A DNA stretch of 64,000 bases, taken from a virus. Every line of letters starts with the position of its first letter. Position 1 is the first letter of the stretch. Below are positions 1-64,000 of the stretch, one piece after another. The stretch spans positions 88,053 to 152,052 of IMG/VR virus record IMGVR_UViG_3300022689_000474. One strand, given 5' to 3'. The translations under genes and the position numbers were made by a program. The notes beneath the pieces were generated by a model. It made no database searches. It was not told the DNA's origin and saw only the letters and a list, made by a program, of their open reading frames with translations.

Positions 1-1
1 T

Positions 2-2380
2 GCTTTAGAGTTAAATTCTACTCAAGTAGCTGGTCAACTTCCTATATCTAAAGGAGGTACTGATGCTGAAACTCCTTTAGAGGCTAGAAATAATCTAGCA
101 GCAGTTGGAGATGCAATATCTCTAGGAGGTGTTTCTATATTAGGAGCCCCAACTAAAGATTTTACAGGTCCTGATCCTACAGTACTAAGATTTAAAGGTC
201 TAGTTACAGATCCTGCTCTTCCATTAATAGTTTTAGATGATTCAGATCCTAATCAAATATCTATTGAATTTGATCCTTCTCAACTTGATATTAGTCTTAC
301 TACTGGAGATTTAGATGCTACTACTAGATTAGCTGGGGTTGTACCCATTGCTAGTGGTGGTACTAATGGTACTACTGTAGGTGAAGCTAGAGTTAATCTA
401 GGTCTTATTTATAAAGTACAAAAAGTACTTGGATCAACGGGACAATCATTAGTTCCTGCTACTAACCCTTTAGTACTTGATGCTGGTTTAGGTTATGCCA
501 TGAATCTAAGGGGTCTTAGACCGGGTAATGGTATTACTATAGAACCATCTTTAAATGGTCATGATTTATTAATATCTACGAATATACCAGATAATTATGA
601 TATTGCTAATATAGGAACTGGTACAGGAACTTTTTATCATAATAGAATTGGAAATACTTTTAATTTTAAAACTCTTAAAGTGGGACCCGCAGGTGGTCTA
701 ATTATTCAGAATAATCTTCAAGAAGTAGTTGTAACTCCAAATATAGCTAATGCTGTAAATATAGGAACAGGTACTACTCTACTTGCACCTTTTACTTTAC
801 CTGGAGCAGAATTAAGATTTAGAAGTATAAATTCTTTGACTGGTTCATTAGAAGATGATGGTATTGATATATCTACAAATGGTAATGAAGTATTATTAGC
901 TACACATATAGCTAATATTTCTTCTGTAGGTACAGGTTTTCATTTACATCAAGATCTATTAGTAGGTCCAGGTAATGATGTTAAGTTTAAAACTGTATTG
1001 ACAGAAGGTTTACTACCTGGCATGTCTATAATAGATACAGGGGATGAATTAAGGTTCCAAGCATTTCTGGCTGATGCTTTATCTGTAGGTATAGGTACTT
1101 CTATATTAAAAACTATTACTCCAATAACTCAACCTGGTACTGTATTGGAATTTAAATCTATTACTGAAGGTCCTGGTATATCTATAGTTGAATTACTAGA
1201 TGAAGTTCAGATAAATAATAGAGTAGTTAGTGTAGGAGGATTTACTTCTATATTATCTCCTACTGTTATTAATCCTGGTGATGCTATTGAGTTTAGATCT
1301 CTTAGAGCTGGTCCTGGTATTCAAATAACTACAGTAAACCCTAATGTTATAGATATAGCTTCGACTATACCTGAATATCTTATTGCTAATGTTGGTGGAG
1401 GTGTTGGACAAGTATTTAGAGATAGAGTGGGAAATACTTTTAATCTCAAAACTCTTAGACCTGCTGTTGGTGATAGAATTAGAATAATTAATGAAGCTTC
1501 TCTTATAACTTTAGATATAGATGAAGCTAATTTAGATATTAATAATTTAGGAGGAGTTCCTCTTACTATTGCTGGGGGAGGTACTGGTGCTACTACAATT
1601 CCAGGTATTAGAGATAATATAAATGTAGTCTTTGATGTTATGGATGCAGGAGCAGCTGGGGCAGCAGCTATTAGTATTATAGATAGTGTTTATAATTCAG
1701 TAGGGGAAGGTAAGATAGTTGAATTGAAGAAATTAATGGCGGGTAATGATATTCTTATCAGTGAAGTAGGATCTGATTTAGTAATCGAATCTACTGCCGT
1801 TATGACACCTATACCAGGTCTTAATATAGGGACTGAACCTGGAGAAGTATTTGTAGTAGGATCAGAGACTACTGGTCAATATGAATATAAGACTATTGGT
1901 TATGAAGCAGTCAATCCTGGTATAGAGATAGTTAATAATGCAGATTCAATTATTTTGCAACCATATATCGCTTCTGTAAATGAAGTGGCAGGTGTTGGTG
2001 AATCTTTAATTAATACTCCTGTAGCTCTCCCTATAGCTACTCCAAATACTACTGTTGAATTTAAGAAGATAACTGCAGAAGCTAATACACCTATTACAGT
2101 ACAGACTGTAGGTTCAGTATTAGAAGTAGGTATCTCTCAATTAGGTGCTTTTGTTGATGGAGTGGCTGGTGTTGAGACCGCTGTTGGTAGTGGTATTTAT
2201 GAATATAATGTCAATCATAATTTAAATGTTACCGGTACACAGATGATTGTTCAAGCTAGTACTGCTGCAGGACAAGTGGCTCAGATTATTTCTATTGCTT
2301 CTGGAGGGGCTAATACGGCTACTATTAGGACAAATAGTCCCGGACCCTTAAACTTTAGAATAATTAAAGTCGGTCCTTAA
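2..2380 (+). CDS. Tail-fibre-like protein, 5' end outside window
   Basis: The reading frame is open from base 2 without a stop, so the Met at 500 is internal and the gene starts upstream of the window. About 792 residues are visible. The GGT-G-T...EAR-NL motif common in phage tail fibres occurs three times: GGTDAETPLEARNNLA near base 56, GGTNGTTVGEARVNLG near 356 and a variant GGTGATTIPGIRDNI near 1575. Between them are repeated beta-rich modules with the pattern pG..(L/I)(E/R)F(K/R)S(I/L)..GPGI.I, seen at about 800, 1140, 1280 and 1440. This is typical of long trimeric fibre shafts. The role as a host-contact fibre is inferred from these motifs, and no receptor-binding fold can be named. A short hairpin follows the stop codon. 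The gene points into a rightward cluster of virion-type genes. Confidence 0.75.
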   Translation, partial: ALELNSTQVAGQLPISKGGTDAETPLEARNNLAAVGDAISLGGVSILGAPTKDFTGPDPTVLRFKGLVTDPALPLIVLDDSDPNQISIEFDPSQLDISLTTGDLDATTRLAGVVPIASGGTNGTTVGEARVNLGLIYKVQKVLGSTGQSLVPATNPLVLDAGLGYAMNLRGLRPGNGITIEPSLNGHDLLISTNIPDNYDIANIGTGTGTFYHNRIGNTFNFKTLKVGPAGGLIIQNNLQEVVVTPNIANAVNIGTGTTLLAPFTLPGAELRFRSINSLTGSLEDDGIDISTNGNEVLLATHIANISSVGTGFHLHQDLLVGPGNDVKFKTVLTEGLLPGMSIIDTGDELRFQAFLADALSVGIGTSILKTITPITQPGTVLEFKSITEGPGISIVELLDEVQINNRVVSVGGFTSILSPTVINPGDAIEFRSLRAGPGIQITTVNPNVIDIASTIPEYLIANVGGGVGQVFRDRVGNTFNLKTLRPAVGDRIRIINEASLITLDIDEANLDINNLGGVPLTIAGGGTGATTIPGIRDNINVVFDVMDAGAAGAAAISIIDSVYNSVGEGKIVELKKLMAGNDILISEVGSDLVIESTAVMTPIPGLNIGTEPGEVFVVGSETTGQYEYKTIGYEAVNPGIEIVNNADSIILQPYIASVNEVAGVGESLINTPVALPIATPNTTVEFKKITAEANTPITVQTVGSVLEVGISQLGAFVDGVAGVETAVGSGIYEYNVNHNLNVTGTQMIVQASTAAGQVAQIISIASGGANTATIRTNSPGPLNFRIIKVGP

Positions 2381-2404
2381 TAAGAAGTCTTTTAGGTAAA
2401 AGAA

Positions 2405-2435
2405 TTAAAGGCTTCCTAGAAATAGGGGCCTTTAA
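2405..2435 (+). terminator. Hairpin after tail-fibre gene, weak terminator
   Basis: TTAAAGGC at 2405-2412 pairs with GCCTTTAA at 2428-2435. The inner bases can extend the stem with G-T pairs. The downstream U-tract is poor (ACTTTATATA), so this may only attenuate or mark an mRNA end. It lies 25 bases after the fibre stop codon and before the next gene. Confidence 0.45.
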
Positions 2436-2473
2436 CTTTATATAATACCTCTATTAATAAATTATTATTATTT

Positions 2474-2905
2474 ATGAATGTTATACTATTTGAATTACTT
2501 AATAAAATAGATTATTTAAGTAGAAAACCTCTTAAGATAGAAATAGGAAGTGAATTGGCTAGGGATCAATATGTATCTCTTCATAAAAGATTCCCTGATA
2601 TGCCAGATGATAAGAAGTTGGGTATAGCTAACTTATTACAGAATTATAATCTTAGAGACTTTACAGATTTAGAATTAAAGACATTATCTGAATTAAGATT
2701 AGATCTATTATTTCATAATCCTAATCAATCTATTGAAAGACAAATATTAAGGGGTAAAAGATTATATGATACTGGTTCTCCTAGAGTTTATAGATTATTA
2801 TATGATAATAATGTTAATGCGGAGAATATAGAATATATGAGAGCTACAACTTCTTTTACTCCTATTACTATTATTAAGAATTTAGCAGATATTTATATTT
2901 ATTAA
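2474..2905 (+). CDS. Hypothetical protein, 143 aa
   Basis: I do not recognise this protein. It is mostly helical by composition, rich in Leu, Asn and Asp, and has no signal peptide, membrane segment or cysteine motif. The start ATG has no Shine-Dalgarno sequence; the leader is an A/T run. It sits alone between the tail-fibre gene and the 2610-residue gene, with 17 bases to the latter, so it is probably in the same late transcript. A chaperone or small structural role would fit the position, but nothing in the sequence proves it. Confidence 0.65.
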   Translation: MNVILFELLNKIDYLSRKPLKIEIGSELARDQYVSLHKRFPDMPDDKKLGIANLLQNYNLRDFTDLELKTLSELRLDLLFHNPNQSIERQILRGKRLYDTGSPRVYRLLYDNNVNAENIEYMRATTSFTPITIIKNLADIYIY

Positions 2906-2922
2906 TAAGAGGTATTTAAATT

Positions 2923-5900
2923 ATGAGTGATCCACTTTATGAATCTCAATTAGCTACATTAAACCTAGAAGATCCACCTATTGAACAGGGTCCAGATGTA
3001 ACTTGTTATAAATATGTATTGGTTCCAGACTATCTTGTAGATTTCTATAAGAATAATATTAAAGATAGGTCTAAAGTTTTAATTAATGAAGAAATGGATG
3101 GAACGGGGGATAAGAAAATAATAATGGTTGATATTACTATAGATAATTTTGTCCTCTTTGAAGCTCTTAATTATTTAGCAGAAGAAATAAGTGGATTTTC
3201 TACATTTACTGATGTAAGTAATGAAGAACAATATATAATATTAGAAGAAATCTTAAATAATCCTTCTTATAAAAATGCTGTTTCAGAATATATAAATAAA
3301 AAAATCTCTGAAACAACTAAAAGTCTTGGATTGAGTAATGATATAAAAGTGACATATAGATTAATAGGATTTGAAGCTCTTTATACTTTTTATAACTTGG
3401 ATAGTATTTTTAAGAAAAGTGATATAGGAGCGACTCTTACTATAGATCAAGATCTCTTAGATTTTTCTACTCGATTACTTAGAGAAAGTATCAAAGGTTT
3501 AAGACTATTTACATTTGACCCCCCATTAGTAGAGAAAAAAAATCCTGATGATAGTTTTAGATATGAAGTAATACCTCTTCATTTATTTAAGAATGCTCAA
3601 GTAGGTTTTGAGTATGATATTACGTTTAATATAGATTATGTACCTCAAGAGGGCTGTCAAGAACCTCAAGCTGAAACTGCCCCTACTCAACCAACTCCAA
3701 CTATTACAGCAGAAGAAGCTACAGTACCAATAGATGCTACTTCTATTAGTCCGATAGAAGATGAAGAGGTAGTATCACAAACTACTCCTAATGGATCTCT
3801 TTACTGTCCTACTGATGAACAGGTTGAGTTAGAAATAGATACCTTAAGAAAAAAAGCAATTCTTTCATATGAAACTCTAATATCTGAAGCTGAAAGTTTT
3901 ACATTCACAGATTCAGTATCGGAGTTATATAACAATATTAAGCCATCTTTAGTTAATATAGATAAAGAGAATTTATTAGATTCTATATTTTCTAAAACTA
4001 TTGGAGAAGATACTACTCTATCTAAATTAATTCAAGCACAAGACAATCTAAATCAAATAATACTTCAAATAACAAATGACAGTATTCCATCATCAACTGA
4101 TCTTGATAAAAACAAGTTAGAGACTTTATACAACCATATTCAAAATATTATAGATATACATCGACAGTATCTAACTTTGATAAATTATAAGGATAATTGT
4201 GAAAATCCAGAAGTAAATGATAAACTTATTGAACCTGAACCTGTTGAACCTACAGAGAAACCAGAAGTACCTCAAGAAGAAGTAGAAGTAGATGCAGGTC
4301 CTTGTGAAATATTCCCTAATAAAGGAAATGATGATTGGGGTATTAAATTTACTTATAAAGAAAGTCCTAATATAAGTGGATTACTTAGGGCTAGTTGTGA
4401 AGGTACTGCCGGTTCATTCTATGATGATACTGGAGAGAATGATGATATTGAAGAAGAAGTTCTTCTTAATAATCAAGAAGAAGGCGGAGAAGGATCAGAA
4501 GATAGACAAGCTTTAGCAGAAGCTACAATAAACACAATAGAAGAGAGAGAACAAAGAATAGCAGAAGAAGGTAGTGCGGTATCAGGGCCAAGTACTCCTG
4601 AGTTATCATCATCTTCTGGAGGTTATTCATCAGGAGGAGAATTACATGAATGGGAAATGACTTTATTACCCGCCATGAGATCAGTAGTTCCAAAAAGTCC
4701 TGGTATGGATGTTCCTAATGTAATGCCTGGTTTACAATTCCAGATACGTTCAAATATAGCTAAACATAGAGTACCTGGAGGACAAGCTATATATCAGAAT
4801 TTAGGTGTAGATTCTGTCATGGTAACTATAGTAGGTTGTTTTACAGGTGATGGGGGGTATGCTACAGAAGCTTCCTTGGCTGGAAGGGGAGAGAGTGTAA
4901 CTACTGCTTCTCCAATACTTTCAGAGGGTGATAATCCTTTCATAAATTTAAGTAGAGAACTAAGTGATGATGAAAAAACCCAACTTGAGAACTTTCCTTT
5001 AGAAACAGATCCCCAGAATGCATTAAATACATTTAATAGTTCTAATGTTACAGATATGAACTTTAATGGTTTATCTAGTATATCTACAAGTTCTATGAAA
5101 CCTACAGGAAGGGGAGGAAGAATATGGGAATTAGATGGATGCCCCTGTGATCCTGATATGGGTAACTCTTATTTATCTAATAGTGACCAACCATATATAG
5201 TAGGTAGTGGAAGTAAAGTAATACCTCAATACTTTAATGGACCTGATTGGAATCAGAGACCAACGATGTTTACATTATATGAACAATTAAGGAGATTAGA
5301 TTCATATCATGAATTTACTTCTTTTTATAAAATGGCTATAGAACAAGGAAGAGAATTAGAAATAGAGATAAATTTAGATAAATATAGTAATGGTTTAGAA
5401 TCTCAAAAGAATTTATATAAGAAGTATGGATTAGATTCTACATCATCAGTAAAACATATGGATAGTGATTGGGGTCCTTTAAGGAATGGTGCTAATGGTA
5501 ATCCTAGATTCAAAGGACTTATTAAAGCAATGGAAGTATATCATTCTAAAGGGGATAGAACATGGTATTTAATGCAAGTAGAATTAACGGATTTAGGTCT
5601 TACTACTGATATCCCTTTAAATCTTACTAAGATAGTACAAGAGGCAAGTGATCAAGCCATACAAGAAGCAGGTAGTGAAGATGATAGTGGATTTACAACA
5701 GAGTCGAATAGATTACTTGACTGTTTACTTATGGAACATCCTGAATATTCTGTGGATCAATTTAATGATGTACCTAATAGAGCTTATTATAGATCAAGTA
5801 CTAGTGATTCTAATAAAAATAATAGAATGGTATGGTCTACTACAACTGGACAAGGTATGTTATATACTGTTGAGAAAGTAAAAGTAGCTAAGCAAGAAAT

Positions 5901-8900
5901 TAAGTATGCTAAAGCAATTGGTTCAAAGACTCTATTAGAACCTAGAGAAATGATAGGAGCTCTTATAGAAGGAGGAAGAAGTAGTAGATGGAAGTTATCT
6001 GATATAAGATCTTTTAAGAAATATTTACATTTATTAAATACTGGAGCTATTTATGCCATTCCAAATTCTGCTGCGGGAAATTGTGGTAATCAAGCCCCTA
6101 GACCGAGAGAAGAAGGAAATGAACTTGAAGTTGCTCTTGGACCTTCTGAAGCTGTAGGAGATAATACATTAAGATATGGAAATATTCAATCTATTCCTTG
6201 GTTGAGTGAATTACTTGAGGGTGTTGACTCGAAGGATCCTAATCATTTAGGTTATTGGAAACCTAAACAATGGAAAACAGAAGAATTAGGAGGTGGAGAA
6301 AGTGAAAACGTTACTAAACTTTTCTCCTCTTTAAATGAGATTTATAATGATGAAGATCTAACCGATTCTAATATTGATACTGCTTGGTTTATGGGATATA
6401 GATTAAAACTTATTAAAACTGGCCCATTACAAGGCTATGGACTTATTAGAAGAAGTAATAACGCTTTTACAATATTAAACCCTGCCCAAGTTATTCTTAA
6501 TATTACTGAAGGTGAAGGCACTGGTAATTGGAAAAACTTTAATGTTGAAGGAGACTTAGAAAAAGTCATAAGTAATGTTTGTTTAAGAAGAAATCCTAAC
6601 GGAATACTTGATAGGATGTCTACTGGTTATGGAAGTGATGATCCACAACTTATAAAAGAACAAGCTGAGTCTTGTATGACCTTTTTTACTCAGGGTGATA
6701 TAGCTAATTGGCAGTCTTCTTCTATAGATACTGGAGATCCATATAGGATTGGAGATGGAGAATTAATCAGAAGACTTGTTGCTAAAGTTTTACTAAGTTG
6801 TGGGAGTCTAGTTGTAGATGTAGTTGGTGGATTGTTTTTATCAGTAGCAGCTGGTTTATTAACTGGTGGTGTTTTAGCTTTTATAGGAGCAGTCTTTACT
6901 CTTTTTACTGCGGTTGTTGCTTTAATTGATTGTCTTAAAGCAAGTTGGGATATAATTCAATACTTAAGGTTAGAAGATAAAAGTAGAATTTCTGTACCCA
7001 GTAATCAGGAATTACAACTAGATATTCTCTTTGCATTAGTTCCTTTCGTTCCCCAATTAGGTGCTTTTAAAACATTTGTTAATGCGGCTCGAGGTGCTTT
7101 TCAAAAGATTAAAACTGTTGCTCAAGCCTTTGAAAAGATACCTATATTAGGTAGTGTAATAGGCGTCGTTAAAAAAATGTATAAAGCACTTGTTGATTAT
7201 GTTAAACCTTCTCCAGGCACAGAGGCACTTCTAAATAGAATCTCTGATTTTCTTGAAGATGTAAGATTGAAAATGGGGAAAAAACCAGCTCCTACTACTC
7301 CTGGTACTCCTGGTTCTAGTACTCCTGGTACTCCTGGTTCTAGTACTCCTGGTACTCCTGGTTCTGGTAGTACTCCAGGTATACCTTCATTAAAATCAGT
7401 AGATGATTTTATAGATGAAATTCCTACTAATATAAGGCAGAGTATTGGAGAAAATAATCTACAAAGCTTTTTTAATGATCTTGCAAATAAATTTGGTATT
7501 CCTAGTAATGCAACTCCAGGTATTACCATTGATGGTGATCTCTTGTATTCATGGCATGATGCTGCAGGTGTTCGTCATGAATTAACTCTTTTTCCTAGTG
7601 CTGAGTCAGGAAAGGTTCGTATAAAATATGGAAGGGGTCCTGATATAGGTCAAGTAAAAACTGTAAGTGATGGAGTATATAATGTAGATGATATAGATAA
7701 TATTATTACTAATCCCCCTCCTAATAATACTCCTCCAGGTACTACCTCTCCCCCTGTAAATAAAATCTCTGTACAAGATTTTAAAAATCAAGTTACTTTA
7801 TCACCACAAGTTGTTGATTCTATAAATGCTAATCAACTAACATCAGATCAATTTATAGACAGTCTAATAAATAAATTTAATATATCTCAAGATGCTAATT
7901 TCACCACTCTAGCAGATGGTTCAATTATTGCTGATTGGGAAGTTAATGGAGTTAGAAAAAGGCTTAAATTATCTCCTACTAATAATGATAATTTTAAAAT
8001 AGAATATCTTGCACCAGATGGAACTAATAAATCGATAGAGTTAAATCCACAAGAATTAGATTATGTTGATGTAGATACAGGTACGCTTATTTTTCCTTCC
8101 TCTCCCCTTCCTCCTTCGTCTCCCCTTCCTCCTTCCCCTCTACCAGATGTTCCCCGACATTCTGGTACTGGATTAGAGATTCTTAAACTTAACGGAGGAA
8201 ATGCGTTAGCACCTGTTAAAGGAGATATTATAAATGGATTAAGGTTTCCTGAAACTGGTACTATTAAAGATATTCCAACTCCAGATGCATTAAAAGTTCC
8301 TGGTAATGGCGTAACACAATATGGTAGCTATGGTGCAAAATTAATGGAATGGACTGATGCAATGGGAGTAGATAGAACGGTAGCAGTAGTTGCTTACACA
8401 GATGGTTCAGTTACAGCGGCTGAAGTCACTTTAGATACTTCTGGACAGATTGTAAGTGTTGGTAAAAAAGTTAATACTTCTAATTCTGACTTTAATGATT
8501 TAACAGACTTTTTTAACATTCCTAATTATGGTGGAAATCTTAATATAGCAAATGTTCCCCCTCATCCTAATCGTACTGGTGTTCAAATCCAACGTCCTAC
8601 AATACAGAAAGCTATAGATGGTCTAGGTATCAATGCTGGTGCTACAGTAAATCCTATTGTACATACAGATGGAGCGGGAATTCCATATCAAGGATATGAA
8701 TTTACTTGGACAGATGCTAATAATATAACCAGAAAAGTAGAAATAGCGGAATCTTCTAGCACCAGGATGCTTGTAAAAGATCCTATAACAGGTGTTTGGA
8801 GTCAACAACCTCATGATAATCTCTTTGTTCCAATTCAAGCAAGTGATGGAACTAATCCAAATAATATAGTTTCAAGTGGAGATATTATTCATAACCAACC

Positions 8901-10755
8901 TGAGATGTCAAGAGAGATAGCAGCGGAGTTTAATTTACAACAAGGTGGGGGAGCTACAGATTTAGTTATTACACCTCAATCTTTTTCTTGGAAGGATAAA
9001 GATGGTATTCCAAGAACAGTTTCTATTTATAATGGTGATGACCCTACTGCTGGATTATTACAATATAGACTTAAGATTGATGAGGGTCCTAATGCTGGAA
9101 CAACATATTTGATTGATCGTAGAGCTGGTGGTTCTGTCGTAGCGACTCGTCCAGATGGTTCAACAAATAATTTAACTTTAGATGATTATAGAGCAGAAAT
9201 AAATCAAGTACCCTCCACCACTCAAACTACTACTTCTCCTCCTAACTCTAGTCCGGGTTCGACTCCCAATCCCAATCCCAATCCTCCCAATCCTAATCCT
9301 CCTCAAACTCCACTTACAACTCAAACACCTGCTAGTAATGCTTATTATGATGTAGATCAGAGTCAATTAGTTAACTTAATACCGGACCAAGCAGTTAGAA
9401 ACAATGTAGTACAAGGTATGAATATTCCAAGTAATGCAACACCACAATATTCAGCTAATGGTAACAGTATAGACTATACTTGGATTGATGGTGATACTAC
9501 TCATCTTGCAAGAGTAATTAAAAATCCAGATGGTACTTATAGTGTTTCTCGTAATATTGTTAATAGTACGGCTTCAGTGGGTTATACCGTTGATAATGTA
9601 ACGGAACAAACAAACTTAACAAATCAATTGTTGAGTAGTAATAATACTGGATTATCTTCTAGCTTACCTGGGAGTCAAAACCCTCCTGGTACTTCTCCCT
9701 CAAATACTCCTGATAATACTCCTAGTACTGAAGGTACTACTATTCCTGATAATACTCCTAGTAATACTCAACAGACTGGCCCTGAAAATTCTATAACTGC
9801 TGGCCAAAATTCAAGGCCTAATGGAAATTCAGTAACAAAGGATTCTTTACCAGATAATGTTCAATCACAAATTCCTGATGGAGCTGAGATTATAGAAACT
9901 CCTCAAGGTGATATAGTTTGGAAACAGGATAACCCGGATGGTACAGTAACTTGGACAAGGGTTGATCCTAATAACCCTAATCCTACTCCAGGTTCTACTA
10001 CTCCTGATAATGCTGGAACTTTAGATCCACAGAATCCTCCTCCTGATACTTCGGGGACAACTATTCCTGCTTCTTCTCAGACTAATCCTATTCTTCCTGA
10101 TAATAGTGTACGTCAAGGTTCTTCCTTGACTGACCAAGAGGGTATAGATCTTAGCAATAGAATTTTCTTCCTTAAACATGAGAATGGTTCTCTGATTTAT
10201 AACCGTACAGAGGTAGAGACAGTACAACAATTAGGTGATGGAAGTATAAAGATAGTTACAAAGCCAATACCTCTTGGGCCTGACGACGCCAAGTATCAAC
10301 AAGATGTGTTTGTGTATGCATCTGATGGATCCTTCATTTCTTTTGATCCTTACTACATTCTTCAGGATGGTAGAAAGATTTTAAAGTTTGAATGGTTAAG
10401 AACTTCAGGGACAACTATTCCTTCTCAGACTCCTAATACTAATATACGTCAAGCTTCTTCATTGACTCCACAAGAGGAAGCAGATCTTATTAATAGGATT
10501 CCAGATCTTATTTCTGATAATGACTCATTGATATTTTATGATGACGCTGTAGATACTATACAACAATTAGATGATGGAAGAATGATAATAATTACACAAA
10601 AAATATCTATTGCTAGTGGACCTATTGATCCTCTTGCACCTGCAAATACTGCGTTTATTCATGGAGAATATTTCTTGGCACCAGATGGGACGGTGTCGAC
10701 CCGTAATTTTATATATACTCTTACAGACGGGACACTAAGGACACGTGGATCTTAA
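2923..10755 (+). CDS. Giant virion-type protein (2610 aa) with repeated C-terminal domains
   Basis: Four regions can be seen. Residues 1 to about 560 are acidic with Pro/Glu-rich linkers. Residues about 580-1280 form a long globular part that includes an F-K-G-(I/L)-I...Y....D-R-T-W-Y-L-M pattern like that of baseplate or tail proteins. Residues 1287-1346 are strongly hydrophobic (two probable membrane-spanning segments). Residues about 1459-2610 hold Pro/Thr/Ser linkers and at least seven copies of a small beta module centred on DG..(I/L)..(T/S)W.D..G..R(T/K) at about residues 1537, 1665, 1804, 1922, 2019, 2181 and 2328. A final duplicated module starts at about 2410 and 2515 (RQ.SSLT.QE pattern). 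A 24-base repeat encodes STPGTPGS units at 7297-7368. Repeats, linkers and membrane segments suggest a large tail, baseplate or fibre-type virion protein. This is inferred; no enzyme motif was found. Confidence 0.65.
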   Translation: MSDPLYESQLATLNLEDPPIEQGPDVTCYKYVLVPDYLVDFYKNNIKDRSKVLINEEMDGTGDKKIIMVDITIDNFVLFEALNYLAEEISGFSTFTDVSNEEQYIILEEILNNPSYKNAVSEYINKKISETTKSLGLSNDIKVTYRLIGFEALYTFYNLDSIFKKSDIGATLTIDQDLLDFSTRLLRESIKGLRLFTFDPPLVEKKNPDDSFRYEVIPLHLFKNAQVGFEYDITFNIDYVPQEGCQEPQAETAPTQPTPTITAEEATVPIDATSISPIEDEEVVSQTTPNGSLYCPTDEQVELEIDTLRKKAILSYETLISEAESFTFTDSVSELYNNIKPSLVNIDKENLLDSIFSKTIGEDTTLSKLIQAQDNLNQIILQITNDSIPSSTDLDKNKLETLYNHIQNIIDIHRQYLTLINYKDNCENPEVNDKLIEPEPVEPTEKPEVPQEEVEVDAGPCEIFPNKGNDDWGIKFTYKESPNISGLLRASCEGTAGSFYDDTGENDDIEEEVLLNNQEEGGEGSEDRQALAEATINTIEEREQRIAEEGSAVSGPSTPELSSSSGGYSSGGELHEWEMTLLPAMRSVVPKSPGMDVPNVMPGLQFQIRSNIAKHRVPGGQAIYQNLGVDSVMVTIVGCFTGDGGYATEASLAGRGESVTTASPILSEGDNPFINLSRELSDDEKTQLENFPLETDPQNALNTFNSSNVTDMNFNGLSSISTSSMKPTGRGGRIWELDGCPCDPDMGNSYLSNSDQPYIVGSGSKVIPQYFNGPDWNQRPTMFTLYEQLRRLDSYHEFTSFYKMAIEQGRELEIEINLDKYSNGLESQKNLYKKYGLDSTSSVKHMDSDWGPLRNGANGNPRFKGLIKAMEVYHSKGDRTWYLMQVELTDLGLTTDIPLNLTKIVQEASDQAIQEAGSEDDSGFTTESNRLLDCLLMEHPEYSVDQFNDVPNRAYYRSSTSDSNKNNRMVWSTTTGQGMLYTVEKVKVAKQEIKYAKAIGSKTLLEPREMIGALIEGGRSSRWKLSDIRSFKKYLHLLNTGAIYAIPNSAAGNCGNQAPRPREEGNELEVALGPSEAVGDNTLRYGNIQSIPWLSELLEGVDSKDPNHLGYWKPKQWKTEELGGGESENVTKLFSSLNEIYNDEDLTDSNIDTAWFMGYRLKLIKTGPLQGYGLIRRSNNAFTILNPAQVILNITEGEGTGNWKNFNVEGDLEKVISNVCLRRNPNGILDRMSTGYGSDDPQLIKEQAESCMTFFTQGDIANWQSSSIDTGDPYRIGDGELIRRLVAKVLLSCGSLVVDVVGGLFLSVAAGLLTGGVLAFIGAVFTLFTAVVALIDCLKASWDIIQYLRLEDKSRISVPSNQELQLDILFALVPFVPQLGAFKTFVNAARGAFQKIKTVAQAFEKIPILGSVIGVVKKMYKALVDYVKPSPGTEALLNRISDFLEDVRLKMGKKPAPTTPGTPGSSTPGTPGSSTPGTPGSGSTPGIPSLKSVDDFIDEIPTNIRQSIGENNLQSFFNDLANKFGIPSNATPGITIDGDLLYSWHDAAGVRHELTLFPSAESGKVRIKYGRGPDIGQVKTVSDGVYNVDDIDNIITNPPPNNTPPGTTSPPVNKISVQDFKNQVTLSPQVVDSINANQLTSDQFIDSLINKFNISQDANFTTLADGSIIADWEVNGVRKRLKLSPTNNDNFKIEYLAPDGTNKSIELNPQELDYVDVDTGTLIFPSSPLPPSSPLPPSPLPDVPRHSGTGLEILKLNGGNALAPVKGDIINGLRFPETGTIKDIPTPDALKVPGNGVTQYGSYGAKLMEWTDAMGVDRTVAVVAYTDGSVTAAEVTLDTSGQIVSVGKKVNTSNSDFNDLTDFFNIPNYGGNLNIANVPPHPNRTGVQIQRPTIQKAIDGLGINAGATVNPIVHTDGAGIPYQGYEFTWTDANNITRKVEIAESSSTRMLVKDPITGVWSQQPHDNLFVPIQASDGTNPNNIVSSGDIIHNQPEMSREIAAEFNLQQGGGATDLVITPQSFSWKDKDGIPRTVSIYNGDDPTAGLLQYRLKIDEGPNAGTTYLIDRRAGGSVVATRPDGSTNNLTLDDYRAEINQVPSTTQTTTSPPNSSPGSTPNPNPNPPNPNPPQTPLTTQTPASNAYYDVDQSQLVNLIPDQAVRNNVVQGMNIPSNATPQYSANGNSIDYTWIDGDTTHLARVIKNPDGTYSVSRNIVNSTASVGYTVDNVTEQTNLTNQLLSSNNTGLSSSLPGSQNPPGTSPSNTPDNTPSTEGTTIPDNTPSNTQQTGPENSITAGQNSRPNGNSVTKDSLPDNVQSQIPDGAEIIETPQGDIVWKQDNPDGTVTWTRVDPNNPNPTPGSTTPDNAGTLDPQNPPPDTSGTTIPASSQTNPILPDNSVRQGSSLTDQEGIDLSNRIFFLKHENGSLIYNRTEVETVQQLGDGSIKIVTKPIPLGPDDAKYQQDVFVYASDGSFISFDPYYILQDGRKILKFEWLRTSGTTIPSQTPNTNIRQASSLTPQEEADLINRIPDLISDNDSLIFYDDAVDTIQQLDDGRMIIITQKISIASGPIDPLAPANTAFIHGEYFLAPDGTVSTRNFIYTLTDGTLRTRGS
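7297..7368 (+). repeat. Three tandem 24-bp repeats inside the 2610-aa gene
   Basis: Units begin at 7297, 7321 and 7345. The first two are identical (ACTCCTGGT, ACTCCTGGT, TCTAGT) and the third ends TCTGGT. They encode a Thr-Pro-Gly/Ser linker between the hydrophobic region and the first C-terminal module. Slippage at this repeat could change linker length in frame. Confidence 0.85.
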
Positions 10756-10886
10756 AATAAGACTATCTTACTATTGTTACTTTAATTGGAGGGGAAGTTT
10801 TATATCTTATTAAGGAAAAATTTAGAGAATTATTTGGAGATTAATTATATAATAGTAAAAGGAGTATCTAAAAAATAAATAAAGTT

Positions 10887-11396
10887 ATGAATAAAGGATT
10901 TGCAGTAATAGAAAAACCTAAAAAGTTAATATCTCATTCTTTAACCAAAAATGGGACTTTAGAAAATAACTTCGAAGAAGTATTTAAAAGGGCTTGTAAT
11001 ACTAAATATACTTATGTATATATGGCTAAGATCTCTCCTGTGAAATTAAATAATTTCATGGTAGATCCTTATGGTGTAAATTTTATAAAAAGTATATCTA
11101 TAAGGAGATACTTATTAAGCCCTTCTTTATATAAAAGTTTAAAGCATAATGAAAGTATAATACAGAAATATGTATATATGGATTGGTTAGAAAATTTATG
11201 GATATCTGGACAGGAAGTTAAATGTGTAGATGAGATATTAGAGGGCAATTATAGAGGTCTATTAGTATTTTTAGATGTTAATAAAATGCATGATACTTTA
11301 GATCCAATAAAGAAGAATAATCTAAAGAAGGATGCAACTTTTTATATACAAATAGGAAATAAACCAGGTAAAGAATCGTATAGTAAATTAGATTAA
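10887..11396 (+). CDS. Hypothetical protein, 169 aa
   Basis: Not recognised. It is a basic, mixed alpha/beta protein of 169 residues without membrane segments or known motifs. It follows a 131-base gap after the 2610-residue gene and is followed by a hairpin terminator at 11406, so it may close one late transcript. The start ATG at 10887 lies 24 bases after a GGAG, too far for a normal ribosome site. A structural or assembly role is inferred only from position. Confidence 0.6.
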   Translation: MNKGFAVIEKPKKLISHSLTKNGTLENNFEEVFKRACNTKYTYVYMAKISPVKLNNFMVDPYGVNFIKSISIRRYLLSPSLYKSLKHNESIIQKYVYMDWLENLWISGQEVKCVDEILEGNYRGLLVFLDVNKMHDTLDPIKKNNLKKDATFYIQIGNKPGKESYSKLD

Positions 11397-11405
11397 CTTT
11401 CATTT

Positions 11406-11427
11406 AAGGGTCTAGTAGGACCCTTTT
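11406..11427 (+). terminator. Intrinsic terminator after 169-aa gene
   Basis: AAGGGTC (11406-11412) pairs with GACCCTT (11419-11425) around a six-base loop, followed by TT and ATTCTATA. The stem has 7 perfect pairs and the U-tract is short. It lies 9 bases after the stop codon and just before the next start at 11435. Confidence 0.6.
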
Positions 11428-11434
11428 ATTCTAT

Positions 11435-12655
11435 ATGAATTTAAAAGATTATAAAGATATAACTAGAATGATAGCTCAATATATCTCTCCAGATTTAAGT
11501 CTTAATAAAAGGAGAGATTTATTCTTAAAAAGTATCATACAAAATGACTTAAAAGAATTACCATATACTAAACAAGAATTATCACAAGTAACAGATAAGT
11601 TATTTAATTCTATATTAATTTATTATGACACTAATTTTATATCTTTACAACAGACACTCTACCCTTCTAATCCATTTATAGACCCGAGAGGACTAAATAA
11701 TCCCATGTTTGATATGAGTAATGAAGGTAATATGTACTTTGATATAAATAATCTTTTAGGAGACGAGTTAATTCAATATTCGGGTATTAAATTTGTAGAC
11801 TACTATAACAAAGCAGATAATAATTCATCTTTAGTAGCTATAGGTTATCATTCAAATGAAATACCAAATTGGATACCTTCATTTAATAACGAACCTAAAT
11901 TAGTCTGGGAGTTTGTACAGTCTAATAATGACTTCCAAGTATTTCTAAAACCTTATTATTACTGTTTAATTTCTAATAGTCGATTAGAAACTCTATTTAA
12001 CTATTTACCTAGAAGGACCAGGTGGAAGTATAAAGATGATGGAAGTATATCTGTAGATTATATATTTCCTACTGAATATAATCTTATACCCATCTATTCT
12101 AATAATTATATCCATACTCTTACAGTATTAACTAAAGAAATGGGTCATAACTTACTTCCAAACTTTATATTCACTGGTAAAGTTTATTTTATGGGTGAAG
12201 TAGGAGAACCATATTATGAATATAGTAATATAAATAATAACTATTCTTTTCCAGGAGATTTATATATTAGTCCTCTTAAGCCTCCAAACTTAGATTTTCC
12301 TCTAGGAATTCCAAAGGCAGAAGAATTAGAAGAATGTTTAAATGATCATATAGGGTATTATCCTAGTGATGGAGATATTGATATAGATTTAGGAATATAT
12401 ACTGGATATATAACTAATAATACATATCATAGTAATATCACTTATTATTTATATAGAAGGTCAGATGATTCCATATTTTTATCTAAATATCCTCCTAAAA
12501 GGGATGTGAAGTGGATGGTAAAAGATGCCAGAAGAAAAATGTTATTAACAATAGACCCCTATTTAAGAGATAATTCAGATATAGATATAGATATTAATAT
12601 AACATCATCTAATTCACCTTCTAGTTATAAGATCTTATTGAAAGAAATAATATGA
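11435..12655 (+). CDS. Hypothetical protein, 406 aa, probably structural
   Basis: Not recognised. The 406 residues are rich in Tyr, Asn, Asp and Pro with a mainly beta look. There are no cysteine clusters, no membrane segment and no enzyme signature. A run of Asp-Ile dipeptides is found near the C-terminus (DNSDIDIDINIT). The gene ends in TGA, with only 7 bases to the next gene, so it is translated in a tight group with the 178- and 339-residue genes that lead to the terminase gene. In tailed phages this position often holds neck, connector or tail-completion genes, but no homology is claimed. Confidence 0.6.
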   Translation: MNLKDYKDITRMIAQYISPDLSLNKRRDLFLKSIIQNDLKELPYTKQELSQVTDKLFNSILIYYDTNFISLQQTLYPSNPFIDPRGLNNPMFDMSNEGNMYFDINNLLGDELIQYSGIKFVDYYNKADNNSSLVAIGYHSNEIPNWIPSFNNEPKLVWEFVQSNNDFQVFLKPYYYCLISNSRLETLFNYLPRRTRWKYKDDGSISVDYIFPTEYNLIPIYSNNYIHTLTVLTKEMGHNLLPNFIFTGKVYFMGEVGEPYYEYSNINNNYSFPGDLYISPLKPPNLDFPLGIPKAEELEECLNDHIGYYPSDGDIDIDLGIYTGYITNNTYHSNITYYLYRRSDDSIFLSKYPPKRDVKWMVKDARRKMLLTIDPYLRDNSDIDIDINITSSNSPSSYKILLKEII

Positions 12656-12662
12656 TAGAAAA

Positions 12663-13199
12663 ATGCAAGGAACATTATCCAGACAAATATCTATAGATAT
12701 AATTCAAGATTACTTATTATTAGGTCTGGGAACTTTCTTAATATATAGACCAGATCTTGGTCTTACTGAAATTCCTACTCCTACAGAATTAGATTTAAGA
12801 TATAACATGACTATGAAAGAAGCAGTGGAATATGAAGTAGGTGGTGCCACTTTAAATGGTTATATGAGACATTTTATTAATACTCCTTTTGTATTATATT
12901 TAGAAGGTCCTATAAGTAAGATAATATTTGATACTTATTTTATATCTATAAAAAGAACTATGGGACCATTTACACATATTTGTATAGCTACAGGTATGAA
13001 TATATTTGGGGGAGGTATTACTAATGGTAATAATAGAGGAGATACTAGAGGCTCTTTAATTGGTATCCAACCGGTCCCAACAGAAGTATTACCAGAAATA
13101 GGAGATAGACCGGATATCTTACCTGGTACAGTAGGTAAAGTATTATATCCTGAAGAGGTATATACAGATTCTATAAAATTAGAGTTGAGCTTCTATTAA
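12663..13199 (+). CDS. Hypothetical protein, 178 aa, probably structural
   Basis: Not recognised. It is a compact 178-residue protein with a glycine/asparagine-rich stretch around residues 119-135 (GGGITNGNNRGDTRG) that looks like an exposed loop. No membrane segment or catalytic motif was seen. It lies 7 bases after the preceding gene, with one base before the next start, so the three genes 11435-14220 form an operon that runs into the terminase gene. A small tail or neck component is a position-based guess. Confidence 0.6.
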   Translation: MQGTLSRQISIDIIQDYLLLGLGTFLIYRPDLGLTEIPTPTELDLRYNMTMKEAVEYEVGGATLNGYMRHFINTPFVLYLEGPISKIIFDTYFISIKRTMGPFTHICIATGMNIFGGGITNGNNRGDTRGSLIGIQPVPTEVLPEIGDRPDILPGTVGKVLYPEEVYTDSIKLELSFY

Positions 13200-13200
13200 A

Positions 13201-14220
13201 ATGATTACATCTCAAGATTTGATAACCTTGAATACTAAGTTTTATTACTTAAGTAAAGGATTTGGTGGTGCTATGAGATTATATGATTTAATAAGACAAT
13301 CTTCTTTCTCAGAAGCTGAAGCGGAAAGGAAAATACATCTTATATTAAGTCATCCTAATCCAATATATGTAATAAATCCTTGGACTAGACCTTTCTCTTT
13401 AATACCTCCTCCTCGAATAAGATGGGAATATGATTATGACCCGGGTATAAATATAGATGATAATTATCATGTGTTTGATATAAATCAAAGACATATTTAC
13501 TCTGTAAGTCCAGAGAGACATAAAGGATATTGGGGTAGGTCCTCCTTAGACATTTTGTTTATAAAACAAAGTTTTACTGGAGAATTATTCTATCTACACC
13601 TTAGTACTTATAATTCTGGTCCACTTATTTTGGGTATTCTAATTAATAATATAAGTCTAAAAACATTTAGAACTGAAGCATTAGGGTCTCCTGTAAGAAG
13701 TCCTCATGAATTTAATAATCCTAGACAAATATCATTAATAGAAAAACCATTAGAAACTAGTTATATAGTTATTAATAGATTTATAAATTTAATAACTGAT
13801 CCTAATTCAGGATATTTATATCCTATACAAGTACATCATCTAGAATCAGAACCTTTTGTCAATACTACTAAAGAAGACGTAATATCTAATTCATCTTCAA
13901 CATTACTACATTTTGATGTAGCTGATTATACCTTTTCTATAGAAACTCAATCTAAACTTACTATTAATTTACCTTCTAGTGGTTGGTTAGTTATATCTCA
14001 ACTTAAAGAAGATGGTACTAGAGTATTTCTTAATCTTTCTTTTATTAGTGGATTAGGAGCTGATAGAATTCTTCAAGATGCAGATGGTCTATGGTATGTA
14101 TCTTTTACTTCTGGTATAGATTTTATAAGCCTTAGAAGAAGATTCTCTCAAGTTACTAGAAGACCTAAAGATTTCAGTACTAGAAATGCTATAAGAGTTA
14201 CTGCTGACCTCATATTTTAA
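13201..14220 (+). CDS. Hypothetical protein, 339 aa, probably structural
   Basis: Not recognised. The first 60 residues are helical (including SEAEAERKIHLIL); the rest is beta-rich with many aromatic residues, as in virion proteins. It has no cysteine motif or membrane segment. It lies directly upstream of the terminase gene with a 12-base gap and follows the 178-residue gene with a one-base gap. A connector, tail-completion or minor virion role is inferred from position. Confidence 0.6.
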   Translation: MITSQDLITLNTKFYYLSKGFGGAMRLYDLIRQSSFSEAEAERKIHLILSHPNPIYVINPWTRPFSLIPPPRIRWEYDYDPGINIDDNYHVFDINQRHIYSVSPERHKGYWGRSSLDILFIKQSFTGELFYLHLSTYNSGPLILGILINNISLKTFRTEALGSPVRSPHEFNNPRQISLIEKPLETSYIVINRFINLITDPNSGYLYPIQVHHLESEPFVNTTKEDVISNSSSTLLHFDVADYTFSIETQSKLTINLPSSGWLVISQLKEDGTRVFLNLSFISGLGADRILQDADGLWYVSFTSGIDFISLRRRFSQVTRRPKDFSTRNAIRVTADLIF

Positions 14221-14232
14221 ATTATTGCTATT

Positions 14233-17200
14233 ATGACTTTTCTTAATACTCAAAATTTAGTAGGTCTAGATAATTACTTTGACTTACTTATAAGTGAAGC
14301 TAGTACTTCTTTAAATGCTGTTAGTGATCTTTCTATAATAGATTTTGCAGAAAATATAGTATTTAATGGGGAAGCTTATCTTTATACTCAACAAAAAGCT
14401 GTTCTTAAATCTTTTTATGGGGAACCTCTTACTCCTGAAGAAGAAGATATCTTAATAAATTGGAAGAATAGGGAGAAGAGTAATTGGGTTCCTAATAGAA
14501 CTTATAGAGATATGATTTTGGAAGTAGGTAGAGGTGGTTGTCCTTATATAGAAGATAAAGTTATTACTAATAAAGGTACTCTTAAATATAAAGATTTAAT
14601 TGATAATAAGAGTTCTATATTTACCTTCTTAGAAAAAGATAATACTATTGGTCTGACTTCTAATATACTTACATGGGATAAAGGTTTATGTGAATGTGTT
14701 CAAATTACTACTAAAACAGGTCGAAAGGAAATAGTTACTTTAGATCATCCTTACCTAATTTCTTTAGGAGACCCCAATTCATATAAATGGCTTAGAGCTC
14801 AATACCTTACGAGGGAAAATAAATTATATTTACCTATAGGATTAAAACTCTTTGGTTCAGATGATTCTTTAGATGAATCTTTTATCTTAGATATAGTTCG
14901 AGATATATCTAATATATCTTCTTCTATTATAGAAACTATAGAACTATCTACTGAATATCTTCACTCTTTATCTTTATCTTATATATTATCCTATTTACCT
15001 TTCCAATTAGATTATCTACTTACAGTAAAAAAGGAATCTTTATATCTTAAATCTGAGGTTCTACCTGGTGATATATTAGATTTCTTACAAAGAGAATTAA
15101 GTAAATGGGGTGTTATATGTATATGTGATTATAAATCAAATATCTTTATTATAAAAGATTTAAATTCATTTATTAATTTATTAGAATTACTTAGATCTCA
15201 TAAAGATAAAGACCATAAAATAAATAATTTATTTAACTTATTGGAATTTAATATTTCTCAAGGTAAATGTTATGACAATATTCCAAGATATAAATATGGA
15301 GAAATAGAATATTTCTTAGATGAAGTTTATAGTGTTATTAAAGTTGGTAAATTACAGACACTTGGATTAGAAGTTGTTAAATCTAATACTATAGTTAATT
15401 CATTTATATCCCATAATTCTAAGAGTTTGATTGCTTCTATTATCTCTTTATATGAATTTAATAATCTTATATCTTTAGAAGACCCCGCTCGATATTATAA
15501 TTTAATATCTAATGATCCTATAGCGATATTCTTAATAGCTACTACTGCTACTCAAGTTAAAGAAACTTTATTCTTGAAACTTAAAGGATATTTAAGAGGT
15601 AGTGATTTCTTTAGGAATTTAGAAAATAAAAAGAAAATAGAAGTATTAGCTGATCAAGTTAGATGTCCTGATAAGAATGTTGCTATATATGCTAAACATA
15701 CTAATTCAGATGCTTTAGTTGGTTATAACTTGAAATGTATGATTCTTGATGAAGTAGCTAGATTCTCTAATAAAACTAGAGAAGACGGTAAAATTGTTTC
15801 TTTAGCTGATACTTTATGGAGAAATGTAGGTAAAGGTTGTTTTCATATGAATTCTTATATTTATACTAATAAAGGATTTATAAAAGCTATTGATTTACTA
15901 AATATTTATCAATCAGTAGATTATCTTAATGATATAAAGATTTTAAGTTATTCAAATGATTCATTTAAATATCTAATATGGGCAGATGATATAGATATAT
16001 GGAATAATGGAATTCATCCTACTATAGAACTTATAACTGAAAATGGTTATAACGAAAGAGTTACATATAATCATCCTTTTTTTATTTATAGACAAGGAGA
16101 TGTAGAACCAAGCTGGATTGAAGCAGAATTTATTAATGAAGGAGATTATATCTCTTTACCAAAATCTTTATTACCTTCTGATAGATCTATAAATTATTTA
16201 GAAGAAGAATATACAAACTTTTTTGAATTCCTAGCATATATATTTAGTTTTGGAACTTGGTTTGTAAATCATGGTCGAATACAAGATCATGCTATAGAAA
16301 TAAGAAGAACTGTTCATAAAGAAATAATACAAGTTATTCAAGATTTATTGAAAGATATAGAAGGTTATAGATTTCATAATAATAAAGATTCAACCTCTGG
16401 TAGTAAGTATAGAATTTTCTTTGATAAAAAAAGTAAAGGTTATCAGCTATTAAAAGAACTTACAGATAGAGGATATTTAATTAATTCTTATAGATCTTTC
16501 TATAATGATATTCCTGAATTTATTGATACCCTACCTCTAGCAGAATTAAAGTCTTTTCTTAAAGGATATTATACTTCTAATTGTACCTTCTTTGATTTAT
16601 TAAATCCTTCTGGTATTACTATTAAATTACCTCAAGAAACTGAAAGTGCTGCTAGAAGAATACAACGTTGTTTATTACTCTTTGGAGTAATCTCTTCTAT
16701 TAAAATAGAACCTGTCAGGATAAATAAAGATAAGTTTATTTTTAATGCTAATGTTGTTTGTATAAAAGGAGTTTATAATATCTCTTTATTCTTACAATCT
16801 ATTGGTCTTTCTACTTCTGATTTTGTTACTATGAAAAAAAGAATAGATAGATATATCTCTTTAGATAAAGATAAAGATAAAGATAAATATTCTCTTCCTT
16901 TAAATATAGAACAATGTATCGACAATAGTAATAAGATTGATTCTATAAATAATCTTAGATGGGAGAGAGTTTCTAATATTATAAACCATCCTAAAACTAT
17001 TACTATTGGTTTAGAAGTTAGAGAAAGTGGTCTCATTTGTAATAGTATATTGAGTCATAATACTCAAAGATTCGCAGAAGAAGGAAGAAGGGTAGCGATA
17101 TCATCAGGATGGTACGAAGGAGACCCTATACAAAAATTAAGAGAGAAGGCAGATAGGAACCCAAATCAAATATCATTTTTCTTAAAGACATGGGATTTAA

Positions 17201-18117
17201 ATAAAAATAGAAGTGCTAGTAGAGAGTCTTGTGAATCAGATTATATAGATGATAGAGCTAGAGCTGAACTTGAATATGAAGGTATAAGACAGAAATCGGA
17301 TACAGGTTTATTTATGGAATCTTCTTTAGAAATTGCTAGTGTAGGAGGTTCTATTATAGATACTGAGGAAACTGATGTCGAAATGAATGGAAGGAAGTAT
17401 GTAGGTATAAATGTAAGAAGGTTAGAGAAGAATAAAAGTTGTCCTAGTTTCATTCATATAGACTTATCTTTAAAGACAGATTCAACAGGTCTTTGTATGA
17501 CACATATAGATATAGATGATAATGAGAATTGGAATATAGTAGTTGATGCTCTTATTAAATGGACCCCTTATGTAGATGGTACTGGTTATAGAAAAGTAGT
17601 TTCATATCTAAATGTAGAAGAAGTTATTCTTAAATTATGTGAATATAGAAATGTAGTTAGAATTACTTTTGATTCATGGAATAGTGCTTCTACTATACAG
17701 AGATTACATTCTTTAGGTATTATGACTGAAGAAATATCTGCTTCTAGAAGTAAACAAAAAGAATACTATTTATTAATACGAGATCTAGTAAACCAAGGTA
17801 AAGTCTTAATACCTAAAGATTCTAAATACAGGATTCAACTTATAAGTGAATTAGTTCATCTTAATATGAAAGAAAATGGGAGTATCGTACATGGTCTTTA
17901 TGGTAAAGATCTTAGTGATGCTTTTGTTAATAGTTGTTATCAAATATATAAAAGAATGGTAGAAAGTGGTCTTATTCAGGGTTATAAACCTAGTATTAAT
18001 TCTCTACCTTCTAATCTTGTTAATGCTGTTACGCCCCGTTCTAAAGAAATGACTAAACCTGTAGTTCAAAGTGGTAGAGATAAATTTAAAAAGATGAAAT
18101 CATATGGCATTATATAG
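14233..18117 (+). CDS. terL: Terminase large subunit precursor with two inteins
   Basis: This is the ATPase/nuclease motor that packages DNA into the prohead. The precursor is 1294 residues; removing two inteins (residues 103-395 and 536-943) leaves a normal 593-residue terminase. The P-loop is split: G99-R100-G101-G102 joins S396-K397-S398 after splicing to give GRGGSKS. The Walker B motif MILDE has D506-E507. The RNase H-fold nuclease keeps its acidic residues: D1077 in HIDLS, D1147 in ITFDSW and D1229 in DLSDAF. The gene ends in TAG inside the start of the next gene (14-base overlap). Motor function therefore depends on splicing of both inteins. Assignment is from motifs and spacing. Confidence 0.9.
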   Translation: MTFLNTQNLVGLDNYFDLLISEASTSLNAVSDLSIIDFAENIVFNGEAYLYTQQKAVLKSFYGEPLTPEEEDILINWKNREKSNWVPNRTYRDMILEVGRGGCPYIEDKVITNKGTLKYKDLIDNKSSIFTFLEKDNTIGLTSNILTWDKGLCECVQITTKTGRKEIVTLDHPYLISLGDPNSYKWLRAQYLTRENKLYLPIGLKLFGSDDSLDESFILDIVRDISNISSSIIETIELSTEYLHSLSLSYILSYLPFQLDYLLTVKKESLYLKSEVLPGDILDFLQRELSKWGVICICDYKSNIFIIKDLNSFINLLELLRSHKDKDHKINNLFNLLEFNISQGKCYDNIPRYKYGEIEYFLDEVYSVIKVGKLQTLGLEVVKSNTIVNSFISHNSKSLIASIISLYEFNNLISLEDPARYYNLISNDPIAIFLIATTATQVKETLFLKLKGYLRGSDFFRNLENKKKIEVLADQVRCPDKNVAIYAKHTNSDALVGYNLKCMILDEVARFSNKTREDGKIVSLADTLWRNVGKGCFHMNSYIYTNKGFIKAIDLLNIYQSVDYLNDIKILSYSNDSFKYLIWADDIDIWNNGIHPTIELITENGYNERVTYNHPFFIYRQGDVEPSWIEAEFINEGDYISLPKSLLPSDRSINYLEEEYTNFFEFLAYIFSFGTWFVNHGRIQDHAIEIRRTVHKEIIQVIQDLLKDIEGYRFHNNKDSTSGSKYRIFFDKKSKGYQLLKELTDRGYLINSYRSFYNDIPEFIDTLPLAELKSFLKGYYTSNCTFFDLLNPSGITIKLPQETESAARRIQRCLLLFGVISSIKIEPVRINKDKFIFNANVVCIKGVYNISLFLQSIGLSTSDFVTMKKRIDRYISLDKDKDKDKYSLPLNIEQCIDNSNKIDSINNLRWERVSNIINHPKTITIGLEVRESGLICNSILSHNTQRFAEEGRRVAISSGWYEGDPIQKLREKADRNPNQISFFLKTWDLNKNRSASRESCESDYIDDRARAELEYEGIRQKSDTGLFMESSLEIASVGGSIIDTEETDVEMNGRKYVGINVRRLEKNKSCPSFIHIDLSLKTDSTGLCMTHIDIDDNENWNIVVDALIKWTPYVDGTGYRKVVSYLNVEEVILKLCEYRNVVRITFDSWNSASTIQRLHSLGIMTEEISASRSKQKEYYLLIRDLVNQGKVLIPKDSKYRIQLISELVHLNMKENGSIVHGLYGKDLSDAFVNSCYQIYKRMVESGLIQGYKPSINSLPSNLVNAVTPRSKEMTKPVVQSGRDKFKKMKSYGII
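14539..15417 (+). other. Intein 1 in terminase (293 aa), inserted in the Walker A loop
   Basis: The intein runs from Cys103 to Asn395. Splicing landmarks are Cys at position 1, a block-B VTLDHPY (T..H), a C-terminal block with LGLEVV, and SHN ending in His-Asn, followed by Ser396 as the +1 nucleophile. Its size lies between a mini-intein and a full intein. The middle part has a stretch like the DNA-binding half of a LAGLIDADG endonuclease (FLQRELSKWGV), but no recognisable LAGLIDADG helix with acidic residues, so the endonuclease is probably a decayed relic. Confidence 0.85.
15838..17061 (+). other. Intein 2 in terminase (408 aa) with degenerate LAGLIDADG endonuclease
   Basis: The intein runs from Cys536 to Asn943, with block-B VTYNHPF, a C-terminal block with IGLEVRES, and SHN before Thr944 as the +1 residue. 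It splits NVGKG from TQRFAEEG, 29 residues after Walker B. A two-motif LAGLIDADG region is visible: LAYIFSFGTW at residues 667-676 and FLKGYYTSNCTF at about 775-786. The catalytic Asp of the first motif is Phe673 and that of the second is Asn783. Splicing residues look intact, but the homing endonuclease is probably inactive. Confidence 0.88.
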
Positions 18118-19075
18118 ATATAAAACTTCCATAAATACTTTTCATAAACCCTTTTATGGTATATATACAGATTCTTTTATACATATAGATAGTAGGGCTT
18201 CTCAACCTTATCATAAGTATTTGATGCCTTGTTATAATTATGATTGGTGTTGTAGATATACTGATGACGATAATCTATTAGTTCCTATTTGTATAGATCT
18301 TTCTTTATATTCTGATACTGATAAACAATGGTTTGAACCTAACAGTTTTACTGAACTTAAGGATCTAAATATTCCTAAAATGACTAGTCCTAGATTCTAT
18401 ATCACAGTAATAAAACCTTCTAGAGATAATACTAAAGGTTCTACTGGTTATATACAAGAATATATCTTAATACCTCATAAAGGTATATTTAAAGATAAAT
18501 TGAGATTATGGCTTTCTACTTCAAAAGGATATGATATTGAAAGTTGTTATTTAATTCGCTATTGGTCAATTCATAAAGCTTTTTATCCACAAGATTATAA
18601 GAAATATTGTGAGAGAGTATGTATAGATACTTATAGAGAAATAGAAGATACTGGGTCTAAAAGGTTATTAAAAGAAGAAAGATGGAATGTTAAACCAAAT
18701 TATTCATGTGATCCTTGTAAATCTCATAATGATTTCTTAATAGATATGAAGAGAAAAGATGAAGATAGTCAAGATAGAAATCATAATGTTGATTATATTA
18801 CTCATGAATTAGTATATAAAGTAATGGATATTAAAGAGTTAAATATAAATGGGAAAGTAGTAGATCCTAATGATTATCAATTGGTTATTGAATATTCAAA
18901 TAATGAGGTCTCTCCTTATAATAATGATAATATACCTATTGGTATTGGAGTTAAATGGTTAAATAACCTTCCTCCTTTAGGTACTCAATACTCTATTAGA
19001 TGTTCAATGCCTATAGATATATGTAAGTTGATATATACTCCAACTAGAAAAGAAAATTATTTAATTAATATATAA
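18104..19075 (+). CDS. Hypothetical protein, 323 aa
   Basis: Not recognised. The start overlaps the last 14 bases of the terminase gene, so translation is probably coupled. The protein is rich in Tyr, Asp and Cys; the cysteines are CYNYDWCC near residue 43 and CDPC near residue 202, which could bind a metal or be structural. No membrane segment is present. The last third looks like a small beta domain (INGKVVDPNDYQL). Its place after the terminase suggests a virion assembly or head-tail role, but this is not shown by the sequence. Confidence 0.6.
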   Translation: MALYRYKTSINTFHKPFYGIYTDSFIHIDSRASQPYHKYLMPCYNYDWCCRYTDDDNLLVPICIDLSLYSDTDKQWFEPNSFTELKDLNIPKMTSPRFYITVIKPSRDNTKGSTGYIQEYILIPHKGIFKDKLRLWLSTSKGYDIESCYLIRYWSIHKAFYPQDYKKYCERVCIDTYREIEDTGSKRLLKEERWNVKPNYSCDPCKSHNDFLIDMKRKDEDSQDRNHNVDYITHELVYKVMDIKELNINGKVVDPNDYQLVIEYSNNEVSPYNNDNIPIGIGVKWLNNLPPLGTQYSIRCSMPIDICKLIYTPTRKENYLINI

Positions 19076-19086
19076 ATTTAATTATC

Positions 19087-19671
19087 ATGCCTAAATTAAT
19101 ACCTCCTTGTCCTATAGATTATTCTTTTAGCCCTGGTAGGAAATATAATCTCATTGATCCTGAAGATGTAACTGAAACTCCTATATTAGAAGCTAGAGGT
19201 TTAGTTATATTCTCTGATTATAAATTTATTCTAAAAGATGCTATAGCTGATGAATCTTTATTCTATAAATATATAACTCTTAATGATGGTCAAGTTTTAG
19301 GTATGTGGCAAGATGTTATAACTCCTCTTCCATTAGAAATTAAGTTTGATGTTAAATATTATCATGATATTTATGTAGATATAAATACTTTCCCTAAATA
19401 TGATTCGGGTTTTTATGTTTTAGATGGTGTTTTTATTACTAAAGTATATATAGAACCTCATTGTTGTGATGGTAAAGTATATATAAGACATGCAAGAGGA
19501 GTTTATAATTGTATTAGACATGAAGGAATAGAAATAATAGAACCTTCATTTCCAGAATGTACTAAACCATTAATTATGTATGATCCTATAGATCCTCCAG
19601 ATATACAACCTCCTGAGACTGAACCTCATTTTCCTGAATGTATTCCCGATTCACCTGAATTAGTTCCTTAG
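19087..19671 (+). CDS. Hypothetical protein, 194 aa, Pro-rich C-terminus
   Basis: Not recognised. Residues 1-155 are mainly beta with a His-Cys-Cys group (EPHCCDG). The last 30 residues are Pro/Glu-rich (IDPPDIQPPETEP), a probable flexible tail. It is 11 bases after the 323-residue gene. Its stop overlaps by 4 bases the end of the leftward gene 19668-20228, with no terminator seen between the two. A minor virion protein would fit the context. Confidence 0.55.
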   Translation: MPKLIPPCPIDYSFSPGRKYNLIDPEDVTETPILEARGLVIFSDYKFILKDAIADESLFYKYITLNDGQVLGMWQDVITPLPLEIKFDVKYYHDIYVDINTFPKYDSGFYVLDGVFITKVYIEPHCCDGKVYIRHARGVYNCIRHEGIEIIEPSFPECTKPLIMYDPIDPPDIQPPETEPHFPECIPDSPELVP

Positions 19672-20228
19672 ATTCTCTTCTTATTTTCCTCTTGACCCCT
19701 TATATTTATCCAATTGATAGCTTGAATCTGATGTGATAATAAATCTCTTATATTCTTAGATACTTCATAATATTCTGATTCAACTCTTTTATAAATAACA
19801 GGGGTTAATTTATTAATTCTTAATCCTTTACATATCCAAGTATCTATAGTTACTAATGTACTCCTTTCAGGGTATAAAATGTTTAAATAAAAAGCTTTTA
19901 CTTTATTTCCACTTATTATTCTTATATCTTTATTTCTTAATAACTTTAAAGCTTTATATTTATTTCTATTATAAGTACATATCTTATATCTATCTATATC
20001 CTTCTCCCTATATCCCTTTATTAGATTTAATGTATCTATCTTATTTCTTTCCCATCGATTCCTAGGACTTAATATTGCTAATACTCCTACTACTATATCT
20101 AACTTTATTTTTGTCCTTTTAGATATCTCTACACAATAATCTCTAGCTTCTCTATACCATCCTTTTCCTTCTTCTATCATTGAAGGAGAAGCTGATTCTA
20201 ATAACTCTATAATACTTTCTCTATACAC
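19668..20228 (-). CDS. HhH/DUF7178-like protein, possible DNA glycosylase relative
   Basis: This 186-residue basic protein has the layout of a family common in phages: GWYREARDYC near the N-terminus, then GVLAILSPRNRWERN, GNKVKAFYLNI and VTIDTWICKGL. The last two blocks resemble the helix-hairpin-helix and following strand of HhH-GPD DNA glycosylases and endonuclease III, where the TIDT Asp can be catalytic. I recall the family as DUF7178-like from memory; this could not be searched. Function would be binding or excision of a modified base. It lies leftward between late rightward genes, 78 bases downstream of the RNase HII gene and in the same direction, so the two probably form one unit. Confidence 0.5.
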   Translation of the reverse strand: MYRESIIELLESASPSMIEEGKGWYREARDYCVEISKRTKIKLDIVVGVLAILSPRNRWERNKIDTLNLIKGYREKDIDRYKICTYNRNKYKALKLLRNKDIRIISGNKVKAFYLNILYPERSTLVTIDTWICKGLRINKLTPVIYKRVESEYYEVSKNIRDLLSHQIQAINWINIRGQEENKKRI

Positions 20229-20306
20229 TTTATTCTTTTTCCTCTATTTATAAATATCTAAAAGTGTATTATTTAAAAAGTAGATATTTCTATATCTCTA
20301 TATAAC

Positions 20307-20927
20307 TTAATTAAGTATTTTTCTTATATAACTTCTTCTATGTTGTTGATGTGGACCGTAAGATTGAAGAGCCATTCGATGTTTATAAGTACCATAACCC
20401 TTATTACATTTAAGATCATATTTGTTTAAGTCTTCATCTTTATTAACCATATCAATTATTAAATTATCTCTATATGTTTTAGCTAAAATACTAGCTGCTC
20501 CTATTATTGGTTCTTTTAAATCTCCTTTTATAATACATTCATAATTGAATGTATTCAGAGATAAACTAAAAGAATTGATACCATCTAGATATATCTTCTC
20601 TATATTACTTAGTTCAGAAGTAAAGTCTTCTTTCAGTTTTATCATTCCTCTATAAATTCCATTGAATTGAGCTTGATAAATACCTTTAGAATCTATTTCA
20701 TCTTTAGTAACGTGTACAAAAAAATAATCATCTAATAACTCAATTATCTCAGGGTATAACTTCTCTCTTTTCTTACTACTTATTTTTTTACTATCAGTTA
20801 CTCCTATATCTATCATTTCTTTATCTATTAAACTTTTCTCTTTTGATGATAGTGCAAAACATAAAACCATATCATAAAATAAACTTCCTTTACCTACTTC
20901 ATCTATACCTACAATATATCTCTTCAT
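20307..20927 (-). CDS. rnhB: Ribonuclease HII
   Basis: RNase HII cuts RNA in RNA/DNA hybrids and at single ribonucleotides. The 206 residues carry the family signature G7-I-D9-E10-V-G-K-G, then TDSKKIS, the third acidic residue in IYLDGINS and the C-terminal block GAASILAKTYRD. Length matches bacterial RNase HII. In a phage it could remove RNA primers or R-loops. It heads a leftward pair with the HhH-like gene. Only 25 bases separate its start from the start of the giant gene on the other strand, so a divergent promoter must lie in or near this gap. Phage copies of rnhB are less usual than RNase HI or FEN-type enzymes. Confidence 0.92.
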   Translation of the reverse strand: MKRYIVGIDEVGKGSLFYDMVLCFALSSKEKSLIDKEMIDIGVTDSKKISSKKREKLYPEIIELLDDYFFVHVTKDEIDSKGIYQAQFNGIYRGMIKLKEDFTSELSNIEKIYLDGINSFSLSLNTFNYECIIKGDLKEPIIGAASILAKTYRDNLIIDMVNKDEDLNKYDLKCNKGYGTYKHRMALQSYGPHQQHRRSYIRKILN

Positions 20928-20952
20928 TACATTAATATCTTATTGACTTAAT

Positions 20953-23900
20953 ATGTACTTTTCTAATATATCAAATAAGAATCAATTATTCTCTCGTAGT
21001 ACTTTATTTAACTCTTCTATGACTTCTGAGTTGAATAAAAAGTTCTCTTTTGATATTTATAATAATAAAAGTAATTATATTCCATCTGATTATATTAATA
21101 ATTTAAGTACAGATATAGATCCTATAAATAGTCTTATAAATGAATCTTCTCTTCAATCTAGACTCTCTGGTAATACTAATCAATATTCTATACCTCCATC
21201 TAGAAAGTTATTAAATACTTCTTTTAGTCTTCCTCTTGAGAATAGAGCCCCTTATTTAGGTGGTATATCTTCTAGTCTATATAACTCTTTAACTCAATCA
21301 AATTTAGGTAATATTGATACTTCTAATATTACTCTTACACCTTCTAATTATTCTTATGTTAAGTCTAATGTTGATTCTATAGATACTTCTAATATCGGTT
21401 TTAATAACTCATCAAAATATTCTTTCATAAAGTCAGATACATCTTCCATAGATACTTCTGGTATTAGTTTTAATACCCCTTCTAAACCTCATTCCTCTTC
21501 TATTAATGAGGCTATTAGATCTAATATTTCAGGAAGTTCTATAGTTATTCCCTCAAGTACTTATTTAGATCCTGTCTCTAGAAATCAAGCTTATAGAGAT
21601 ACACTTAAACCTCAAAGTGGTTATATTGATAGTACAACTAAAGGTTTTAATCAACATTTTAGAGATTTAATGAAGCCGAAGTATGTAGCTTTAAGAGAAG
21701 AAAGTATTCGGGAATATGTTGATACTATCAAACCACAAAGTGGTTATATGGAAGATGTAAGTAAAGATATACATTTAAGATATAAAGATAATAGTAAAAG
21801 GGGTATCTCAAGTATCAATAATAAAGACTTTTTAGAATATTTACCTTCTGAGGATATTAATTTTAGGAGTGCTAATAATCTAGAAGGGGTTAAAGAATAT
21901 AATCAATTAAATTTCAAATCTAAAACTAAAACTTCTGTCTCTTCATTAGCAAAGAAAGTTGAATTAACTCAAGCAGGTTTGGATAATTATCAAAGAGTCA
22001 TTCAGTTAGTATTCGACTTTGAGAATAGAAGTACAGAAGGAGTCAGACTTCCTCAATTAGCTTCTATGAGGGAAAAAAGATATGAAATGTTGGGGGCTGG
22101 TGCTTTATACGACCCAAGAAAGAATGTAGTTGCAGTAGATGACTCTATTATAGGGCAATTAAATAGAGGTAAACTTACAAAAGAATCTTTCGGCACTTTA
22201 GCTCATGAATTAGCACATTCTTATCAGAACCACTTTGGTAATACATGGAAAAAACAAAGAGCCTTTGAGAATAGAGTTTATTCTGCTGATATAGATGAAG
22301 TTAAACCAGGTAATTTAATTCAAGATAAATATACCAAAAGGGTAGTAAAGAGATCATTAGAATCTATAGCTCTGACTAAACAAAATATGCCGGAAGGTCT
22401 TACAAAAGAAAGAAGAGAAAGTGCTATCAGAAGATCTACTGCTAATGAGTTAGATGCATATTCATTAGAGGATAGAATTACTCGGAGTGTTGATGTAGAC
22501 CGAATATTTGATCCTGATTATAAACTTACTAAAGTTGGTTATCGTACTGAAGATACTATTAGAAAAGTAAGAGCTACAAGAGAATTTAATAAAAAATTAC
22601 TTACAGGTACTATAGGTACAACAGCAGTAGTAGGTTTAGGTGCTATTGCTTATTCATTATTTAGAAATAGAGAGGAGTCAAAATCTGAAGAGAGTAATAA
22701 TGATAAATTAGTGTTAGGAAGTATTGTAGGGTCTTCTTTCTTATTAGGAAGTATTAGACAGACTACATTTGGCCCTTATAAAACTTCAGAACATTTAGGA
22801 GAATCTTCAATTGCTCAAAGAAATTTAAAGAAAGCTACTAAAAAGGTATTTGATTATCTAGGGGTAGACTTTGATCTTTCTCAAACTCCTACAATTGCTG
22901 CTTTTGGACCTGATATTCCAAAAGGATTAGGAGGTGCTTATGTAGCAAAGTATAATGAATTGGTATTAAATCAAGAAATATATGGTGAACTAGTAAGTGG
23001 AAAAATCTCTAGAAATTCATTCTCCCTGTTGGCTCATGAATTAGTTCATGCTTATCAAGCTAATGTAGGTGGTAATATTCAGAAAAAACTTCTTTCTGAT
23101 GAAGAAGTAAATCTATTACCTAAAAAAATTCTTGATATGGCAAAGAAGTCTGCAGCAGTTCAACCGTATGAATCTAAAGAATATTGGGAATCTTTTAGAA
23201 AAGAAGTAGAAGCTTATGACGTTCAATTTCAAATATTAGCCAAAAAAAAGAAATATATAAGTCCTAAATATAGGCAGACACGAATTAATCCCGTTTCTAC
23301 ATCTATTGATCAACCTACTTCTCCTAAACCACCCTTTCAGCCCTCTTTACCTCCTACTAAGCCTAAGCCCCAATTACTTCTACCTCCGGCCAAGTCTATT
23401 AGTCCTAGATCTGTTAATCAATCTATTCTACCACCCGGATTAACCGTCCCATCTCCTATTTCTCCTTACCCTAGTCCTCCTGGTAAGTCTAAGCCCCAAT
23501 TGCTTCTCCCTCCTGCTAAGCCTATTAGTCCTAGATCTATTAGTCAATCCATTTTACCCCCCGGATTAACTATTCCATCTCCTATTTCTCCTTCACCCAG
23601 TCCCTCTCCTAAGTCTAAGCCCCAATTACTTCTACCTCCTGCTAAAGTTATAAGTCCTAGACCTGTTAGTCAATCTCTTCTACCCCCCGGATTAACGGTT
23701 CCATCTCCCATTTCTCCTCCCCCTAGTCCTTCCTCTAGTAGGTTGGGGAGTCAGTTACTTTTACCTCCTGCTAAAGCTATAAGTCCTAGACCTGTTAGTC
23801 AGTCCATTATACCTCCGGGACTAACTATCTCCTCTCCTATTTCTCCTGAAATTAGTTCTTCTCCAAGCCCCCCTTTTAGTCCAAGACTTAATAATCAACC

Positions 23901-26900
23901 ACTCTTACCTCCTGGGAAATCACTAGAAGAGGTAAATATGATAAAAGGTATTGGTCTTAAGAACATTATTCAGGGACAAAATCTTAGATCTTTAAGAAAT
24001 ACTTCTTTAGGAGCTATTGGGATAGGAATAGGTTTGGCTATAGGTATAAATCAATTTATTTATTCATCAAATAGAGAAATAAGTTCTAGAGAATTTAAAG
24101 AGATAGACGATTCCCTTGATAGAAGGATGAGAAGTGTTCGGATTAATAGAGAGCAAGAAAGAATGGAAATAGAGGCTGAAGAAAGGGTAAATAAAATGAT
24201 TGAAAATAGTATTACAGAAGAGGATAAAAGATTTATAGAAGAGCATTCTAACCAACTAAAAGAAAGACTACAATCATTAAATAGTGCTAGAGTCTCACAA
24301 GACAATACAGTCAACAGTACGTCTAGTAGTTCTAATGAACTTCCTTCAATTCTTCCAGAAAGAACAATATTTGGGAGTATTTCACCACCATTAGTTTTAT
24401 CTAATGAAATTGATCTATTAAATGAACCTTTAGACTCAAGGACTCAAACTAAAGTTGCTTCTGGATCTCAACAGTATGTTCAAAGACAAGAAGCATTAGC
24501 TCGAGGAGAGTTGTATACAGATGAAGGTGCATCTATTTCTATCGGGAAATGGACTCGTGAACCTATGACTAATAGATCTAATGAAGAATGGAAATCTCTT
24601 TTAAAGAAAGAATCAGACTTTGTTAGGTCATTAAATAGAGATGATCAAATAAATGTATTATTGGGTGATAGTCTAACTCAATGGTTTAGACCGTATCAAC
24701 TTCCTCAAAAAGAAGATACAACTTGGTTAAATCAAGGAATATCCGGTCAAAATATACAACAGATTGATCAAAGGATTGATATCCTTAAATCAATGAAAGG
24801 AGATAAAGTATTCATAATGGCCGGTATTAATGATTTAAGACAAGGAAGATCTGATAAAGAAATACTAGAAAGATACTCTTCTATGCTTGATAATGTCAAG
24901 AAGAGTGATGTTGCTGATGAAGTTGTAGTACAATCTATACTTCCCACAAGATTAGATAATTTACCTACTAATAGGATTAAGTCACTTAACTCTCAAATTA
25001 AAGCTATGGCGGAGAAGAGAGGAATGACTTATATTGATCTCCTCCCCCATTTCTTAAATGAAGAAGGTCGGTTAAAAAAAGAATATACTACTGATGGTAT
25101 ACATCTTTCTAGAAAAGGATATGACACTTGGTCTAAATTAATGTCTCAACATCTAAATGGAAAGGGAGAAGAACAAGATATTAATATTTTGGGGAATCAA
25201 GAGAAATTAGAAAGGAACACTAATCAGGCTGGAGAAAGTATTATACCTCCATCTAGTTCAGTAGCTAGACAGGCAGCTAAAAATAATAAAGATAAAGAAC
25301 AGACTCTTTCTTCAAGTGCTGGAGGTGGTGGTAGTAAACCACCTGGTACTCCTAGAACTTCTACTCCTCCTCCTCCTGAAGAACCTGATCCTCGAAAGAA
25401 AGCAGGACTATATACTAATATGGATGATCAGGAAAAGAAAAGTTGGGTGGATAGATTAAAGTCTGCTGTAGGGTTTATGAGAGATGAAAAAGTTGAAGAT
25501 GTTATTAAAGTAGTAGGTGTTACTGCTGGTATTACTGCTGGTATGTTAGGTACTATTAAAGGTGTAGAGGTTCTATTCTCTAATGTGAATAGAATCTTTA
25601 GTTCTTTGAGAAGTTCTATAGCTCTCTCTACTTCATCTAGTTCCTCCCCTGGTCAATCAGTTACTTCCCCTCAGCCTACCTCTTCTACTAGAACTCCAGG
25701 TCAACCAGCTGTCCCATCCCAATCCTCTTCTCCTACTACACCTGTATCTCAATCTACCCCTTCTACTAGAACTCCAGGTCAACCAACTGTCCCCTCCCAA
25801 CCCACTTCTCCTACTACACCTAGGGCTCCAGGTCAACCAGCTGTCCCATCCCAATCCTCTTCTCCTACTACAACTGCATCTCAATCTACCCCTTCTACTA
25901 GAACTCCCGGTCAACTAGTTATCCCATCTCAACCTTCTTCTCCTACTAGGGCTCCAGGTCAACCAGTTAGTCCACCTCAACCAAGAGGGCCTGCCCCTTC
26001 TTCTTCAGTAGGGAGTAACTTACCAAATAGATCTATAAGTAGTGGACCGCCTTCATCTCCATTATCAAGTACTCCTTCAGTAAGAACTAGAGGTAAAGGA
26101 GGTATGGGATTTATGTTAGGTGCAGGTCTTGTATCTTTAGGAGTAATGGGAGTTATTGGAGGAATAGCTGGTTATATGGTCTTTTCTCCTAGTGAAGATA
26201 GAACATCAGGAGAAAGGAGAGATGATTTCTATTCCAGTCCAGAAGTAGAACAAAGTAGAAAAGAAAGAGAAATAAGAGAAAGACAGTTAATAGAACAAGA
26301 GAAAAGAATTACGGGGAGACCAGATAGAAGTATAGATAGAGATACTAGTTTATTATTAAGGAATAGTAGAGAAAATAGGGACGGAAGTTCTGTAAGAAGG
26401 CAATTATCTTATAGAGAATATATGGCATTACAGACGGGAAGAAGTGAAGAACATTCATTACAACCTGAAATTAGTAGACCTTCTTCTTTATCTTTAGATG
26501 AACATTTAGCTATACAAAACCAAGGCCAAATCCGTAGAAGAGTTAGTAGAGATATAGATCAATCTAGAGGTATTAGAGCATCTGATTTATCATTTGAAGA
26601 GTTTTTAGAGATACAATCTGAAAGACCAGAGATAGAAAGAAGAAGAGAACGTATAAATAGGGGGGATAGTAGATCTAGAACTCTATCATTAGGAGAATAT
26701 CTATCTATGGGTGAAGAAAGAAGAGTATCTATAGGGAGTGATGATAATAGATCTAGAGCTAGATATCTAGCCATCATGGAAAGTAGTGAATCTTCTATAG
26801 ATGATAGGTATAGAAGAGCTAATAGATTAATAATAAATAGACCTGATAGGGAGTTAACGACTCCACTATTACCTCAAGGAAGTCATGAACCCCGTCCAGA

Positions 26901-29900
26901 AAAACACATTGACATGAGTTATGACGAGGAATATTTAGGAATATGGGAATTTGGTTCTAAAACTAGAGGTCTATTAAGTCAAATACAGAAAGGTACATTA
27001 TATGGAGGGTTTTATCAAAGGCCCTCAAGTCCTTATGGAAATATATATATTGATTTAGCTAGTAGAGAAGTTCCTACTATAATGCCTCCTACTAGTGGTA
27101 CTGGATATCTATATGAAAATAGGAAAAGATATATGGAAAAGTTAAGAGAAAGTGGAGTTCCAGTAGTACAGGTTGGTGACTTCCACGCTAAAGCATTTAT
27201 AGGTACTAATATTAAAGATGAAGAAATAGCTATAGTACTAACAGGTAATTTAACTAGATCTGCTTTAGAGTCTGGTGTTCCGGATGAGGCAATTATGACT
27301 AATGAATCTATAAAAGATAGATTTTTAAGAACTTTTTTCAATCAACGTCCAAAGTTTTATCAAAGTAATATTGGTTTAGTTGTAAAAGATTCAGAAAAGA
27401 TTGGTCAACTTAAAGAAATCTTATTTAATATACAGACAAAGGGGGTATCTTACTCAACAGAAGATTTTATAGTAGGGGGAGCTATGGGAAATAGTAGAGA
27501 GAGAATAGTAGATTTTATACTACAAAAGTCTAAAACTGGAGATGATATTAGTATTACTTCACCATATATTGATGACCCAGAAATAGTAAGAGCTTTAGTT
27601 CAAGCTAAACAACAATCTGGTGTTACTATTAGACTAATAACTTCTAAAGAAGGTTCTGGAATAAGAGCTTATTCACAAGCCATTTCAACACTTCAAGCAA
27701 GTGGTATAGAAGTATATGCTCCAAAGGGAACTCAGTCTTATTTACCTCATGAGAAGATGATACTTATAGGTAATGATTATATAGTAGGTTCTCATAACTT
27801 TACTTCTAAGGCTTCTGATAGACAAATAGAAATAAGTCTAATGGGTAATGACCCTAGAATAGCTTCTTTAATGCAAGCTGATTTTATCAGACAAATAGAA
27901 GAAGGTTATGTATCTCTTAAAGAAGGTTCGGGAGCTAGAAGATCTATGATGTTAGGTACCAGTCCTTTACTTAGTGGTTTATACGCAGGTAGTGATAAAG
28001 CTGGTACTCTTTTATTAGACCCTAATATGGGGGCTTCTTATTTCTATGGGAGAGCTTTATATAATAATCAACAAAGACAGGCTAGAGCTCATCATAGAGT
28101 TATAGATCAAGAGACTTCAGGTGTAGCTACAGCTATGTATAAAGCTGCATATCTAGCTAAATTGAATGAAGGGGAATTAATTCCACAACATAGTGATTTA
28201 GATAGAATACCAGGAATAGTACAACAGTATGATAGAGAGTTATATACACCTGGTATAGGTGCAATATTAAATGAAAAAGTCTTTATGAGATTAGGTCTAG
28301 GAAGATTATATAAAGATGAGCTAGGATTCTTACCATCAGCGATGGGAGCTTTAGGTTCAGTCTTAGATAAAACTTATTTATATTTAAATCCCAATGCTAA
28401 CTTTCCAGGAATTACGCATTATTTTAAGGAAATGGATATTAAAGATTCTTCATATAGAGATAGACCTGCACCTGTAGGATTATTTGAGGCGGGGTTAAGT
28501 GAATTAGCTTTCTTAGGACAAGCATCAGCTCAAGGTATATTATTCTATATGATTGTAGGAGAACCTATATCTATGTTCTTATCAGAGACTATAAAGAATG
28601 ATGTAGAAAGAGTTATTTCTAATAGTCTTAGTACAGATTTAAATCAATTCTATTCAACTTCATCTAGACTTCATAGGAGGGCAAACTTATCAATGGCTAG
28701 TGCTTTTAAAAGTCCCCTATCAGCTAGGATGGAAGTATTATCTACGATGGATAATTTAAGGAAGATAGATGCTGAATACTTTGGTGCTGAGAATCCGGGC
28801 CTTAGTATTTATCATTTCTCTTCTATGTATTTGAGAGGGAGAAGTGGAATATTATTGAATGAAGTTATGAAACCATTCTTAATGGAAATAGTTAATCCAT
28901 ATGATCCTATGGATGTACAAAGTAATAGAGGTTTTTCTAATGTTATAGATAGATTTATAGAAGAAGTTAGTAGACCTGTAGGATTAGCAGCTATAAGTCC
29001 TTCTGATCCTCATTTAGATTCAATAAAAATAACTAGAACAGATGTACAAAGGGGATTATATAAACAAGGGTTTTCTAGGAATCAAGTACAAAGTATGAAG
29101 ATAGATGAAATAATAGGATATAAATATGCTAGAGAACAATTTGTTAATAAAGCGAGAGATTTCTTAGATACATCTACATTTAGATCTTCTTTAATATCAA
29201 ATAGAGTAAATAGCTTCAAGACTTTTATTGATAGATTTGGAAATTATCAAGATTTTAATACTAAACAATTAGCTAATCTATTTAGTCAATTAGAAATAAT
29301 AGAGAATAGTGTAGATCCTACAGATGTAGATGTAATAGAAGATATACATATGATAAGAAGGAGATTGATGCAAATAGGTGCTCAGATAGAAGATCCAGCT
29401 AAAAGATTATCTAGAAATAGGAAAGCTGATATCAGTCTTACTAAAGAAGGAAGGTTAATAGGTGATATCGACTTTGAAATTACTAATGAAGGAATAGATA
29501 GATCTTCATCTATAGCTAGAAGATTACAAGATATATTAGATGAGATACCTTTAAATCCTCTTAACTGGAGAATGTTTAATAAGTATCGTGCTATTAGAGG
29601 TATAACGGGTCAAGACTTAGAAAGTGAAGGTTATTTAAGAATAACGACTACAGGACAACAAGATACTGGAAGAGTTATTCCAAGAGTAAGAACTGTAGGA
29701 GAATTATTTTCTTTCACTGATTTAACTCAAGTAATGAGGGAGATATTATTTGGAAGAGGAGGTTTTTCTCAACATTTAGCCAGAGCGGAAGTATTTAGTG
29801 ATAGAGAAAGATTAATAAGATTAAATAGAGTTTCTCAAGTAAGTAACTTTGAAGATCTAACCTTTAAAGATGCTAGTAGTATTTGGTTTGATAGAAAGAT

Positions 29901-32900
29901 AGGTTATGCAGGTAAGATGGCTGTAGATAAAATTCATACTGTATGGAATGCTACTATTGGTTTTGCTTATGAATCTTCTAAAAGAGTTATAGATAAATAT
30001 AGATATTTACAAGGTTCATTATTGGCACCTTTTGGAATAGGTAGAGAAAAAGGATTATTAAGGGGTAGTAAGGCCTTAAAGGATATGGAATATTACTTAA
30101 TGAATATGGAAGATGAAACTACAGGTCTTAAAGCTATAAGTTGGGGTGATGATTTAGATGAAATAAAAGAAGCAATAAAGTCTTTAGAACAAGAAGCAAT
30201 AGAAGAGTTTAGAAGTTTAAGTAATACTGAAAGATTGACTAAATATGGTTCTTTAAATGAATCAGAGTATATAGATAGATATGTTAGTGAAAATATACAG
30301 AGAGCTACTAGTAGTATAGATCCAACTGCTAGAAGATTGAATTGGTTAGATGAAAATGTTGTAAAAAGTCTTGCAGAAGCTGAAGAAGTTAGAAGTAGAT
30401 TTATGAATAATCCCGAGAGACCTTTTGACTTTGTAGAAATACAAGAAAGGTTAAGAGCAGAGACTTTAGGTTTATTTAGAATGGGGACTGTTAAAGATGA
30501 AGCTTTAAAGAATAGAATGGTTCGTATGAGTCCGGGTATAGGAAGAGATGTAACTGGAAAGATGACTAAAGGTACTTTAACTACTACTGCTTTATCTATA
30601 TCAGTATTATCATCTTTAATATTATCTGATTTATTCCAAAGTACTTCTGGAGTTAGTCTATTTACTCAATTGGGTTTCTCTCTATTTAGTGGAGGTGGTC
30701 CTATAGGAAGATTAATGGGTAATGAACAAGGAGAATTGGGTATCAATACACATTTTGAAGGAGATAGATTATTTCCTGATATACCTGGTCTAGGTAGAGT
30801 TGGAACTACATTATTAACTACAGCAGGTACACTATATGCTGCTCATGTAATAGGTACATCTGCTTTAAGGGCTGAAGCTATAAATTATAGTTTCACGACT
30901 GATTTCATGTTTCAACAATTAAAGTCGGAGACTGGAACTGATATTGTTTTATCAGCAGCTAGAGGATCAAATGAAGCGGATATCTCATTAAGACAAAAAG
31001 TATTAAGTGGAGAAATAAAGAAAGGAAGGGAGTTATCAGATTTTATAGATAACAATCCTACTAGGACTATTAGTATGAGAATGAAGTATAAAGATACATT
31101 TGAAGCTTCACTGTCTCTAATGAAAAAGGGAGATATGTTAAATATCCGTTCTATGAGATTTAGAGGCAATACATGGTTAAATACTATGATTGCCTATGCA
31201 GGCTTATCAATTGGTGGTAAAGCTTTAGTCTCTTCTACTTCTTCTTTACTCAATCATATGAGGGAATCTCAAGGGAGTCTCGATCCTTTAGCTTTTGGTG
31301 TTGCTGGTGCATTGATTGGATCTAAAATGACTAGAAGTTTTGGTGGAGGTCTTGCCGGTCTTTTAATAGGTGGATTAGGTTCTTATGTTATGAATAAGAT
31401 GGGTGTTAAAGTATTTAATCTTGGAGATCCTGGTTCGGTTGTAGATAATCAAGGGGCTACTCTATTAGGAGAGTTATCCGACTTTAGGAATTCTGTAATG
31501 GCCAACTTTGATAAAAGTTCTAGAATTGAATTGATGGCAGCTTTAGTATCTCAAGGAATAGAATCACCTTATGGTTTATTTAAACAAGAAGCTTCAGGTA
31601 CTGATGTTAAAGTAGTAGCTAAACAGGTTACTTCTCCTATAATACAGTTCTTTATGGCAAAAAGAACTAAGGGACAATATACTGATTATTCAGGAAAGGT
31701 AGTTGATCCAGGTATAACTACATATTCTTTAGGTATACAAGGACCGCCTATAACAGGGATGTCAGTTGGTATCCAATTACCATTTAAGATATTAAAAGAT
31801 AGACCGGAGAATAATAGTTCTGGATATATGAATAGAGGCAGTAGAAATTTTAATCTTGTATATAATGATGAAACAGATATTTTAGATTATTTATATGGAG
31901 TAGGAATGATAGCTACATCTGCTCAGATGTTAAGTTATTCATTAAGAACTATTGGTGCTATAGGTTCTCCTTTAACTCCATCAGCTGGTAGTACTTTAGG
32001 ACAATATAGAGAAACTGCCGATAATTTATTTACAGAATCAGGTAAAAGGATAGGTAAATTTGGTACCGCAGTAGAAGATGTTGGAATGATATTACCTAAT
32101 ACTATTCATAGAGTAGCTCAATATATCTTCTCTTCTGATTATGATGTCTATAATCAAATAGAACTAAGAATGAAAAGGAGATATGAGATGTCTAAAGGTA
32201 TAGAGGGTGGAGATCTTACATCTGTTAGATCTTTTAATAGATCTAGAATGTTAATTAGATATACATCTAAAGCTGCTTTTGGGGCTTTTGTATTAAATTT
32301 TGGGGCTGGTCTAGTACAAGATGATGATAAATTTCAAGAGAATTCTTTAGTACTAAATATGAGTGGTGTTGGTTTGGGTGTGGCTGCTGGAGTAGGTCAA
32401 GATTATCTAGCTGGTGTATCTAGAGCTATGAGAGTATCTAATGCTGGTAGAGCTCTACGTATGACTAGATTACGTAAAAATTTACTTCCTTATGCTTTAT
32501 CTGGACTTGTGGGATTTCATCTTACTGATGATAGATTTGGGGTTTTTACTGGGATGAGTAATGAATATGTTAAACAACAAAAACATGATGAATATTATTC
32601 TTATCATAGGGAAGCAGTTATAGGTACTTATGCTGTAGCTATGGGTACATTAGGTGCTACATTTGGAAGAATGGGTATGGATTCAGGTCAAGTATTAGAA
32701 GAATATTCAAGAGCCCTTAATTCTTTAAATGAATTAGAAGATATACAACAGGCAAATACAGCAGGAGGGGGAGTATTAAGAAGAGTAAGAAGAGCATATC
32801 AAGCTCATCGAGTAGAAGAATTAGAAAAAGAAGCTCAACAGATAGTAGATTACTTCAGACATAGAAGTAAACAAATAGAAGAGACATTTGATTTAGTATC

Positions 32901-35900
32901 TTCAGCTTATCCTAATGTAGCCCCTGAGACATTAAGAGAATTCCATATTAATAAGGCAAGACAGATTATAGAAGATACGGGGTCTATGTCAGCTAGGGAT
33001 ATAATGAATAGACAGGATGAAGCTACAGCATTAATACAACATGTAAATAGATCTAGGGGTGCGTATATTGATGCAAGGTTATCTAGTAGAAGATTTTCAG
33101 GTAGATTAATGAAAGGTATGATAGGAGTTCCAATAGCTACACATATAATAGGATCTTTATTACATTCTATTAACCCTGAAGTTTTTAATGCTAATAAGTT
33201 CTATGATTGGTTGGAGAGTAGAGGTACTAATTTTGATGCTAATGCTCCATTTATGAAAACAAGAAATGTTATAGCAGATGCTATTAGAGCTATAACATTT
33301 ACTGATAGATCAATAGACTCTGGTATTAGTTTAGATCAAACTTTTAGGAGTGCAGCAGCTTCAGGAGGTTTTTATCAACCTGTATCTCATGAAAAGTTAT
33401 TAATACGACAGACTGGATATGCTAGGTCAATGACCAAGTTATTCAGAGACCTATCTGAGATAGCTATTCTTGATGATGTAAATCCATTTATAAGTGGTCC
33501 TTTAGGTGCAGGTGCTTCTATTAGGAGAGGAGATAGAGGTACAGTATTAACACCTTATATACAAATACAAACATCTGGAAGTGATATATCAACAGCTTCA
33601 TACTCTATGAGTTCAAGATTCTTCTTTAGAAATGTATTACAAGGGAATAATGATTTAGTATTTGAGATACAAAATGCTATGAGGATGAAGAATGAATTTA
33701 TGAAGAAAGGTTTAGATCCTTCAGTAGTAATGAGAAGAACAGCTTTAAATATATTAATGGCTACTTCATCATTACAACCTAGAAAGAAACCAAGAAGAGC
33801 TTCTAGATTATCAGACAGTCAATTATCAAGTCTAGCTTCGGATACTTTATTAATGGCATCATTAAAGGAAAGGATGGCAATACAGAAACATAGTAATTAT
33901 CAACCAGTAGAGTCAATAGTGACTCAAATGTTAATAGAACAAATGATGCCAACTCATAAGTATTTAGATAATATGTTAATGAATGTATTATCTCCAGAGA
34001 ATGCTAAGAAGTTAGGTATAGGTGTAGGTAAGAATTTGGCAGCATATATGATGGGAGATCCTTATTACTTATTATCTAGAAAGATAAATATGATGGGTAT
34101 AAAATTCTTTGGAGATCAACCTGGTGGGGTAAGAGGTAGAGATATATCTAGTCAAGCTAGAGATTTTCCTGATTTATTTGGAGAGTATAGTTCTAAACAT
34201 TTAGAGACATATACTATGGAAAATAGTAAGAGATCTCCTTTCTTAGAATCATTAAGTGATAATAGTAGTCGTATATTTGGAGCTCTACCAGCACCTGTTA
34301 GTTTAATGTTAGGTTTGACTCTAGGTCTTAGTATTACTTCTAGACTTATTGATTTTGCCAATGTTATTAAAGGAGGACATGAAATAAGTGAAGGTCAAAA
34401 GATGTTAAGAGAAATATCTAGTGAAAGATGGTTCACTAATGCTCCTGAATCAGATAAGTTAAGGAATGTATGGGTCAGTATGAATTATCCCCAAATAGGA
34501 AGTTCAGAGCCTCTTGTAGCTGGAGCAAAAACATTACCAATCTTAAGTAAAGGATCTTTTCACTTCTTATTAAATCCTGCCTCTCATGATTCTTATAAAG
34601 TATCTCAATCTTTAAGAACTGGTTTATCAGAAGTACAGAAACAATTAGATGAAGCTAGATTAAATTTTAGAGGTCAATCAGTAAATATATTTGAATATTT
34701 ACAGATAAATAAAATAAAAGAATTAGAGGCCATATTAGGTGGAGTACCTAATCAAAGTCATATACAAGCTATGACAGTATATGATAATTCAGGTAATAGG
34801 GTATATGGTATTGATACAAATAAAGCTTGGATGGATAACTTAAATGATGCTAGAGATTTACTTATGACTTCATCCAAGGGTATGGAACCTGAAACTGCTA
34901 GAAGGATGAAAGCTGTAATATCTGCTATGGAGACTGAGATTAAATCTCGTCATATAACTAATTTAAGTGATACTATTTTGGATCAAGTAACAGAACACTT
35001 TACTAAAGAAATAGATCATTATATTGATCAATATGTAGATTCTTTAATGAATAATAAGGTTCAGATAAGTAGAAATGATTATAGAAGCATGTTGGAAAAA
35101 GCGAATATATCTGATATAGAAAATAGATTAGATAAATATTTTCCTTCTGCTCCTGGAGGTGGACCTATTAAATCAACTGTTGATGTTCCTGTAGCTGCAT
35201 TTTTTATACCTAATGCCTCACCTGAAGAGATATTAGGAGTTAAAACAGAACAAGATTTATACAAATTAATTGAGGCGAGAGGAGAAGCTACTGGTCAGTT
35301 AGATGCTATATCTACAACTGATAGTTCAGGTGTTAGAGTAGCAGATATGAGAACTAAACTTAAGTCGGCTGCAGCTAATTCTATTAGAGAAGAAGTAGCT
35401 AGAGAGTTAAAATTATTTAGTAATGACCCTAAGAAATTATCTAGACTCAGTTCTGGTCTCACAGGATCTATAAAACATATTGCTTCTTCAGTAACTAATA
35501 AAATATTCTTAAATGCATTAGGAGGGAGGACAGGAGAAGTTGAGAAGTCATTCTTTTCAGTCTTACGTCATCATTGGGGAGGTTTAGGAGTTACTCCTTC
35601 AGCAGATACTAAAAGAAGTCTAATAAATAATCTTAGGTCATTCATGTCTAGGATGACTAAAGGTTCAGCCCCTTATATTGCAGAAGATGAAATAGAAGTG
35701 GCTAAATTCCATTCATCAGTTTCTGTAGAGAGAGCTAAAAGAAAAGCTTTATCTTCTGTTGAATTACCAGAAGAAATGGCAGAATTAGAAGCGAGGAAAG
35801 CAGCAGGAGATCCAACAGCTTTAGATATAGCTAGAAAAACAGAAGAAATAAATTTAAGGAAAGCTCCTTTATTAACTAAAGCAAGTAGAGGTCTTCAAAG

Positions 35901-37407
35901 TTTCTGGGATGTGGCTACATCTATTTTTGATATTATTGAAGCTATAGATATATTTTCATCTTTCTCACGATTAAGTAGTGCTAGTAGAAGTAATATGACT
36001 AGAGCTCAAAAGAAATTAATTGCATCTGAAGTAGGTACTACAATTAATAACTTTACTCAAGGTATGGCATTTATGGTTGCTATGAATACTATAAATATGG
36101 GTATTCAAGCTAGTGCTTCTGCTATAGGTTGGAAAGCTCTAGCTCCCATTTTATTAATAGCAGGTGTTATAGCAGTAGTAGGTGGAGTCACTTATATGAA
36201 AGATCAGGAGAATAGGGAGAGTTGGAGTGGATTCTGGAAAGGGGTAAGTGAATTCTGGGGAGATACTATCTTCAATTATACAGAGAAGGCTGAGAAATGG
36301 GGAGGAGGTGGTAGAAAGACAGATGCAATACTTATGGGAACAGGTGGTGCTTTAGGAGGTTTAGCTTTATCTGCATCTGCATTAAGTATGGCTCCAGGTA
36401 CATTAATGGGTGTATTTGGAGGAGTATCATTATTAGCTGCTGGTCAATTTTTATTAGCAGGTTTAGCTATAGGTGCTGGTTTAGGAGTAGCAGCAGCATT
36501 AATAGCTCCAGAAGCTACATCAAATCTATTTGATAATTTAGTAAATAGTTTATCAGATATAACTATAGGAGGATTTCCTATATTTGGAATGTTTTTAACG
36601 AAACCAGGTAGTGGTTTATATATGAAAGGATACTCAGAACCTTCTTTAGGTGTAAGTAGAACCACTCCATTTATGGTAGGAGGTGTAGAACAAGTTATAG
36701 CGGCAGATTATAGAAGATATCTACTAGCTGCCAAAGATATAACGGGTGGAGATGCAGCAGGTCTATTCTTAAGTACTACTATATATGGATCATTACCAAC
36801 AAGAGGTAATGATGTAGTATCAAGATACGGAAAAACAATGAGTATAAGACCTGGAGGTGTAGTAGATCCAGTAATAAGGAGAGAAATACAATTAAGAGGT
36901 CAACACTTTAATCAAAGTGTTATAGGAAGACAAATGTGGGTGGCAATGTTAAGTAATGCTACTAATTATAGAGCTATCAAACAGGCTGATTATAGAGATT
37001 CTATAAGGTCAGCTACTTTAAGTATGGAGGCAATGAAAGAAGATAATTCTCCAGAAGTAGAAAGTAAGAACTTAAAATATAAAAACAAATTAAGAAAGAG
37101 GAATCCAGAAATTAGAGGTGAAATTATAGGTCAATATGTAGATGATGTAGGTAAAGCTATAGATAGAGCGGAGAAACAAAAAGAAGAACCACTATTATTA
37201 AGTTTTGATAAAGAGTCATTAAATAATACGAATGTATTATCAAAGGACTATATAGTAAATGGATTGGATAGAAAGAGTACAAATAGTAATATTCCAGTAG
37301 TCAGTTCTACAACTCAAGGACATATAGTAAGTAAAGTACCTAATCCAGAAGGGAGTTTAAACGATACAATATTAGTAAGTCCTTATAGTGAATATGATAA
37401 TGTCTGA
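20953..37407 (+). CDS. Giant 5484-aa polyvalent-type protein: two zincins, SGNH hydrolase, PLD domain
   Basis: Domains in order: a Ser/Asn-rich N-terminus with short repeats (residues about 115-260); zincin metalloprotease 1 with HELAH at 418-422 and candidate third ligand E499; a membrane-like segment near 555; zincin 2 with HELVH at 695-699 and E753; Pro-rich 42-residue repeats (about 805-970); a hydrophobic segment near 1025; an SGNH/GDSL hydrolase with S1240 (GDSLTQ), N1293 (GIND), D1381 and H1384 (DGIH); a Pro/Ser/Thr linker (about 1563-1710); a charged region with four LSL.E.L motifs; and a phospholipase-D-type domain with HAK at 2078-2080 and HEK at 2266-2268. The last 3100 residues are mostly helical with several Gly-rich hydrophobic segments (about 3212, 3450, 4450, 5045, 5125-5186). 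This fits a protein packaged in the virion and injected with DNA. A tape-measure or ejection role is possible. No RNA polymerase motif was found. Confidence 0.75.
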   Translation: MYFSNISNKNQLFSRSTLFNSSMTSELNKKFSFDIYNNKSNYIPSDYINNLSTDIDPINSLINESSLQSRLSGNTNQYSIPPSRKLLNTSFSLPLENRAPYLGGISSSLYNSLTQSNLGNIDTSNITLTPSNYSYVKSNVDSIDTSNIGFNNSSKYSFIKSDTSSIDTSGISFNTPSKPHSSSINEAIRSNISGSSIVIPSSTYLDPVSRNQAYRDTLKPQSGYIDSTTKGFNQHFRDLMKPKYVALREESIREYVDTIKPQSGYMEDVSKDIHLRYKDNSKRGISSINNKDFLEYLPSEDINFRSANNLEGVKEYNQLNFKSKTKTSVSSLAKKVELTQAGLDNYQRVIQLVFDFENRSTEGVRLPQLASMREKRYEMLGAGALYDPRKNVVAVDDSIIGQLNRGKLTKESFGTLAHELAHSYQNHFGNTWKKQRAFENRVYSADIDEVKPGNLIQDKYTKRVVKRSLESIALTKQNMPEGLTKERRESAIRRSTANELDAYSLEDRITRSVDVDRIFDPDYKLTKVGYRTEDTIRKVRATREFNKKLLTGTIGTTAVVGLGAIAYSLFRNREESKSEESNNDKLVLGSIVGSSFLLGSIRQTTFGPYKTSEHLGESSIAQRNLKKATKKVFDYLGVDFDLSQTPTIAAFGPDIPKGLGGAYVAKYNELVLNQEIYGELVSGKISRNSFSLLAHELVHAYQANVGGNIQKKLLSDEEVNLLPKKILDMAKKSAAVQPYESKEYWESFRKEVEAYDVQFQILAKKKKYISPKYRQTRINPVSTSIDQPTSPKPPFQPSLPPTKPKPQLLLPPAKSISPRSVNQSILPPGLTVPSPISPYPSPPGKSKPQLLLPPAKPISPRSISQSILPPGLTIPSPISPSPSPSPKSKPQLLLPPAKVISPRPVSQSLLPPGLTVPSPISPPPSPSSSRLGSQLLLPPAKAISPRPVSQSIIPPGLTISSPISPEISSSPSPPFSPRLNNQPLLPPGKSLEEVNMIKGIGLKNIIQGQNLRSLRNTSLGAIGIGIGLAIGINQFIYSSNREISSREFKEIDDSLDRRMRSVRINREQERMEIEAEERVNKMIENSITEEDKRFIEEHSNQLKERLQSLNSARVSQDNTVNSTSSSSNELPSILPERTIFGSISPPLVLSNEIDLLNEPLDSRTQTKVASGSQQYVQRQEALARGELYTDEGASISIGKWTREPMTNRSNEEWKSLLKKESDFVRSLNRDDQINVLLGDSLTQWFRPYQLPQKEDTTWLNQGISGQNIQQIDQRIDILKSMKGDKVFIMAGINDLRQGRSDKEILERYSSMLDNVKKSDVADEVVVQSILPTRLDNLPTNRIKSLNSQIKAMAEKRGMTYIDLLPHFLNEEGRLKKEYTTDGIHLSRKGYDTWSKLMSQHLNGKGEEQDINILGNQEKLERNTNQAGESIIPPSSSVARQAAKNNKDKEQTLSSSAGGGGSKPPGTPRTSTPPPPEEPDPRKKAGLYTNMDDQEKKSWVDRLKSAVGFMRDEKVEDVIKVVGVTAGITAGMLGTIKGVEVLFSNVNRIFSSLRSSIALSTSSSSSPGQSVTSPQPTSSTRTPGQPAVPSQSSSPTTPVSQSTPSTRTPGQPTVPSQPTSPTTPRAPGQPAVPSQSSSPTTTASQSTPSTRTPGQLVIPSQPSSPTRAPGQPVSPPQPRGPAPSSSVGSNLPNRSISSGPPSSPLSSTPSVRTRGKGGMGFMLGAGLVSLGVMGVIGGIAGYMVFSPSEDRTSGERRDDFYSSPEVEQSRKEREIRERQLIEQEKRITGRPDRSIDRDTSLLLRNSRENRDGSSVRRQLSYREYMALQTGRSEEHSLQPEISRPSSLSLDEHLAIQNQGQIRRRVSRDIDQSRGIRASDLSFEEFLEIQSERPEIERRRERINRGDSRSRTLSLGEYLSMGEERRVSIGSDDNRSRARYLAIMESSESSIDDRYRRANRLIINRPDRELTTPLLPQGSHEPRPEKHIDMSYDEEYLGIWEFGSKTRGLLSQIQKGTLYGGFYQRPSSPYGNIYIDLASREVPTIMPPTSGTGYLYENRKRYMEKLRESGVPVVQVGDFHAKAFIGTNIKDEEIAIVLTGNLTRSALESGVPDEAIMTNESIKDRFLRTFFNQRPKFYQSNIGLVVKDSEKIGQLKEILFNIQTKGVSYSTEDFIVGGAMGNSRERIVDFILQKSKTGDDISITSPYIDDPEIVRALVQAKQQSGVTIRLITSKEGSGIRAYSQAISTLQASGIEVYAPKGTQSYLPHEKMILIGNDYIVGSHNFTSKASDRQIEISLMGNDPRIASLMQADFIRQIEEGYVSLKEGSGARRSMMLGTSPLLSGLYAGSDKAGTLLLDPNMGASYFYGRALYNNQQRQARAHHRVIDQETSGVATAMYKAAYLAKLNEGELIPQHSDLDRIPGIVQQYDRELYTPGIGAILNEKVFMRLGLGRLYKDELGFLPSAMGALGSVLDKTYLYLNPNANFPGITHYFKEMDIKDSSYRDRPAPVGLFEAGLSELAFLGQASAQGILFYMIVGEPISMFLSETIKNDVERVISNSLSTDLNQFYSTSSRLHRRANLSMASAFKSPLSARMEVLSTMDNLRKIDAEYFGAENPGLSIYHFSSMYLRGRSGILLNEVMKPFLMEIVNPYDPMDVQSNRGFSNVIDRFIEEVSRPVGLAAISPSDPHLDSIKITRTDVQRGLYKQGFSRNQVQSMKIDEIIGYKYAREQFVNKARDFLDTSTFRSSLISNRVNSFKTFIDRFGNYQDFNTKQLANLFSQLEIIENSVDPTDVDVIEDIHMIRRRLMQIGAQIEDPAKRLSRNRKADISLTKEGRLIGDIDFEITNEGIDRSSSIARRLQDILDEIPLNPLNWRMFNKYRAIRGITGQDLESEGYLRITTTGQQDTGRVIPRVRTVGELFSFTDLTQVMREILFGRGGFSQHLARAEVFSDRERLIRLNRVSQVSNFEDLTFKDASSIWFDRKIGYAGKMAVDKIHTVWNATIGFAYESSKRVIDKYRYLQGSLLAPFGIGREKGLLRGSKALKDMEYYLMNMEDETTGLKAISWGDDLDEIKEAIKSLEQEAIEEFRSLSNTERLTKYGSLNESEYIDRYVSENIQRATSSIDPTARRLNWLDENVVKSLAEAEEVRSRFMNNPERPFDFVEIQERLRAETLGLFRMGTVKDEALKNRMVRMSPGIGRDVTGKMTKGTLTTTALSISVLSSLILSDLFQSTSGVSLFTQLGFSLFSGGGPIGRLMGNEQGELGINTHFEGDRLFPDIPGLGRVGTTLLTTAGTLYAAHVIGTSALRAEAINYSFTTDFMFQQLKSETGTDIVLSAARGSNEADISLRQKVLSGEIKKGRELSDFIDNNPTRTISMRMKYKDTFEASLSLMKKGDMLNIRSMRFRGNTWLNTMIAYAGLSIGGKALVSSTSSLLNHMRESQGSLDPLAFGVAGALIGSKMTRSFGGGLAGLLIGGLGSYVMNKMGVKVFNLGDPGSVVDNQGATLLGELSDFRNSVMANFDKSSRIELMAALVSQGIESPYGLFKQEASGTDVKVVAKQVTSPIIQFFMAKRTKGQYTDYSGKVVDPGITTYSLGIQGPPITGMSVGIQLPFKILKDRPENNSSGYMNRGSRNFNLVYNDETDILDYLYGVGMIATSAQMLSYSLRTIGAIGSPLTPSAGSTLGQYRETADNLFTESGKRIGKFGTAVEDVGMILPNTIHRVAQYIFSSDYDVYNQIELRMKRRYEMSKGIEGGDLTSVRSFNRSRMLIRYTSKAAFGAFVLNFGAGLVQDDDKFQENSLVLNMSGVGLGVAAGVGQDYLAGVSRAMRVSNAGRALRMTRLRKNLLPYALSGLVGFHLTDDRFGVFTGMSNEYVKQQKHDEYYSYHREAVIGTYAVAMGTLGATFGRMGMDSGQVLEEYSRALNSLNELEDIQQANTAGGGVLRRVRRAYQAHRVEELEKEAQQIVDYFRHRSKQIEETFDLVSSAYPNVAPETLREFHINKARQIIEDTGSMSARDIMNRQDEATALIQHVNRSRGAYIDARLSSRRFSGRLMKGMIGVPIATHIIGSLLHSINPEVFNANKFYDWLESRGTNFDANAPFMKTRNVIADAIRAITFTDRSIDSGISLDQTFRSAAASGGFYQPVSHEKLLIRQTGYARSMTKLFRDLSEIAILDDVNPFISGPLGAGASIRRGDRGTVLTPYIQIQTSGSDISTASYSMSSRFFFRNVLQGNNDLVFEIQNAMRMKNEFMKKGLDPSVVMRRTALNILMATSSLQPRKKPRRASRLSDSQLSSLASDTLLMASLKERMAIQKHSNYQPVESIVTQMLIEQMMPTHKYLDNMLMNVLSPENAKKLGIGVGKNLAAYMMGDPYYLLSRKINMMGIKFFGDQPGGVRGRDISSQARDFPDLFGEYSSKHLETYTMENSKRSPFLESLSDNSSRIFGALPAPVSLMLGLTLGLSITSRLIDFANVIKGGHEISEGQKMLREISSERWFTNAPESDKLRNVWVSMNYPQIGSSEPLVAGAKTLPILSKGSFHFLLNPASHDSYKVSQSLRTGLSEVQKQLDEARLNFRGQSVNIFEYLQINKIKELEAILGGVPNQSHIQAMTVYDNSGNRVYGIDTNKAWMDNLNDARDLLMTSSKGMEPETARRMKAVISAMETEIKSRHITNLSDTILDQVTEHFTKEIDHYIDQYVDSLMNNKVQISRNDYRSMLEKANISDIENRLDKYFPSAPGGGPIKSTVDVPVAAFFIPNASPEEILGVKTEQDLYKLIEARGEATGQLDAISTTDSSGVRVADMRTKLKSAAANSIREEVARELKLFSNDPKKLSRLSSGLTGSIKHIASSVTNKIFLNALGGRTGEVEKSFFSVLRHHWGGLGVTPSADTKRSLINNLRSFMSRMTKGSAPYIAEDEIEVAKFHSSVSVERAKRKALSSVELPEEMAELEARKAAGDPTALDIARKTEEINLRKAPLLTKASRGLQSFWDVATSIFDIIEAIDIFSSFSRLSSASRSNMTRAQKKLIASEVGTTINNFTQGMAFMVAMNTINMGIQASASAIGWKALAPILLIAGVIAVVGGVTYMKDQENRESWSGFWKGVSEFWGDTIFNYTEKAEKWGGGGRKTDAILMGTGGALGGLALSASALSMAPGTLMGVFGGVSLLAAGQFLLAGLAIGAGLGVAAALIAPEATSNLFDNLVNSLSDITIGGFPIFGMFLTKPGSGLYMKGYSEPSLGVSRTTPFMVGGVEQVIAADYRRYLLAAKDITGGDAAGLFLSTTIYGSLPTRGNDVVSRYGKTMSIRPGGVVDPVIRREIQLRGQHFNQSVIGRQMWVAMLSNATNYRAIKQADYRDSIRSATLSMEAMKEDNSPEVESKNLKYKNKLRKRNPEIRGEIIGQYVDDVGKAIDRAEKQKEEPLLLSFDKESLNNTNVLSKDYIVNGLDRKSTNSNIPVVSSTTQGHIVSKVPNPEGSLNDTILVSPYSEYDNV
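23365..23868 (+). repeat. Four tandem 126-bp repeats coding a Pro-rich linker
   Basis: Units begin at about 23365, 23491, 23617 and 23743, each 126 bases (42 residues), with a partial fifth from about 23881. Each encodes a QLLLPPAK..SPR..(S/N)QS(I/L)(L/I)PPGLT(V/I) block followed by a Pro/Ser spacer. The copies differ at scattered silent and coding sites. The repeat separates the second zincin from the SGNH half of the giant protein and is probably an extended flexible spacer or a ligand for a Pro-binding partner. Confidence 0.85.
25640..26000 (+). repeat. Pro/Ser/Thr-rich irregular repeats in the giant gene
   Basis: Irregular repeats of the RTPGQP(A/T)VPSQ and SSPTTP type occur about six times. 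They form a low-complexity linker between the SGNH half and the PLD half of the giant protein. The repeat also creates a Gly/Trp/Arg-type shadow frame on the other strand, which is not a gene. Confidence 0.75.
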
Positions 37408-37942
37408 TATTAAATATTTTGGTGGAATAGATATAGGAAAAGAAGGTGCTATATCAATAGTATCTTATTCTGATAAAAAGATAATACCAGCATTCTTTAT
37501 AGAAATGCCTGAAAGTAATAAAGAATTATTAAAGAAATTAAGATATATAAAAAGTAAATTCCCGTTAGATGAGATATGTATAGAAAAACAAGTATATATG
37601 TCAAGAGGAAATTATTCCAGACAAAGTGGAAAGGGTGCCTTTACATTAGGTCATAGTCAGGGATTAATAGAAGGAATATTAATGACTTTAGATATTAATT
37701 ATTCAGTAATAGCCCCCAGAACATGGCAATCTATTATAAAAGATATAAAAGTAAGTAATAATGTAAATGAATTATGTAAATCTTCCAAGAAGATATCTTC
37801 TAAGATATCAAAACAAAAGAGTTTATCTTTATGTGAAGAGATATTCCCTAAAGTTCCTTTAGTAACTAAAAGGGGTAGGATATTAGATGGTATAGCGGAT
37901 AGTCTTTGTATTAGTTATTGGAAATATAAAACAATGTTATAA
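37388..37942 (+). CDS. RuvC-like Holliday junction resolvase
   Basis: This RNase H-fold endonuclease would cut four-way DNA junctions before packaging. It has the RuvC pattern of acidic residues: D15 in FGGIDIGKEGA, Glu in ICIEKQ near residue 61, and the C-terminal pair in RILDGIADSLCIS. The HSQGLIEGIL helix and P-R-T-W-Q block are also typical. Length is 184 residues, close to RuvC. The given start overlaps the giant gene by 20 bases; Met codons at 37394 and 37400 are equally possible, and the last would begin MSDIKYFGG. It is followed after 36 bases by a Cas4-like nuclease gene, giving a recombination and end-processing pair. Confidence 0.85.
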   Translation: MNMIMSDIKYFGGIDIGKEGAISIVSYSDKKIIPAFFIEMPESNKELLKKLRYIKSKFPLDEICIEKQVYMSRGNYSRQSGKGAFTLGHSQGLIEGILMTLDINYSVIAPRTWQSIIKDIKVSNNVNELCKSSKKISSKISKQKSLSLCEEIFPKVPLVTKRGRILDGIADSLCISYWKYKTML

Positions 37943-37978
37943 TATAGTATAAACAGTTTTTTATATAAATATCAATCA

Positions 37979-39097
37979 ATGAAGAATTATAAAGAATATA
38001 AAGTAGAGGAATTTCAATCTGAAGAAGTAGAAAACTATCAATACTATAGTGTAAGTAGATTAAAGACTTATAAGACGTGTCCAAATTATTATAATAATAA
38101 ATATATTAATAAATATCCTGACTATCCTTTCACTGCCAGTACTTTATATGGATCAATAGCTCATAGTATATTAGAGACTTATTATTTCAATAAATATAAT
38201 AAGGTTGAAATATTAGAACCTATAGAAGATCTTTTATTAGATGCTTTAATGTCTACTTTAAAAGATATGGGAAAATTAGAAGATGAAATGGAAATAGTAA
38301 TAAGAAGATCTTTATCTTCAATAGCTTCCAAGATGGAAGTTTTATATTATAAAGCGTCTGAAGATTATATAGGTAAAGATTCTATACGTAAAAAAGATGG
38401 TACTGTTTCTTCTAATCCTAAACTTACTACAGCTTGGAAGAATCAATTAAATAAGTTGGGTGTAAATGAAGATATAGAAGCTATAAATGTATATTTTAGA
38501 TCTTTATCTGATCCTAGAGATACATTAAATTTATGGGATCAGATATCTATTGTAGAGATATATAATGATTTATATTCAATATTTAAATTATATAAAGACC
38601 CTTTTTTAAATTATGAGATAGAAGGTATAGAAGTACCACTAAGTAAATTAGAAGGGGATAAAATAATAAATCCGGTATTAATGCCTCCTAAATATGGAGG
38701 GAATAATAATATTTATTTAATGGGATATATAGATCTAATAGTAAATAAAGAGGATAAATTAATATTAATAGATCATAAAACTGGATCACAACCATTTTCT
38801 AGAGAAGATGTAGAATTTAATTCTCAATTGATAGTATATGCATGGTGCATAGAACGATTAACAGGTAAAGAAGTTTCTCATATAGGAATAAATAATATAG
38901 GTAATAATAATGTATTAGTACCTTTACCTTCAAAGGATATAAGGAAGAAGATATTATCTACACTATTTTCATCCCATTTGGGAATAGAAGCGAAATACTT
39001 CCCAAAATATATACCGGAACCATATAGTCCTTGTCTTAAGATGTACGGTAAAACTTGTCCTTATCTCTCAGTATGTTGGCCAGAGAGAAATATATAA
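37979..39097 (+). CDS. Cas4/RecB-type Fe-S exonuclease (PD-(D/E)XK)
   Basis: The 372-residue protein has the layout of Cas4 and AddB-type nucleases: a first Cys at 34 in SRLKTYKTCPNYY; a GSIAHSILE helix (His of the RecB-type motif); the core MGYIDLIV....LILIDHKTG with the acidic residues and Lys of PD-(D/E)XK; a QLIVYAW helix; and a C-terminal cysteine group C352, C360 and C366 that with C34 could hold a 4Fe-4S cluster. Expected activity is single-strand exonuclease or DNA-end processing. It lies between the RuvC-like gene and a transcription-factor-like gene, so a role in phage recombination or terminal DNA processing is likely. No CRISPR array is nearby. Confidence 0.85.
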   Translation: MKNYKEYKVEEFQSEEVENYQYYSVSRLKTYKTCPNYYNNKYINKYPDYPFTASTLYGSIAHSILETYYFNKYNKVEILEPIEDLLLDALMSTLKDMGKLEDEMEIVIRRSLSSIASKMEVLYYKASEDYIGKDSIRKKDGTVSSNPKLTTAWKNQLNKLGVNEDIEAINVYFRSLSDPRDTLNLWDQISIVEIYNDLYSIFKLYKDPFLNYEIEGIEVPLSKLEGDKIINPVLMPPKYGGNNNIYLMGYIDLIVNKEDKLILIDHKTGSQPFSREDVEFNSQLIVYAWCIERLTGKEVSHIGINNIGNNNVLVPLPSKDIRKKILSTLFSSHLGIEAKYFPKYIPEPYSPCLKMYGKTCPYLSVCWPERNI

Positions 39098-39124
39098 AAA
39101 GTAGTTTAAAGAATTAAATAAGAT

Positions 39125-39658
39125 ATGTATTCATTGAGTAAAGAAGAGAAATCTCATGTATTCAAGTATTTCCAAGAAAGTTATTCTTCTAAAGAAGATC
39201 TAGTTATATATAATTCTAAAGATAAATTCAAACTTTTATATAATCCCTCATTAGTATTTAAGATATATCCTGCTATAAGAAAAATAGTAAATTTAATAGA
39301 TAGAAAAGGTAGAGTAAGAAAAAGAGATTTTGATGATGTTATAGATATATTAAGAGAATTTATAAATTATTATGATGGAGTCAAAAATGTTAAAGAGATA
39401 TATACTTATGAACAGGTTAAAGATGCTCTTAGTAAGATAAGAATAACTGATCCAGCATTATATAAAGTTTTATGGTACTCATGGTTCACTGATAGATCTA
39501 TAGTTGATATAAGTTGTAGTTTATATATGGACTCTTCTACATTTAAAAGAAAATGTGATAAAGCTATTTGTTTAGTATTAGCTTATTTAAGAGATCCTGA
39601 AATAATGTCTAAAGAAGATATAAAACCAATCGATATAATAAATCCTAGTTATACTTGA
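39125..39658 (+). CDS. Sigma-region-4/ArpU-like HTH regulator
   Basis: This 177-residue protein has a C-terminal helix-turn-helix of the sigma-70 region-4 kind: DPALYKVLWYSWFTDRSIVDIS....MDSSTFKRKCDKAICLVLAYLRD. That layout is shared by ArpU, RinA and other late-gene activators of phages. The N-terminal 80 residues are basic and helical and not recognised. It is next to last in the rightward late cluster, where small regulators or terminase small subunits often lie. A sigma-like late activator is inferred; DNA binding is not proven. Confidence 0.6.
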   Translation: MYSLSKEEKSHVFKYFQESYSSKEDLVIYNSKDKFKLLYNPSLVFKIYPAIRKIVNLIDRKGRVRKRDFDDVIDILREFINYYDGVKNVKEIYTYEQVKDALSKIRITDPALYKVLWYSWFTDRSIVDISCSLYMDSSTFKRKCDKAICLVLAYLRDPEIMSKEDIKPIDIINPSYT

Positions 39659-39661
39659 TAA

Positions 39662-40390
39662 ATGAATACTGAAATTACATCATTTTCCTCATTACCATCC
39701 GCTTTTAAAAGTTTCAAGAAAAGATTTCAGTTGGCATTGAAGGAAAGTTTATTAGAAGATATAGCTCCTTGGGATACTTTATATTCTGAATTAGATACCT
39801 TAATCACTATATTAGATGATCCTGATATTTCTAAACCTTTAGATAGATTTACTTCTATATCTAACTCTAAATCAATTATAGATAGATTAGGTTTAGGTAA
39901 ACATGTTTTAGGACTTATAGAAAGTGGTATCTCTTATGAAGAGACAGCTGAAATCTTAAGAGAGAATAGTGGTAAAAGTATCAAAGTAGAAGATGTGGAG
40001 AATTGGTTAAATGAATTTGATAAGTCTTCTATCTCTTCTAAATCTAAAGTAGTTACTAATAGTATTTGGAATACTAAAGATATCTATGATGATCTTTATA
40101 TTCAAATGAGTGATCTTATTCAAATGATCAGACAGAAAGATGATGAATCTTTCTTAAGATCTAGAGTTACTAAAGAACAAGTTCTTATTGAATCTATCAG
40201 AGAACTTAGACAATTAGCTAAAGATGCTGAATCTATTATGAGTCGTATTGAAGAATCTAAGAAAGTAGAAACTTTTATCGGTTTTATTCTTAGAGATCTT
40301 AAAGGACGTATCTCTCCTGCTGAATTTATGGGTATTGTTAAGTCTTGGTCTGATTATAAATCTACTCTTAGTATGGGACCTTCTATCTAA
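39662..40390 (+). CDS. Helical protein with possible HTH, terminase-small-subunit candidate
   Basis: Not firmly recognised. The 242 residues are almost all helical. Residues about 77-115 (GKHVLGLIESGISYEETAEIL...VEDVENWL) look like a helix-turn-helix of the kind in phage DNA-binding proteins and terminase small subunits. The C-terminal 110 residues look like a coiled coil (ESIRELRQLAKDAESIMSRI), which small terminase subunits use to make rings. It starts 3 bases after the preceding gene and is the last rightward gene before the terminator at 40419. No small terminase gene lies next to the large subunit in this window, which makes the idea attractive but unproven. Confidence 0.5.
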   Translation: MNTEITSFSSLPSAFKSFKKRFQLALKESLLEDIAPWDTLYSELDTLITILDDPDISKPLDRFTSISNSKSIIDRLGLGKHVLGLIESGISYEETAEILRENSGKSIKVEDVENWLNEFDKSSISSKSKVVTNSIWNTKDIYDDLYIQMSDLIQMIRQKDDESFLRSRVTKEQVLIESIRELRQLAKDAESIMSRIEESKKVETFIGFILRDLKGRISPAEFMGIVKSWSDYKSTLSMGPSI

Positions 40391-40418
40391 CTTTATTAGA
40401 ACAATTATTTCATCTTTT

Positions 40419-40447
40419 CTCTACATAATATATGTAGAGCTTTTTTT
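40419..40447 (+). terminator. Intrinsic terminator of the rightward late cluster
   Basis: CTCTACAT (40419-40426) pairs perfectly with ATGTAGAG (40432-40439) around a five-base loop. One C and seven T residues follow (40441-40447). It lies 28 bases after the stop codon at 40390 and closes the rightward gene block. Confidence 0.88.
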
Positions 40448-40591
40448 ATTTATATAACTACTCTATCTTCTTCTCCGTATCTTTTCTACTTTATCTTATT
40501 TCATACCCCTTAAACACTTCAATACGTCTCTCTCCTTTAATCTTCTATTTAAACCTCTATTCTCTTTCCAAATAAACTTTCTGAACAATAA

Positions 40592-40744
40592 ATTCTTCTA
40601 TACTAAAAAATCTGGACCGGCCCTCAACTTTAGTTCTTCCTGATTCTTCTATACTAAAAATCTGGACCGGGTTCCAACTTTAGTTCTTCCTGATTCTTCC
40701 ATACCAAAAAATCTGGACCGGGGCCCCAACTTTAGTTCTTCCTG
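40592..40744. repeat. Three 50-52-bp direct repeats (iteron-like)
   Basis: Copies lie at 40592-40642, 40643-40692 and 40693-40744. Each reads ATTCTTC.ATAC.AAAAA, then TCTGGACCGG, then a variable 3-6-base G/C-rich core, then CAACTTTAGTTCTTCCTG. A decayed start of a fourth copy follows (ATTCCTTTCATCTAAAA). The conserved arms and variable core suggest protein-binding sites rather than coding repeats. Confidence 0.88.
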
Positions 40745-40767
40745 ATTCCTTTCATCTAAAAGTTAAT

Positions 40768-40805
40768 GTCGGAAAAGGGGCGCGTCCTCCTCCCCTTATA
40801 CGGAC
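40768..40805. other. GC-rich imperfect hairpin
   Basis: GTCGGAAAAGGGG (40768-40780) can pair with CCCCTTATACGGAC (40792-40805) with small bulges; AAGGGG/CCCCTT is the perfect core. The loop CGCGTCCTCCT is unusually GC-rich for this genome. It lies between the direct repeats and the 16-bp hairpin and may be part of the same control element. Confidence 0.5.
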
Positions 40806-40855
40806 ACTGATTTTCAAATCGATTCTCTAGGGTACTTGAGTGGCTTAAAACGACT

Positions 40856-40908
40856 AAAAAAAAGTTTCCGTACCCCCCTTTTTCATGAAATTAGGGGGGT
40901 ACGGAAAC
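40856..40908 (-). terminator. Strong minus-strand intrinsic terminator, perfect 16-bp stem
   Basis: GTTTCCGTACCCCCCT (40864-40879) pairs perfectly with its complement at 40893-40908 around a 13-base loop containing the palindrome TTTCATGAAA. Eight A residues at 40856-40863 give U8 just after the stem in leftward RNA, a textbook terminator. The nearest leftward gene upstream ends at 43749, so it would stop transcripts that read antisense through the polymerase-RHH unit. A cruciform or origin hairpin is an alternative. Confidence 0.75.
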
Positions 40909-40952
40909 TGATGAGTATTAGATGAAAATATAGTATCAATACAATCTTTATA

Positions 40953-40980
40953 TTGTTAGTAAAGAAAATTGTGTTATAAT
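40953..40980 (+). promoter_or_regulatory. Promoter of RHH-polymerase unit, extended -10
   Basis: A -35-like TTGTTA (40953-40958) is separated by 16 bases from TATAAT (40975-40980), preceded by TG with one base between (TGTTATAAT), a perfect extended -10. The start of RNA would be near 40987, giving a leader of about 100 bases to the RHH gene. It is the best sigma-70-type promoter noticed in the window. Confidence 0.7.
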
Positions 40981-41000
40981 AAATATAAATACATAAATAA

Positions 41001-41020
41001 CATTTAAAATCTTTTAAATG
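41001..41020. promoter_or_regulatory. 20-bp inverted repeat, possible RHH operator
   Basis: CATTTAAAA and TTTTAAATG are perfect 9-base arms with a two-base centre, placed about 14 bases past the predicted RNA start and 70 bases before the RHH gene. Ribbon-helix-helix proteins usually bind such short palindromes and repress their own operon. Autoregulation is inferred from the position only. Confidence 0.5.
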
Positions 41021-41054
41021 TGAACAAATATACTAAATTAATATATAGTACAAT

Positions 41055-41089
41055 AAAAGTAAAAGTAAAAGTAAAATAAAGTAAAAATA
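41055..41089 (+). repeat. AAAAGT tandem repeats in the RHH leader
   Basis: Three copies of AAAAGT at 41055-41072, then AAAATAAAGTAAAAATA directly before the ATG at 41090. There is no Shine-Dalgarno sequence, so this A-rich leader may serve translation or hold further protein-binding sites. Confidence 0.6.
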
Positions 41090-41254
41090 ATGGCGAATAA
41101 AAGAATCAATAGAGTGCAATGTTGTATCAGCTTAGCACCACATGTACTAGATAAATTAAATGATTATGCGGAGAAACTTTGTTACCCAAAATCAGTAATG
41201 GTAGATATGGCTTTAAGAGAATACTTTAAACAATTAGATGAAGAGGAGAAATGA
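41090..41254 (+). CDS. Ribbon-helix-helix (CopG/Arc-type) DNA-binding protein, 54 aa
   Basis: The frame starts at ATG 41090 and ends with TGA 41252-41254, whose first bases overlap the ATG of the polymerase gene (ATGA). The protein begins MANKRINRVQCCISLAPHVL: a short basic strand followed by two helices (APHVLDKLNDYAEKL and YPKSVMVDMALREYFKQL). This is the RHH layout, with a turn where the family usually has a G/N-x-S-R/K box (here YPKS). RHH dimers bind short palindromes and often repress their own promoter or act in plasmid copy control. The tight coupling to the polymerase gene suggests it controls that enzyme or binds the nearby repeats. Confidence 0.8.
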   Translation: MANKRINRVQCCISLAPHVLDKLNDYAEKLCYPKSVMVDMALREYFKQLDEEEK

Positions 41255-43752
41255 AGAATATTACTAATAATATAACCACAATATCAATAGATGCAGAGTG
41301 GGTTAAAGATACCTTCTTAACAGTACAGATGGCATGTAGTGATGAAAAAGGTAGAATAGAAAAATATTATATATTCTGTGATAATGAAGAATATTTAGTT
41401 CAGTGTCCTAAAGAATTCAAAGGAGTTAATGTAGAGAAAGTATTTTATCCAATAGGATATATGGGTATATTAGATTACTTTGAATCATTGCCAAAACAAT
41501 TAGATTGTCTATTCTTTTATTCTCCTAGAGATATAGAAAGTTTCTTAGGACCTGAAGTATGGTCTTCTTTATTACTCGGAGGTAAAGTTGTTAAAAGGAG
41601 AAATCTTAATATCTCTCCATATTATCTAGAAGATAAAGAATGTACTTTAAGGTTTGTAGACTTATATGGGAGATTTAGTTGCTCCCTAGAAAAAGCTTAT
41701 AACCTAATGGGTATTGATACAAGTAGAGGTAAAGATTATATCTCTACACTTAATATAGATAAATCTAGAATGGATTTATTTATGAAAGAATATCCTTTGG
41801 AGTTCTTTGAATATTCTTTATCTGATTTAGGTCTACATGAATTAAGCATTAAATTATTAAATTTAATATCTGAATTATTAGATGAATGTTTCTCTATAGA
41901 AGATTTATATGAATCTATCAGAGATTATCCTGGTACTATAGGTAGATTGGTTTCTGATGTCTTCTTAAAGTTTATTAGTATACAATATCCTGATTTATTA
42001 CGGTCTTCTTGTCTTCTATCTATTACTCCTAATGATAGGAAAAGTAATAGACTTAATTCACTTATAAACTCTTTAATATCTGGTCAAGACCCATATCTTA
42101 TTTCTAAAAGAATAGAAAAATGTGGAGATGTTATTCATGGTTTGGGTATGTGCTCTATTCCTGCTTTCTTTAGCGGTCATTATGGTCTAAATGATACTAG
42201 TCCTTATGGAGCTATAGTTCAAGGAGGAAGGGCTATTAAGGAAGACTCTGAGAATACTATATATAAACATATATTAGATATAGACCTACAATCAGCATAT
42301 GGTACTTCTTTAAAGAAGTTTGATTATCCTATAGGTATTCCATCTATCTATAGTAATAGTAATCATTCATCTAAAAGGATTACATTGAAACAATTCTTAA
42401 ATCAATATAGTTCAGAATTAATAGATGGATTATATGTCATAGCGGTCTCAGGAAGACTTAAATATCATCAAGATCTTATCTTTTCTAAATACGGTCTTAG
42501 TTCACATAAGATAGGTTCTAAGATTTTGGGTAATTTATATGAAGAAGATGATGGTATTAATGGAAGATTAGGAGGTAAATTCTTACTTACATCTAAAGAG
42601 ATTAGATTGGGATTTATTACTTCTCATATGTTGGAGATAGTTAGAAATATGTCTTCTAATCAAGAATATAGAGATTGGATGGATCTTAAAGTAGATGTGG
42701 CTATTTATTATCCAAAGAGTCATGAAATGTCTATAGATAAGTGGGCTGATTATCACTCAGATATTTCTAATATAGGTGAATTAACTCCTCATAATGATAA
42801 TAGATCTAGATATTGGTGTAGATTTCCACTTAATAAATTTATAGATAATATTATAGAAAAAAGATTATATTATAAAGCTAAAAGAAATGAATCTCCTATA
42901 TTTGATGCTAAACAATCTTTACTTAAATTATTTATTAATACCCTTTATGGAGATTTAGCTTCCCCTTACTTTCTCTTTGGAAATACAGTAGTTTCTAATA
43001 ATATTACTAGTTCAGTTAGAGCTGGCTCTTGGATAATGAGTAAAGCTTTAGGAACTAAATTAACTGTTACTGATGGAGGTACTTATACCCCTTATTCTGT
43101 CCCTTTCTTTAGGAATCATCTTAAAACTTTTAGAAGACCGTCTTTATCTAAATTATATAAAAAGAATTCTAGATGGCAGCTCTCTGTAGAGTACAAATCA
43201 TTAATAGATGAAAGTATAGAATCTATATTAAGAAAAGAAAATGCTCAAGAACTATTAGATAATTTAGCTCTTGAACATATAAATAGATTCTGTAGTTTAT
43301 ATAATATATCTTTTCCTTTTAAGGTAGAACATAAACTAGAGAATTCAGGATCCCTTATGGTTACTAATCCTTATGGGAAAGTAGATTATATTATATATAC
43401 CTATTATAATACAGAAGTTATTAAAATTAGGGGTGTAGAATCATATAATTATGATAATCATCCTAAAGTAGAGTTCTTAAGGGCTTTAGCCCAAAATAGA
43501 CCTACTAAATTCTCTGCCAATCAATTGATTCATATTGTAGGTATTAATGAATATATCAAAGGAGTATATAGAAAGATGCCAGGACATGAAGTTATGATTG
43601 AATATATTTATAAACCAAATAGTAATGGGGGGTCTATTTATGAAGATTATCTATCTTATCTAAAAGCAGAAGAAGCTCATAAGAAAAGAATTAAAAGATA
43701 TGAATCTAAATGGAAAGGTTTAGAACTTAATATTATACCTCCTTTTAATTAA
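41251..43752 (+). CDS. Family-B-type DNA polymerase with 3'-5' exonuclease domain
   Basis: The 833-residue protein has an N-terminal DEDD exonuclease (D14 and E16 in SIDAEW; YSLSDLG near residue 190 as Exo III). Polymerase motif A is D345-LQSAY350 in the setting ILDIDLQSAYGTSL, motif B is K559-LFI-N563-TLY-G567, and motif C is D608 in LTVTDGG. In motif C the usual DTDS is VTDG, so the catalytic second Asp is kept but the first Asp and the Ser are lost. A KVDYI....IKIRGVES block resembles the thumb motif. It resembles the organellar/viral PolB_2 group rather than cellular PolB. A GAGGAG ribosome site lies 2 bases before its start inside the RHH gene. Its end overlaps the ThyX gene by 4 bases, tail to tail. 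A second polymerase (family A) is at 56966. Confidence 0.8.
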   Translation: MKNITNNITTISIDAEWVKDTFLTVQMACSDEKGRIEKYYIFCDNEEYLVQCPKEFKGVNVEKVFYPIGYMGILDYFESLPKQLDCLFFYSPRDIESFLGPEVWSSLLLGGKVVKRRNLNISPYYLEDKECTLRFVDLYGRFSCSLEKAYNLMGIDTSRGKDYISTLNIDKSRMDLFMKEYPLEFFEYSLSDLGLHELSIKLLNLISELLDECFSIEDLYESIRDYPGTIGRLVSDVFLKFISIQYPDLLRSSCLLSITPNDRKSNRLNSLINSLISGQDPYLISKRIEKCGDVIHGLGMCSIPAFFSGHYGLNDTSPYGAIVQGGRAIKEDSENTIYKHILDIDLQSAYGTSLKKFDYPIGIPSIYSNSNHSSKRITLKQFLNQYSSELIDGLYVIAVSGRLKYHQDLIFSKYGLSSHKIGSKILGNLYEEDDGINGRLGGKFLLTSKEIRLGFITSHMLEIVRNMSSNQEYRDWMDLKVDVAIYYPKSHEMSIDKWADYHSDISNIGELTPHNDNRSRYWCRFPLNKFIDNIIEKRLYYKAKRNESPIFDAKQSLLKLFINTLYGDLASPYFLFGNTVVSNNITSSVRAGSWIMSKALGTKLTVTDGGTYTPYSVPFFRNHLKTFRRPSLSKLYKKNSRWQLSVEYKSLIDESIESILRKENAQELLDNLALEHINRFCSLYNISFPFKVEHKLENSGSLMVTNPYGKVDYIIYTYYNTEVIKIRGVESYNYDNHPKVEFLRALAQNRPTKFSANQLIHIVGINEYIKGVYRKMPGHEVMIEYIYKPNSNGGSIYEDYLSYLKAEEAHKKRIKRYESKWKGLELNIIPPFN

Positions 43753-45236
43753 CCTCTACTTAAGAACTCTTCTTTACTATATATATCTGGATATTCAATT
43801 ATATTATCTAAATGTTTAAATAGATTTATATTCTTTATAGCTGATTTAGATAAATAATAACTAAACATCCTATAACTGATATGTCCACCTACTTTACCTC
43901 TTAGACTTATTAGATATAAAAGTCTATTTATATCTAAAGATATATAATAATTAGTTCTATAGGCTTTAGGTAATAAATATTTAATTTTATTTATATCAAT
44001 ATTTTCCCTTTTAGTATATTCTTCTAATAACTCAAAACCTTTTCTAAAAGCTTCAATATACTTTTCTCTTAAAGAACTTAATTCTTCTATTTCTAAATAT
44101 TGAGGTAATGAATATAAATGTTCGTATGTAGGATATATTTTATCTATATTAATTTCACTTAATTCACTACTTAAGAAAGGTATAAATAAACATCCTCTAT
44201 GTCTATTAATATCTGTAAGAGTACCTAAATCACTCTTACCTTTAAATATATAATTACCTATACATCTGAATTCATTATTTAATTCATTATGATGATTACC
44301 ATTTTTTATTATCCAATTACCTATCTCTTCTATTAAATTATTATTACTACTTTCTAGTTCTAATCTCTTTATATCAGGATAATATATACTAATCACTCTC
44401 TCTATATCTACTAGATCTCTATTTAATAGTTCTATTTCCCAATCTTCTATTAAAGGATCTATAGTATATAAATCTTTATATCTTTCTATTATCTCTTTTA
44501 GTTCTATATAGATATCATTACTTGGTTCTGTATGTTTTATTAAATTCTTTCCTTCTGATTCCTTTTCTTTACTTAAAATTCTTTCTAACTCTTCTCCAAT
44601 TAAATTAAATTCTTGTTCTTTATGACTCTTTAGATATTTTATTAATTTACTCCATTCTTTACCTGACTGTATTATTCCTCCTTGTGTTAAGGTTCCCATT
44701 GGAATAAAATATCTAATACAGTCTAAAGTCCTTAATTCACAAGATTTTAATTCTAATTTGTTATTACTTATATTAAATAATTCTTTGAATGAATTAAAAG
44801 TCTCTCCTTTTAGAAGATTATAAGAATCTATCCAATGACTATAAATCTCTTCTGCTTTATTATCTATATATATATGATTTAATTTCTCTTTATTATCTTT
44901 TAGGTTTATCTGTTTATCTAAATCTATATATCTTGTAGATCTTTCTTGTCCTCCTTGTAATGGACATCTATTAAATATATCTAATAATGCTAATAATGAT
45001 ACACCTTCCATACAACATGTCATATATCCCATATTCATTATGGAAGAATGACCATAATTATTTATAATTCTTTTTACTAATTCACCATTATTTTCTTTAC
45101 TAAACTTTAATACTAAATCTTCTAATGAAGTATTACTCCTTGAATATCTAGCTAATATACCTGTTATATCTTCTGGAGAACTATCAATTAGATGTAATAA
45201 TTTTAAGTCTTCTACATTACTCTTTATATATTTCAT
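43749..45236 (-). CDS. thyX: Flavin-dependent thymidylate synthase, double-length form
   Basis: ThyX makes dTMP from dUMP with FAD. At 495 residues this is about twice the common length and appears to hold two ThyX-like halves. The first has YGHSSI (FAD-site His), IFNRCPLQGGQERSTRY (ThyX box with the first RHR lost) and CIRYFIPMGTLTQGG. The second has TDINRHRGCLFIPF (RHR kept) and the LPKAYRTNYYISLDINRLLYLISLRGK block typical of the ThyX C-terminus. The halves may complete one active site. It ends the leftward replication module, 12 bases after the 128-residue gene, and overlaps the polymerase gene on the other strand by 4 bases. Confidence 0.82.
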   Translation of the reverse strand: MKYIKSNVEDLKLLHLIDSSPEDITGILARYSRSNTSLEDLVLKFSKENNGELVKRIINNYGHSSIMNMGYMTCCMEGVSLLALLDIFNRCPLQGGQERSTRYIDLDKQINLKDNKEKLNHIYIDNKAEEIYSHWIDSYNLLKGETFNSFKELFNISNNKLELKSCELRTLDCIRYFIPMGTLTQGGIIQSGKEWSKLIKYLKSHKEQEFNLIGEELERILSKEKESEGKNLIKHTEPSNDIYIELKEIIERYKDLYTIDPLIEDWEIELLNRDLVDIERVISIYYPDIKRLELESSNNNLIEEIGNWIIKNGNHHNELNNEFRCIGNYIFKGKSDLGTLTDINRHRGCLFIPFLSSELSEINIDKIYPTYEHLYSLPQYLEIEELSSLREKYIEAFRKGFELLEEYTKRENIDINKIKYLLPKAYRTNYYISLDINRLLYLISLRGKVGGHISYRMFSYYLSKSAIKNINLFKHLDNIIEYPDIYSKEEFLSRG

Positions 45237-45248
45237 TTATTCTTTGAC

Positions 45249-45635
45249 TTATATTTCGTACTTTTCAATTATTCTATTTAATATCTTAGAACGAGTTTTT
45301 AATACCTTTAAAATCTCTTTATCTTTATCTAGATTAGATTCAATAAATCTTTTAAATTTACCAGTAAAACATAAAGAATAAATTTTATTTACACCGTTAA
45401 TTTTATTTGGATTTAATTCTATTAATTTAGATTGAATATCTATATCTTCTAATTTTGTATAAATACTATTAAAACTATATATTAATTCAAAACATTCTTT
45501 AATCTTTTTATTTTCTTTTTTTTCTCTTATTAGATTTTCTAAAAAAGAAGAAGTATCTTGATCACTAATTATTAAAGAATTCTTTAACACTACCTTTTCT
45601 AATTTACTTAAATCTTTAATATGAATCTCTACCAT
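45249..45635 (-). CDS. Hypothetical protein, 128 aa
   Basis: Not recognised. It is small, basic, mostly helical and Lys/Ile-rich, without membrane segment, cysteine motif or nuclease signature. It sits between thyX (12 bases) and a 194-residue gene (4 bases), so it is clearly part of the leftward replication operon. A small accessory factor for replication is possible, but nothing specific can be said. Confidence 0.6.
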   Translation of the reverse strand: MVEIHIKDLSKLEKVVLKNSLIISDQDTSSFLENLIREKKENKKIKECFELIYSFNSIYTKLEDIDIQSKLIELNPNKINGVNKIYSLCFTGKFKRFIESNLDKDKEILKVLKTRSKILNRIIEKYEI

Positions 45636-45639
45636 TCCA

Positions 45640-46224
45640 TTATCCTTTTTCTTCTAATACTTTCTTAATGTCTAAAGGTATATAATTTAATTTATACATA
45701 AATAATGAACTGTAAGAATGACATAGTTTTATAAGTATATTCTCTTTGAATACAAATTTAAAATATGGGTATAATCTTGGATATACATTCGTATCTATAA
45801 AGTTCAAAGGATTAAATATATTATCAAAAGTATTTATTACAAATATTTCATTTCTATAAAAAGATTTAGGAGTATATAATTGTCTTATTTCCTCTTCATA
45901 TTTACTTAATTCTTCTAATATATTAAAATTATATTGAAATGTAGAGAAAGTAAATCTTAATATTAAATTATCTTTAGAGTTATCTTTACTATTTAAGTTA
46001 TCTTTAATCATTTCTGAAAGACATACTAACATATTTTCTTGTTTTAGATTAACTTTAGGATAACGTTCTAAAGAACTACCACTATAATATTTATCTATAA
46101 GTTTTAAATATATTTTAGAAGGTCTTAAATAAATAGTATATCTAACATATTCATAATCATTTCTCCAGAAAGAAGTATAAATATAATTAAAGTTAAAGTC
46201 TTTATCTATTCCTTTATAAATCAT
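45640..46224 (-). CDS. Hypothetical protein, 194 aa
   Basis: Not recognised. It is rich in Tyr, Phe and Asn with a mainly alpha/beta composition and no known motif. It overlaps the end of the primase gene by 11 bases and lies 4 bases upstream of the 128-residue gene, so translation is probably coupled to the primase. A primase partner or helicase loader would fit the position, but the sequence gives no direct support. Confidence 0.6.
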   Translation of the reverse strand: MIYKGIDKDFNFNYIYTSFWRNDYEYVRYTIYLRPSKIYLKLIDKYYSGSSLERYPKVNLKQENMLVCLSEMIKDNLNSKDNSKDNLILRFTFSTFQYNFNILEELSKYEEEIRQLYTPKSFYRNEIFVINTFDNIFNPLNFIDTNVYPRLYPYFKFVFKENILIKLCHSYSSLFMYKLNYIPLDIKKVLEEKG

Positions 46225-47593
46225 CTGTAATTGCTTTAAGAATAAAATCCACCGGGTCTATATTCTTTTTATTCATATAATCTTTTATAAATATCTTTCC
46301 CTTTTCTTTAACTTCTGTAATATTTATACAAGATACTAATCTGATAAATGATTCTACATTTATATTATTATCTAAACTTATTTCTTTCCAATAATCTAAT
46401 AATTGTTTTTTATCTTTCTCTAAACTATTCTTTAAAGACTCTTTATCTAAAGTAAAATAATCATTTACATCTTTAACTCTTTTGTTATTTATATATTCTG
46501 GAGGATACCAAATACTTATATATATATTAGGTAAAGATATTTGTAAATCATATACTTGATTATTTAATCTTGACCAACTTTTAAATTGACCAGGATATAA
46601 TATATGATCTTCTTCAAATTTATCATTATCACCTATTATTACAATACTTTTAAATTTATTTAATTTATGAACTTGGTTCTTTAGACTATTAATACCAAAC
46701 ATACTAACTGCTGGATATCCCATTTCTAATAAAGATAAAGCATCAAATACTCCTTCTGTAATATAGACTATAGAGTTATATCTTACAGAATACATATTTA
46801 GTTTATCTTCTCCAAATAAAGATTGAGATATAGATGGTAAATTTTTATAATTCTTAGTAGATTTATATCTTAAACGTAAAGGTTCACCATTACTATCTTC
46901 TGGAATATCTTTTATATATCTACCTTGAAGATGTAATAAATTACCATAATAGTCTCTTATAGGTATAATTATAGAATCTTGATAATACTCTTTACCTCTA
47001 TTACCCATAAGCCCTTGTTCTGATAATTCTTTTATATCAATACCTTTATACCTTAATATAGAAAAGTTTGGAGCAAATCCTAATTCCATCCTCTGTATTG
47101 TTATTTTATTTAATCCTCTATTATATAAATAATTTAATGCCTCTTTTCCAGATGTATCATTCCATAAACAATCTTTATATATACTTAATACTTTCTCTAA
47201 AAACTTATTCCTTATATAGTATTGATCTTCTATATCTATAATGTATCCTTTCTTTTCGAATACTAAAGAATTTAATTCATTTATAGCTTGTATGAAAGTT
47301 TTACTTTCTCTCAATCTATAAATAGCTATTATATCTAAGAATTTATCTCCATTAACTTTAGAAGGACATTTACTAGAGAAACATCTTACATTTTTCCCCC
47401 CATTTATAATATGTAATTTATTCTTTTTATTACAGAAAGGACAGTCAGTATATGTTTTTCCTTTATGAACATTTGGATATATATCCCAAATTGATAAAAT
47501 ATTATTAATTAGGTTAATCTGAGCAGATAGTTTAGATCTTTGATCAATAGAGTTAATATTTAGTAAGTCTATCTTACTCATATCTATATCCAT
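46214..47593 (-). CDS. dnaG: DnaG-type primase
   Basis: This protein would make RNA primers at the fork. Its N-terminus has a zinc ribbon, C51-P-F-C54 with C71 and C76, which recognises template sequence in DnaG and T7 gp4. The middle has a DnaG catalytic-core block (LNRG-like LYNRGLNKITIQRMELGFAPN). The TOPRIM domain has VYITEGVFDALSLLE with the catalytic Glu and IIGDND with the acidic pair. The length of 459 residues is short for DnaG, which lacks room for a DnaB-binding domain. It overlaps the SF1 helicase gene by 10 bases and the next gene by 11, indicating a tightly coupled cluster. Confidence 0.9.
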   Translation of the reverse strand: MDIDMSKIDLLNINSIDQRSKLSAQINLINNILSIWDIYPNVHKGKTYTDCPFCNKKNKLHIINGGKNVRCFSSKCPSKVNGDKFLDIIAIYRLRESKTFIQAINELNSLVFEKKGYIIDIEDQYYIRNKFLEKVLSIYKDCLWNDTSGKEALNYLYNRGLNKITIQRMELGFAPNFSILRYKGIDIKELSEQGLMGNRGKEYYQDSIIIPIRDYYGNLLHLQGRYIKDIPEDSNGEPLRLRYKSTKNYKNLPSISQSLFGEDKLNMYSVRYNSIVYITEGVFDALSLLEMGYPAVSMFGINSLKNQVHKLNKFKSIVIIGDNDKFEEDHILYPGQFKSWSRLNNQVYDLQISLPNIYISIWYPPEYINNKRVKDVNDYFTLDKESLKNSLEKDKKQLLDYWKEISLDNNINVESFIRLVSCINITEVKEKGKIFIKDYMNKKNIDPVDFILKAITDDL

Positions 47594-48777
47594 AATAGAT
47601 ACCTATTATCTAAGTAGTTTGCTTGTATGAATTCTTTAGGAGTACCTACTATCCTAACATTCTTATAATCTTTTACTCTTGAGATAATTACGTATAGACC
47701 TCCTGATAATCTTCTTAAAAAAGAATCCCCTTTAACTTTAAATTGGATACCTCCTTCTATACTAGTACCTTGTATCGAATGTACTGTACTTGCATAAGCT
47801 AATCTAATAGGTATAAATGAAATATATCCTTCTGATTTTTCTGTTAATATATCTTTATTATCTATTCTGTAATAATCAATATCTACTATCTTATTTGAAC
47901 TTAATATTTCTACTTCTACTGATCTTGGTTTCATTCTCTTAACTATACCTAAAGACCCATTTGCATATCCTTCTTTAATATTATTTACTAATGTTATTAT
48001 TAGTGCACCTTCCTTTAAAGTTAATACTTTCTGTATCCTACCACCTATAAGATCTAAAGGTGGTTTCATTCCTCCATATCTAATTTCATAATCTTTACTG
48101 AAACTATCTATTTCTAATAATTTCTTTTTATTAAAATCATTTACATCTTTATTTTTAGTAAATATAGTAGTACCTTTAAAGTTATTATCTATCTCATCTT
48201 TAAAACCTATATTATCTCCTATCCAATCAATTACTTCATCCGCCCTTCCTTTTCTTATACTCTGTAATGTTTTTATAAATTCTTTATCTGTTTGTCTTTT
48301 TACTTTCTTAAGTTTTGCTATTTTAAACTTATGCCAATACATAGATTCAAATGCAGGTTTTGTCTTTACTTTACCTTTAGTTACATGAGGTAATTGAGCA
48401 AAGTCTCCAGTTAATATTAATCCTAAATATGGATTTCTACCATCTAAATTAAAATTACTTAGAGCTAGATATAAATAATTTATTGTTAGGGCAGATGCCA
48501 TTGATATCTCATCTATTATTATATTTTGGTATCTTTGAGATATTACTCTTAATCTTCTATATATTGTTTTATTATTTACTTTCTTTGCCAATTGTATATC
48601 ATTACTATATCCTAATAAACTATTAATAGTTGTCCCTTCACTACCTATTAAAGCGGCCCTTCCGGTAGTAGCAGTCTTTATACCAAAATTACTATTCTCT
48701 TCTAATTTTCTATTGATTAATGTAGTTTTACCAGAACCAGAAGGACCAAGAATTATTTTATATAGTATTCTAGTCAT
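47584..48777 (-). CDS. SF1 helicase (RecD/Dda/Pif1-like)
   Basis: The ATP site is at residues 11-18 (GPSGSGKT). Motif II is IIIDEISMA, motif III is LTGDFAQLPHV, motif V is AYASTVHSIQGTSIEGG, and motif VI is LYVIISRVK. These are the marks of 5'-3' SF1B helicases of the RecD, Dda and Pif1 group. At 397 residues it is close to T4 Dda (about 440). It would help origin opening, fork restart or removal of bound proteins. No DnaB-type replicative helicase is visible in this window, so this enzyme, the SF2 helicase, or an unseen or host helicase must unwind the fork. It overlaps the primase gene by 10 bases. Confidence 0.9.
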   Translation of the reverse strand: MTRILYKIILGPSGSGKTTLINRKLEENSNFGIKTATTGRAALIGSEGTTINSLLGYSNDIQLAKKVNNKTIYRRLRVISQRYQNIIIDEISMASALTINYLYLALSNFNLDGRNPYLGLILTGDFAQLPHVTKGKVKTKPAFESMYWHKFKIAKLKKVKRQTDKEFIKTLQSIRKGRADEVIDWIGDNIGFKDEIDNNFKGTTIFTKNKDVNDFNKKKLLEIDSFSKDYEIRYGGMKPPLDLIGGRIQKVLTLKEGALIITLVNNIKEGYANGSLGIVKRMKPRSVEVEILSSNKIVDIDYYRIDNKDILTEKSEGYISFIPIRLAYASTVHSIQGTSIEGGIQFKVKGDSFLRRLSGGLYVIISRVKDYKNVRIVGTPKEFIQANYLDNRYLLWI

Positions 48778-48813
48778 ATTGATATAAATTAATTTAGGAG
48801 TTAGGTAATATAT

Positions 48814-50409
48814 TTAAGAATACTTATTTATCAATATTTCTTTATGATAATCAATAGGTATTAAAGTACTTTCTGAGACATTATATGTACTCTTATAGGT
48901 TTCTATTCTTTTAGAAGATTGATTCTCATAAAATATAGTATTATCTTTAAAATCTATAATAATGGTCTTCTTATCTTCTTTATATCTTAATACCCTACCT
49001 AATACTTGAAGTAAATGATTTGGTTTATAACTGACATGAGCTAATACTAAATAAGATAGATATGGTATATCAATACCAGTACCAAATAGTTTAGAAGTTA
49101 CAAATACACAGTCTATATTACCTTCCTTTATATCTTTTAATATTCTCTCTTTTTCTGCTTTACTTTTACTACTACTTAATATTCGATATTCTTTAGTATT
49201 ATCTAATTCTTTTAATATATCTAATAATTTAGAAGCATGAGATTCTTTACCATTTATAGTCTTTACTACTACTAATACAGGTGCTTGTGAATCTCTTTTA
49301 TTTATAACATCTAAAGTTATATTACATAACATTCTATTCCTATTAAAATTATGAGTTATTACTTCTCTATCTAAAGTTTGATATATATAATGCTTTTTCC
49401 TACTATCAAGATTATCTCGGCATCTAGTTAATTCATTATAAAGTTTATTAGCATGATTACTTAGTTTTACTGGAGGTACCTCATATATCCTAAATGTTGG
49501 ATCACATATATAATTCTTTTCTATAAATTCTTCTTCACTCCTATTAAATTTTATTCGACCAGTTTGAGCATATACCATAATATTCTTACTATTTGAATTA
49601 GGAGTGGCACTAAGACCTATAGAATAATCTTTATTAACACAAAGAGAAGATATTAAATATCCATCATTTCTTGGAAGGACATCTTGAGGTTCATCTACTA
49701 TCAATATCTTTATACTTTTTAGAAAGTTTAATATTTTATCAATATGTCTTCCTTCCTTTAACTTGTAATAAAAAGAATTAGCTAAAGCTATAGTTCCTCT
49801 TCGATTTATATCGAAATGACCGTCTCCAACTAAACCTATTTCTTTCTTATCTATACTCTCTTTCATCCTATCATATGTTTGATTTAATAGAAGTCTAGTA
49901 TTTACTAAATATAAAAACCTAGACTTCTTATCTAATCTTAATAATTCCATAGCTATATGAGTTTTACCTCCTCCAGTAGGTATCTTAACAGTAAGAAATC
50001 TTTCTTTTAATATTGTATCTATAGCTTCTAATTGATATGGTCTTAATCTAATATCCGAATTAGTCTCTCTAGAATTCTTTATTTTTAGTTTTGGTTCTAA
50101 AGTTTTTATAGATAATTCAATATTCAGATCATTATTTAACTCTTTATAATTTTTTATTACTTTTATAATTTCTTCTTTAAACCCTATAGGAAATATTAAA
50201 GTATTTTCATTACTACTTAATAAATAATAATTACCTTTTATATTAGTAACATTTGGACGTATAACTTTTTCTTTAAATTGAGTATCATATAGTTCTTTAT
50301 CTATATCTAAATGTACTATTTGTAATAATTGAGTTAATAATTCTCTAGTAAATGGATTTATATAAACTTTTATACTACTTTGATTTAATTGTTCTAAAAT
50401 GATCTTCAT
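48814..50409 (-). CDS. SF2 helicase (UvsW/RAD25-type)
   Basis: Motifs in order: RPYQLEAI (Q-like motif); VKIPTGGGKTHIA (Walker A); ILIVDEPQ (motif II); GLSATPN (motif III); and FVTSKLFGTGIDIPYL followed by HLLQVLGRVLRY (motifs V and VI). The layout matches the T4 UvsW kind, which remodels forks, D-loops and Holliday junctions. A Met at 50424 is in frame, but the one at 50409 has a GGAGG ribosome site 8 bases before it and begins MKIILEQ, so it is the likely start; that gives 531 residues. A terminator at 50427-50460 separates it from the upstream SSB-like gene, so its expression may depend on readthrough. Confidence 0.88.
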   Translation of the reverse strand: MKIILEQLNQSSIKVYINPFTRELLTQLLQIVHLDIDKELYDTQFKEKVIRPNVTNIKGNYYLLSSNENTLIFPIGFKEEIIKVIKNYKELNNDLNIELSIKTLEPKLKIKNSRETNSDIRLRPYQLEAIDTILKERFLTVKIPTGGGKTHIAMELLRLDKKSRFLYLVNTRLLLNQTYDRMKESIDKKEIGLVGDGHFDINRRGTIALANSFYYKLKEGRHIDKILNFLKSIKILIVDEPQDVLPRNDGYLISSLCVNKDYSIGLSATPNSNSKNIMVYAQTGRIKFNRSEEEFIEKNYICDPTFRIYEVPPVKLSNHANKLYNELTRCRDNLDSRKKHYIYQTLDREVITHNFNRNRMLCNITLDVINKRDSQAPVLVVVKTINGKESHASKLLDILKELDNTKEYRILSSSKSKAEKERILKDIKEGNIDCVFVTSKLFGTGIDIPYLSYLVLAHVSYKPNHLLQVLGRVLRYKEDKKTIIIDFKDNTIFYENQSSKRIETYKSTYNVSESTLIPIDYHKEILINKYS

Positions 50410-50426
50410 TCTTTTTTCCTCCATTT

Positions 50427-50460
50427 AAAATTATCCCGAGTTATAATAAACTCGGGATAA
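50427..50460 (-). terminator. Minus-strand terminator or attenuator between SSB-like and SF2 genes
   Basis: TTATCCCGAGTT (50431-50442) pairs perfectly over 12 bases with AACTCGGGATAA (50449-50460). In leftward RNA it is followed by UUUU (50430-50427). It lies 9 bases after the SSB-like stop codon and ends just before the helicase gene. It would let the SSB-like protein be made in larger amounts than the genes that follow. Confidence 0.8.
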
Positions 50461-50469
50461 TAAATATAT

Positions 50470-51729
50470 TTATAGAATTAAATCATCATTTTCAGAGTCA
50501 AGAAAAGAAGATAATTTACTTTCATCTTCATCTTCTCCTACTTCAATGATTTCTTCTTTCATTCCACTTTCTTCTGTTTCTCCTTTAAATCCAGAAAGTA
50601 ATTCTGGTGGAATGGGTTTTACTAAATCTTGTAATCTAGGTGATTCTTCTTCCCAAAAGTTCCTTAAAGCTATCTCTTCTTGAGGATCATTCTCTTCATT
50701 ATATTTACCTTCTATATGGATTTGTGGGAAGGTCTTTTCTTTTATTTTGCTTATAACTACTGGTACAGAAGACATAGAACTTTCTTTTCGTTCTTCTAAC
50801 TCTTTAGCAAAAGGGTATGAACCTATTATTTTAGGTACTCTTTTACCTGTTTTATCTATACCATATAGACCTCTGATACTAGAAGGACTTAAAATAATAT
50901 GAAGAATTACTCCTCGAATCTTTTTCTTTTTACCAGTACTATCTGTATATTCTATCTCTTCACCTATAGGATTACCATCTGAGTCTACAAAAGAACTTAA
51001 TGGTTTCATCTTTATAGTTCTAGAGTTTACTCCTATATCTGTTACTACCATATAGATACTACCTTTTAATTTACATGTTTTCTCTTCTCCTTTAACTTCA
51101 GCTTTAGCATGACCATTAGAAATACAAACTTTACAAGGTTCTCCTCTTGATCCTATATAATCATGCAAACGGTTATCTGGTGCATCAAATGTACGAGGTT
51201 CTACCGCTTTTTTATAATCAAATAATGTAGGACATGGAACACCTGGTATATAGCTATATGGTTTATCTTCCCCATCTCCTTTTGTAGGTAAAAATGAACC
51301 TATAGTACTACATATACGATTATAAGAATTTGTACTTGCATCCCATGTAGAGAACTCGGGATATGTAGGCATTGAAATTATACGACCTCTAACAGAAGCA
51401 ATTGTATTTAAACTATATTCTTCGTCTCCTCCTTCATTTATAACTTTAGTAAATAGTTCTACTTCTTTCTTAACTCTCTTAGTTCGTTCACTTCCTTCAA
51501 TTGTTTCTTTAGTTTGTATATATTCATATAAACTAAAAAATACATCTGTTGAACCACTCGTATTTAATAACCAATTCGGTTTCTTTTTACCTTCATGTAG
51601 AAATAAAGCTACTCTTGGTAAGTTATTTGGTTCTTCACTTTCTGTTCCTTGAAGATATTGTGGGGCACTGATAGCTTCTAAATCTATCTGAATCTCTTCA
51701 TTTCCATTGGGCTTTACTAAGTCTGACAT
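50470..51729 (-). CDS. Probable single-stranded DNA-binding protein
   Basis: There is no clear family hit by eye. The 419-residue protein has three traits of phage SSBs such as T4 gp32: a central beta-rich region (VYMVVTDIG, GVILHIIL); a cysteine group (C-P-T near 177, CKVC near 209 and CKLKG near 226) that could bind zinc; and a very acidic, flexible C-terminus ending ENDDLIL, like the protein-docking tails of SSBs. It has a good ribosome site (AAGAGGG) and its own terminator, as expected for a protein needed in large amounts. It lies between the clamp-loader genes and the helicase genes. The SSB role is inferred from these points. Confidence 0.6.
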   Translation of the reverse strand: MSDLVKPNGNEEIQIDLEAISAPQYLQGTESEEPNNLPRVALFLHEGKKKPNWLLNTSGSTDVFFSLYEYIQTKETIEGSERTKRVKKEVELFTKVINEGGDEEYSLNTIASVRGRIISMPTYPEFSTWDASTNSYNRICSTIGSFLPTKGDGEDKPYSYIPGVPCPTLFDYKKAVEPRTFDAPDNRLHDYIGSRGEPCKVCISNGHAKAEVKGEEKTCKLKGSIYMVVTDIGVNSRTIKMKPLSSFVDSDGNPIGEEIEYTDSTGKKKKIRGVILHIILSPSSIRGLYGIDKTGKRVPKIIGSYPFAKELEERKESSMSSVPVVISKIKEKTFPQIHIEGKYNEENDPQEEIALRNFWEEESPRLQDLVKPIPPELLSGFKGETEESGMKEEIIEVGEDEDESKLSSFLDSENDDLIL

Positions 51730-51778
51730 TTTGTCCCTCTTTGTTATTTCTTATCTTGAACTTTATGATTAAAAGTAT

Positions 51779-52669
51779 TTATTTATTTAATATAAACATT
51801 GTATATGCGTAGAATCTTATTATACCTTTCTTATACTTTCTATTGAAACTTTTAGTTAACTGTTTATCTATATAATTTATTTCAATTATCTTCTTTGATA
51901 TCTTATCTACTTTCTCTTTATTCGTTTCTTTATTATATCTCTTTATTAAATCTTTTTTTATTATAGATAATCTATCTTTAGTACTTCTTATAAGTATATA
52001 TAAAGTACTATCATCCATATTACTTATAGCTCTTAAACCTTCTATATTATCTTTATTGTTAATATATATTTGTATTAAATTATAATTAATACCATATGAG
52101 TATAATTGTTTTAATCTATACTCATTTAATAACTTACCTGATTCATTTATATATAATTCTAATTTCTTTCTATCTAATTTTATCTTTTCATAATCATTAT
52201 TGCAATATGAACATAATAGATCCCAACACTTATTTATATATCCTTTAATAAAATATTTGCTTATATCTTTCTTTAAATCTATATAAAAATCACATTCATT
52301 TATATGTACTATATTTATGTCAATATGTTCTAAAGAATCCCTCTTACCTTTTGTTATATTCTCTTCTGTTATTAAAAATATATGATTTTGTATATGTATA
52401 TTATCTATAGGATTCTTAATATAATATTCTATGAATTTATATATATCTATTTTTATATCTGGATTTAAGAATTTAATTATATATATATCTCTTAATATTC
52501 CTTCATCCGTTATATTTAAAGGACTTTTTATATATCTATATAATTCTTTAGGATTATCTATATTAATTGCATTAATACTATATATATTTCTATCTTTATT
52601 AAATTCTATTCGGTCTTCTATAAATTTCCTTGAAAATCCATACCCCCCTATTAATAAATTAATCTTCAT
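51779..52669 (-). CDS. Probable clamp-loader delta subunit (HolA-like)
   Basis: The 296-residue protein begins KINLLIGGYGFSRKFIEDRI, which resembles the start of delta subunits (a LLYG..-F-hhh-(E)...I pattern), followed by IFLITEENITKGKRDSLE, like the delta strand with the Asp-Lys-Arg turn. It has no Walker A, as expected for delta. The C-terminal half is all helical. It overlaps the DnaX-like gene by 11 bases, which strongly suggests that the two proteins form one complex loading the clamp encoded at 55683. Similarity to HolA is weak, so a different small helical partner is possible. Confidence 0.5.
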   Translation of the reverse strand: MKINLLIGGYGFSRKFIEDRIEFNKDRNIYSINAINIDNPKELYRYIKSPLNITDEGILRDIYIIKFLNPDIKIDIYKFIEYYIKNPIDNIHIQNHIFLITEENITKGKRDSLEHIDINIVHINECDFYIDLKKDISKYFIKGYINKCWDLLCSYCNNDYEKIKLDRKKLELYINESGKLLNEYRLKQLYSYGINYNLIQIYINNKDNIEGLRAISNMDDSTLYILIRSTKDRLSIIKKDLIKRYNKETNKEKVDKISKKIIEINYIDKQLTKSFNRKYKKGIIRFYAYTMFILNK

Positions 52670-53912
52670 CTAAACTATTACCAAGTAATCTTTCTACTAT
52701 ATTATCTCTATATTTATATTCGATACCTCTATTAACTTCTTCTTTAACTTCCCCTTTAATCTTATCTTTTTCTATCTCTTCTTTATTACATACTTCTATA
52801 TTCTTATCTTCCTTATTACATTTACCTAATACCTTAAATACATTTTTATTACTATTAGCTATAAGAGCAACTTCTATAGATATTCCTTCTTGTATACATG
52901 AATATATATCTCTTGTTAAAGAGAGTACTTCCTTCTGTTCCTTATCATCTTTTATATATAATGTATATATACTTAAATCTTCTAATATAAAATTAGTAAG
53001 AGTTTCTTCCTTAAGACCTTTAGATTTCCAAGTTTCTATAAGATGTCTACTTTCTGTACTTTTTTTATATAAACAAGCATATAACTTAATCCTTTCAGAA
53101 GGAGTACAACCTCCACCTAAAACTTCATAAATGATATCTTCAGTAATATCTTCTATACTGATCCTAGGATGAATAAGATTAAATTTACTCCAAGCTTCTC
53201 CCATAGTTTTATTCGTGAGAGAACTAAATGCATCTATAGCTTTTATATCCATTTGGGGAAATATAGATATCATTCTTTTCTTTATCTCTTTACTAGAATG
53301 AAATCCTAGTTCATAATCTTGTGCTCTTCTTCTTAAAGCTTCTGCAGTTACACTACCTATAGACTCGAGATCCATAGTAGTTAAAATCCATAATGAATTG
53401 AAGTTTCTATGTGGAGGGGGTTCAAATGCTTCTAATAACTGTTGTATTGCATTACCACTTAATTTCTGTACTTCATTAATAATGTTTATTACTCTTTGTT
53501 CTTTATTTATTATTTCTCCTTTTTCATTCTCTAATATCATTGGGGGACTTTGACTTTTAGATATTAAAGTTTCTAATATTAGTTTATCTGAAGCTTTCCC
53601 TATAGTAATACTTGTTATATTATCTTCTGATATACCTAAACATACATCACAATAACCACAAGGTTCAGAACTCCCTTTCTCTCTATTTAGACAATTTGTA
53701 CTCGATGCTATTATTTGAGCTAATGTTGTTTTACCTGTGCCTGGAGGACCATATATTAATATAAATTTGACCGGTTCATTATTCTCTATATTAAATCTTA
53801 TATTTTCTATATACTGTGGATTTATACCTATAAGATCAGACCAAGTATTAGGTCTATATTTTTCTGATAATGAAACATAAATAAAATCTTTTTTCTTATT
53901 CTCTTCTGTCAT
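52659..53912 (-). CDS. dnaX: DnaX-like clamp loader ATPase
   Basis: This AAA+ ATPase opens and loads the sliding clamp. The N-terminus SLSEKYRPNTWSDLIG is the standard start of DnaX and RFC. Walker A is G55-PPGTGKT62. A zinc module with C74, C85, C88 and C91 matches DnaX. Walker B is INEVQKLS with Glu in place of the usual Asp-Glu. The sensor block LWILTTMD and the Arg-rich EALRRRAQDYEL follow. The C-terminal 100 residues are lysine/glutamate-rich. A ribosome site fully matching the 16S tail (GGAGGTGA) lies 8 bases before the start. It overlaps the probable delta gene. Confidence 0.9.
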   Translation of the reverse strand: MTEENKKKDFIYVSLSEKYRPNTWSDLIGINPQYIENIRFNIENNEPVKFILIYGPPGTGKTTLAQIIASSTNCLNREKGSSEPCGYCDVCLGISEDNITSITIGKASDKLILETLISKSQSPPMILENEKGEIINKEQRVINIINEVQKLSGNAIQQLLEAFEPPPHRNFNSLWILTTMDLESIGSVTAEALRRRAQDYELGFHSSKEIKKRMISIFPQMDIKAIDAFSSLTNKTMGEAWSKFNLIHPRISIEDITEDIIYEVLGGGCTPSERIKLYACLYKKSTESRHLIETWKSKGLKEETLTNFILEDLSIYTLYIKDDKEQKEVLSLTRDIYSCIQEGISIEVALIANSNKNVFKVLGKCNKEDKNIEVCNKEEIEKDKIKGEVKEEVNRGIEYKYRDNIVERLLGNSLDED

Positions 53913-53920
53913 TTATAAAC

Positions 53921-53929
53921 TCACCTCCC
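53921..53929 (-). promoter_or_regulatory. Perfect Shine-Dalgarno of the DnaX-like gene
   Basis: On the minus strand the sequence GGGAGGTGA lies 8 bases before the ATG at 53912. It complements the 3' end of bacterial 16S rRNA over at least eight bases. It fixes the start and shows that the host uses normal anti-SD pairing, although many late genes here lack it. Confidence 0.8.
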
Positions 53930-53953
53930 TATTTATTTCCTAACTATAATAAT

Positions 53954-54679
53954 TTATTTTCTAAGAGATATACTTTCTAATACTTTTCTTTTTGCTAATT
54001 CATAATCTTTTACTAAGAAATAAATAGGATCTAAAGGTTCATATTCAAAAGGATAAATAACTTCTTTTGGTACTCTACTACCATCTTTCTTTATTGTATA
54101 TGACTTTATCTTACCTTTTATACAATTACTACCTATTATGGGATTATAACTTACTATAATTGGATGTTTACCAGAAAATCTAGAATAGTGAACTTTATTT
54201 CTATTCTCTTTAATACCTCCCTTTTTATCAGGTAAAAATACTTTAAATGCTTCTGAACCAGCTACTAATATAGGAGTATTTATATTAATACTAGATAGAT
54301 CTAACTTTGTCCAATCAGAACATATATTTCTATCAGATTGTTTTATATTTGCTTTATCACCCCTCTCTCCCATAGGGTTACATCTAATTACATTACCAAA
54401 TAATATATGGTTATAAAAAGGTTTATATTTATCTTCTAATTCAGGATCTTTATCAAATATATTTTCTATTATCATTGTTAAGAACCATCCTGCATTCCTT
54501 TTACTCTCGTCAGGACTTAATGATATATTCGTTCTTTCTTCTATAATAGATGGATAATCACTATATATACAAAGTAATACGTCTTTAAAAGGTACTTTTG
54601 AAGTACTATGTATAGATTTACCTGTTGATAAGGAACATTTTACACAAGATGGATCGTTATCTGGAGTTCTATAAACCAT
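53954..54679 (-). CDS. Uracil-DNA glycosylase, family-4-like (Fe-S type)
   Basis: This enzyme would remove uracil from DNA. The 241-residue protein has C12-V-K-C15 near the N-terminus and a later Cys in NICSDW that could hold an Fe-S cluster, NVIRCNPMG like the N..(K/R)CRPP block of family-4 UDG, PILVAGSEAFKVFL like the LxxLGxxAxxxhL block, and SGKHPIIVSYNP in place of the HPS motif. The first active-site motif (usually GE-PG-ED) is changed to YSDYPSIIEE, so substrate range may differ. Similar proteins occur in other large phages. It lies between the dUTPase and DnaX-like genes. Confidence 0.75.
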   Translation of the reverse strand: MVYRTPDNDPSCVKCSLSTGKSIHSTSKVPFKDVLLCIYSDYPSIIEERTNISLSPDESKRNAGWFLTMIIENIFDKDPELEDKYKPFYNHILFGNVIRCNPMGERGDKANIKQSDRNICSDWTKLDLSSININTPILVAGSEAFKVFLPDKKGGIKENRNKVHYSRFSGKHPIIVSYNPIIGSNCIKGKIKSYTIKKDGSRVPKEVIYPFEYEPLDPIYFLVKDYELAKRKVLESISLRK

Positions 54680-54711
54680 TATTTTTCTCTCTCTATTTTT
54701 ATTTATATATT

Positions 54712-54743
54712 AAAAACCTCCAGATACTTTATATATCTGGAGG
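54712..54743 (-). terminator. Minus-strand terminator between dUTPase and UDG genes
   Basis: CCTCCAGATA (54717-54726) pairs perfectly over 10 bases with TATCTGGAGG (54734-54743) around a seven-base loop. Leftward RNA continues with U5 (54716-54712). It lies 8 bases after the dUTPase stop and divides the leftward module into at least two transcription units. Confidence 0.85.
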
Positions 54744-54751
54744 ATTGTAAT

Positions 54752-55387
54752 TTAGAAGATACCTCCTGTACTTCCAAATCCTCCTCTATTTTCGGCTTCC
54801 CAATCTCTTTCTTTATCTATATTATTAATAGGATAAAGATTTACATAAGGCATAGCAATTAATTGTGCTAATCTTTCTCCAACATTAATAAAGTAACTCT
54901 CATCAGTATATGAAATAAGATTAAGATATACTTCATCTTCAGGTCCACAATAATCTGGATCTATAACTCCAACATTATTACCTAAAGTAATACCTCCTAT
55001 CTTAATAAGACTACTTCTAGGATATATAGCAAACCAAGCTAAAGAACTTTCAGGTTTAATACAGAACCCAGTCTTAACTAATTGAGCATCATACTTCTTC
55101 CTATATATAATCTCTTTACCTTCATTATCTTCTTCAATATAAAAGGAGGTAAAACCCCCTTCTATTGAAGATAAAACTTCTTCTTTATTATTTTCTGGTA
55201 GACTATTTAATTCACATACAGGTACATATTTAAATTTACCTAATTCATCTAATACTTTATGAGGATGGATTATTTTAGGTTCTGCAGCCATTAAATCTCT
55301 GCCAACACTCAAGGGAGTGCCTTTATTCATCTGTCCTTCAGGGAAATGATCTAAACATAGAATAGAAGTTTCTAATTCAAATTTCAT
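54752..55387 (-). CDS. dut: dUTP pyrophosphatase
   Basis: dUTPase hydrolyses dUTP to dUMP, keeping uracil out of DNA and feeding ThyX. All five motifs of the trimeric family are seen: LSVGRDLMA (1), YPRSSLIKIGG (2), GVIDPDYCG (3), GERLAQL (4) and NRGGFGSTG (5, the C-terminal lid). The protein is 211 residues, about 60 longer than usual, because of an insert between motifs 1 and 2 (around residues 50-90, with a Glu-rich stretch). It overlaps the end of the 99-residue gene by 4 bases and is followed by a terminator. Confidence 0.93.
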   Translation of the reverse strand: MKFELETSILCLDHFPEGQMNKGTPLSVGRDLMAAEPKIIHPHKVLDELGKFKYVPVCELNSLPENNKEEVLSSIEGGFTSFYIEEDNEGKEIIYRKKYDAQLVKTGFCIKPESSLAWFAIYPRSSLIKIGGITLGNNVGVIDPDYCGPEDEVYLNLISYTDESYFINVGERLAQLIAMPYVNLYPINNIDKERDWEAENRGGFGSTGGIF

Positions 55388-55683
55388 AAAAAATATAAAT
55401 CTAAAGAATTTTCATTACAGAATTGTTTCAACCAGTTATAAAAAGTAATGTAAGTATGATTATATAATTTGAATGAGAAAGATCTATAAATTGCTATATA
55501 CTTTAAAGGTTCTAAATAATAATGTTCCCATAGTTGTATATAAATATCAAAATCACTTTCTTTTAGATAAATAATATTAATATTAGATAAAGGTATATCT
55601 CTAAGTTTATCAGGTAATAATGTAATTACATCACAATCTTCTTTATAAGTAAGAGGATATAATATAAGTAAGGATATTGACAT
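55384..55683 (-). CDS. Hypothetical protein, 99 aa
   Basis: Not recognised. It is a small, neutral, aromatic-rich alpha/beta protein with no motif and no clear membrane segment. Its stop overlaps the dUTPase start by 4 bases and its start is at the last base of the clamp gene, so it is translationally coupled on both sides. The tight packing supports a real gene with a replication or nucleotide role, but no function can be named. Confidence 0.6.
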   Translation of the reverse strand: MSISLLILYPLTYKEDCDVITLLPDKLRDIPLSNINIIYLKESDFDIYIQLWEHYYLEPLKYIAIYRSFSFKLYNHTYITFYNWLKQFCNENSLDLYFL

Positions 55684-56948
55684 TATTCTGTTTTCACATT
55701 AGAAGGAAGATAAGTAGTGGGACTTCCATCTATAACTCCAGTTACTAATTTGAATATTAAATAACAAGGATCTTTAGGTTCTTTCATGTTTTCTATTTTA
55801 TATACATCTATCTGCATATTCGAATTCTTTAAAGAAGAATAAACTCTTGCAACCTTATCAGTCTCAGGTGCGAATAATGTAATTGGATTCCAATTTTCTT
55901 TATCTATCTGTAAAGTATTAAGAGGAATCTTACCAGCTTCTCTAGTATTTTCTCCTTTCATCTCTAAACAATTTTCTTCTATATTTAAATCCATAGTTAA
56001 TTCAGTTGTATTATCTTCTGGAGAACTATGAATTTTTACTACATTTATAAAGTCTTCTATTCTAAAACTAAAATATCCTAATCTAATGAATTTATTTCCT
56101 TTATTGAGTAAAAATCTATCTATTTGGTCATATTGTTGAGAAACAGTAGTATTATCTTTTACATATATTATTTCTCCACAACTAACTACTATTTTGAATA
56201 GATTATCTGTCTCTTCATCTTTATATAATTTAAATACTGAATCTACAAATTGAGGTTTTATAAAATCTCTAATATAAGGAGTAATCCAACATTTACTATT
56301 TTCTTTATGTACTTCAGTATTAAAATCTATAGAAACAACAATAGAAGACATATCTCCTTTAGCTATTAAACTTACTAGTCCAGAACTTTCTTTTGTTTTA
56401 ATACAAATAGGATTCCTCTTATCTAAGAAATAAATATTCCTTAAACCTTCACATAGAGGAGTCATTATTTCTTTATCTTCTTCTTCTTGTAATTTAATAA
56501 CAGAATCATTTAATATTAATTCCCATTTTCTACCTTGTTGAGTTAAACCGGACCTAACTATTCTTACATCTCCTCCATATATAGGTTTATTAATACTACC
56601 TAAAGACCCCATATTATATATAATACGACTATCTGTAGTCTTTATACTAAATACAGCTATATCATCTAATAAACTTTTATTTAATATCTTAAGATTCTCA
56701 GGTAAAACATAAACACTACCTTCTTCATCTATATCACACTCTATATATACTTTTATCTTATAAAAAAGATTATTAGAACTATTTTCTATAAATAACTTAC
56801 CTTTCTTAGGATTAGCAACTAAGGTCTCTTTTGGTAATTGACAACTTATTTTTATGGGTTCTTCTTTAAGACTTGAAGAGTTTTGACCTGCTATTATTTG
56901 ATTTAATAAGAATAAATACTTCTTTACATCTTTTATAGAAACTTTCAT
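55683..56948 (-). CDS. dnaN: Sliding clamp, DnaN-like (beta clamp)
   Basis: The clamp holds the polymerase on DNA. The 421-residue protein has the size and style of bacterial beta clamps: it starts MKVSIKDVKKYLFLLNQI, is built almost wholly of short beta strands with few motifs, and ends with a YLIFKLVTG strand followed by a short tail, like the DnaN C-terminus. A Met at 56978 is in frame, but the Met at 56948 has AAAGGA 6 bases before it and gives the expected start, so it is preferred. It lies 17 bases after the family A polymerase gene, a natural partner. The DnaN call rests on architecture, length and context, since clamps conserve little sequence. Confidence 0.7.
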   Translation of the reverse strand: MKVSIKDVKKYLFLLNQIIAGQNSSSLKEEPIKISCQLPKETLVANPKKGKLFIENSSNNLFYKIKVYIECDIDEEGSVYVLPENLKILNKSLLDDIAVFSIKTTDSRIIYNMGSLGSINKPIYGGDVRIVRSGLTQQGRKWELILNDSVIKLQEEEDKEIMTPLCEGLRNIYFLDKRNPICIKTKESSGLVSLIAKGDMSSIVVSIDFNTEVHKENSKCWITPYIRDFIKPQFVDSVFKLYKDEETDNLFKIVVSCGEIIYVKDNTTVSQQYDQIDRFLLNKGNKFIRLGYFSFRIEDFINVVKIHSSPEDNTTELTMDLNIEENCLEMKGENTREAGKIPLNTLQIDKENWNPITLFAPETDKVARVYSSLKNSNMQIDVYKIENMKEPKDPCYLIFKLVTGVIDGSPTTYLPSNVKTE

Positions 56949-56965
56949 TTTATTTCCTTTTATAT

Positions 56966-59302
56966 TTAATGTTTCCAATATGGTGCTAGTTCTCTAGATA
57001 CACCTACAATAATTTCATCTCTATTAACTCCCATCATTTCTATAATATCTCTTTCTGCATCTTCCATACATTTAACTATTTCATCTGCTATCTCTTTACT
57101 CTCATTACTAACTTCAAATATTGGTTTCATATAACCATTATCTACTTTAATATCTATTAATTTACAAGTACCTGGTATTTCACAATTATATTCATCATGT
57201 ACTACACTTAAACTCTTTATATCTTTTACTCTTTTTTTTATATATAAACATGCTAATTTAGTCATATCAGCAGCACTACCTTGTACTATTGCATTTACAG
57301 CTTTTCTTCCAGTAGATTCTGCATTATGAACACCTTTAGCATTTCTCTCCCAAATACTAATTCTTCTTCCAGAAGGAATTGTTACTATTTTTTCTACTTT
57401 ACCTCTCTCATGATTTGTCTTAAGCCATTTATTTAGATTTGGGAATCCTTTTAAATAATTATCTATTCTATCTTTAGCTTCTTCTACAGTAATATTAAAA
57501 TCTTGAGCAAATGATCTATCTGTCTTTCCATAAATAATACTAAAATTAACTATCTTTCCATGATGTCTTGGAACTACTCCATTACTATCTGGAGTCCTAG
57601 CAAACTTATTTAATTTATATAATGGAATTTCTTTAAGACTAGGAAATATAAATTTAGCTGCTTTTATATGTAAATCTGAATCAGGATTGACTACTTTCTC
57701 TTTAGTTTCAGGATTATATATATAAGGATTATCTCTCTTCTCTCTAAATGATTGAATCATTTCAGTCTCACTTGATAGATATGCTACTATTACTAACTCT
57801 TGAGAAGAATAATCAAAACTACCAAATACTCCTTCACTGGATGTAAATAAATTTCTTGGTGATACATTTATCTTATATCTTTTACTATTTTTATTTTCCC
57901 TTCCCATTATTTCTTCTGCTGATGCTTCTATCTCTATTATACTATTTGGTATATTTTGAGCATTTATCTTTGTCCTTTCGTCTTTAGAAGCACCTCTACC
58001 AGTACTAGTTCCTACTGGAAGAATAGTTAAATGTAATCTATTAGTCTTATTATCGACCATATTAATATATTTATTTATAAATTCATTTAACTTTGTAAAT
58101 TTCTTATAATTGATAAGAGATTTTATTAACTTAATTTTCTCTTCTATATTCTTTGTATACTGTTTTTGTATATATAAACTATTTTCTTTCTCTTCTGATT
58201 TATCTTTTATATTTACTTCATTATTGTTATGTTCATATAAATCTTCTATTTCTTCTTTCTTTTCATATAAATCTTGTATTTCTTTTAATACTTCTAATAA
58301 AACTTTTGATTCTGAATTAGTTATATATAAATTAGGGTCTATCTTCTTAAGGTTTTTATTTATCATTTTCACCATACCTATTGGATTATTAAAGGTGGTG
58401 ATTACTTGAGAAGGAATTACATATTCATCTTCAAATGGATCATATTTTACTGATACATTTAACCCTTTACACAGATCTAATAAACTTTCTCTTTTCTTCT
58501 TTTTTATAGTTTCCAATAATATCTCTTTTAGAGGATTATTTATTGGCCAACCATTAAACTTCATATCTGCCATTACAGATACACATTTCTGATCCAGTTC
58601 AAATGCCCACTTTTCTTTTATTAAATTACAACAAATATCTTCAATAACTATATATCCCTCTATTAATATTGATTTAAGGGGTTTATTAGTAAAGGGATTC
58701 AAGTATCCTCTAGGAGCACCTACATCTAATATAGAATATTCTAACTGTTCATCACTCAATACTTCTGGAGACCAATCAGATTTCTGTTGTGTTTTATCTA
58801 GATTGATATCAAATAGACTTCTTGCCATATCTGCTAAAGAAAGACCATTCTTTATACCTTCTTTCCAACCTTGAGAAACATATAAAGAACCTAGAGCAGT
58901 ATATGTATCATTTATATTTGAGAATTCTATATCATAAACTTTTCTCAATATGATATATTCATACATTGAATTATGACCTATAAGTTTTATTCTCTCATGA
59001 TGTAGATTCTCTAATAATTCTAATAATTCAATTATAATATCTTTAGAGATTTTATAAGTATCTATAATATAAGGACATTCCCAATCTAAACAGAATAATT
59101 GTATTAATCTAACTATTGCATTTGTATGAATTAAAGCACCCCCATCTAAAGTTTTATCTATAGGACTCGTTTCTATATCTATACCAAAATATGTAATCTT
59201 ATTATCTTTTATAGTTTTCCTAACTATGTCTTTTAAACTTGTTATATCTTCTTTATTTTCAATAATATATGTATCTGTCAGTTTGAAGTTTAATCTCTTC
59301 AT
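56966..59302 (-). CDS. polA: Family A DNA polymerase with 3'-5' exonuclease
   Basis: This is the probable replicative polymerase. Residues 35-200 form a DEDD proofreading domain, with D42 and E44 in FGIDIETS and the SILDVGA block as Exo III. The polymerase domain has motif A D497-YSSQEL, motif B K583 in RHHGKIVNFSIIYG, and motif C H702-D703-E704 in VVHDEYNC. Length is 778 residues, similar to T7 and T5-type phage polymerases, with no 5' nuclease domain. A coiled, Glu/Lys-rich insert is found around residues 330-400. A ribosome site GGAAG precedes the start. The clamp gene follows directly. The genome also encodes a family-B-type enzyme at 41251. Confidence 0.93.
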   Translation of the reverse strand: MKRLNFKLTDTYIIENKEDITSLKDIVRKTIKDNKITYFGIDIETSPIDKTLDGGALIHTNAIVRLIQLFCLDWECPYIIDTYKISKDIIIELLELLENLHHERIKLIGHNSMYEYIILRKVYDIEFSNINDTYTALGSLYVSQGWKEGIKNGLSLADMARSLFDINLDKTQQKSDWSPEVLSDEQLEYSILDVGAPRGYLNPFTNKPLKSILIEGYIVIEDICCNLIKEKWAFELDQKCVSVMADMKFNGWPINNPLKEILLETIKKKKRESLLDLCKGLNVSVKYDPFEDEYVIPSQVITTFNNPIGMVKMINKNLKKIDPNLYITNSESKVLLEVLKEIQDLYEKKEEIEDLYEHNNNEVNIKDKSEEKENSLYIQKQYTKNIEEKIKLIKSLINYKKFTKLNEFINKYINMVDNKTNRLHLTILPVGTSTGRGASKDERTKINAQNIPNSIIEIEASAEEIMGRENKNSKRYKINVSPRNLFTSSEGVFGSFDYSSQELVIVAYLSSETEMIQSFREKRDNPYIYNPETKEKVVNPDSDLHIKAAKFIFPSLKEIPLYKLNKFARTPDSNGVVPRHHGKIVNFSIIYGKTDRSFAQDFNITVEEAKDRIDNYLKGFPNLNKWLKTNHERGKVEKIVTIPSGRRISIWERNAKGVHNAESTGRKAVNAIVQGSAADMTKLACLYIKKRVKDIKSLSVVHDEYNCEIPGTCKLIDIKVDNGYMKPIFEVSNESKEIADEIVKCMEDAERDIIEMMGVNRDEIIVGVSRELAPYWKH

Positions 59303-59374
59303 CTTTTTACTTCCATCTAATTACTTATTTATTTATTAAATGTAATCATCTATTAAAACTAAACTTATATTAAT

Positions 59375-59953
59375 TTATTCTTCTAGATATACCTCTTTAT
59401 TACTTTTATTTATTACTTCTTGAACTAATCTTTCTAACTCGGGGTCCTCTGTTTCTTTCTCTTTAATTCCTTCATTTCCTTTATAAACATTTACTTCATT
59501 ACTTGAATCTCCTGACTTATCAAATGTATAATATGATTCATTTGGAATATTATGGGGTCTTGTACTAGGTATAGTTGGATATATACCTCTATTAGAAGTA
59601 CTTCTTGATCTATCCATAATATCTAAAGGTTTGACGCTTTGATTATAATCTGTACTAAGATTAGGGACTGTTATATTTGAATCAACTTCATAAGGATCTC
59701 CTTCATAAGTTTTATTTGGAATATTATATTGACTTATATTCCTATTATCTAATCCTATATTTGATTCAGTATATTGATTACTAGATTTATTATATCCACT
59801 AGCTGTTGAAGTTAAAGTTTTATTACTTAATTCTAAGAATCTATTACATTCTTCTATTAACTTCTTCAGAAGTTCTAAAGGAATTCTCTCTATTTCACCT
59901 TCATTAGGTAATTTTAACTTTTTCCAAGTCTCTATTTTTTGTAGTCTAGCCAT
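59375..59953 (-). CDS. Hypothetical protein, 192 aa, disordered middle
   Basis: Not recognised. Residues 1-45 form a helical block with WKKLKLPNEGE and LLKKLIEECNRFLEL. Residues about 50-160 are rich in Ser, Asn, Tyr and Pro and probably disordered, with a repeated (N/D)IPN(K/E)(T/S)Y motif (NIPNKTY and NIPNESY). The last 30 residues are an acidic helix (DPELERLVQEVINKSNKE). It lies 5 bases after the RecA-like gene, so it could be a partner or loader of that recombinase. This is context only. Confidence 0.55.
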   Translation of the reverse strand: MARLQKIETWKKLKLPNEGEIERIPLELLKKLIEECNRFLELSNKTLTSTASGYNKSSNQYTESNIGLDNRNISQYNIPNKTYEGDPYEVDSNITVPNLSTDYNQSVKPLDIMDRSRSTSNRGIYPTIPSTRPHNIPNESYYTFDKSGDSSNEVNVYKGNEGIKEKETEDPELERLVQEVINKSNKEVYLEE

Positions 59954-59958
59954 AAGTT

Positions 59959-60663
59959 TTATAATATATTTATCTTACTTTCAATGAAAGGTTCTCCTAC
60001 TTTATTACATATATTTTGTATATATAAATGTTTAGGAATATCTTCTGATAAAAAGTAACTATCTTTTAATATAACTCTAATATCACAACTTAAAGATAAA
60101 GATTTACTTTCATTACTTTTAGTATTTAAACCTTGTAATTTATTAGTATAAGTTATGAAAAAAATAGATATATTATTATCAAATATCTTTTTCTTAAATT
60201 TCATTAATACTTTATCTAAATATCTCGCTTTCATAACTTCTGGGCTATTAGAAGAGAAATTACCTATAGGTCTTTCATCTTTAAGATTAGCTAAAGATAA
60301 AGAATCAATCCATATAAGATCTATTATACCTTTATTAATTATTTCAGATATGAGTTTGATAATAGTACGAAGATCATTTGTCTGAGAGACTAATAAAGAA
60401 TTAATATCTACATTATAAAGTTCAGCTATATTTGCATTATAAGAAGAATCAGTATCAAATATTAAAGAACATAATCCCTTATTCTGAGTCAATGATATTA
60501 ACTTGTATACCAAAGAACTTTTACCTGATTGTTCTAAACCTAATATTTCAATCATACATCCTAAAGGTAATCCTTTAGTCTCATGTCCAAATAATTGATT
60601 AAGAGTCTTATCATGCAAATCTATAAACATAGATGGAGGAAAGAACTCAAACTCTAAAGTCAT
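59959..60663 (-). CDS. RecA/UvsX-like recombinase ATPase
   Basis: A RecA-fold ATPase of 234 residues. Walker A is G42-LEQSGKSS (RecA: GPESSGKT); the Glu of the RecA-type P-loop is kept. FDTDSSYNANIAELYNVD matches the RecA block IDAEhALD..YA..LGVD. Walker B is LIWIDSLSLA, and IFFITYTNKLQ matches the sensor strand with Asn. It is shorter than RecA and UvsX (about 350 and 390 residues) and lacks a clear C-terminal DNA-binding domain, so it could be a minimal recombinase or a RadA/Sak4-like annealing ATPase. It is the first gene of the leftward module, facing a rightward gene across a 39-base gap. Confidence 0.78.
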   Translation of the reverse strand: MTLEFEFFPPSMFIDLHDKTLNQLFGHETKGLPLGCMIEILGLEQSGKSSLVYKLISLTQNKGLCSLIFDTDSSYNANIAELYNVDINSLLVSQTNDLRTIIKLISEIINKGIIDLIWIDSLSLANLKDERPIGNFSSNSPEVMKARYLDKVLMKFKKKIFDNNISIFFITYTNKLQGLNTKSNESKSLSLSCDIRVILKDSYFLSEDIPKHLYIQNICNKVGEPFIESKINIL

Positions 60664-60702
60664 ATAATTATTTTTATCTACTATTCATACATTATAAAAT
60701 AT

Positions 60703-61287
60703 ATGCAAACTATAAGATATAATGAGATCGTTCCCAATTCTAATATAAATTCTCCGATGATAAATAATGAGGAGGAGTGTGTACCTATAAGGTATGCTAA
60801 ATGTACTTTTTTAAATATAGTCTACGGTTTATTTATGGACTTAGATGAAGTACCTGATTGTGATTTAAATACAAGTTGTAATAAATTTACAATCCCACCT
60901 CAATTAGTTTCTATACCAGATGGGAAATCATCTCAGATGAATTATGATATATCACCTCAACAGGAAATAAGTATAAACTTTTCTTCTTTTGGAATGGAGA
61001 GATTACTATATTTCATTTTACAGGCCAAATGCGGTGATTTCTTATATAAATTTGATACTTGTAATTCCTGGGTAAAAGCTAGAACAATCTTTCAAGATTT
61101 AACTGATTTTAGGATATGTTGTGATGATGGATTTAATTTCTTACATAAACCTGTTTATGATAATACCCCTTTTCCTTTTCATCAATCTATTACATTAAAG
61201 AACTATTTTCCTAAAGAAGGATTATTTATAAAACCGGATCTAAAGATAAAGAATATTAGAGTTTATATGATAGCTGTTGGATTATAA
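60703..61287 (+). CDS. Hypothetical protein, 194 aa, Cys-rich
   Basis: Not recognised. The protein is beta-rich with seven or more cysteines (ECVPIRYAKC, DCDLNTSC, CNS and ICCDDG), enough for a metal site or disulfides. It is the only rightward gene in the 43.7-64 kb part and stands alone between a divergent gap (60664-60702) and a terminator at 61296. Structural-type composition suggests a virion protein expressed late, but this is a guess. Confidence 0.6.
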   Translation: MQTIRYNEIVPNSNINSPMINNEEECVPIRYAKCTFLNIVYGLFMDLDEVPDCDLNTSCNKFTIPPQLVSIPDGKSSQMNYDISPQQEISINFSSFGMERLLYFILQAKCGDFLYKFDTCNSWVKARTIFQDLTDFRICCDDGFNFLHKPVYDNTPFPFHQSITLKNYFPKEGLFIKPDLKIKNIRVYMIAVGL

Positions 61288-61295
61288 ATATAAAT

Positions 61296-61326
61296 AAATA
61301 TACCTCGCTATCTGCGAGGTATATTT
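61296..61326. terminator. Bidirectional intrinsic terminator
   Basis: AAATATACCTCGC (61296-61308) pairs perfectly over 13 bases with GCGAGGTATATTT (61314-61326), with a five-base loop and U-rich ends in both directions. It lies between convergent genes 60703-61287 and 61361-61762 and serves both. Confidence 0.9.
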
Positions 61327-61360
61327 CCTTTAATCAATCAATTAATTAATATAAAAGTTA

Positions 61361-61762
61361 TTAAATCACCTCCTCTTCAGTTTTCATATCAGATTCATTT
61401 AATAATCTTTTATCAATTAGAATTGCATCTTTAAGTTTTTCACAAAGTATTTGTTTCTTATTATTCTTTTCTTCTCCATCCATATTTTTATCCTTTTGAG
61501 ATAAATTAATTATATCTTGTACACTAGCTCCTATTGGTACATAAAGAAACTTAAAACCTTCTTCTTGCCACTTATAATGTTTTCTCTTTACAAACCCCTT
61601 AACTTCAATAATTAATTTAGCTGGTCCAATAGATACTACAGTACCCATAAGGTATTTATCTTGTTTGGTCTTATAAAAGATTGGAAGACCAGTTATATCA
61701 GATTTTTTAAGTGCTTGAGGAAAATTTGCTATACAATAGTATTCTTCTTCAATAATCTTCAT
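61361..61762 (-). CDS. Hypothetical protein, 133 aa
   Basis: Not recognised. Residues 1-75 look like a small beta barrel (LPIFYKTKQDKYLMGTVVSIGPAKLIIEV). The rest is charged and helical, with a Lys/Asn-rich linker (KDKNMDGEEKNNKK). A promoter-like sequence lies at 61827-61835 upstream of it on the same strand. It ends at a shared terminator. No function can be assigned. Confidence 0.6.
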   Translation of the reverse strand: MKIIEEEYYCIANFPQALKKSDITGLPIFYKTKQDKYLMGTVVSIGPAKLIIEVKGFVKRKHYKWQEEGFKFLYVPIGASVQDIINLSQKDKNMDGEEKNNKKQILCEKLKDAILIDKRLLNESDMKTEEEVI

Positions 61763-61826
61763 AATATTCTATATTTAATTTAACTTTAAAAGATTTCGTG
61801 TAATCACTTCCTATATTTATAAGATT

Positions 61827-61835
61827 ATTATAACA
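61827..61835 (-). promoter_or_regulatory. Extended -10 promoter element upstream of 133-aa gene
   Basis: On the minus strand TGTTATAAT is followed by AAT, the same extended -10 as at 40972-40980. The region 16 bases upstream reads TTATAA, a poor -35. RNA would start near 61820, about 58 bases before the gene start at 61762. Two identical extended -10 boxes suggest a promoter class used by this phage. Confidence 0.45.
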
Positions 61836-61848
61836 AAAGTATTTATAT

Positions 61849-62307
61849 TTATAACATAGGTAATTCTTTAGCTCTTTGAATACAAAGTTTTTTCTTATCT
61901 CTTTGTAATCTTTCTAACTCTTCAATACCTATTATATGCTTAAGTAAAAATATTATCAATTCATTAGTAGAAACTATAGAACCTAACTCTCCTCTCATAT
62001 TTGAATTTATCTTTGGTAAGATCTTGAAATTATATCTTTCTCTTTTAGGTACTATCTCTACTCTTAGTCTATATCCTTCAAATATCCATTCTAATTCCAC
62101 TCTACCAGGATTTGAGGGGATAACTCTATCAGGTAATAATATATTTAGTATTGTATTTATGGGTAATAATACATCTCTTATATCAGTATGATGTATATTC
62201 TTATTCTTTATATGTTCTATCCTTTCATTAGAGAAGTTTGTTGCATCTATTGCAGATGATATGAAATTTTCTAACTTAGGAAATATTTGACTACTGTCAT
62301 AATTCAT
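61849..62307 (-). CDS. Hypothetical protein, 152 aa
   Basis: Not recognised. It is an alpha/beta protein with a central strand pair (VELEWIFEGYRLRVEIVPKRERY) and a C-terminal basic helix (LERLQRDKKKLCIQRAKEL). No membrane segment or motif was found. It lies 13 bases downstream of the tail-fibre-like gene on the same strand, so it may be a fibre chaperone or assembly factor. The position is typical for such proteins but the function is unproven. Confidence 0.55.
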   Translation of the reverse strand: MNYDSSQIFPKLENFISSAIDATNFSNERIEHIKNKNIHHTDIRDVLLPINTILNILLPDRVIPSNPGRVELEWIFEGYRLRVEIVPKRERYNFKILPKINSNMRGELGSIVSTNELIIFLLKHIIGIEELERLQRDKKKLCIQRAKELPML

Positions 62308-62320
62308 TTTGTATAAGTAT

Positions 62321-64000
62321 TTAACTTAGATTAAAGTTACTTTGTATCTGTGCCATATTACCACTATCATTTAATTGAGAACCTGACCATGTATGTATAG
62401 TATCTGAATCAACTGCCATTCTAGAAGCTCTAACATATATAACTCCTGAACCTGAACCACCAGTTATTTGAATATCATGTCTTAACCATCCTATTATTAT
62501 ATTCGTACTTGTAAAACCTACACTTGTTTGACCACCCTGTCCATTTGCTGGTACATTGAATGAGAAATTATTTGTCCATAATACTGCACCACCATCTATA
62601 TATGTTTTAAGTTTTCCTGATATCGTCCCTGAACCACTACTCCTTACAACCCAAACATGAGAATAAATTGTACAAGACCCACTACTTGGTTTAAGTATAT
62701 TGAAGTGTCCTATATTCTGCCATGTATTTAAACGTTGAGGAGAACTCGCACTTGCTCCTGTAGATAATAATCCACTTACTGCACAGGGAGTAGGTGTAGG
62801 ACTGGGGGTCGGAGTAGGTGTAGGACGAGGACTCGGAGAGGGAGTAGGTGTGGGACTAGAGGTAGCGGGAGCTATAGCAGTAATATTAGGTACTATTCTT
62901 GATCTTAATATTTGAGTAAAATATAGATGAGATCCTCCAGTCATCATAGAAACTGAAGGATTCTTACACATATGTATATAAATTCTTTGACCATTTTGCC
63001 AATAAGACCAGTTAGGTATATTACCAAAATGTATTCCTCTAGAAGAGAAACTTAAGTAAATTAAATCATTTACTTTAGGTCTAAAAACATGACCTGCTTC
63101 ATTATTAGTAAAACCATCTCCTTCAGCTTTTTGTGTTCTACTATGTGCTATACCTGAGCTTCCTCCTGTTCTTTCTAAAGCATATTGATCTCTCCAATGA
63201 TAAGCTTGTGACTCTTGAGAGGAAGCTACAAAGCAAACTTCTGATTCTTCAGGATCTATTGCAGTTATTTTAAGTCTTACGTTTACAGTCATGGCGTTAA
63301 CTGTAGCTGTTTCAATGACAAATGTCCCCGTGATCTCGCACCCATTCGCACAGTTTTGAAAAAAAAACTCTTCTAAAAAGCCTACATTAACTATTTCATA
63401 TGCATGATCTCCAGTAGGATTACCAGCAAAAGATCTAATATGTAATTCAGGGTTTGTAAAATTAGGACCTCTAAGGTCTACAACATTATCTCCTGAAATA
63501 GGAACAAGATTATTTCCTTGAACTCTCCATCTACTAGAATCAGGTATATCAATACTACTTAAAGCATTATTTAGATAATTAACATTAACTACTTGACTAC
63601 CTATATTAGTTCCATCCACTGGTTGATCAACAAATACATCAGTACCTCTCATATCTACTGCATCAATTCTATCTTTAGGTTTAGTCACTTGATCATAACT
63701 ACCACCTGTTATTATTTCCCATGCTACTCTTCGATCAAGATAATGAACATTAACTATTTCATATCTATGATCTCCTGTAGCTGTACCTGCAAATGCTCGG
63801 GCATGATCTTCAATATCTGAATAGTTATAACCTCTTAGATCTATAATACTTTCTCCATTAATAGGAACTAAATTATTACTCCTTTTAGTCCAATAAGTAT
63901 TTGGAAGTGTTATTCCAGATATAGCCTCTTCTATAGCGGTATTAATAGCATTAGTGACATATTGTACATTAACAATATCTAATGGATTAGAAGAAGAAGG
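62321..64000 (-). CDS. Tail-fibre-like protein with repeated modules, 5' end outside window
   Basis: The frame remains open from the GTG at 63688 up to the window end at 64000 with no stop, so the gene starts outside. About 559 residues are visible. The N-terminal part repeats a module with (I/V)(D)(L/M)RG and (D/E/V)(I/V)VNV.(Y/F)(L/V): VNVQYV, VNVHYL, VNVNYL and VNVGFL at about 63965, 63750, 63590 and 63395. A globular domain follows, then a Pro-Thr/Ser-Pro linker (about 62780-62860) and a C-terminal beta-rich domain with many Gly and Ser (GSGSGVIYVRASRMA). This layout of repeats, linker and tip domain fits a fibre or receptor-binding protein. The tip fold is not recognised. Confidence 0.7.
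   Translation of the reverse strand, partial: PSSSNPLDIVNVQYVTNAINTAIEEAISGITLPNTYWTKRSNNLVPINGESIIDLRGYNYSDIEDHARAFAGTATGDHRYEIVNVHYLDRRVAWEIITGGSYDQVTKPKDRIDAVDMRGTDVFVDQPVDGTNIGSQVVNVNYLNNALSSIDIPDSSRWRVQGNNLVPISGDNVVDLRGPNFTNPELHIRSFAGNPTGDHAYEIVNVGFLEEFFFQNCANGCEITGTFVIETATVNAMTVNVRLKITAIDPEESEVCFVASSQESQAYHWRDQYALERTGGSSGIAHSRTQKAEGDGFTNNEAGHVFRPKVNDLIYLSFSSRGIHFGNIPNWSYWQNGQRIYIHMCKNPSVSMMTGGSHLYFTQILRSRIVPNITAIAPATSSPTPTPSPSPRPTPTPTPSPTPTPCAVSGLLSTGASASSPQRLNTWQNIGHFNILKPSSGSCTIYSHVWVVRSSGSGTISGKLKTYIDGGAVLWTNNFSFNVPANGQGGQTSVGFTSTNIIIGWLRHDIQITGGSGSGVIYVRASRMAVDSDTIHTWSGSQLNDSGNMAQIQSNFNLS

Follow-up and report, generated by a model that had tools for sequence, protein, structure and literature searches.

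The virus studied here, probably a large virus of cyanobacteria, encodes two DNA polymerases that belong to different families, and the sequence motifs support the view that both are intact enzymes of the proofreading type. Our analysis focused on a window of 64 kb, the right-hand part of a 152,052-bp IMG/VR virus record, in which the open reading frames for proteins of 833 and 778 amino acids that a preliminary description had reported are both present (Table 1). In the explanation that we favor, with moderate confidence, a PolA replisome copies the genome of this phage, and a replicon cassette of about 3.4 kb carrying a family B polymerase of the PolB_SITDG group has been acquired in addition.

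Table 1. Features of the polymerase cassette and of the replication module (coordinates of the 64-kb window)
Feature	Position	Strand	Basis or remark
Last two genes of the + strand module	39125..40390	+	syntenic with L040:2473-3939 (My-WqHQDG); cassette follows directly
Noncoding, origin-like region, 699 bp	40391..41089	.	longest gap in the 152-kb contig, ahead of gaps of 415 and 205 bp
Terminator-like stem-loop	40419..40439	+	just 3' of the last + module gene; count not above chance
Three iteron-like direct repeats, each of about 50 bp, with core CTGGACCGG	40606..40757	.	nowhere else in the contig
Perfect hairpin, 17-bp arms, 13-nt loop	40863..40909	.	longest-armed in the contig; exceeds shuffles
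Promoter-like TTGTTA-16-TATAAT, extended -10	40953..40980	+	ahead of the RHH-PolB operon; count not above chance
Putative ribbon-helix-helix (RHH; CopG/Arc-like) regulator, 54 aa	41090..41254	+	stop overlaps the PolB start (ATGA)
PolB_SITDG family B DNA polymerase, 833 aa, DEDDy exonuclease	41251..43752	+	motifs, alignment, AlphaFold, Foldseek
ThyX-like thymidylate synthase, 495 aa	43749..45236	-	convergent with PolB, 4-bp overlap; homologue L040:13552-15063
DnaG-type primase	46214..47593	-	PolA module
Dda/Pif1-like helicase	47584..48777	-	PolA module
DEAD/ResIII-type helicase	48814..50424	-	PolA module
Clamp-loader-like AAA ATPase	52659..53912	-	PolA module
Family A DNA polymerase, 778 aa, 3'-5' exonuclease	56966..59302	-	Pfam, motifs; presumed ancestral replicase
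UvsX/RecA-like recombinase	59959..60663	-	PolA module

Searches with the sequence of the 833-aa protein against Pfam, NCBIfam and the PDB yielded no match, and the PHROG families returned PHROG 36870, a group of unknown function, at 7e-17 together with weak DNA polymerase PHROGs. The PolB motifs and the DEDD exonuclease that the preliminary description had assigned to this protein are present and conserved, and its predicted fold is that of family B. The exonuclease is of the DEDDy type, with Exo I (D14xE16), Exo II (D137) and Exo III (Y188xxxD192), and the polymerase part contains motif A (D345-L-Q-S-A-Y350), motif B (K559xxxN563TLY566G567) and motif C (V606-T607-D608-G609), so that the family B catalytic residues are in place except for the first aspartate of motif C. 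In an alignment of 11 sequences comprising the protein and its relatives, D14, E16, D137, Y188, D192, D345, K559, N563, Y566, G567, T607 and D608 are invariant or nearly so and the T607-D608-G609 triplet is invariant; the family alignment retains the motifs as D345xxSxY, KxxxNTLYG and VTDG. Valine replaces the first aspartate of the usual D-T-D in motif C, which is the hallmark of PolB_SITDG. Protein-primed polymerases of the phi29 type have TPR insertions and go together with a terminal protein and a linear genome capped by protein at its ends; in the 833-aa protein, motifs B and C are only 41 residues apart, so that by comparison with phi29 DNAP there would be little space for TPR2, and the small plasmids that encode its relatives are circular.

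The AlphaFold (AF2) model of the 833-aa protein, for which 21 family members served as input, has a pLDDT of 76.7 and a pTM of 0.80, and predicts the exonuclease and the palm/fingers/thumb arrangement of a family B enzyme. A Foldseek comparison, already proposed as a check in the preliminary description, gave exclusively family B polymerases among the best 50 PDB matches, headed by phi29 DNAP (E=4e-8; target-normalised TM 0.59-0.62); the named entries among the best 50 BFVD matches are nearly all DNA polymerases. The full-length match of the model to PolB structures, together with the conserved residues, argues strongly for the presence of a palm domain. Judged by its predicted structure and its motifs, we regard the 833-aa protein as confirmed to be a real, intact-looking family B DNA polymerase of the divergent and uncharacterised PolB_SITDG group. 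PHROG 36870 matches not only this polymerase but also those of two further virus contigs discussed below, and could be re-annotated as a DNA polymerase family.

Membership in the PolB_SITDG group follows from the V-T-D-G sequence of motif C and from the kinship with members encoded by cyanobacterial plasmids and genomes. This group has been described from cyanobacteria and algae, and is marked by a hydrophobic residue in place of the first motif-C aspartate (Kazlauskas et al., 2020; PMC7544198); a novel POLBc subfamily that Lee et al. (2016; PMC4814812) reported from plasmids of red algae and cyanobacteria is apparently the same family. With this group, the 833-aa protein has in common the hydrophobic-T-D-G form of motif C, intact motifs A and B, the DEDDy exonuclease, the lack of an extra N-terminal domain ahead of the exonuclease, and relatives by sequence in the plasmids and genomes of cyanobacteria. 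PolB_SITDG has been published from plasmids, genomes and organelles, whereas our phage, which exceeds 150 kb, combines it with a canonical PolA. Primer-independent PolBs (piPolBs) are active despite missing the same motif-C aspartate (PMC7544198), and by this analogy the 833-aa protein is likely to be catalytically active as well.

A tblastn search with the 833-aa PolB detected ten cyanobacterial plasmids at E<=4e-11 (lowest 3e-32), and relatives are present in genomes at 23 loci (E down to 2e-80), which are cyanobacterial or belong to two Magnetococcales bins. The identity to the nearest relatives is only about 30%. When the PolB or its plasmid homologues were compared by tblastn with 50,697 phage records, there was no match at E<=0.01. 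In four small circular cyanobacterial plasmids of 4.6-6 kb (L007, L008, L010 and L015), the PolB_SITDG gene is the sole large replication-type gene. The larger plasmids L014 and L016 are linear and encode telomere resolvases, while L011, a circular record, contains a protelomerase-family gene and a terminase-like gene. These three thus combine PolB_SITDG with a telomere resolvase or protelomerase, L011 and L016 have a terminase-like gene in addition, and they look like N15-type phage-plasmids equipped with their own polymerase. The PolB_SITDG genes of the two Magnetococcales bins (L034 and L036) extend the family beyond cyanobacteria and algae.

An alignment-based scan of IMG/VR added two contigs that look like temperate tailed phages: IMGVR_UViG_3300037420_002492 (L054), with genes for an integrase, a terminase and a portal protein, and IMGVR_UViG_2788500609_000001 (L055), with an integrase, a tail sheath and a baseplate. 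In the phylogenetic tree, the PolB of the window clusters with L017-L020, L054 and L055 (SH-aLRT 99; the branches are long and the inner order of the clade is unsure), hence with prophage and integrative-element members and not with the PolBs of the small plasmids. Consistent with this placement, the PolB locus of L019 adjoins tail-collar and antirepressor genes, and the PolB gene of L020 comes directly after an integrase gene. As judged from these sequences, the closest relatives of the PolB gene belong to prophages and integrative elements of cyanobacteria. The polymerases of L054 and L055 fall into the same clade as that of our phage, and L055 also has an RHH-type gene, positioned 84 bp upstream; both contigs differ from it in carrying an integrase and in their GC content of 45-47%. 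No PolA was found within the available fragments of these two contigs.

For the 778-aa protein, the intact PolA motifs and the separate exonuclease that had been claimed were recovered as well. It matches the Pfam families DNA_pol_A (8e-48) and exonuclease (1e-17), and all residues of motifs A, B and C and of the 3'-5' exonuclease are present (D42/E44, Y189/D193, R436, D497, K583, Y591G592 and H702D703E704). The surrounding replication module is syntenic with that of Microcoleus phage My-WqHQDG, to which 13 open reading frames of the window correspond; among them are PolA, the primase, two helicases, the clamp loader, a dUTPase and the pair of genes that borders the cassette on its left. At the boundary of My-WqHQDG that corresponds to the cassette site, there is no PolB gene. 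A PolB_SITDG profile search, which detected six out of six positive controls, gave no match in My-WqHQDG (163 kb), in Microcystis phage LMM01 (162 kb) or in three further phage fragments fetched by their PolA; My-WqHQDG and LMM01 resemble our phage in their PolA but lack the PolB_SITDG gene. Since the syntenic module of My-WqHQDG contains PolA and the relatives examined are devoid of PolB, PolA is most likely the old, ancestral replicase and PolB an addition.

The cassette (40391-43752) is situated at a convergent gene boundary, between the last genes of the + strand and the replication module on the - strand, and consists of the noncoding region, the RHH-like gene and the PolB gene, in this order. 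The best direct-repeat score in the noncoding region is 37, compared with a maximum of 13 in shuffled sequences. A run of T follows the long hairpin on the - strand, and this element may consequently be a leftward terminator rather than part of an origin. A hairpin 5' of PolB as a trait of the whole family was considered and discarded, as strong hairpins were present at only 14 of 32 loci (15 shuffles each). The 54-aa protein matches Pfam RHH_3 with E=0.003, which is weaker than the curated cut-off, and its single-sequence AF2 model contains no strand. An RHH-type gene just upstream of PolB also occurs in L017 and L055, that is, in two of the six nearest relatives and in three of the seven members of the clade. 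Convincing direct repeats that might represent an insertion scar were not found on the flanks of the cassette, the longest being an AT-rich one of 12 bp. At the Nostoc prophage-like locus L019 (L019:9597-9716), two direct repeats of 52 nt with a spacing of 68 nt stand directly ahead of PolB; they are similar in length to the 50-bp repeats of our phage but differ in sequence. The ThyX-like protein on the other side of the cassette possesses two Thy1 stretches, and its homologue in My-WqHQDG comprises 503 aa.

Plasmid cop-rep operons of the CopG-RepB type have a small RHH gene directly ahead of rep and a repeat-rich region upstream. The cassette, if its small gene does encode an RHH protein, has a comparable layout. 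RepB is a rolling-circle initiator and not a DNA polymerase, whereas the replication gene of the cassette encodes a DNA polymerase. In the scheme that we favor, the genome would be copied by the PolA replisome common to related cyanophages, and the RHH protein would act as a repressor of the operon that encodes it, like the copy-number repressors of the plasmid operons. Upon relief of this repression, PolB would extend primers at the adjacent origin, using its own proofreading activity, and would thereby start a plasmid-like or early round of replication, with PolA accounting for bulk synthesis. We infer that the noncoding region serves as the origin and the RHH protein as its regulator, and the same holds for the timing of PolB action; function of PolB at a separate origin is purely inferred, and the literature consulted does not report an origin function for any member of the PolB_SITDG family.

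The PolB was probably acquired horizontally as a replicon cassette borrowed from plasmids or dormant phages of cyanobacteria. The preliminary description had offered a recently gained second replicon as one option. The gain of a replicon fits best, given a cassette with a regulator-like gene and an origin-like region and the absence of PolB from the syntenic relatives, but "recently" does not stand: the codon usage of the PolB gene is indistinguishable from that of the phage itself (z = -0.86) and, taken together with the identity of about 30% to its nearest relatives, speaks for an older acquisition. Integrase, serine recombinase, ParA, ParB and telomere resolvase genes were not found in the contig, which may be incomplete, nor were the matches to the ParA, ParB_N or ResT-TelK families expected of a phage-plasmid; nothing therefore points to a life as a plasmid or lysogen for which another replicon would be required. 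A connection to telomere resolution, prompted by the linear plasmids L014 and L016, was examined in the contig and dropped for this phage, and a link to plasmid partition or lysogeny was sought in the contig and not found. It is a tentative idea at best that we are dealing with a two-replicon virus in which a PolB_SITDG origin under RHH copy control maintains a quiet plasmid-like or early mode, followed by a switch to the PolA replisome for lytic growth. If true, PolB_SITDG would be a transferable one-gene replicon that moves among plasmids, temperate phages and large phages of the lytic type.

Other explanations for the coexistence of the two enzymes need to be weighed against an added replicon. 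The two might divide their labor within a single replication program, PolB being a specialised second polymerase without an origin of its own; initiation, synthesis of the lagging strand or of the ends, lesion bypass and recombination repair are possible roles. Retention of the polymerase and exonuclease residues in both enzymes, published accessory phage polymerases that exist beside a regular one (PMC11348598) and the long residence indicated by the codon usage of PolB are all in keeping with this proposal. We nevertheless deem it rather unlikely, as PolB is located outside the replication operon, accompanied by a regulator-like gene and a noncoding region of its own, and is in its small-plasmid relatives the main replication-type gene and not an accessory one. 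The converse assignment, with PolB as the main replicase and PolA as a repair enzyme or relic, could draw on the known swaps of phage polymerases between families (PMC11348598). It is hardly credible in the face of an intact PolA that is kept in a conserved module near the dUTPase, clamp loader, helicases and recombinase, a module arranged as in My-WqHQDG and partly as in LMM01.

Alternatively, the cassette could be a passenger without any role, a small plasmid or part of a temperate phage that came to lie at a convergent boundary where it does no harm. Its position exactly between the + and - strand modules would suit such an origin, as would the fact that the relatives examined manage without PolB, yet neither the reading frame nor any catalytic residue has been lost in a protein that is only about 30% identical to its relatives, and the codon usage is like that of the phage; an unused gene would have decayed, and a mere passenger is therefore very improbable. 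Competition with resident elements, in which PolB binds, titrates or disturbs the origins of PolB_SITDG plasmids or prophages of the host, strikes us as very improbable. Elements with the same polymerase are indeed widespread in cyanobacteria, and a common cop-rep-like module would give incompatibility, but the PolB is only distantly related to any known relative, and interference would not require a fully active polymerase.

The preliminary description took one replicative polymerase per phage to be the norm. Two families in one phage are indeed rare, but the statement is too strong in view of published cases: among 1,514 phage subtrees, 8 encode more than one DNAP, and 2 of the 8 include a single genome with two different families (PMC11348598). 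Barbaviruses possess PolB together with divPolA2, and phages with divPolA1 also have a regular A, B or C polymerase (PMC11348598). Our phage resembles these in combining two polymerase families in one tailed phage, with the second one in a separate gene context. It differs in the nature of the extra enzyme: in our phage this is an intact PolB from a plasmid/prophage group, accompanied by an upstream region of its own, whereas in the published phages it is a divergent PolA whose exonuclease does not work (PMC11348598). Phages with two polymerase families are hence already known from the literature, and so is PolB_SITDG, but in the literature searched we found neither the combination of PolB_SITDG with a canonical PolA in one large phage nor a connection between PolB_SITDG and temperate cyanophages with an RHH partner. 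Until now this uncharacterised PolB branch has been known from plasmids of cyanobacteria and algae; our data connect it to tailed phages and present it as a supplement to the complete polymerase system that the phage already possesses. Should the cassette work on its own, it would provide a compact and testable model for the gain of a second replication mode by a phage, and also for the start of interfamily polymerase swapping, in which both enzymes coexist before one of them is lost.

Several other features of the contig deserve mention. To the left of the window, an NAD-dependent DNA ligase, a second Dda-like helicase and an anaerobic (NrdD-like) ribonucleotide reductase are encoded (contig positions 2558-13665). 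A giant protein of 4838 aa (contig positions 16006-30522) contains a single SLGDFDGDPY motif, which recalls the metal site in RNA polymerases of the multisubunit type; further giant open reading frames code for 5484 aa (20953-37407) and 2610 aa (2923-10755). A placement among the crAss-like phages, considered on account of giant proteins and polymerase swapping, was dropped because PolA and synteny both point to the Microcoleus and Microcystis phages as the best relatives. The large terminase subunit (window positions 14233-18117) comprises 1294 aa, of which aa 536-618 match the N-terminal splicing region of inteins (TIGR01445; E=2e-9); "SHN" motifs like those of C-terminal splice sites occur twice, near aa 394 and aa 942, and suggest the presence of two inteins.
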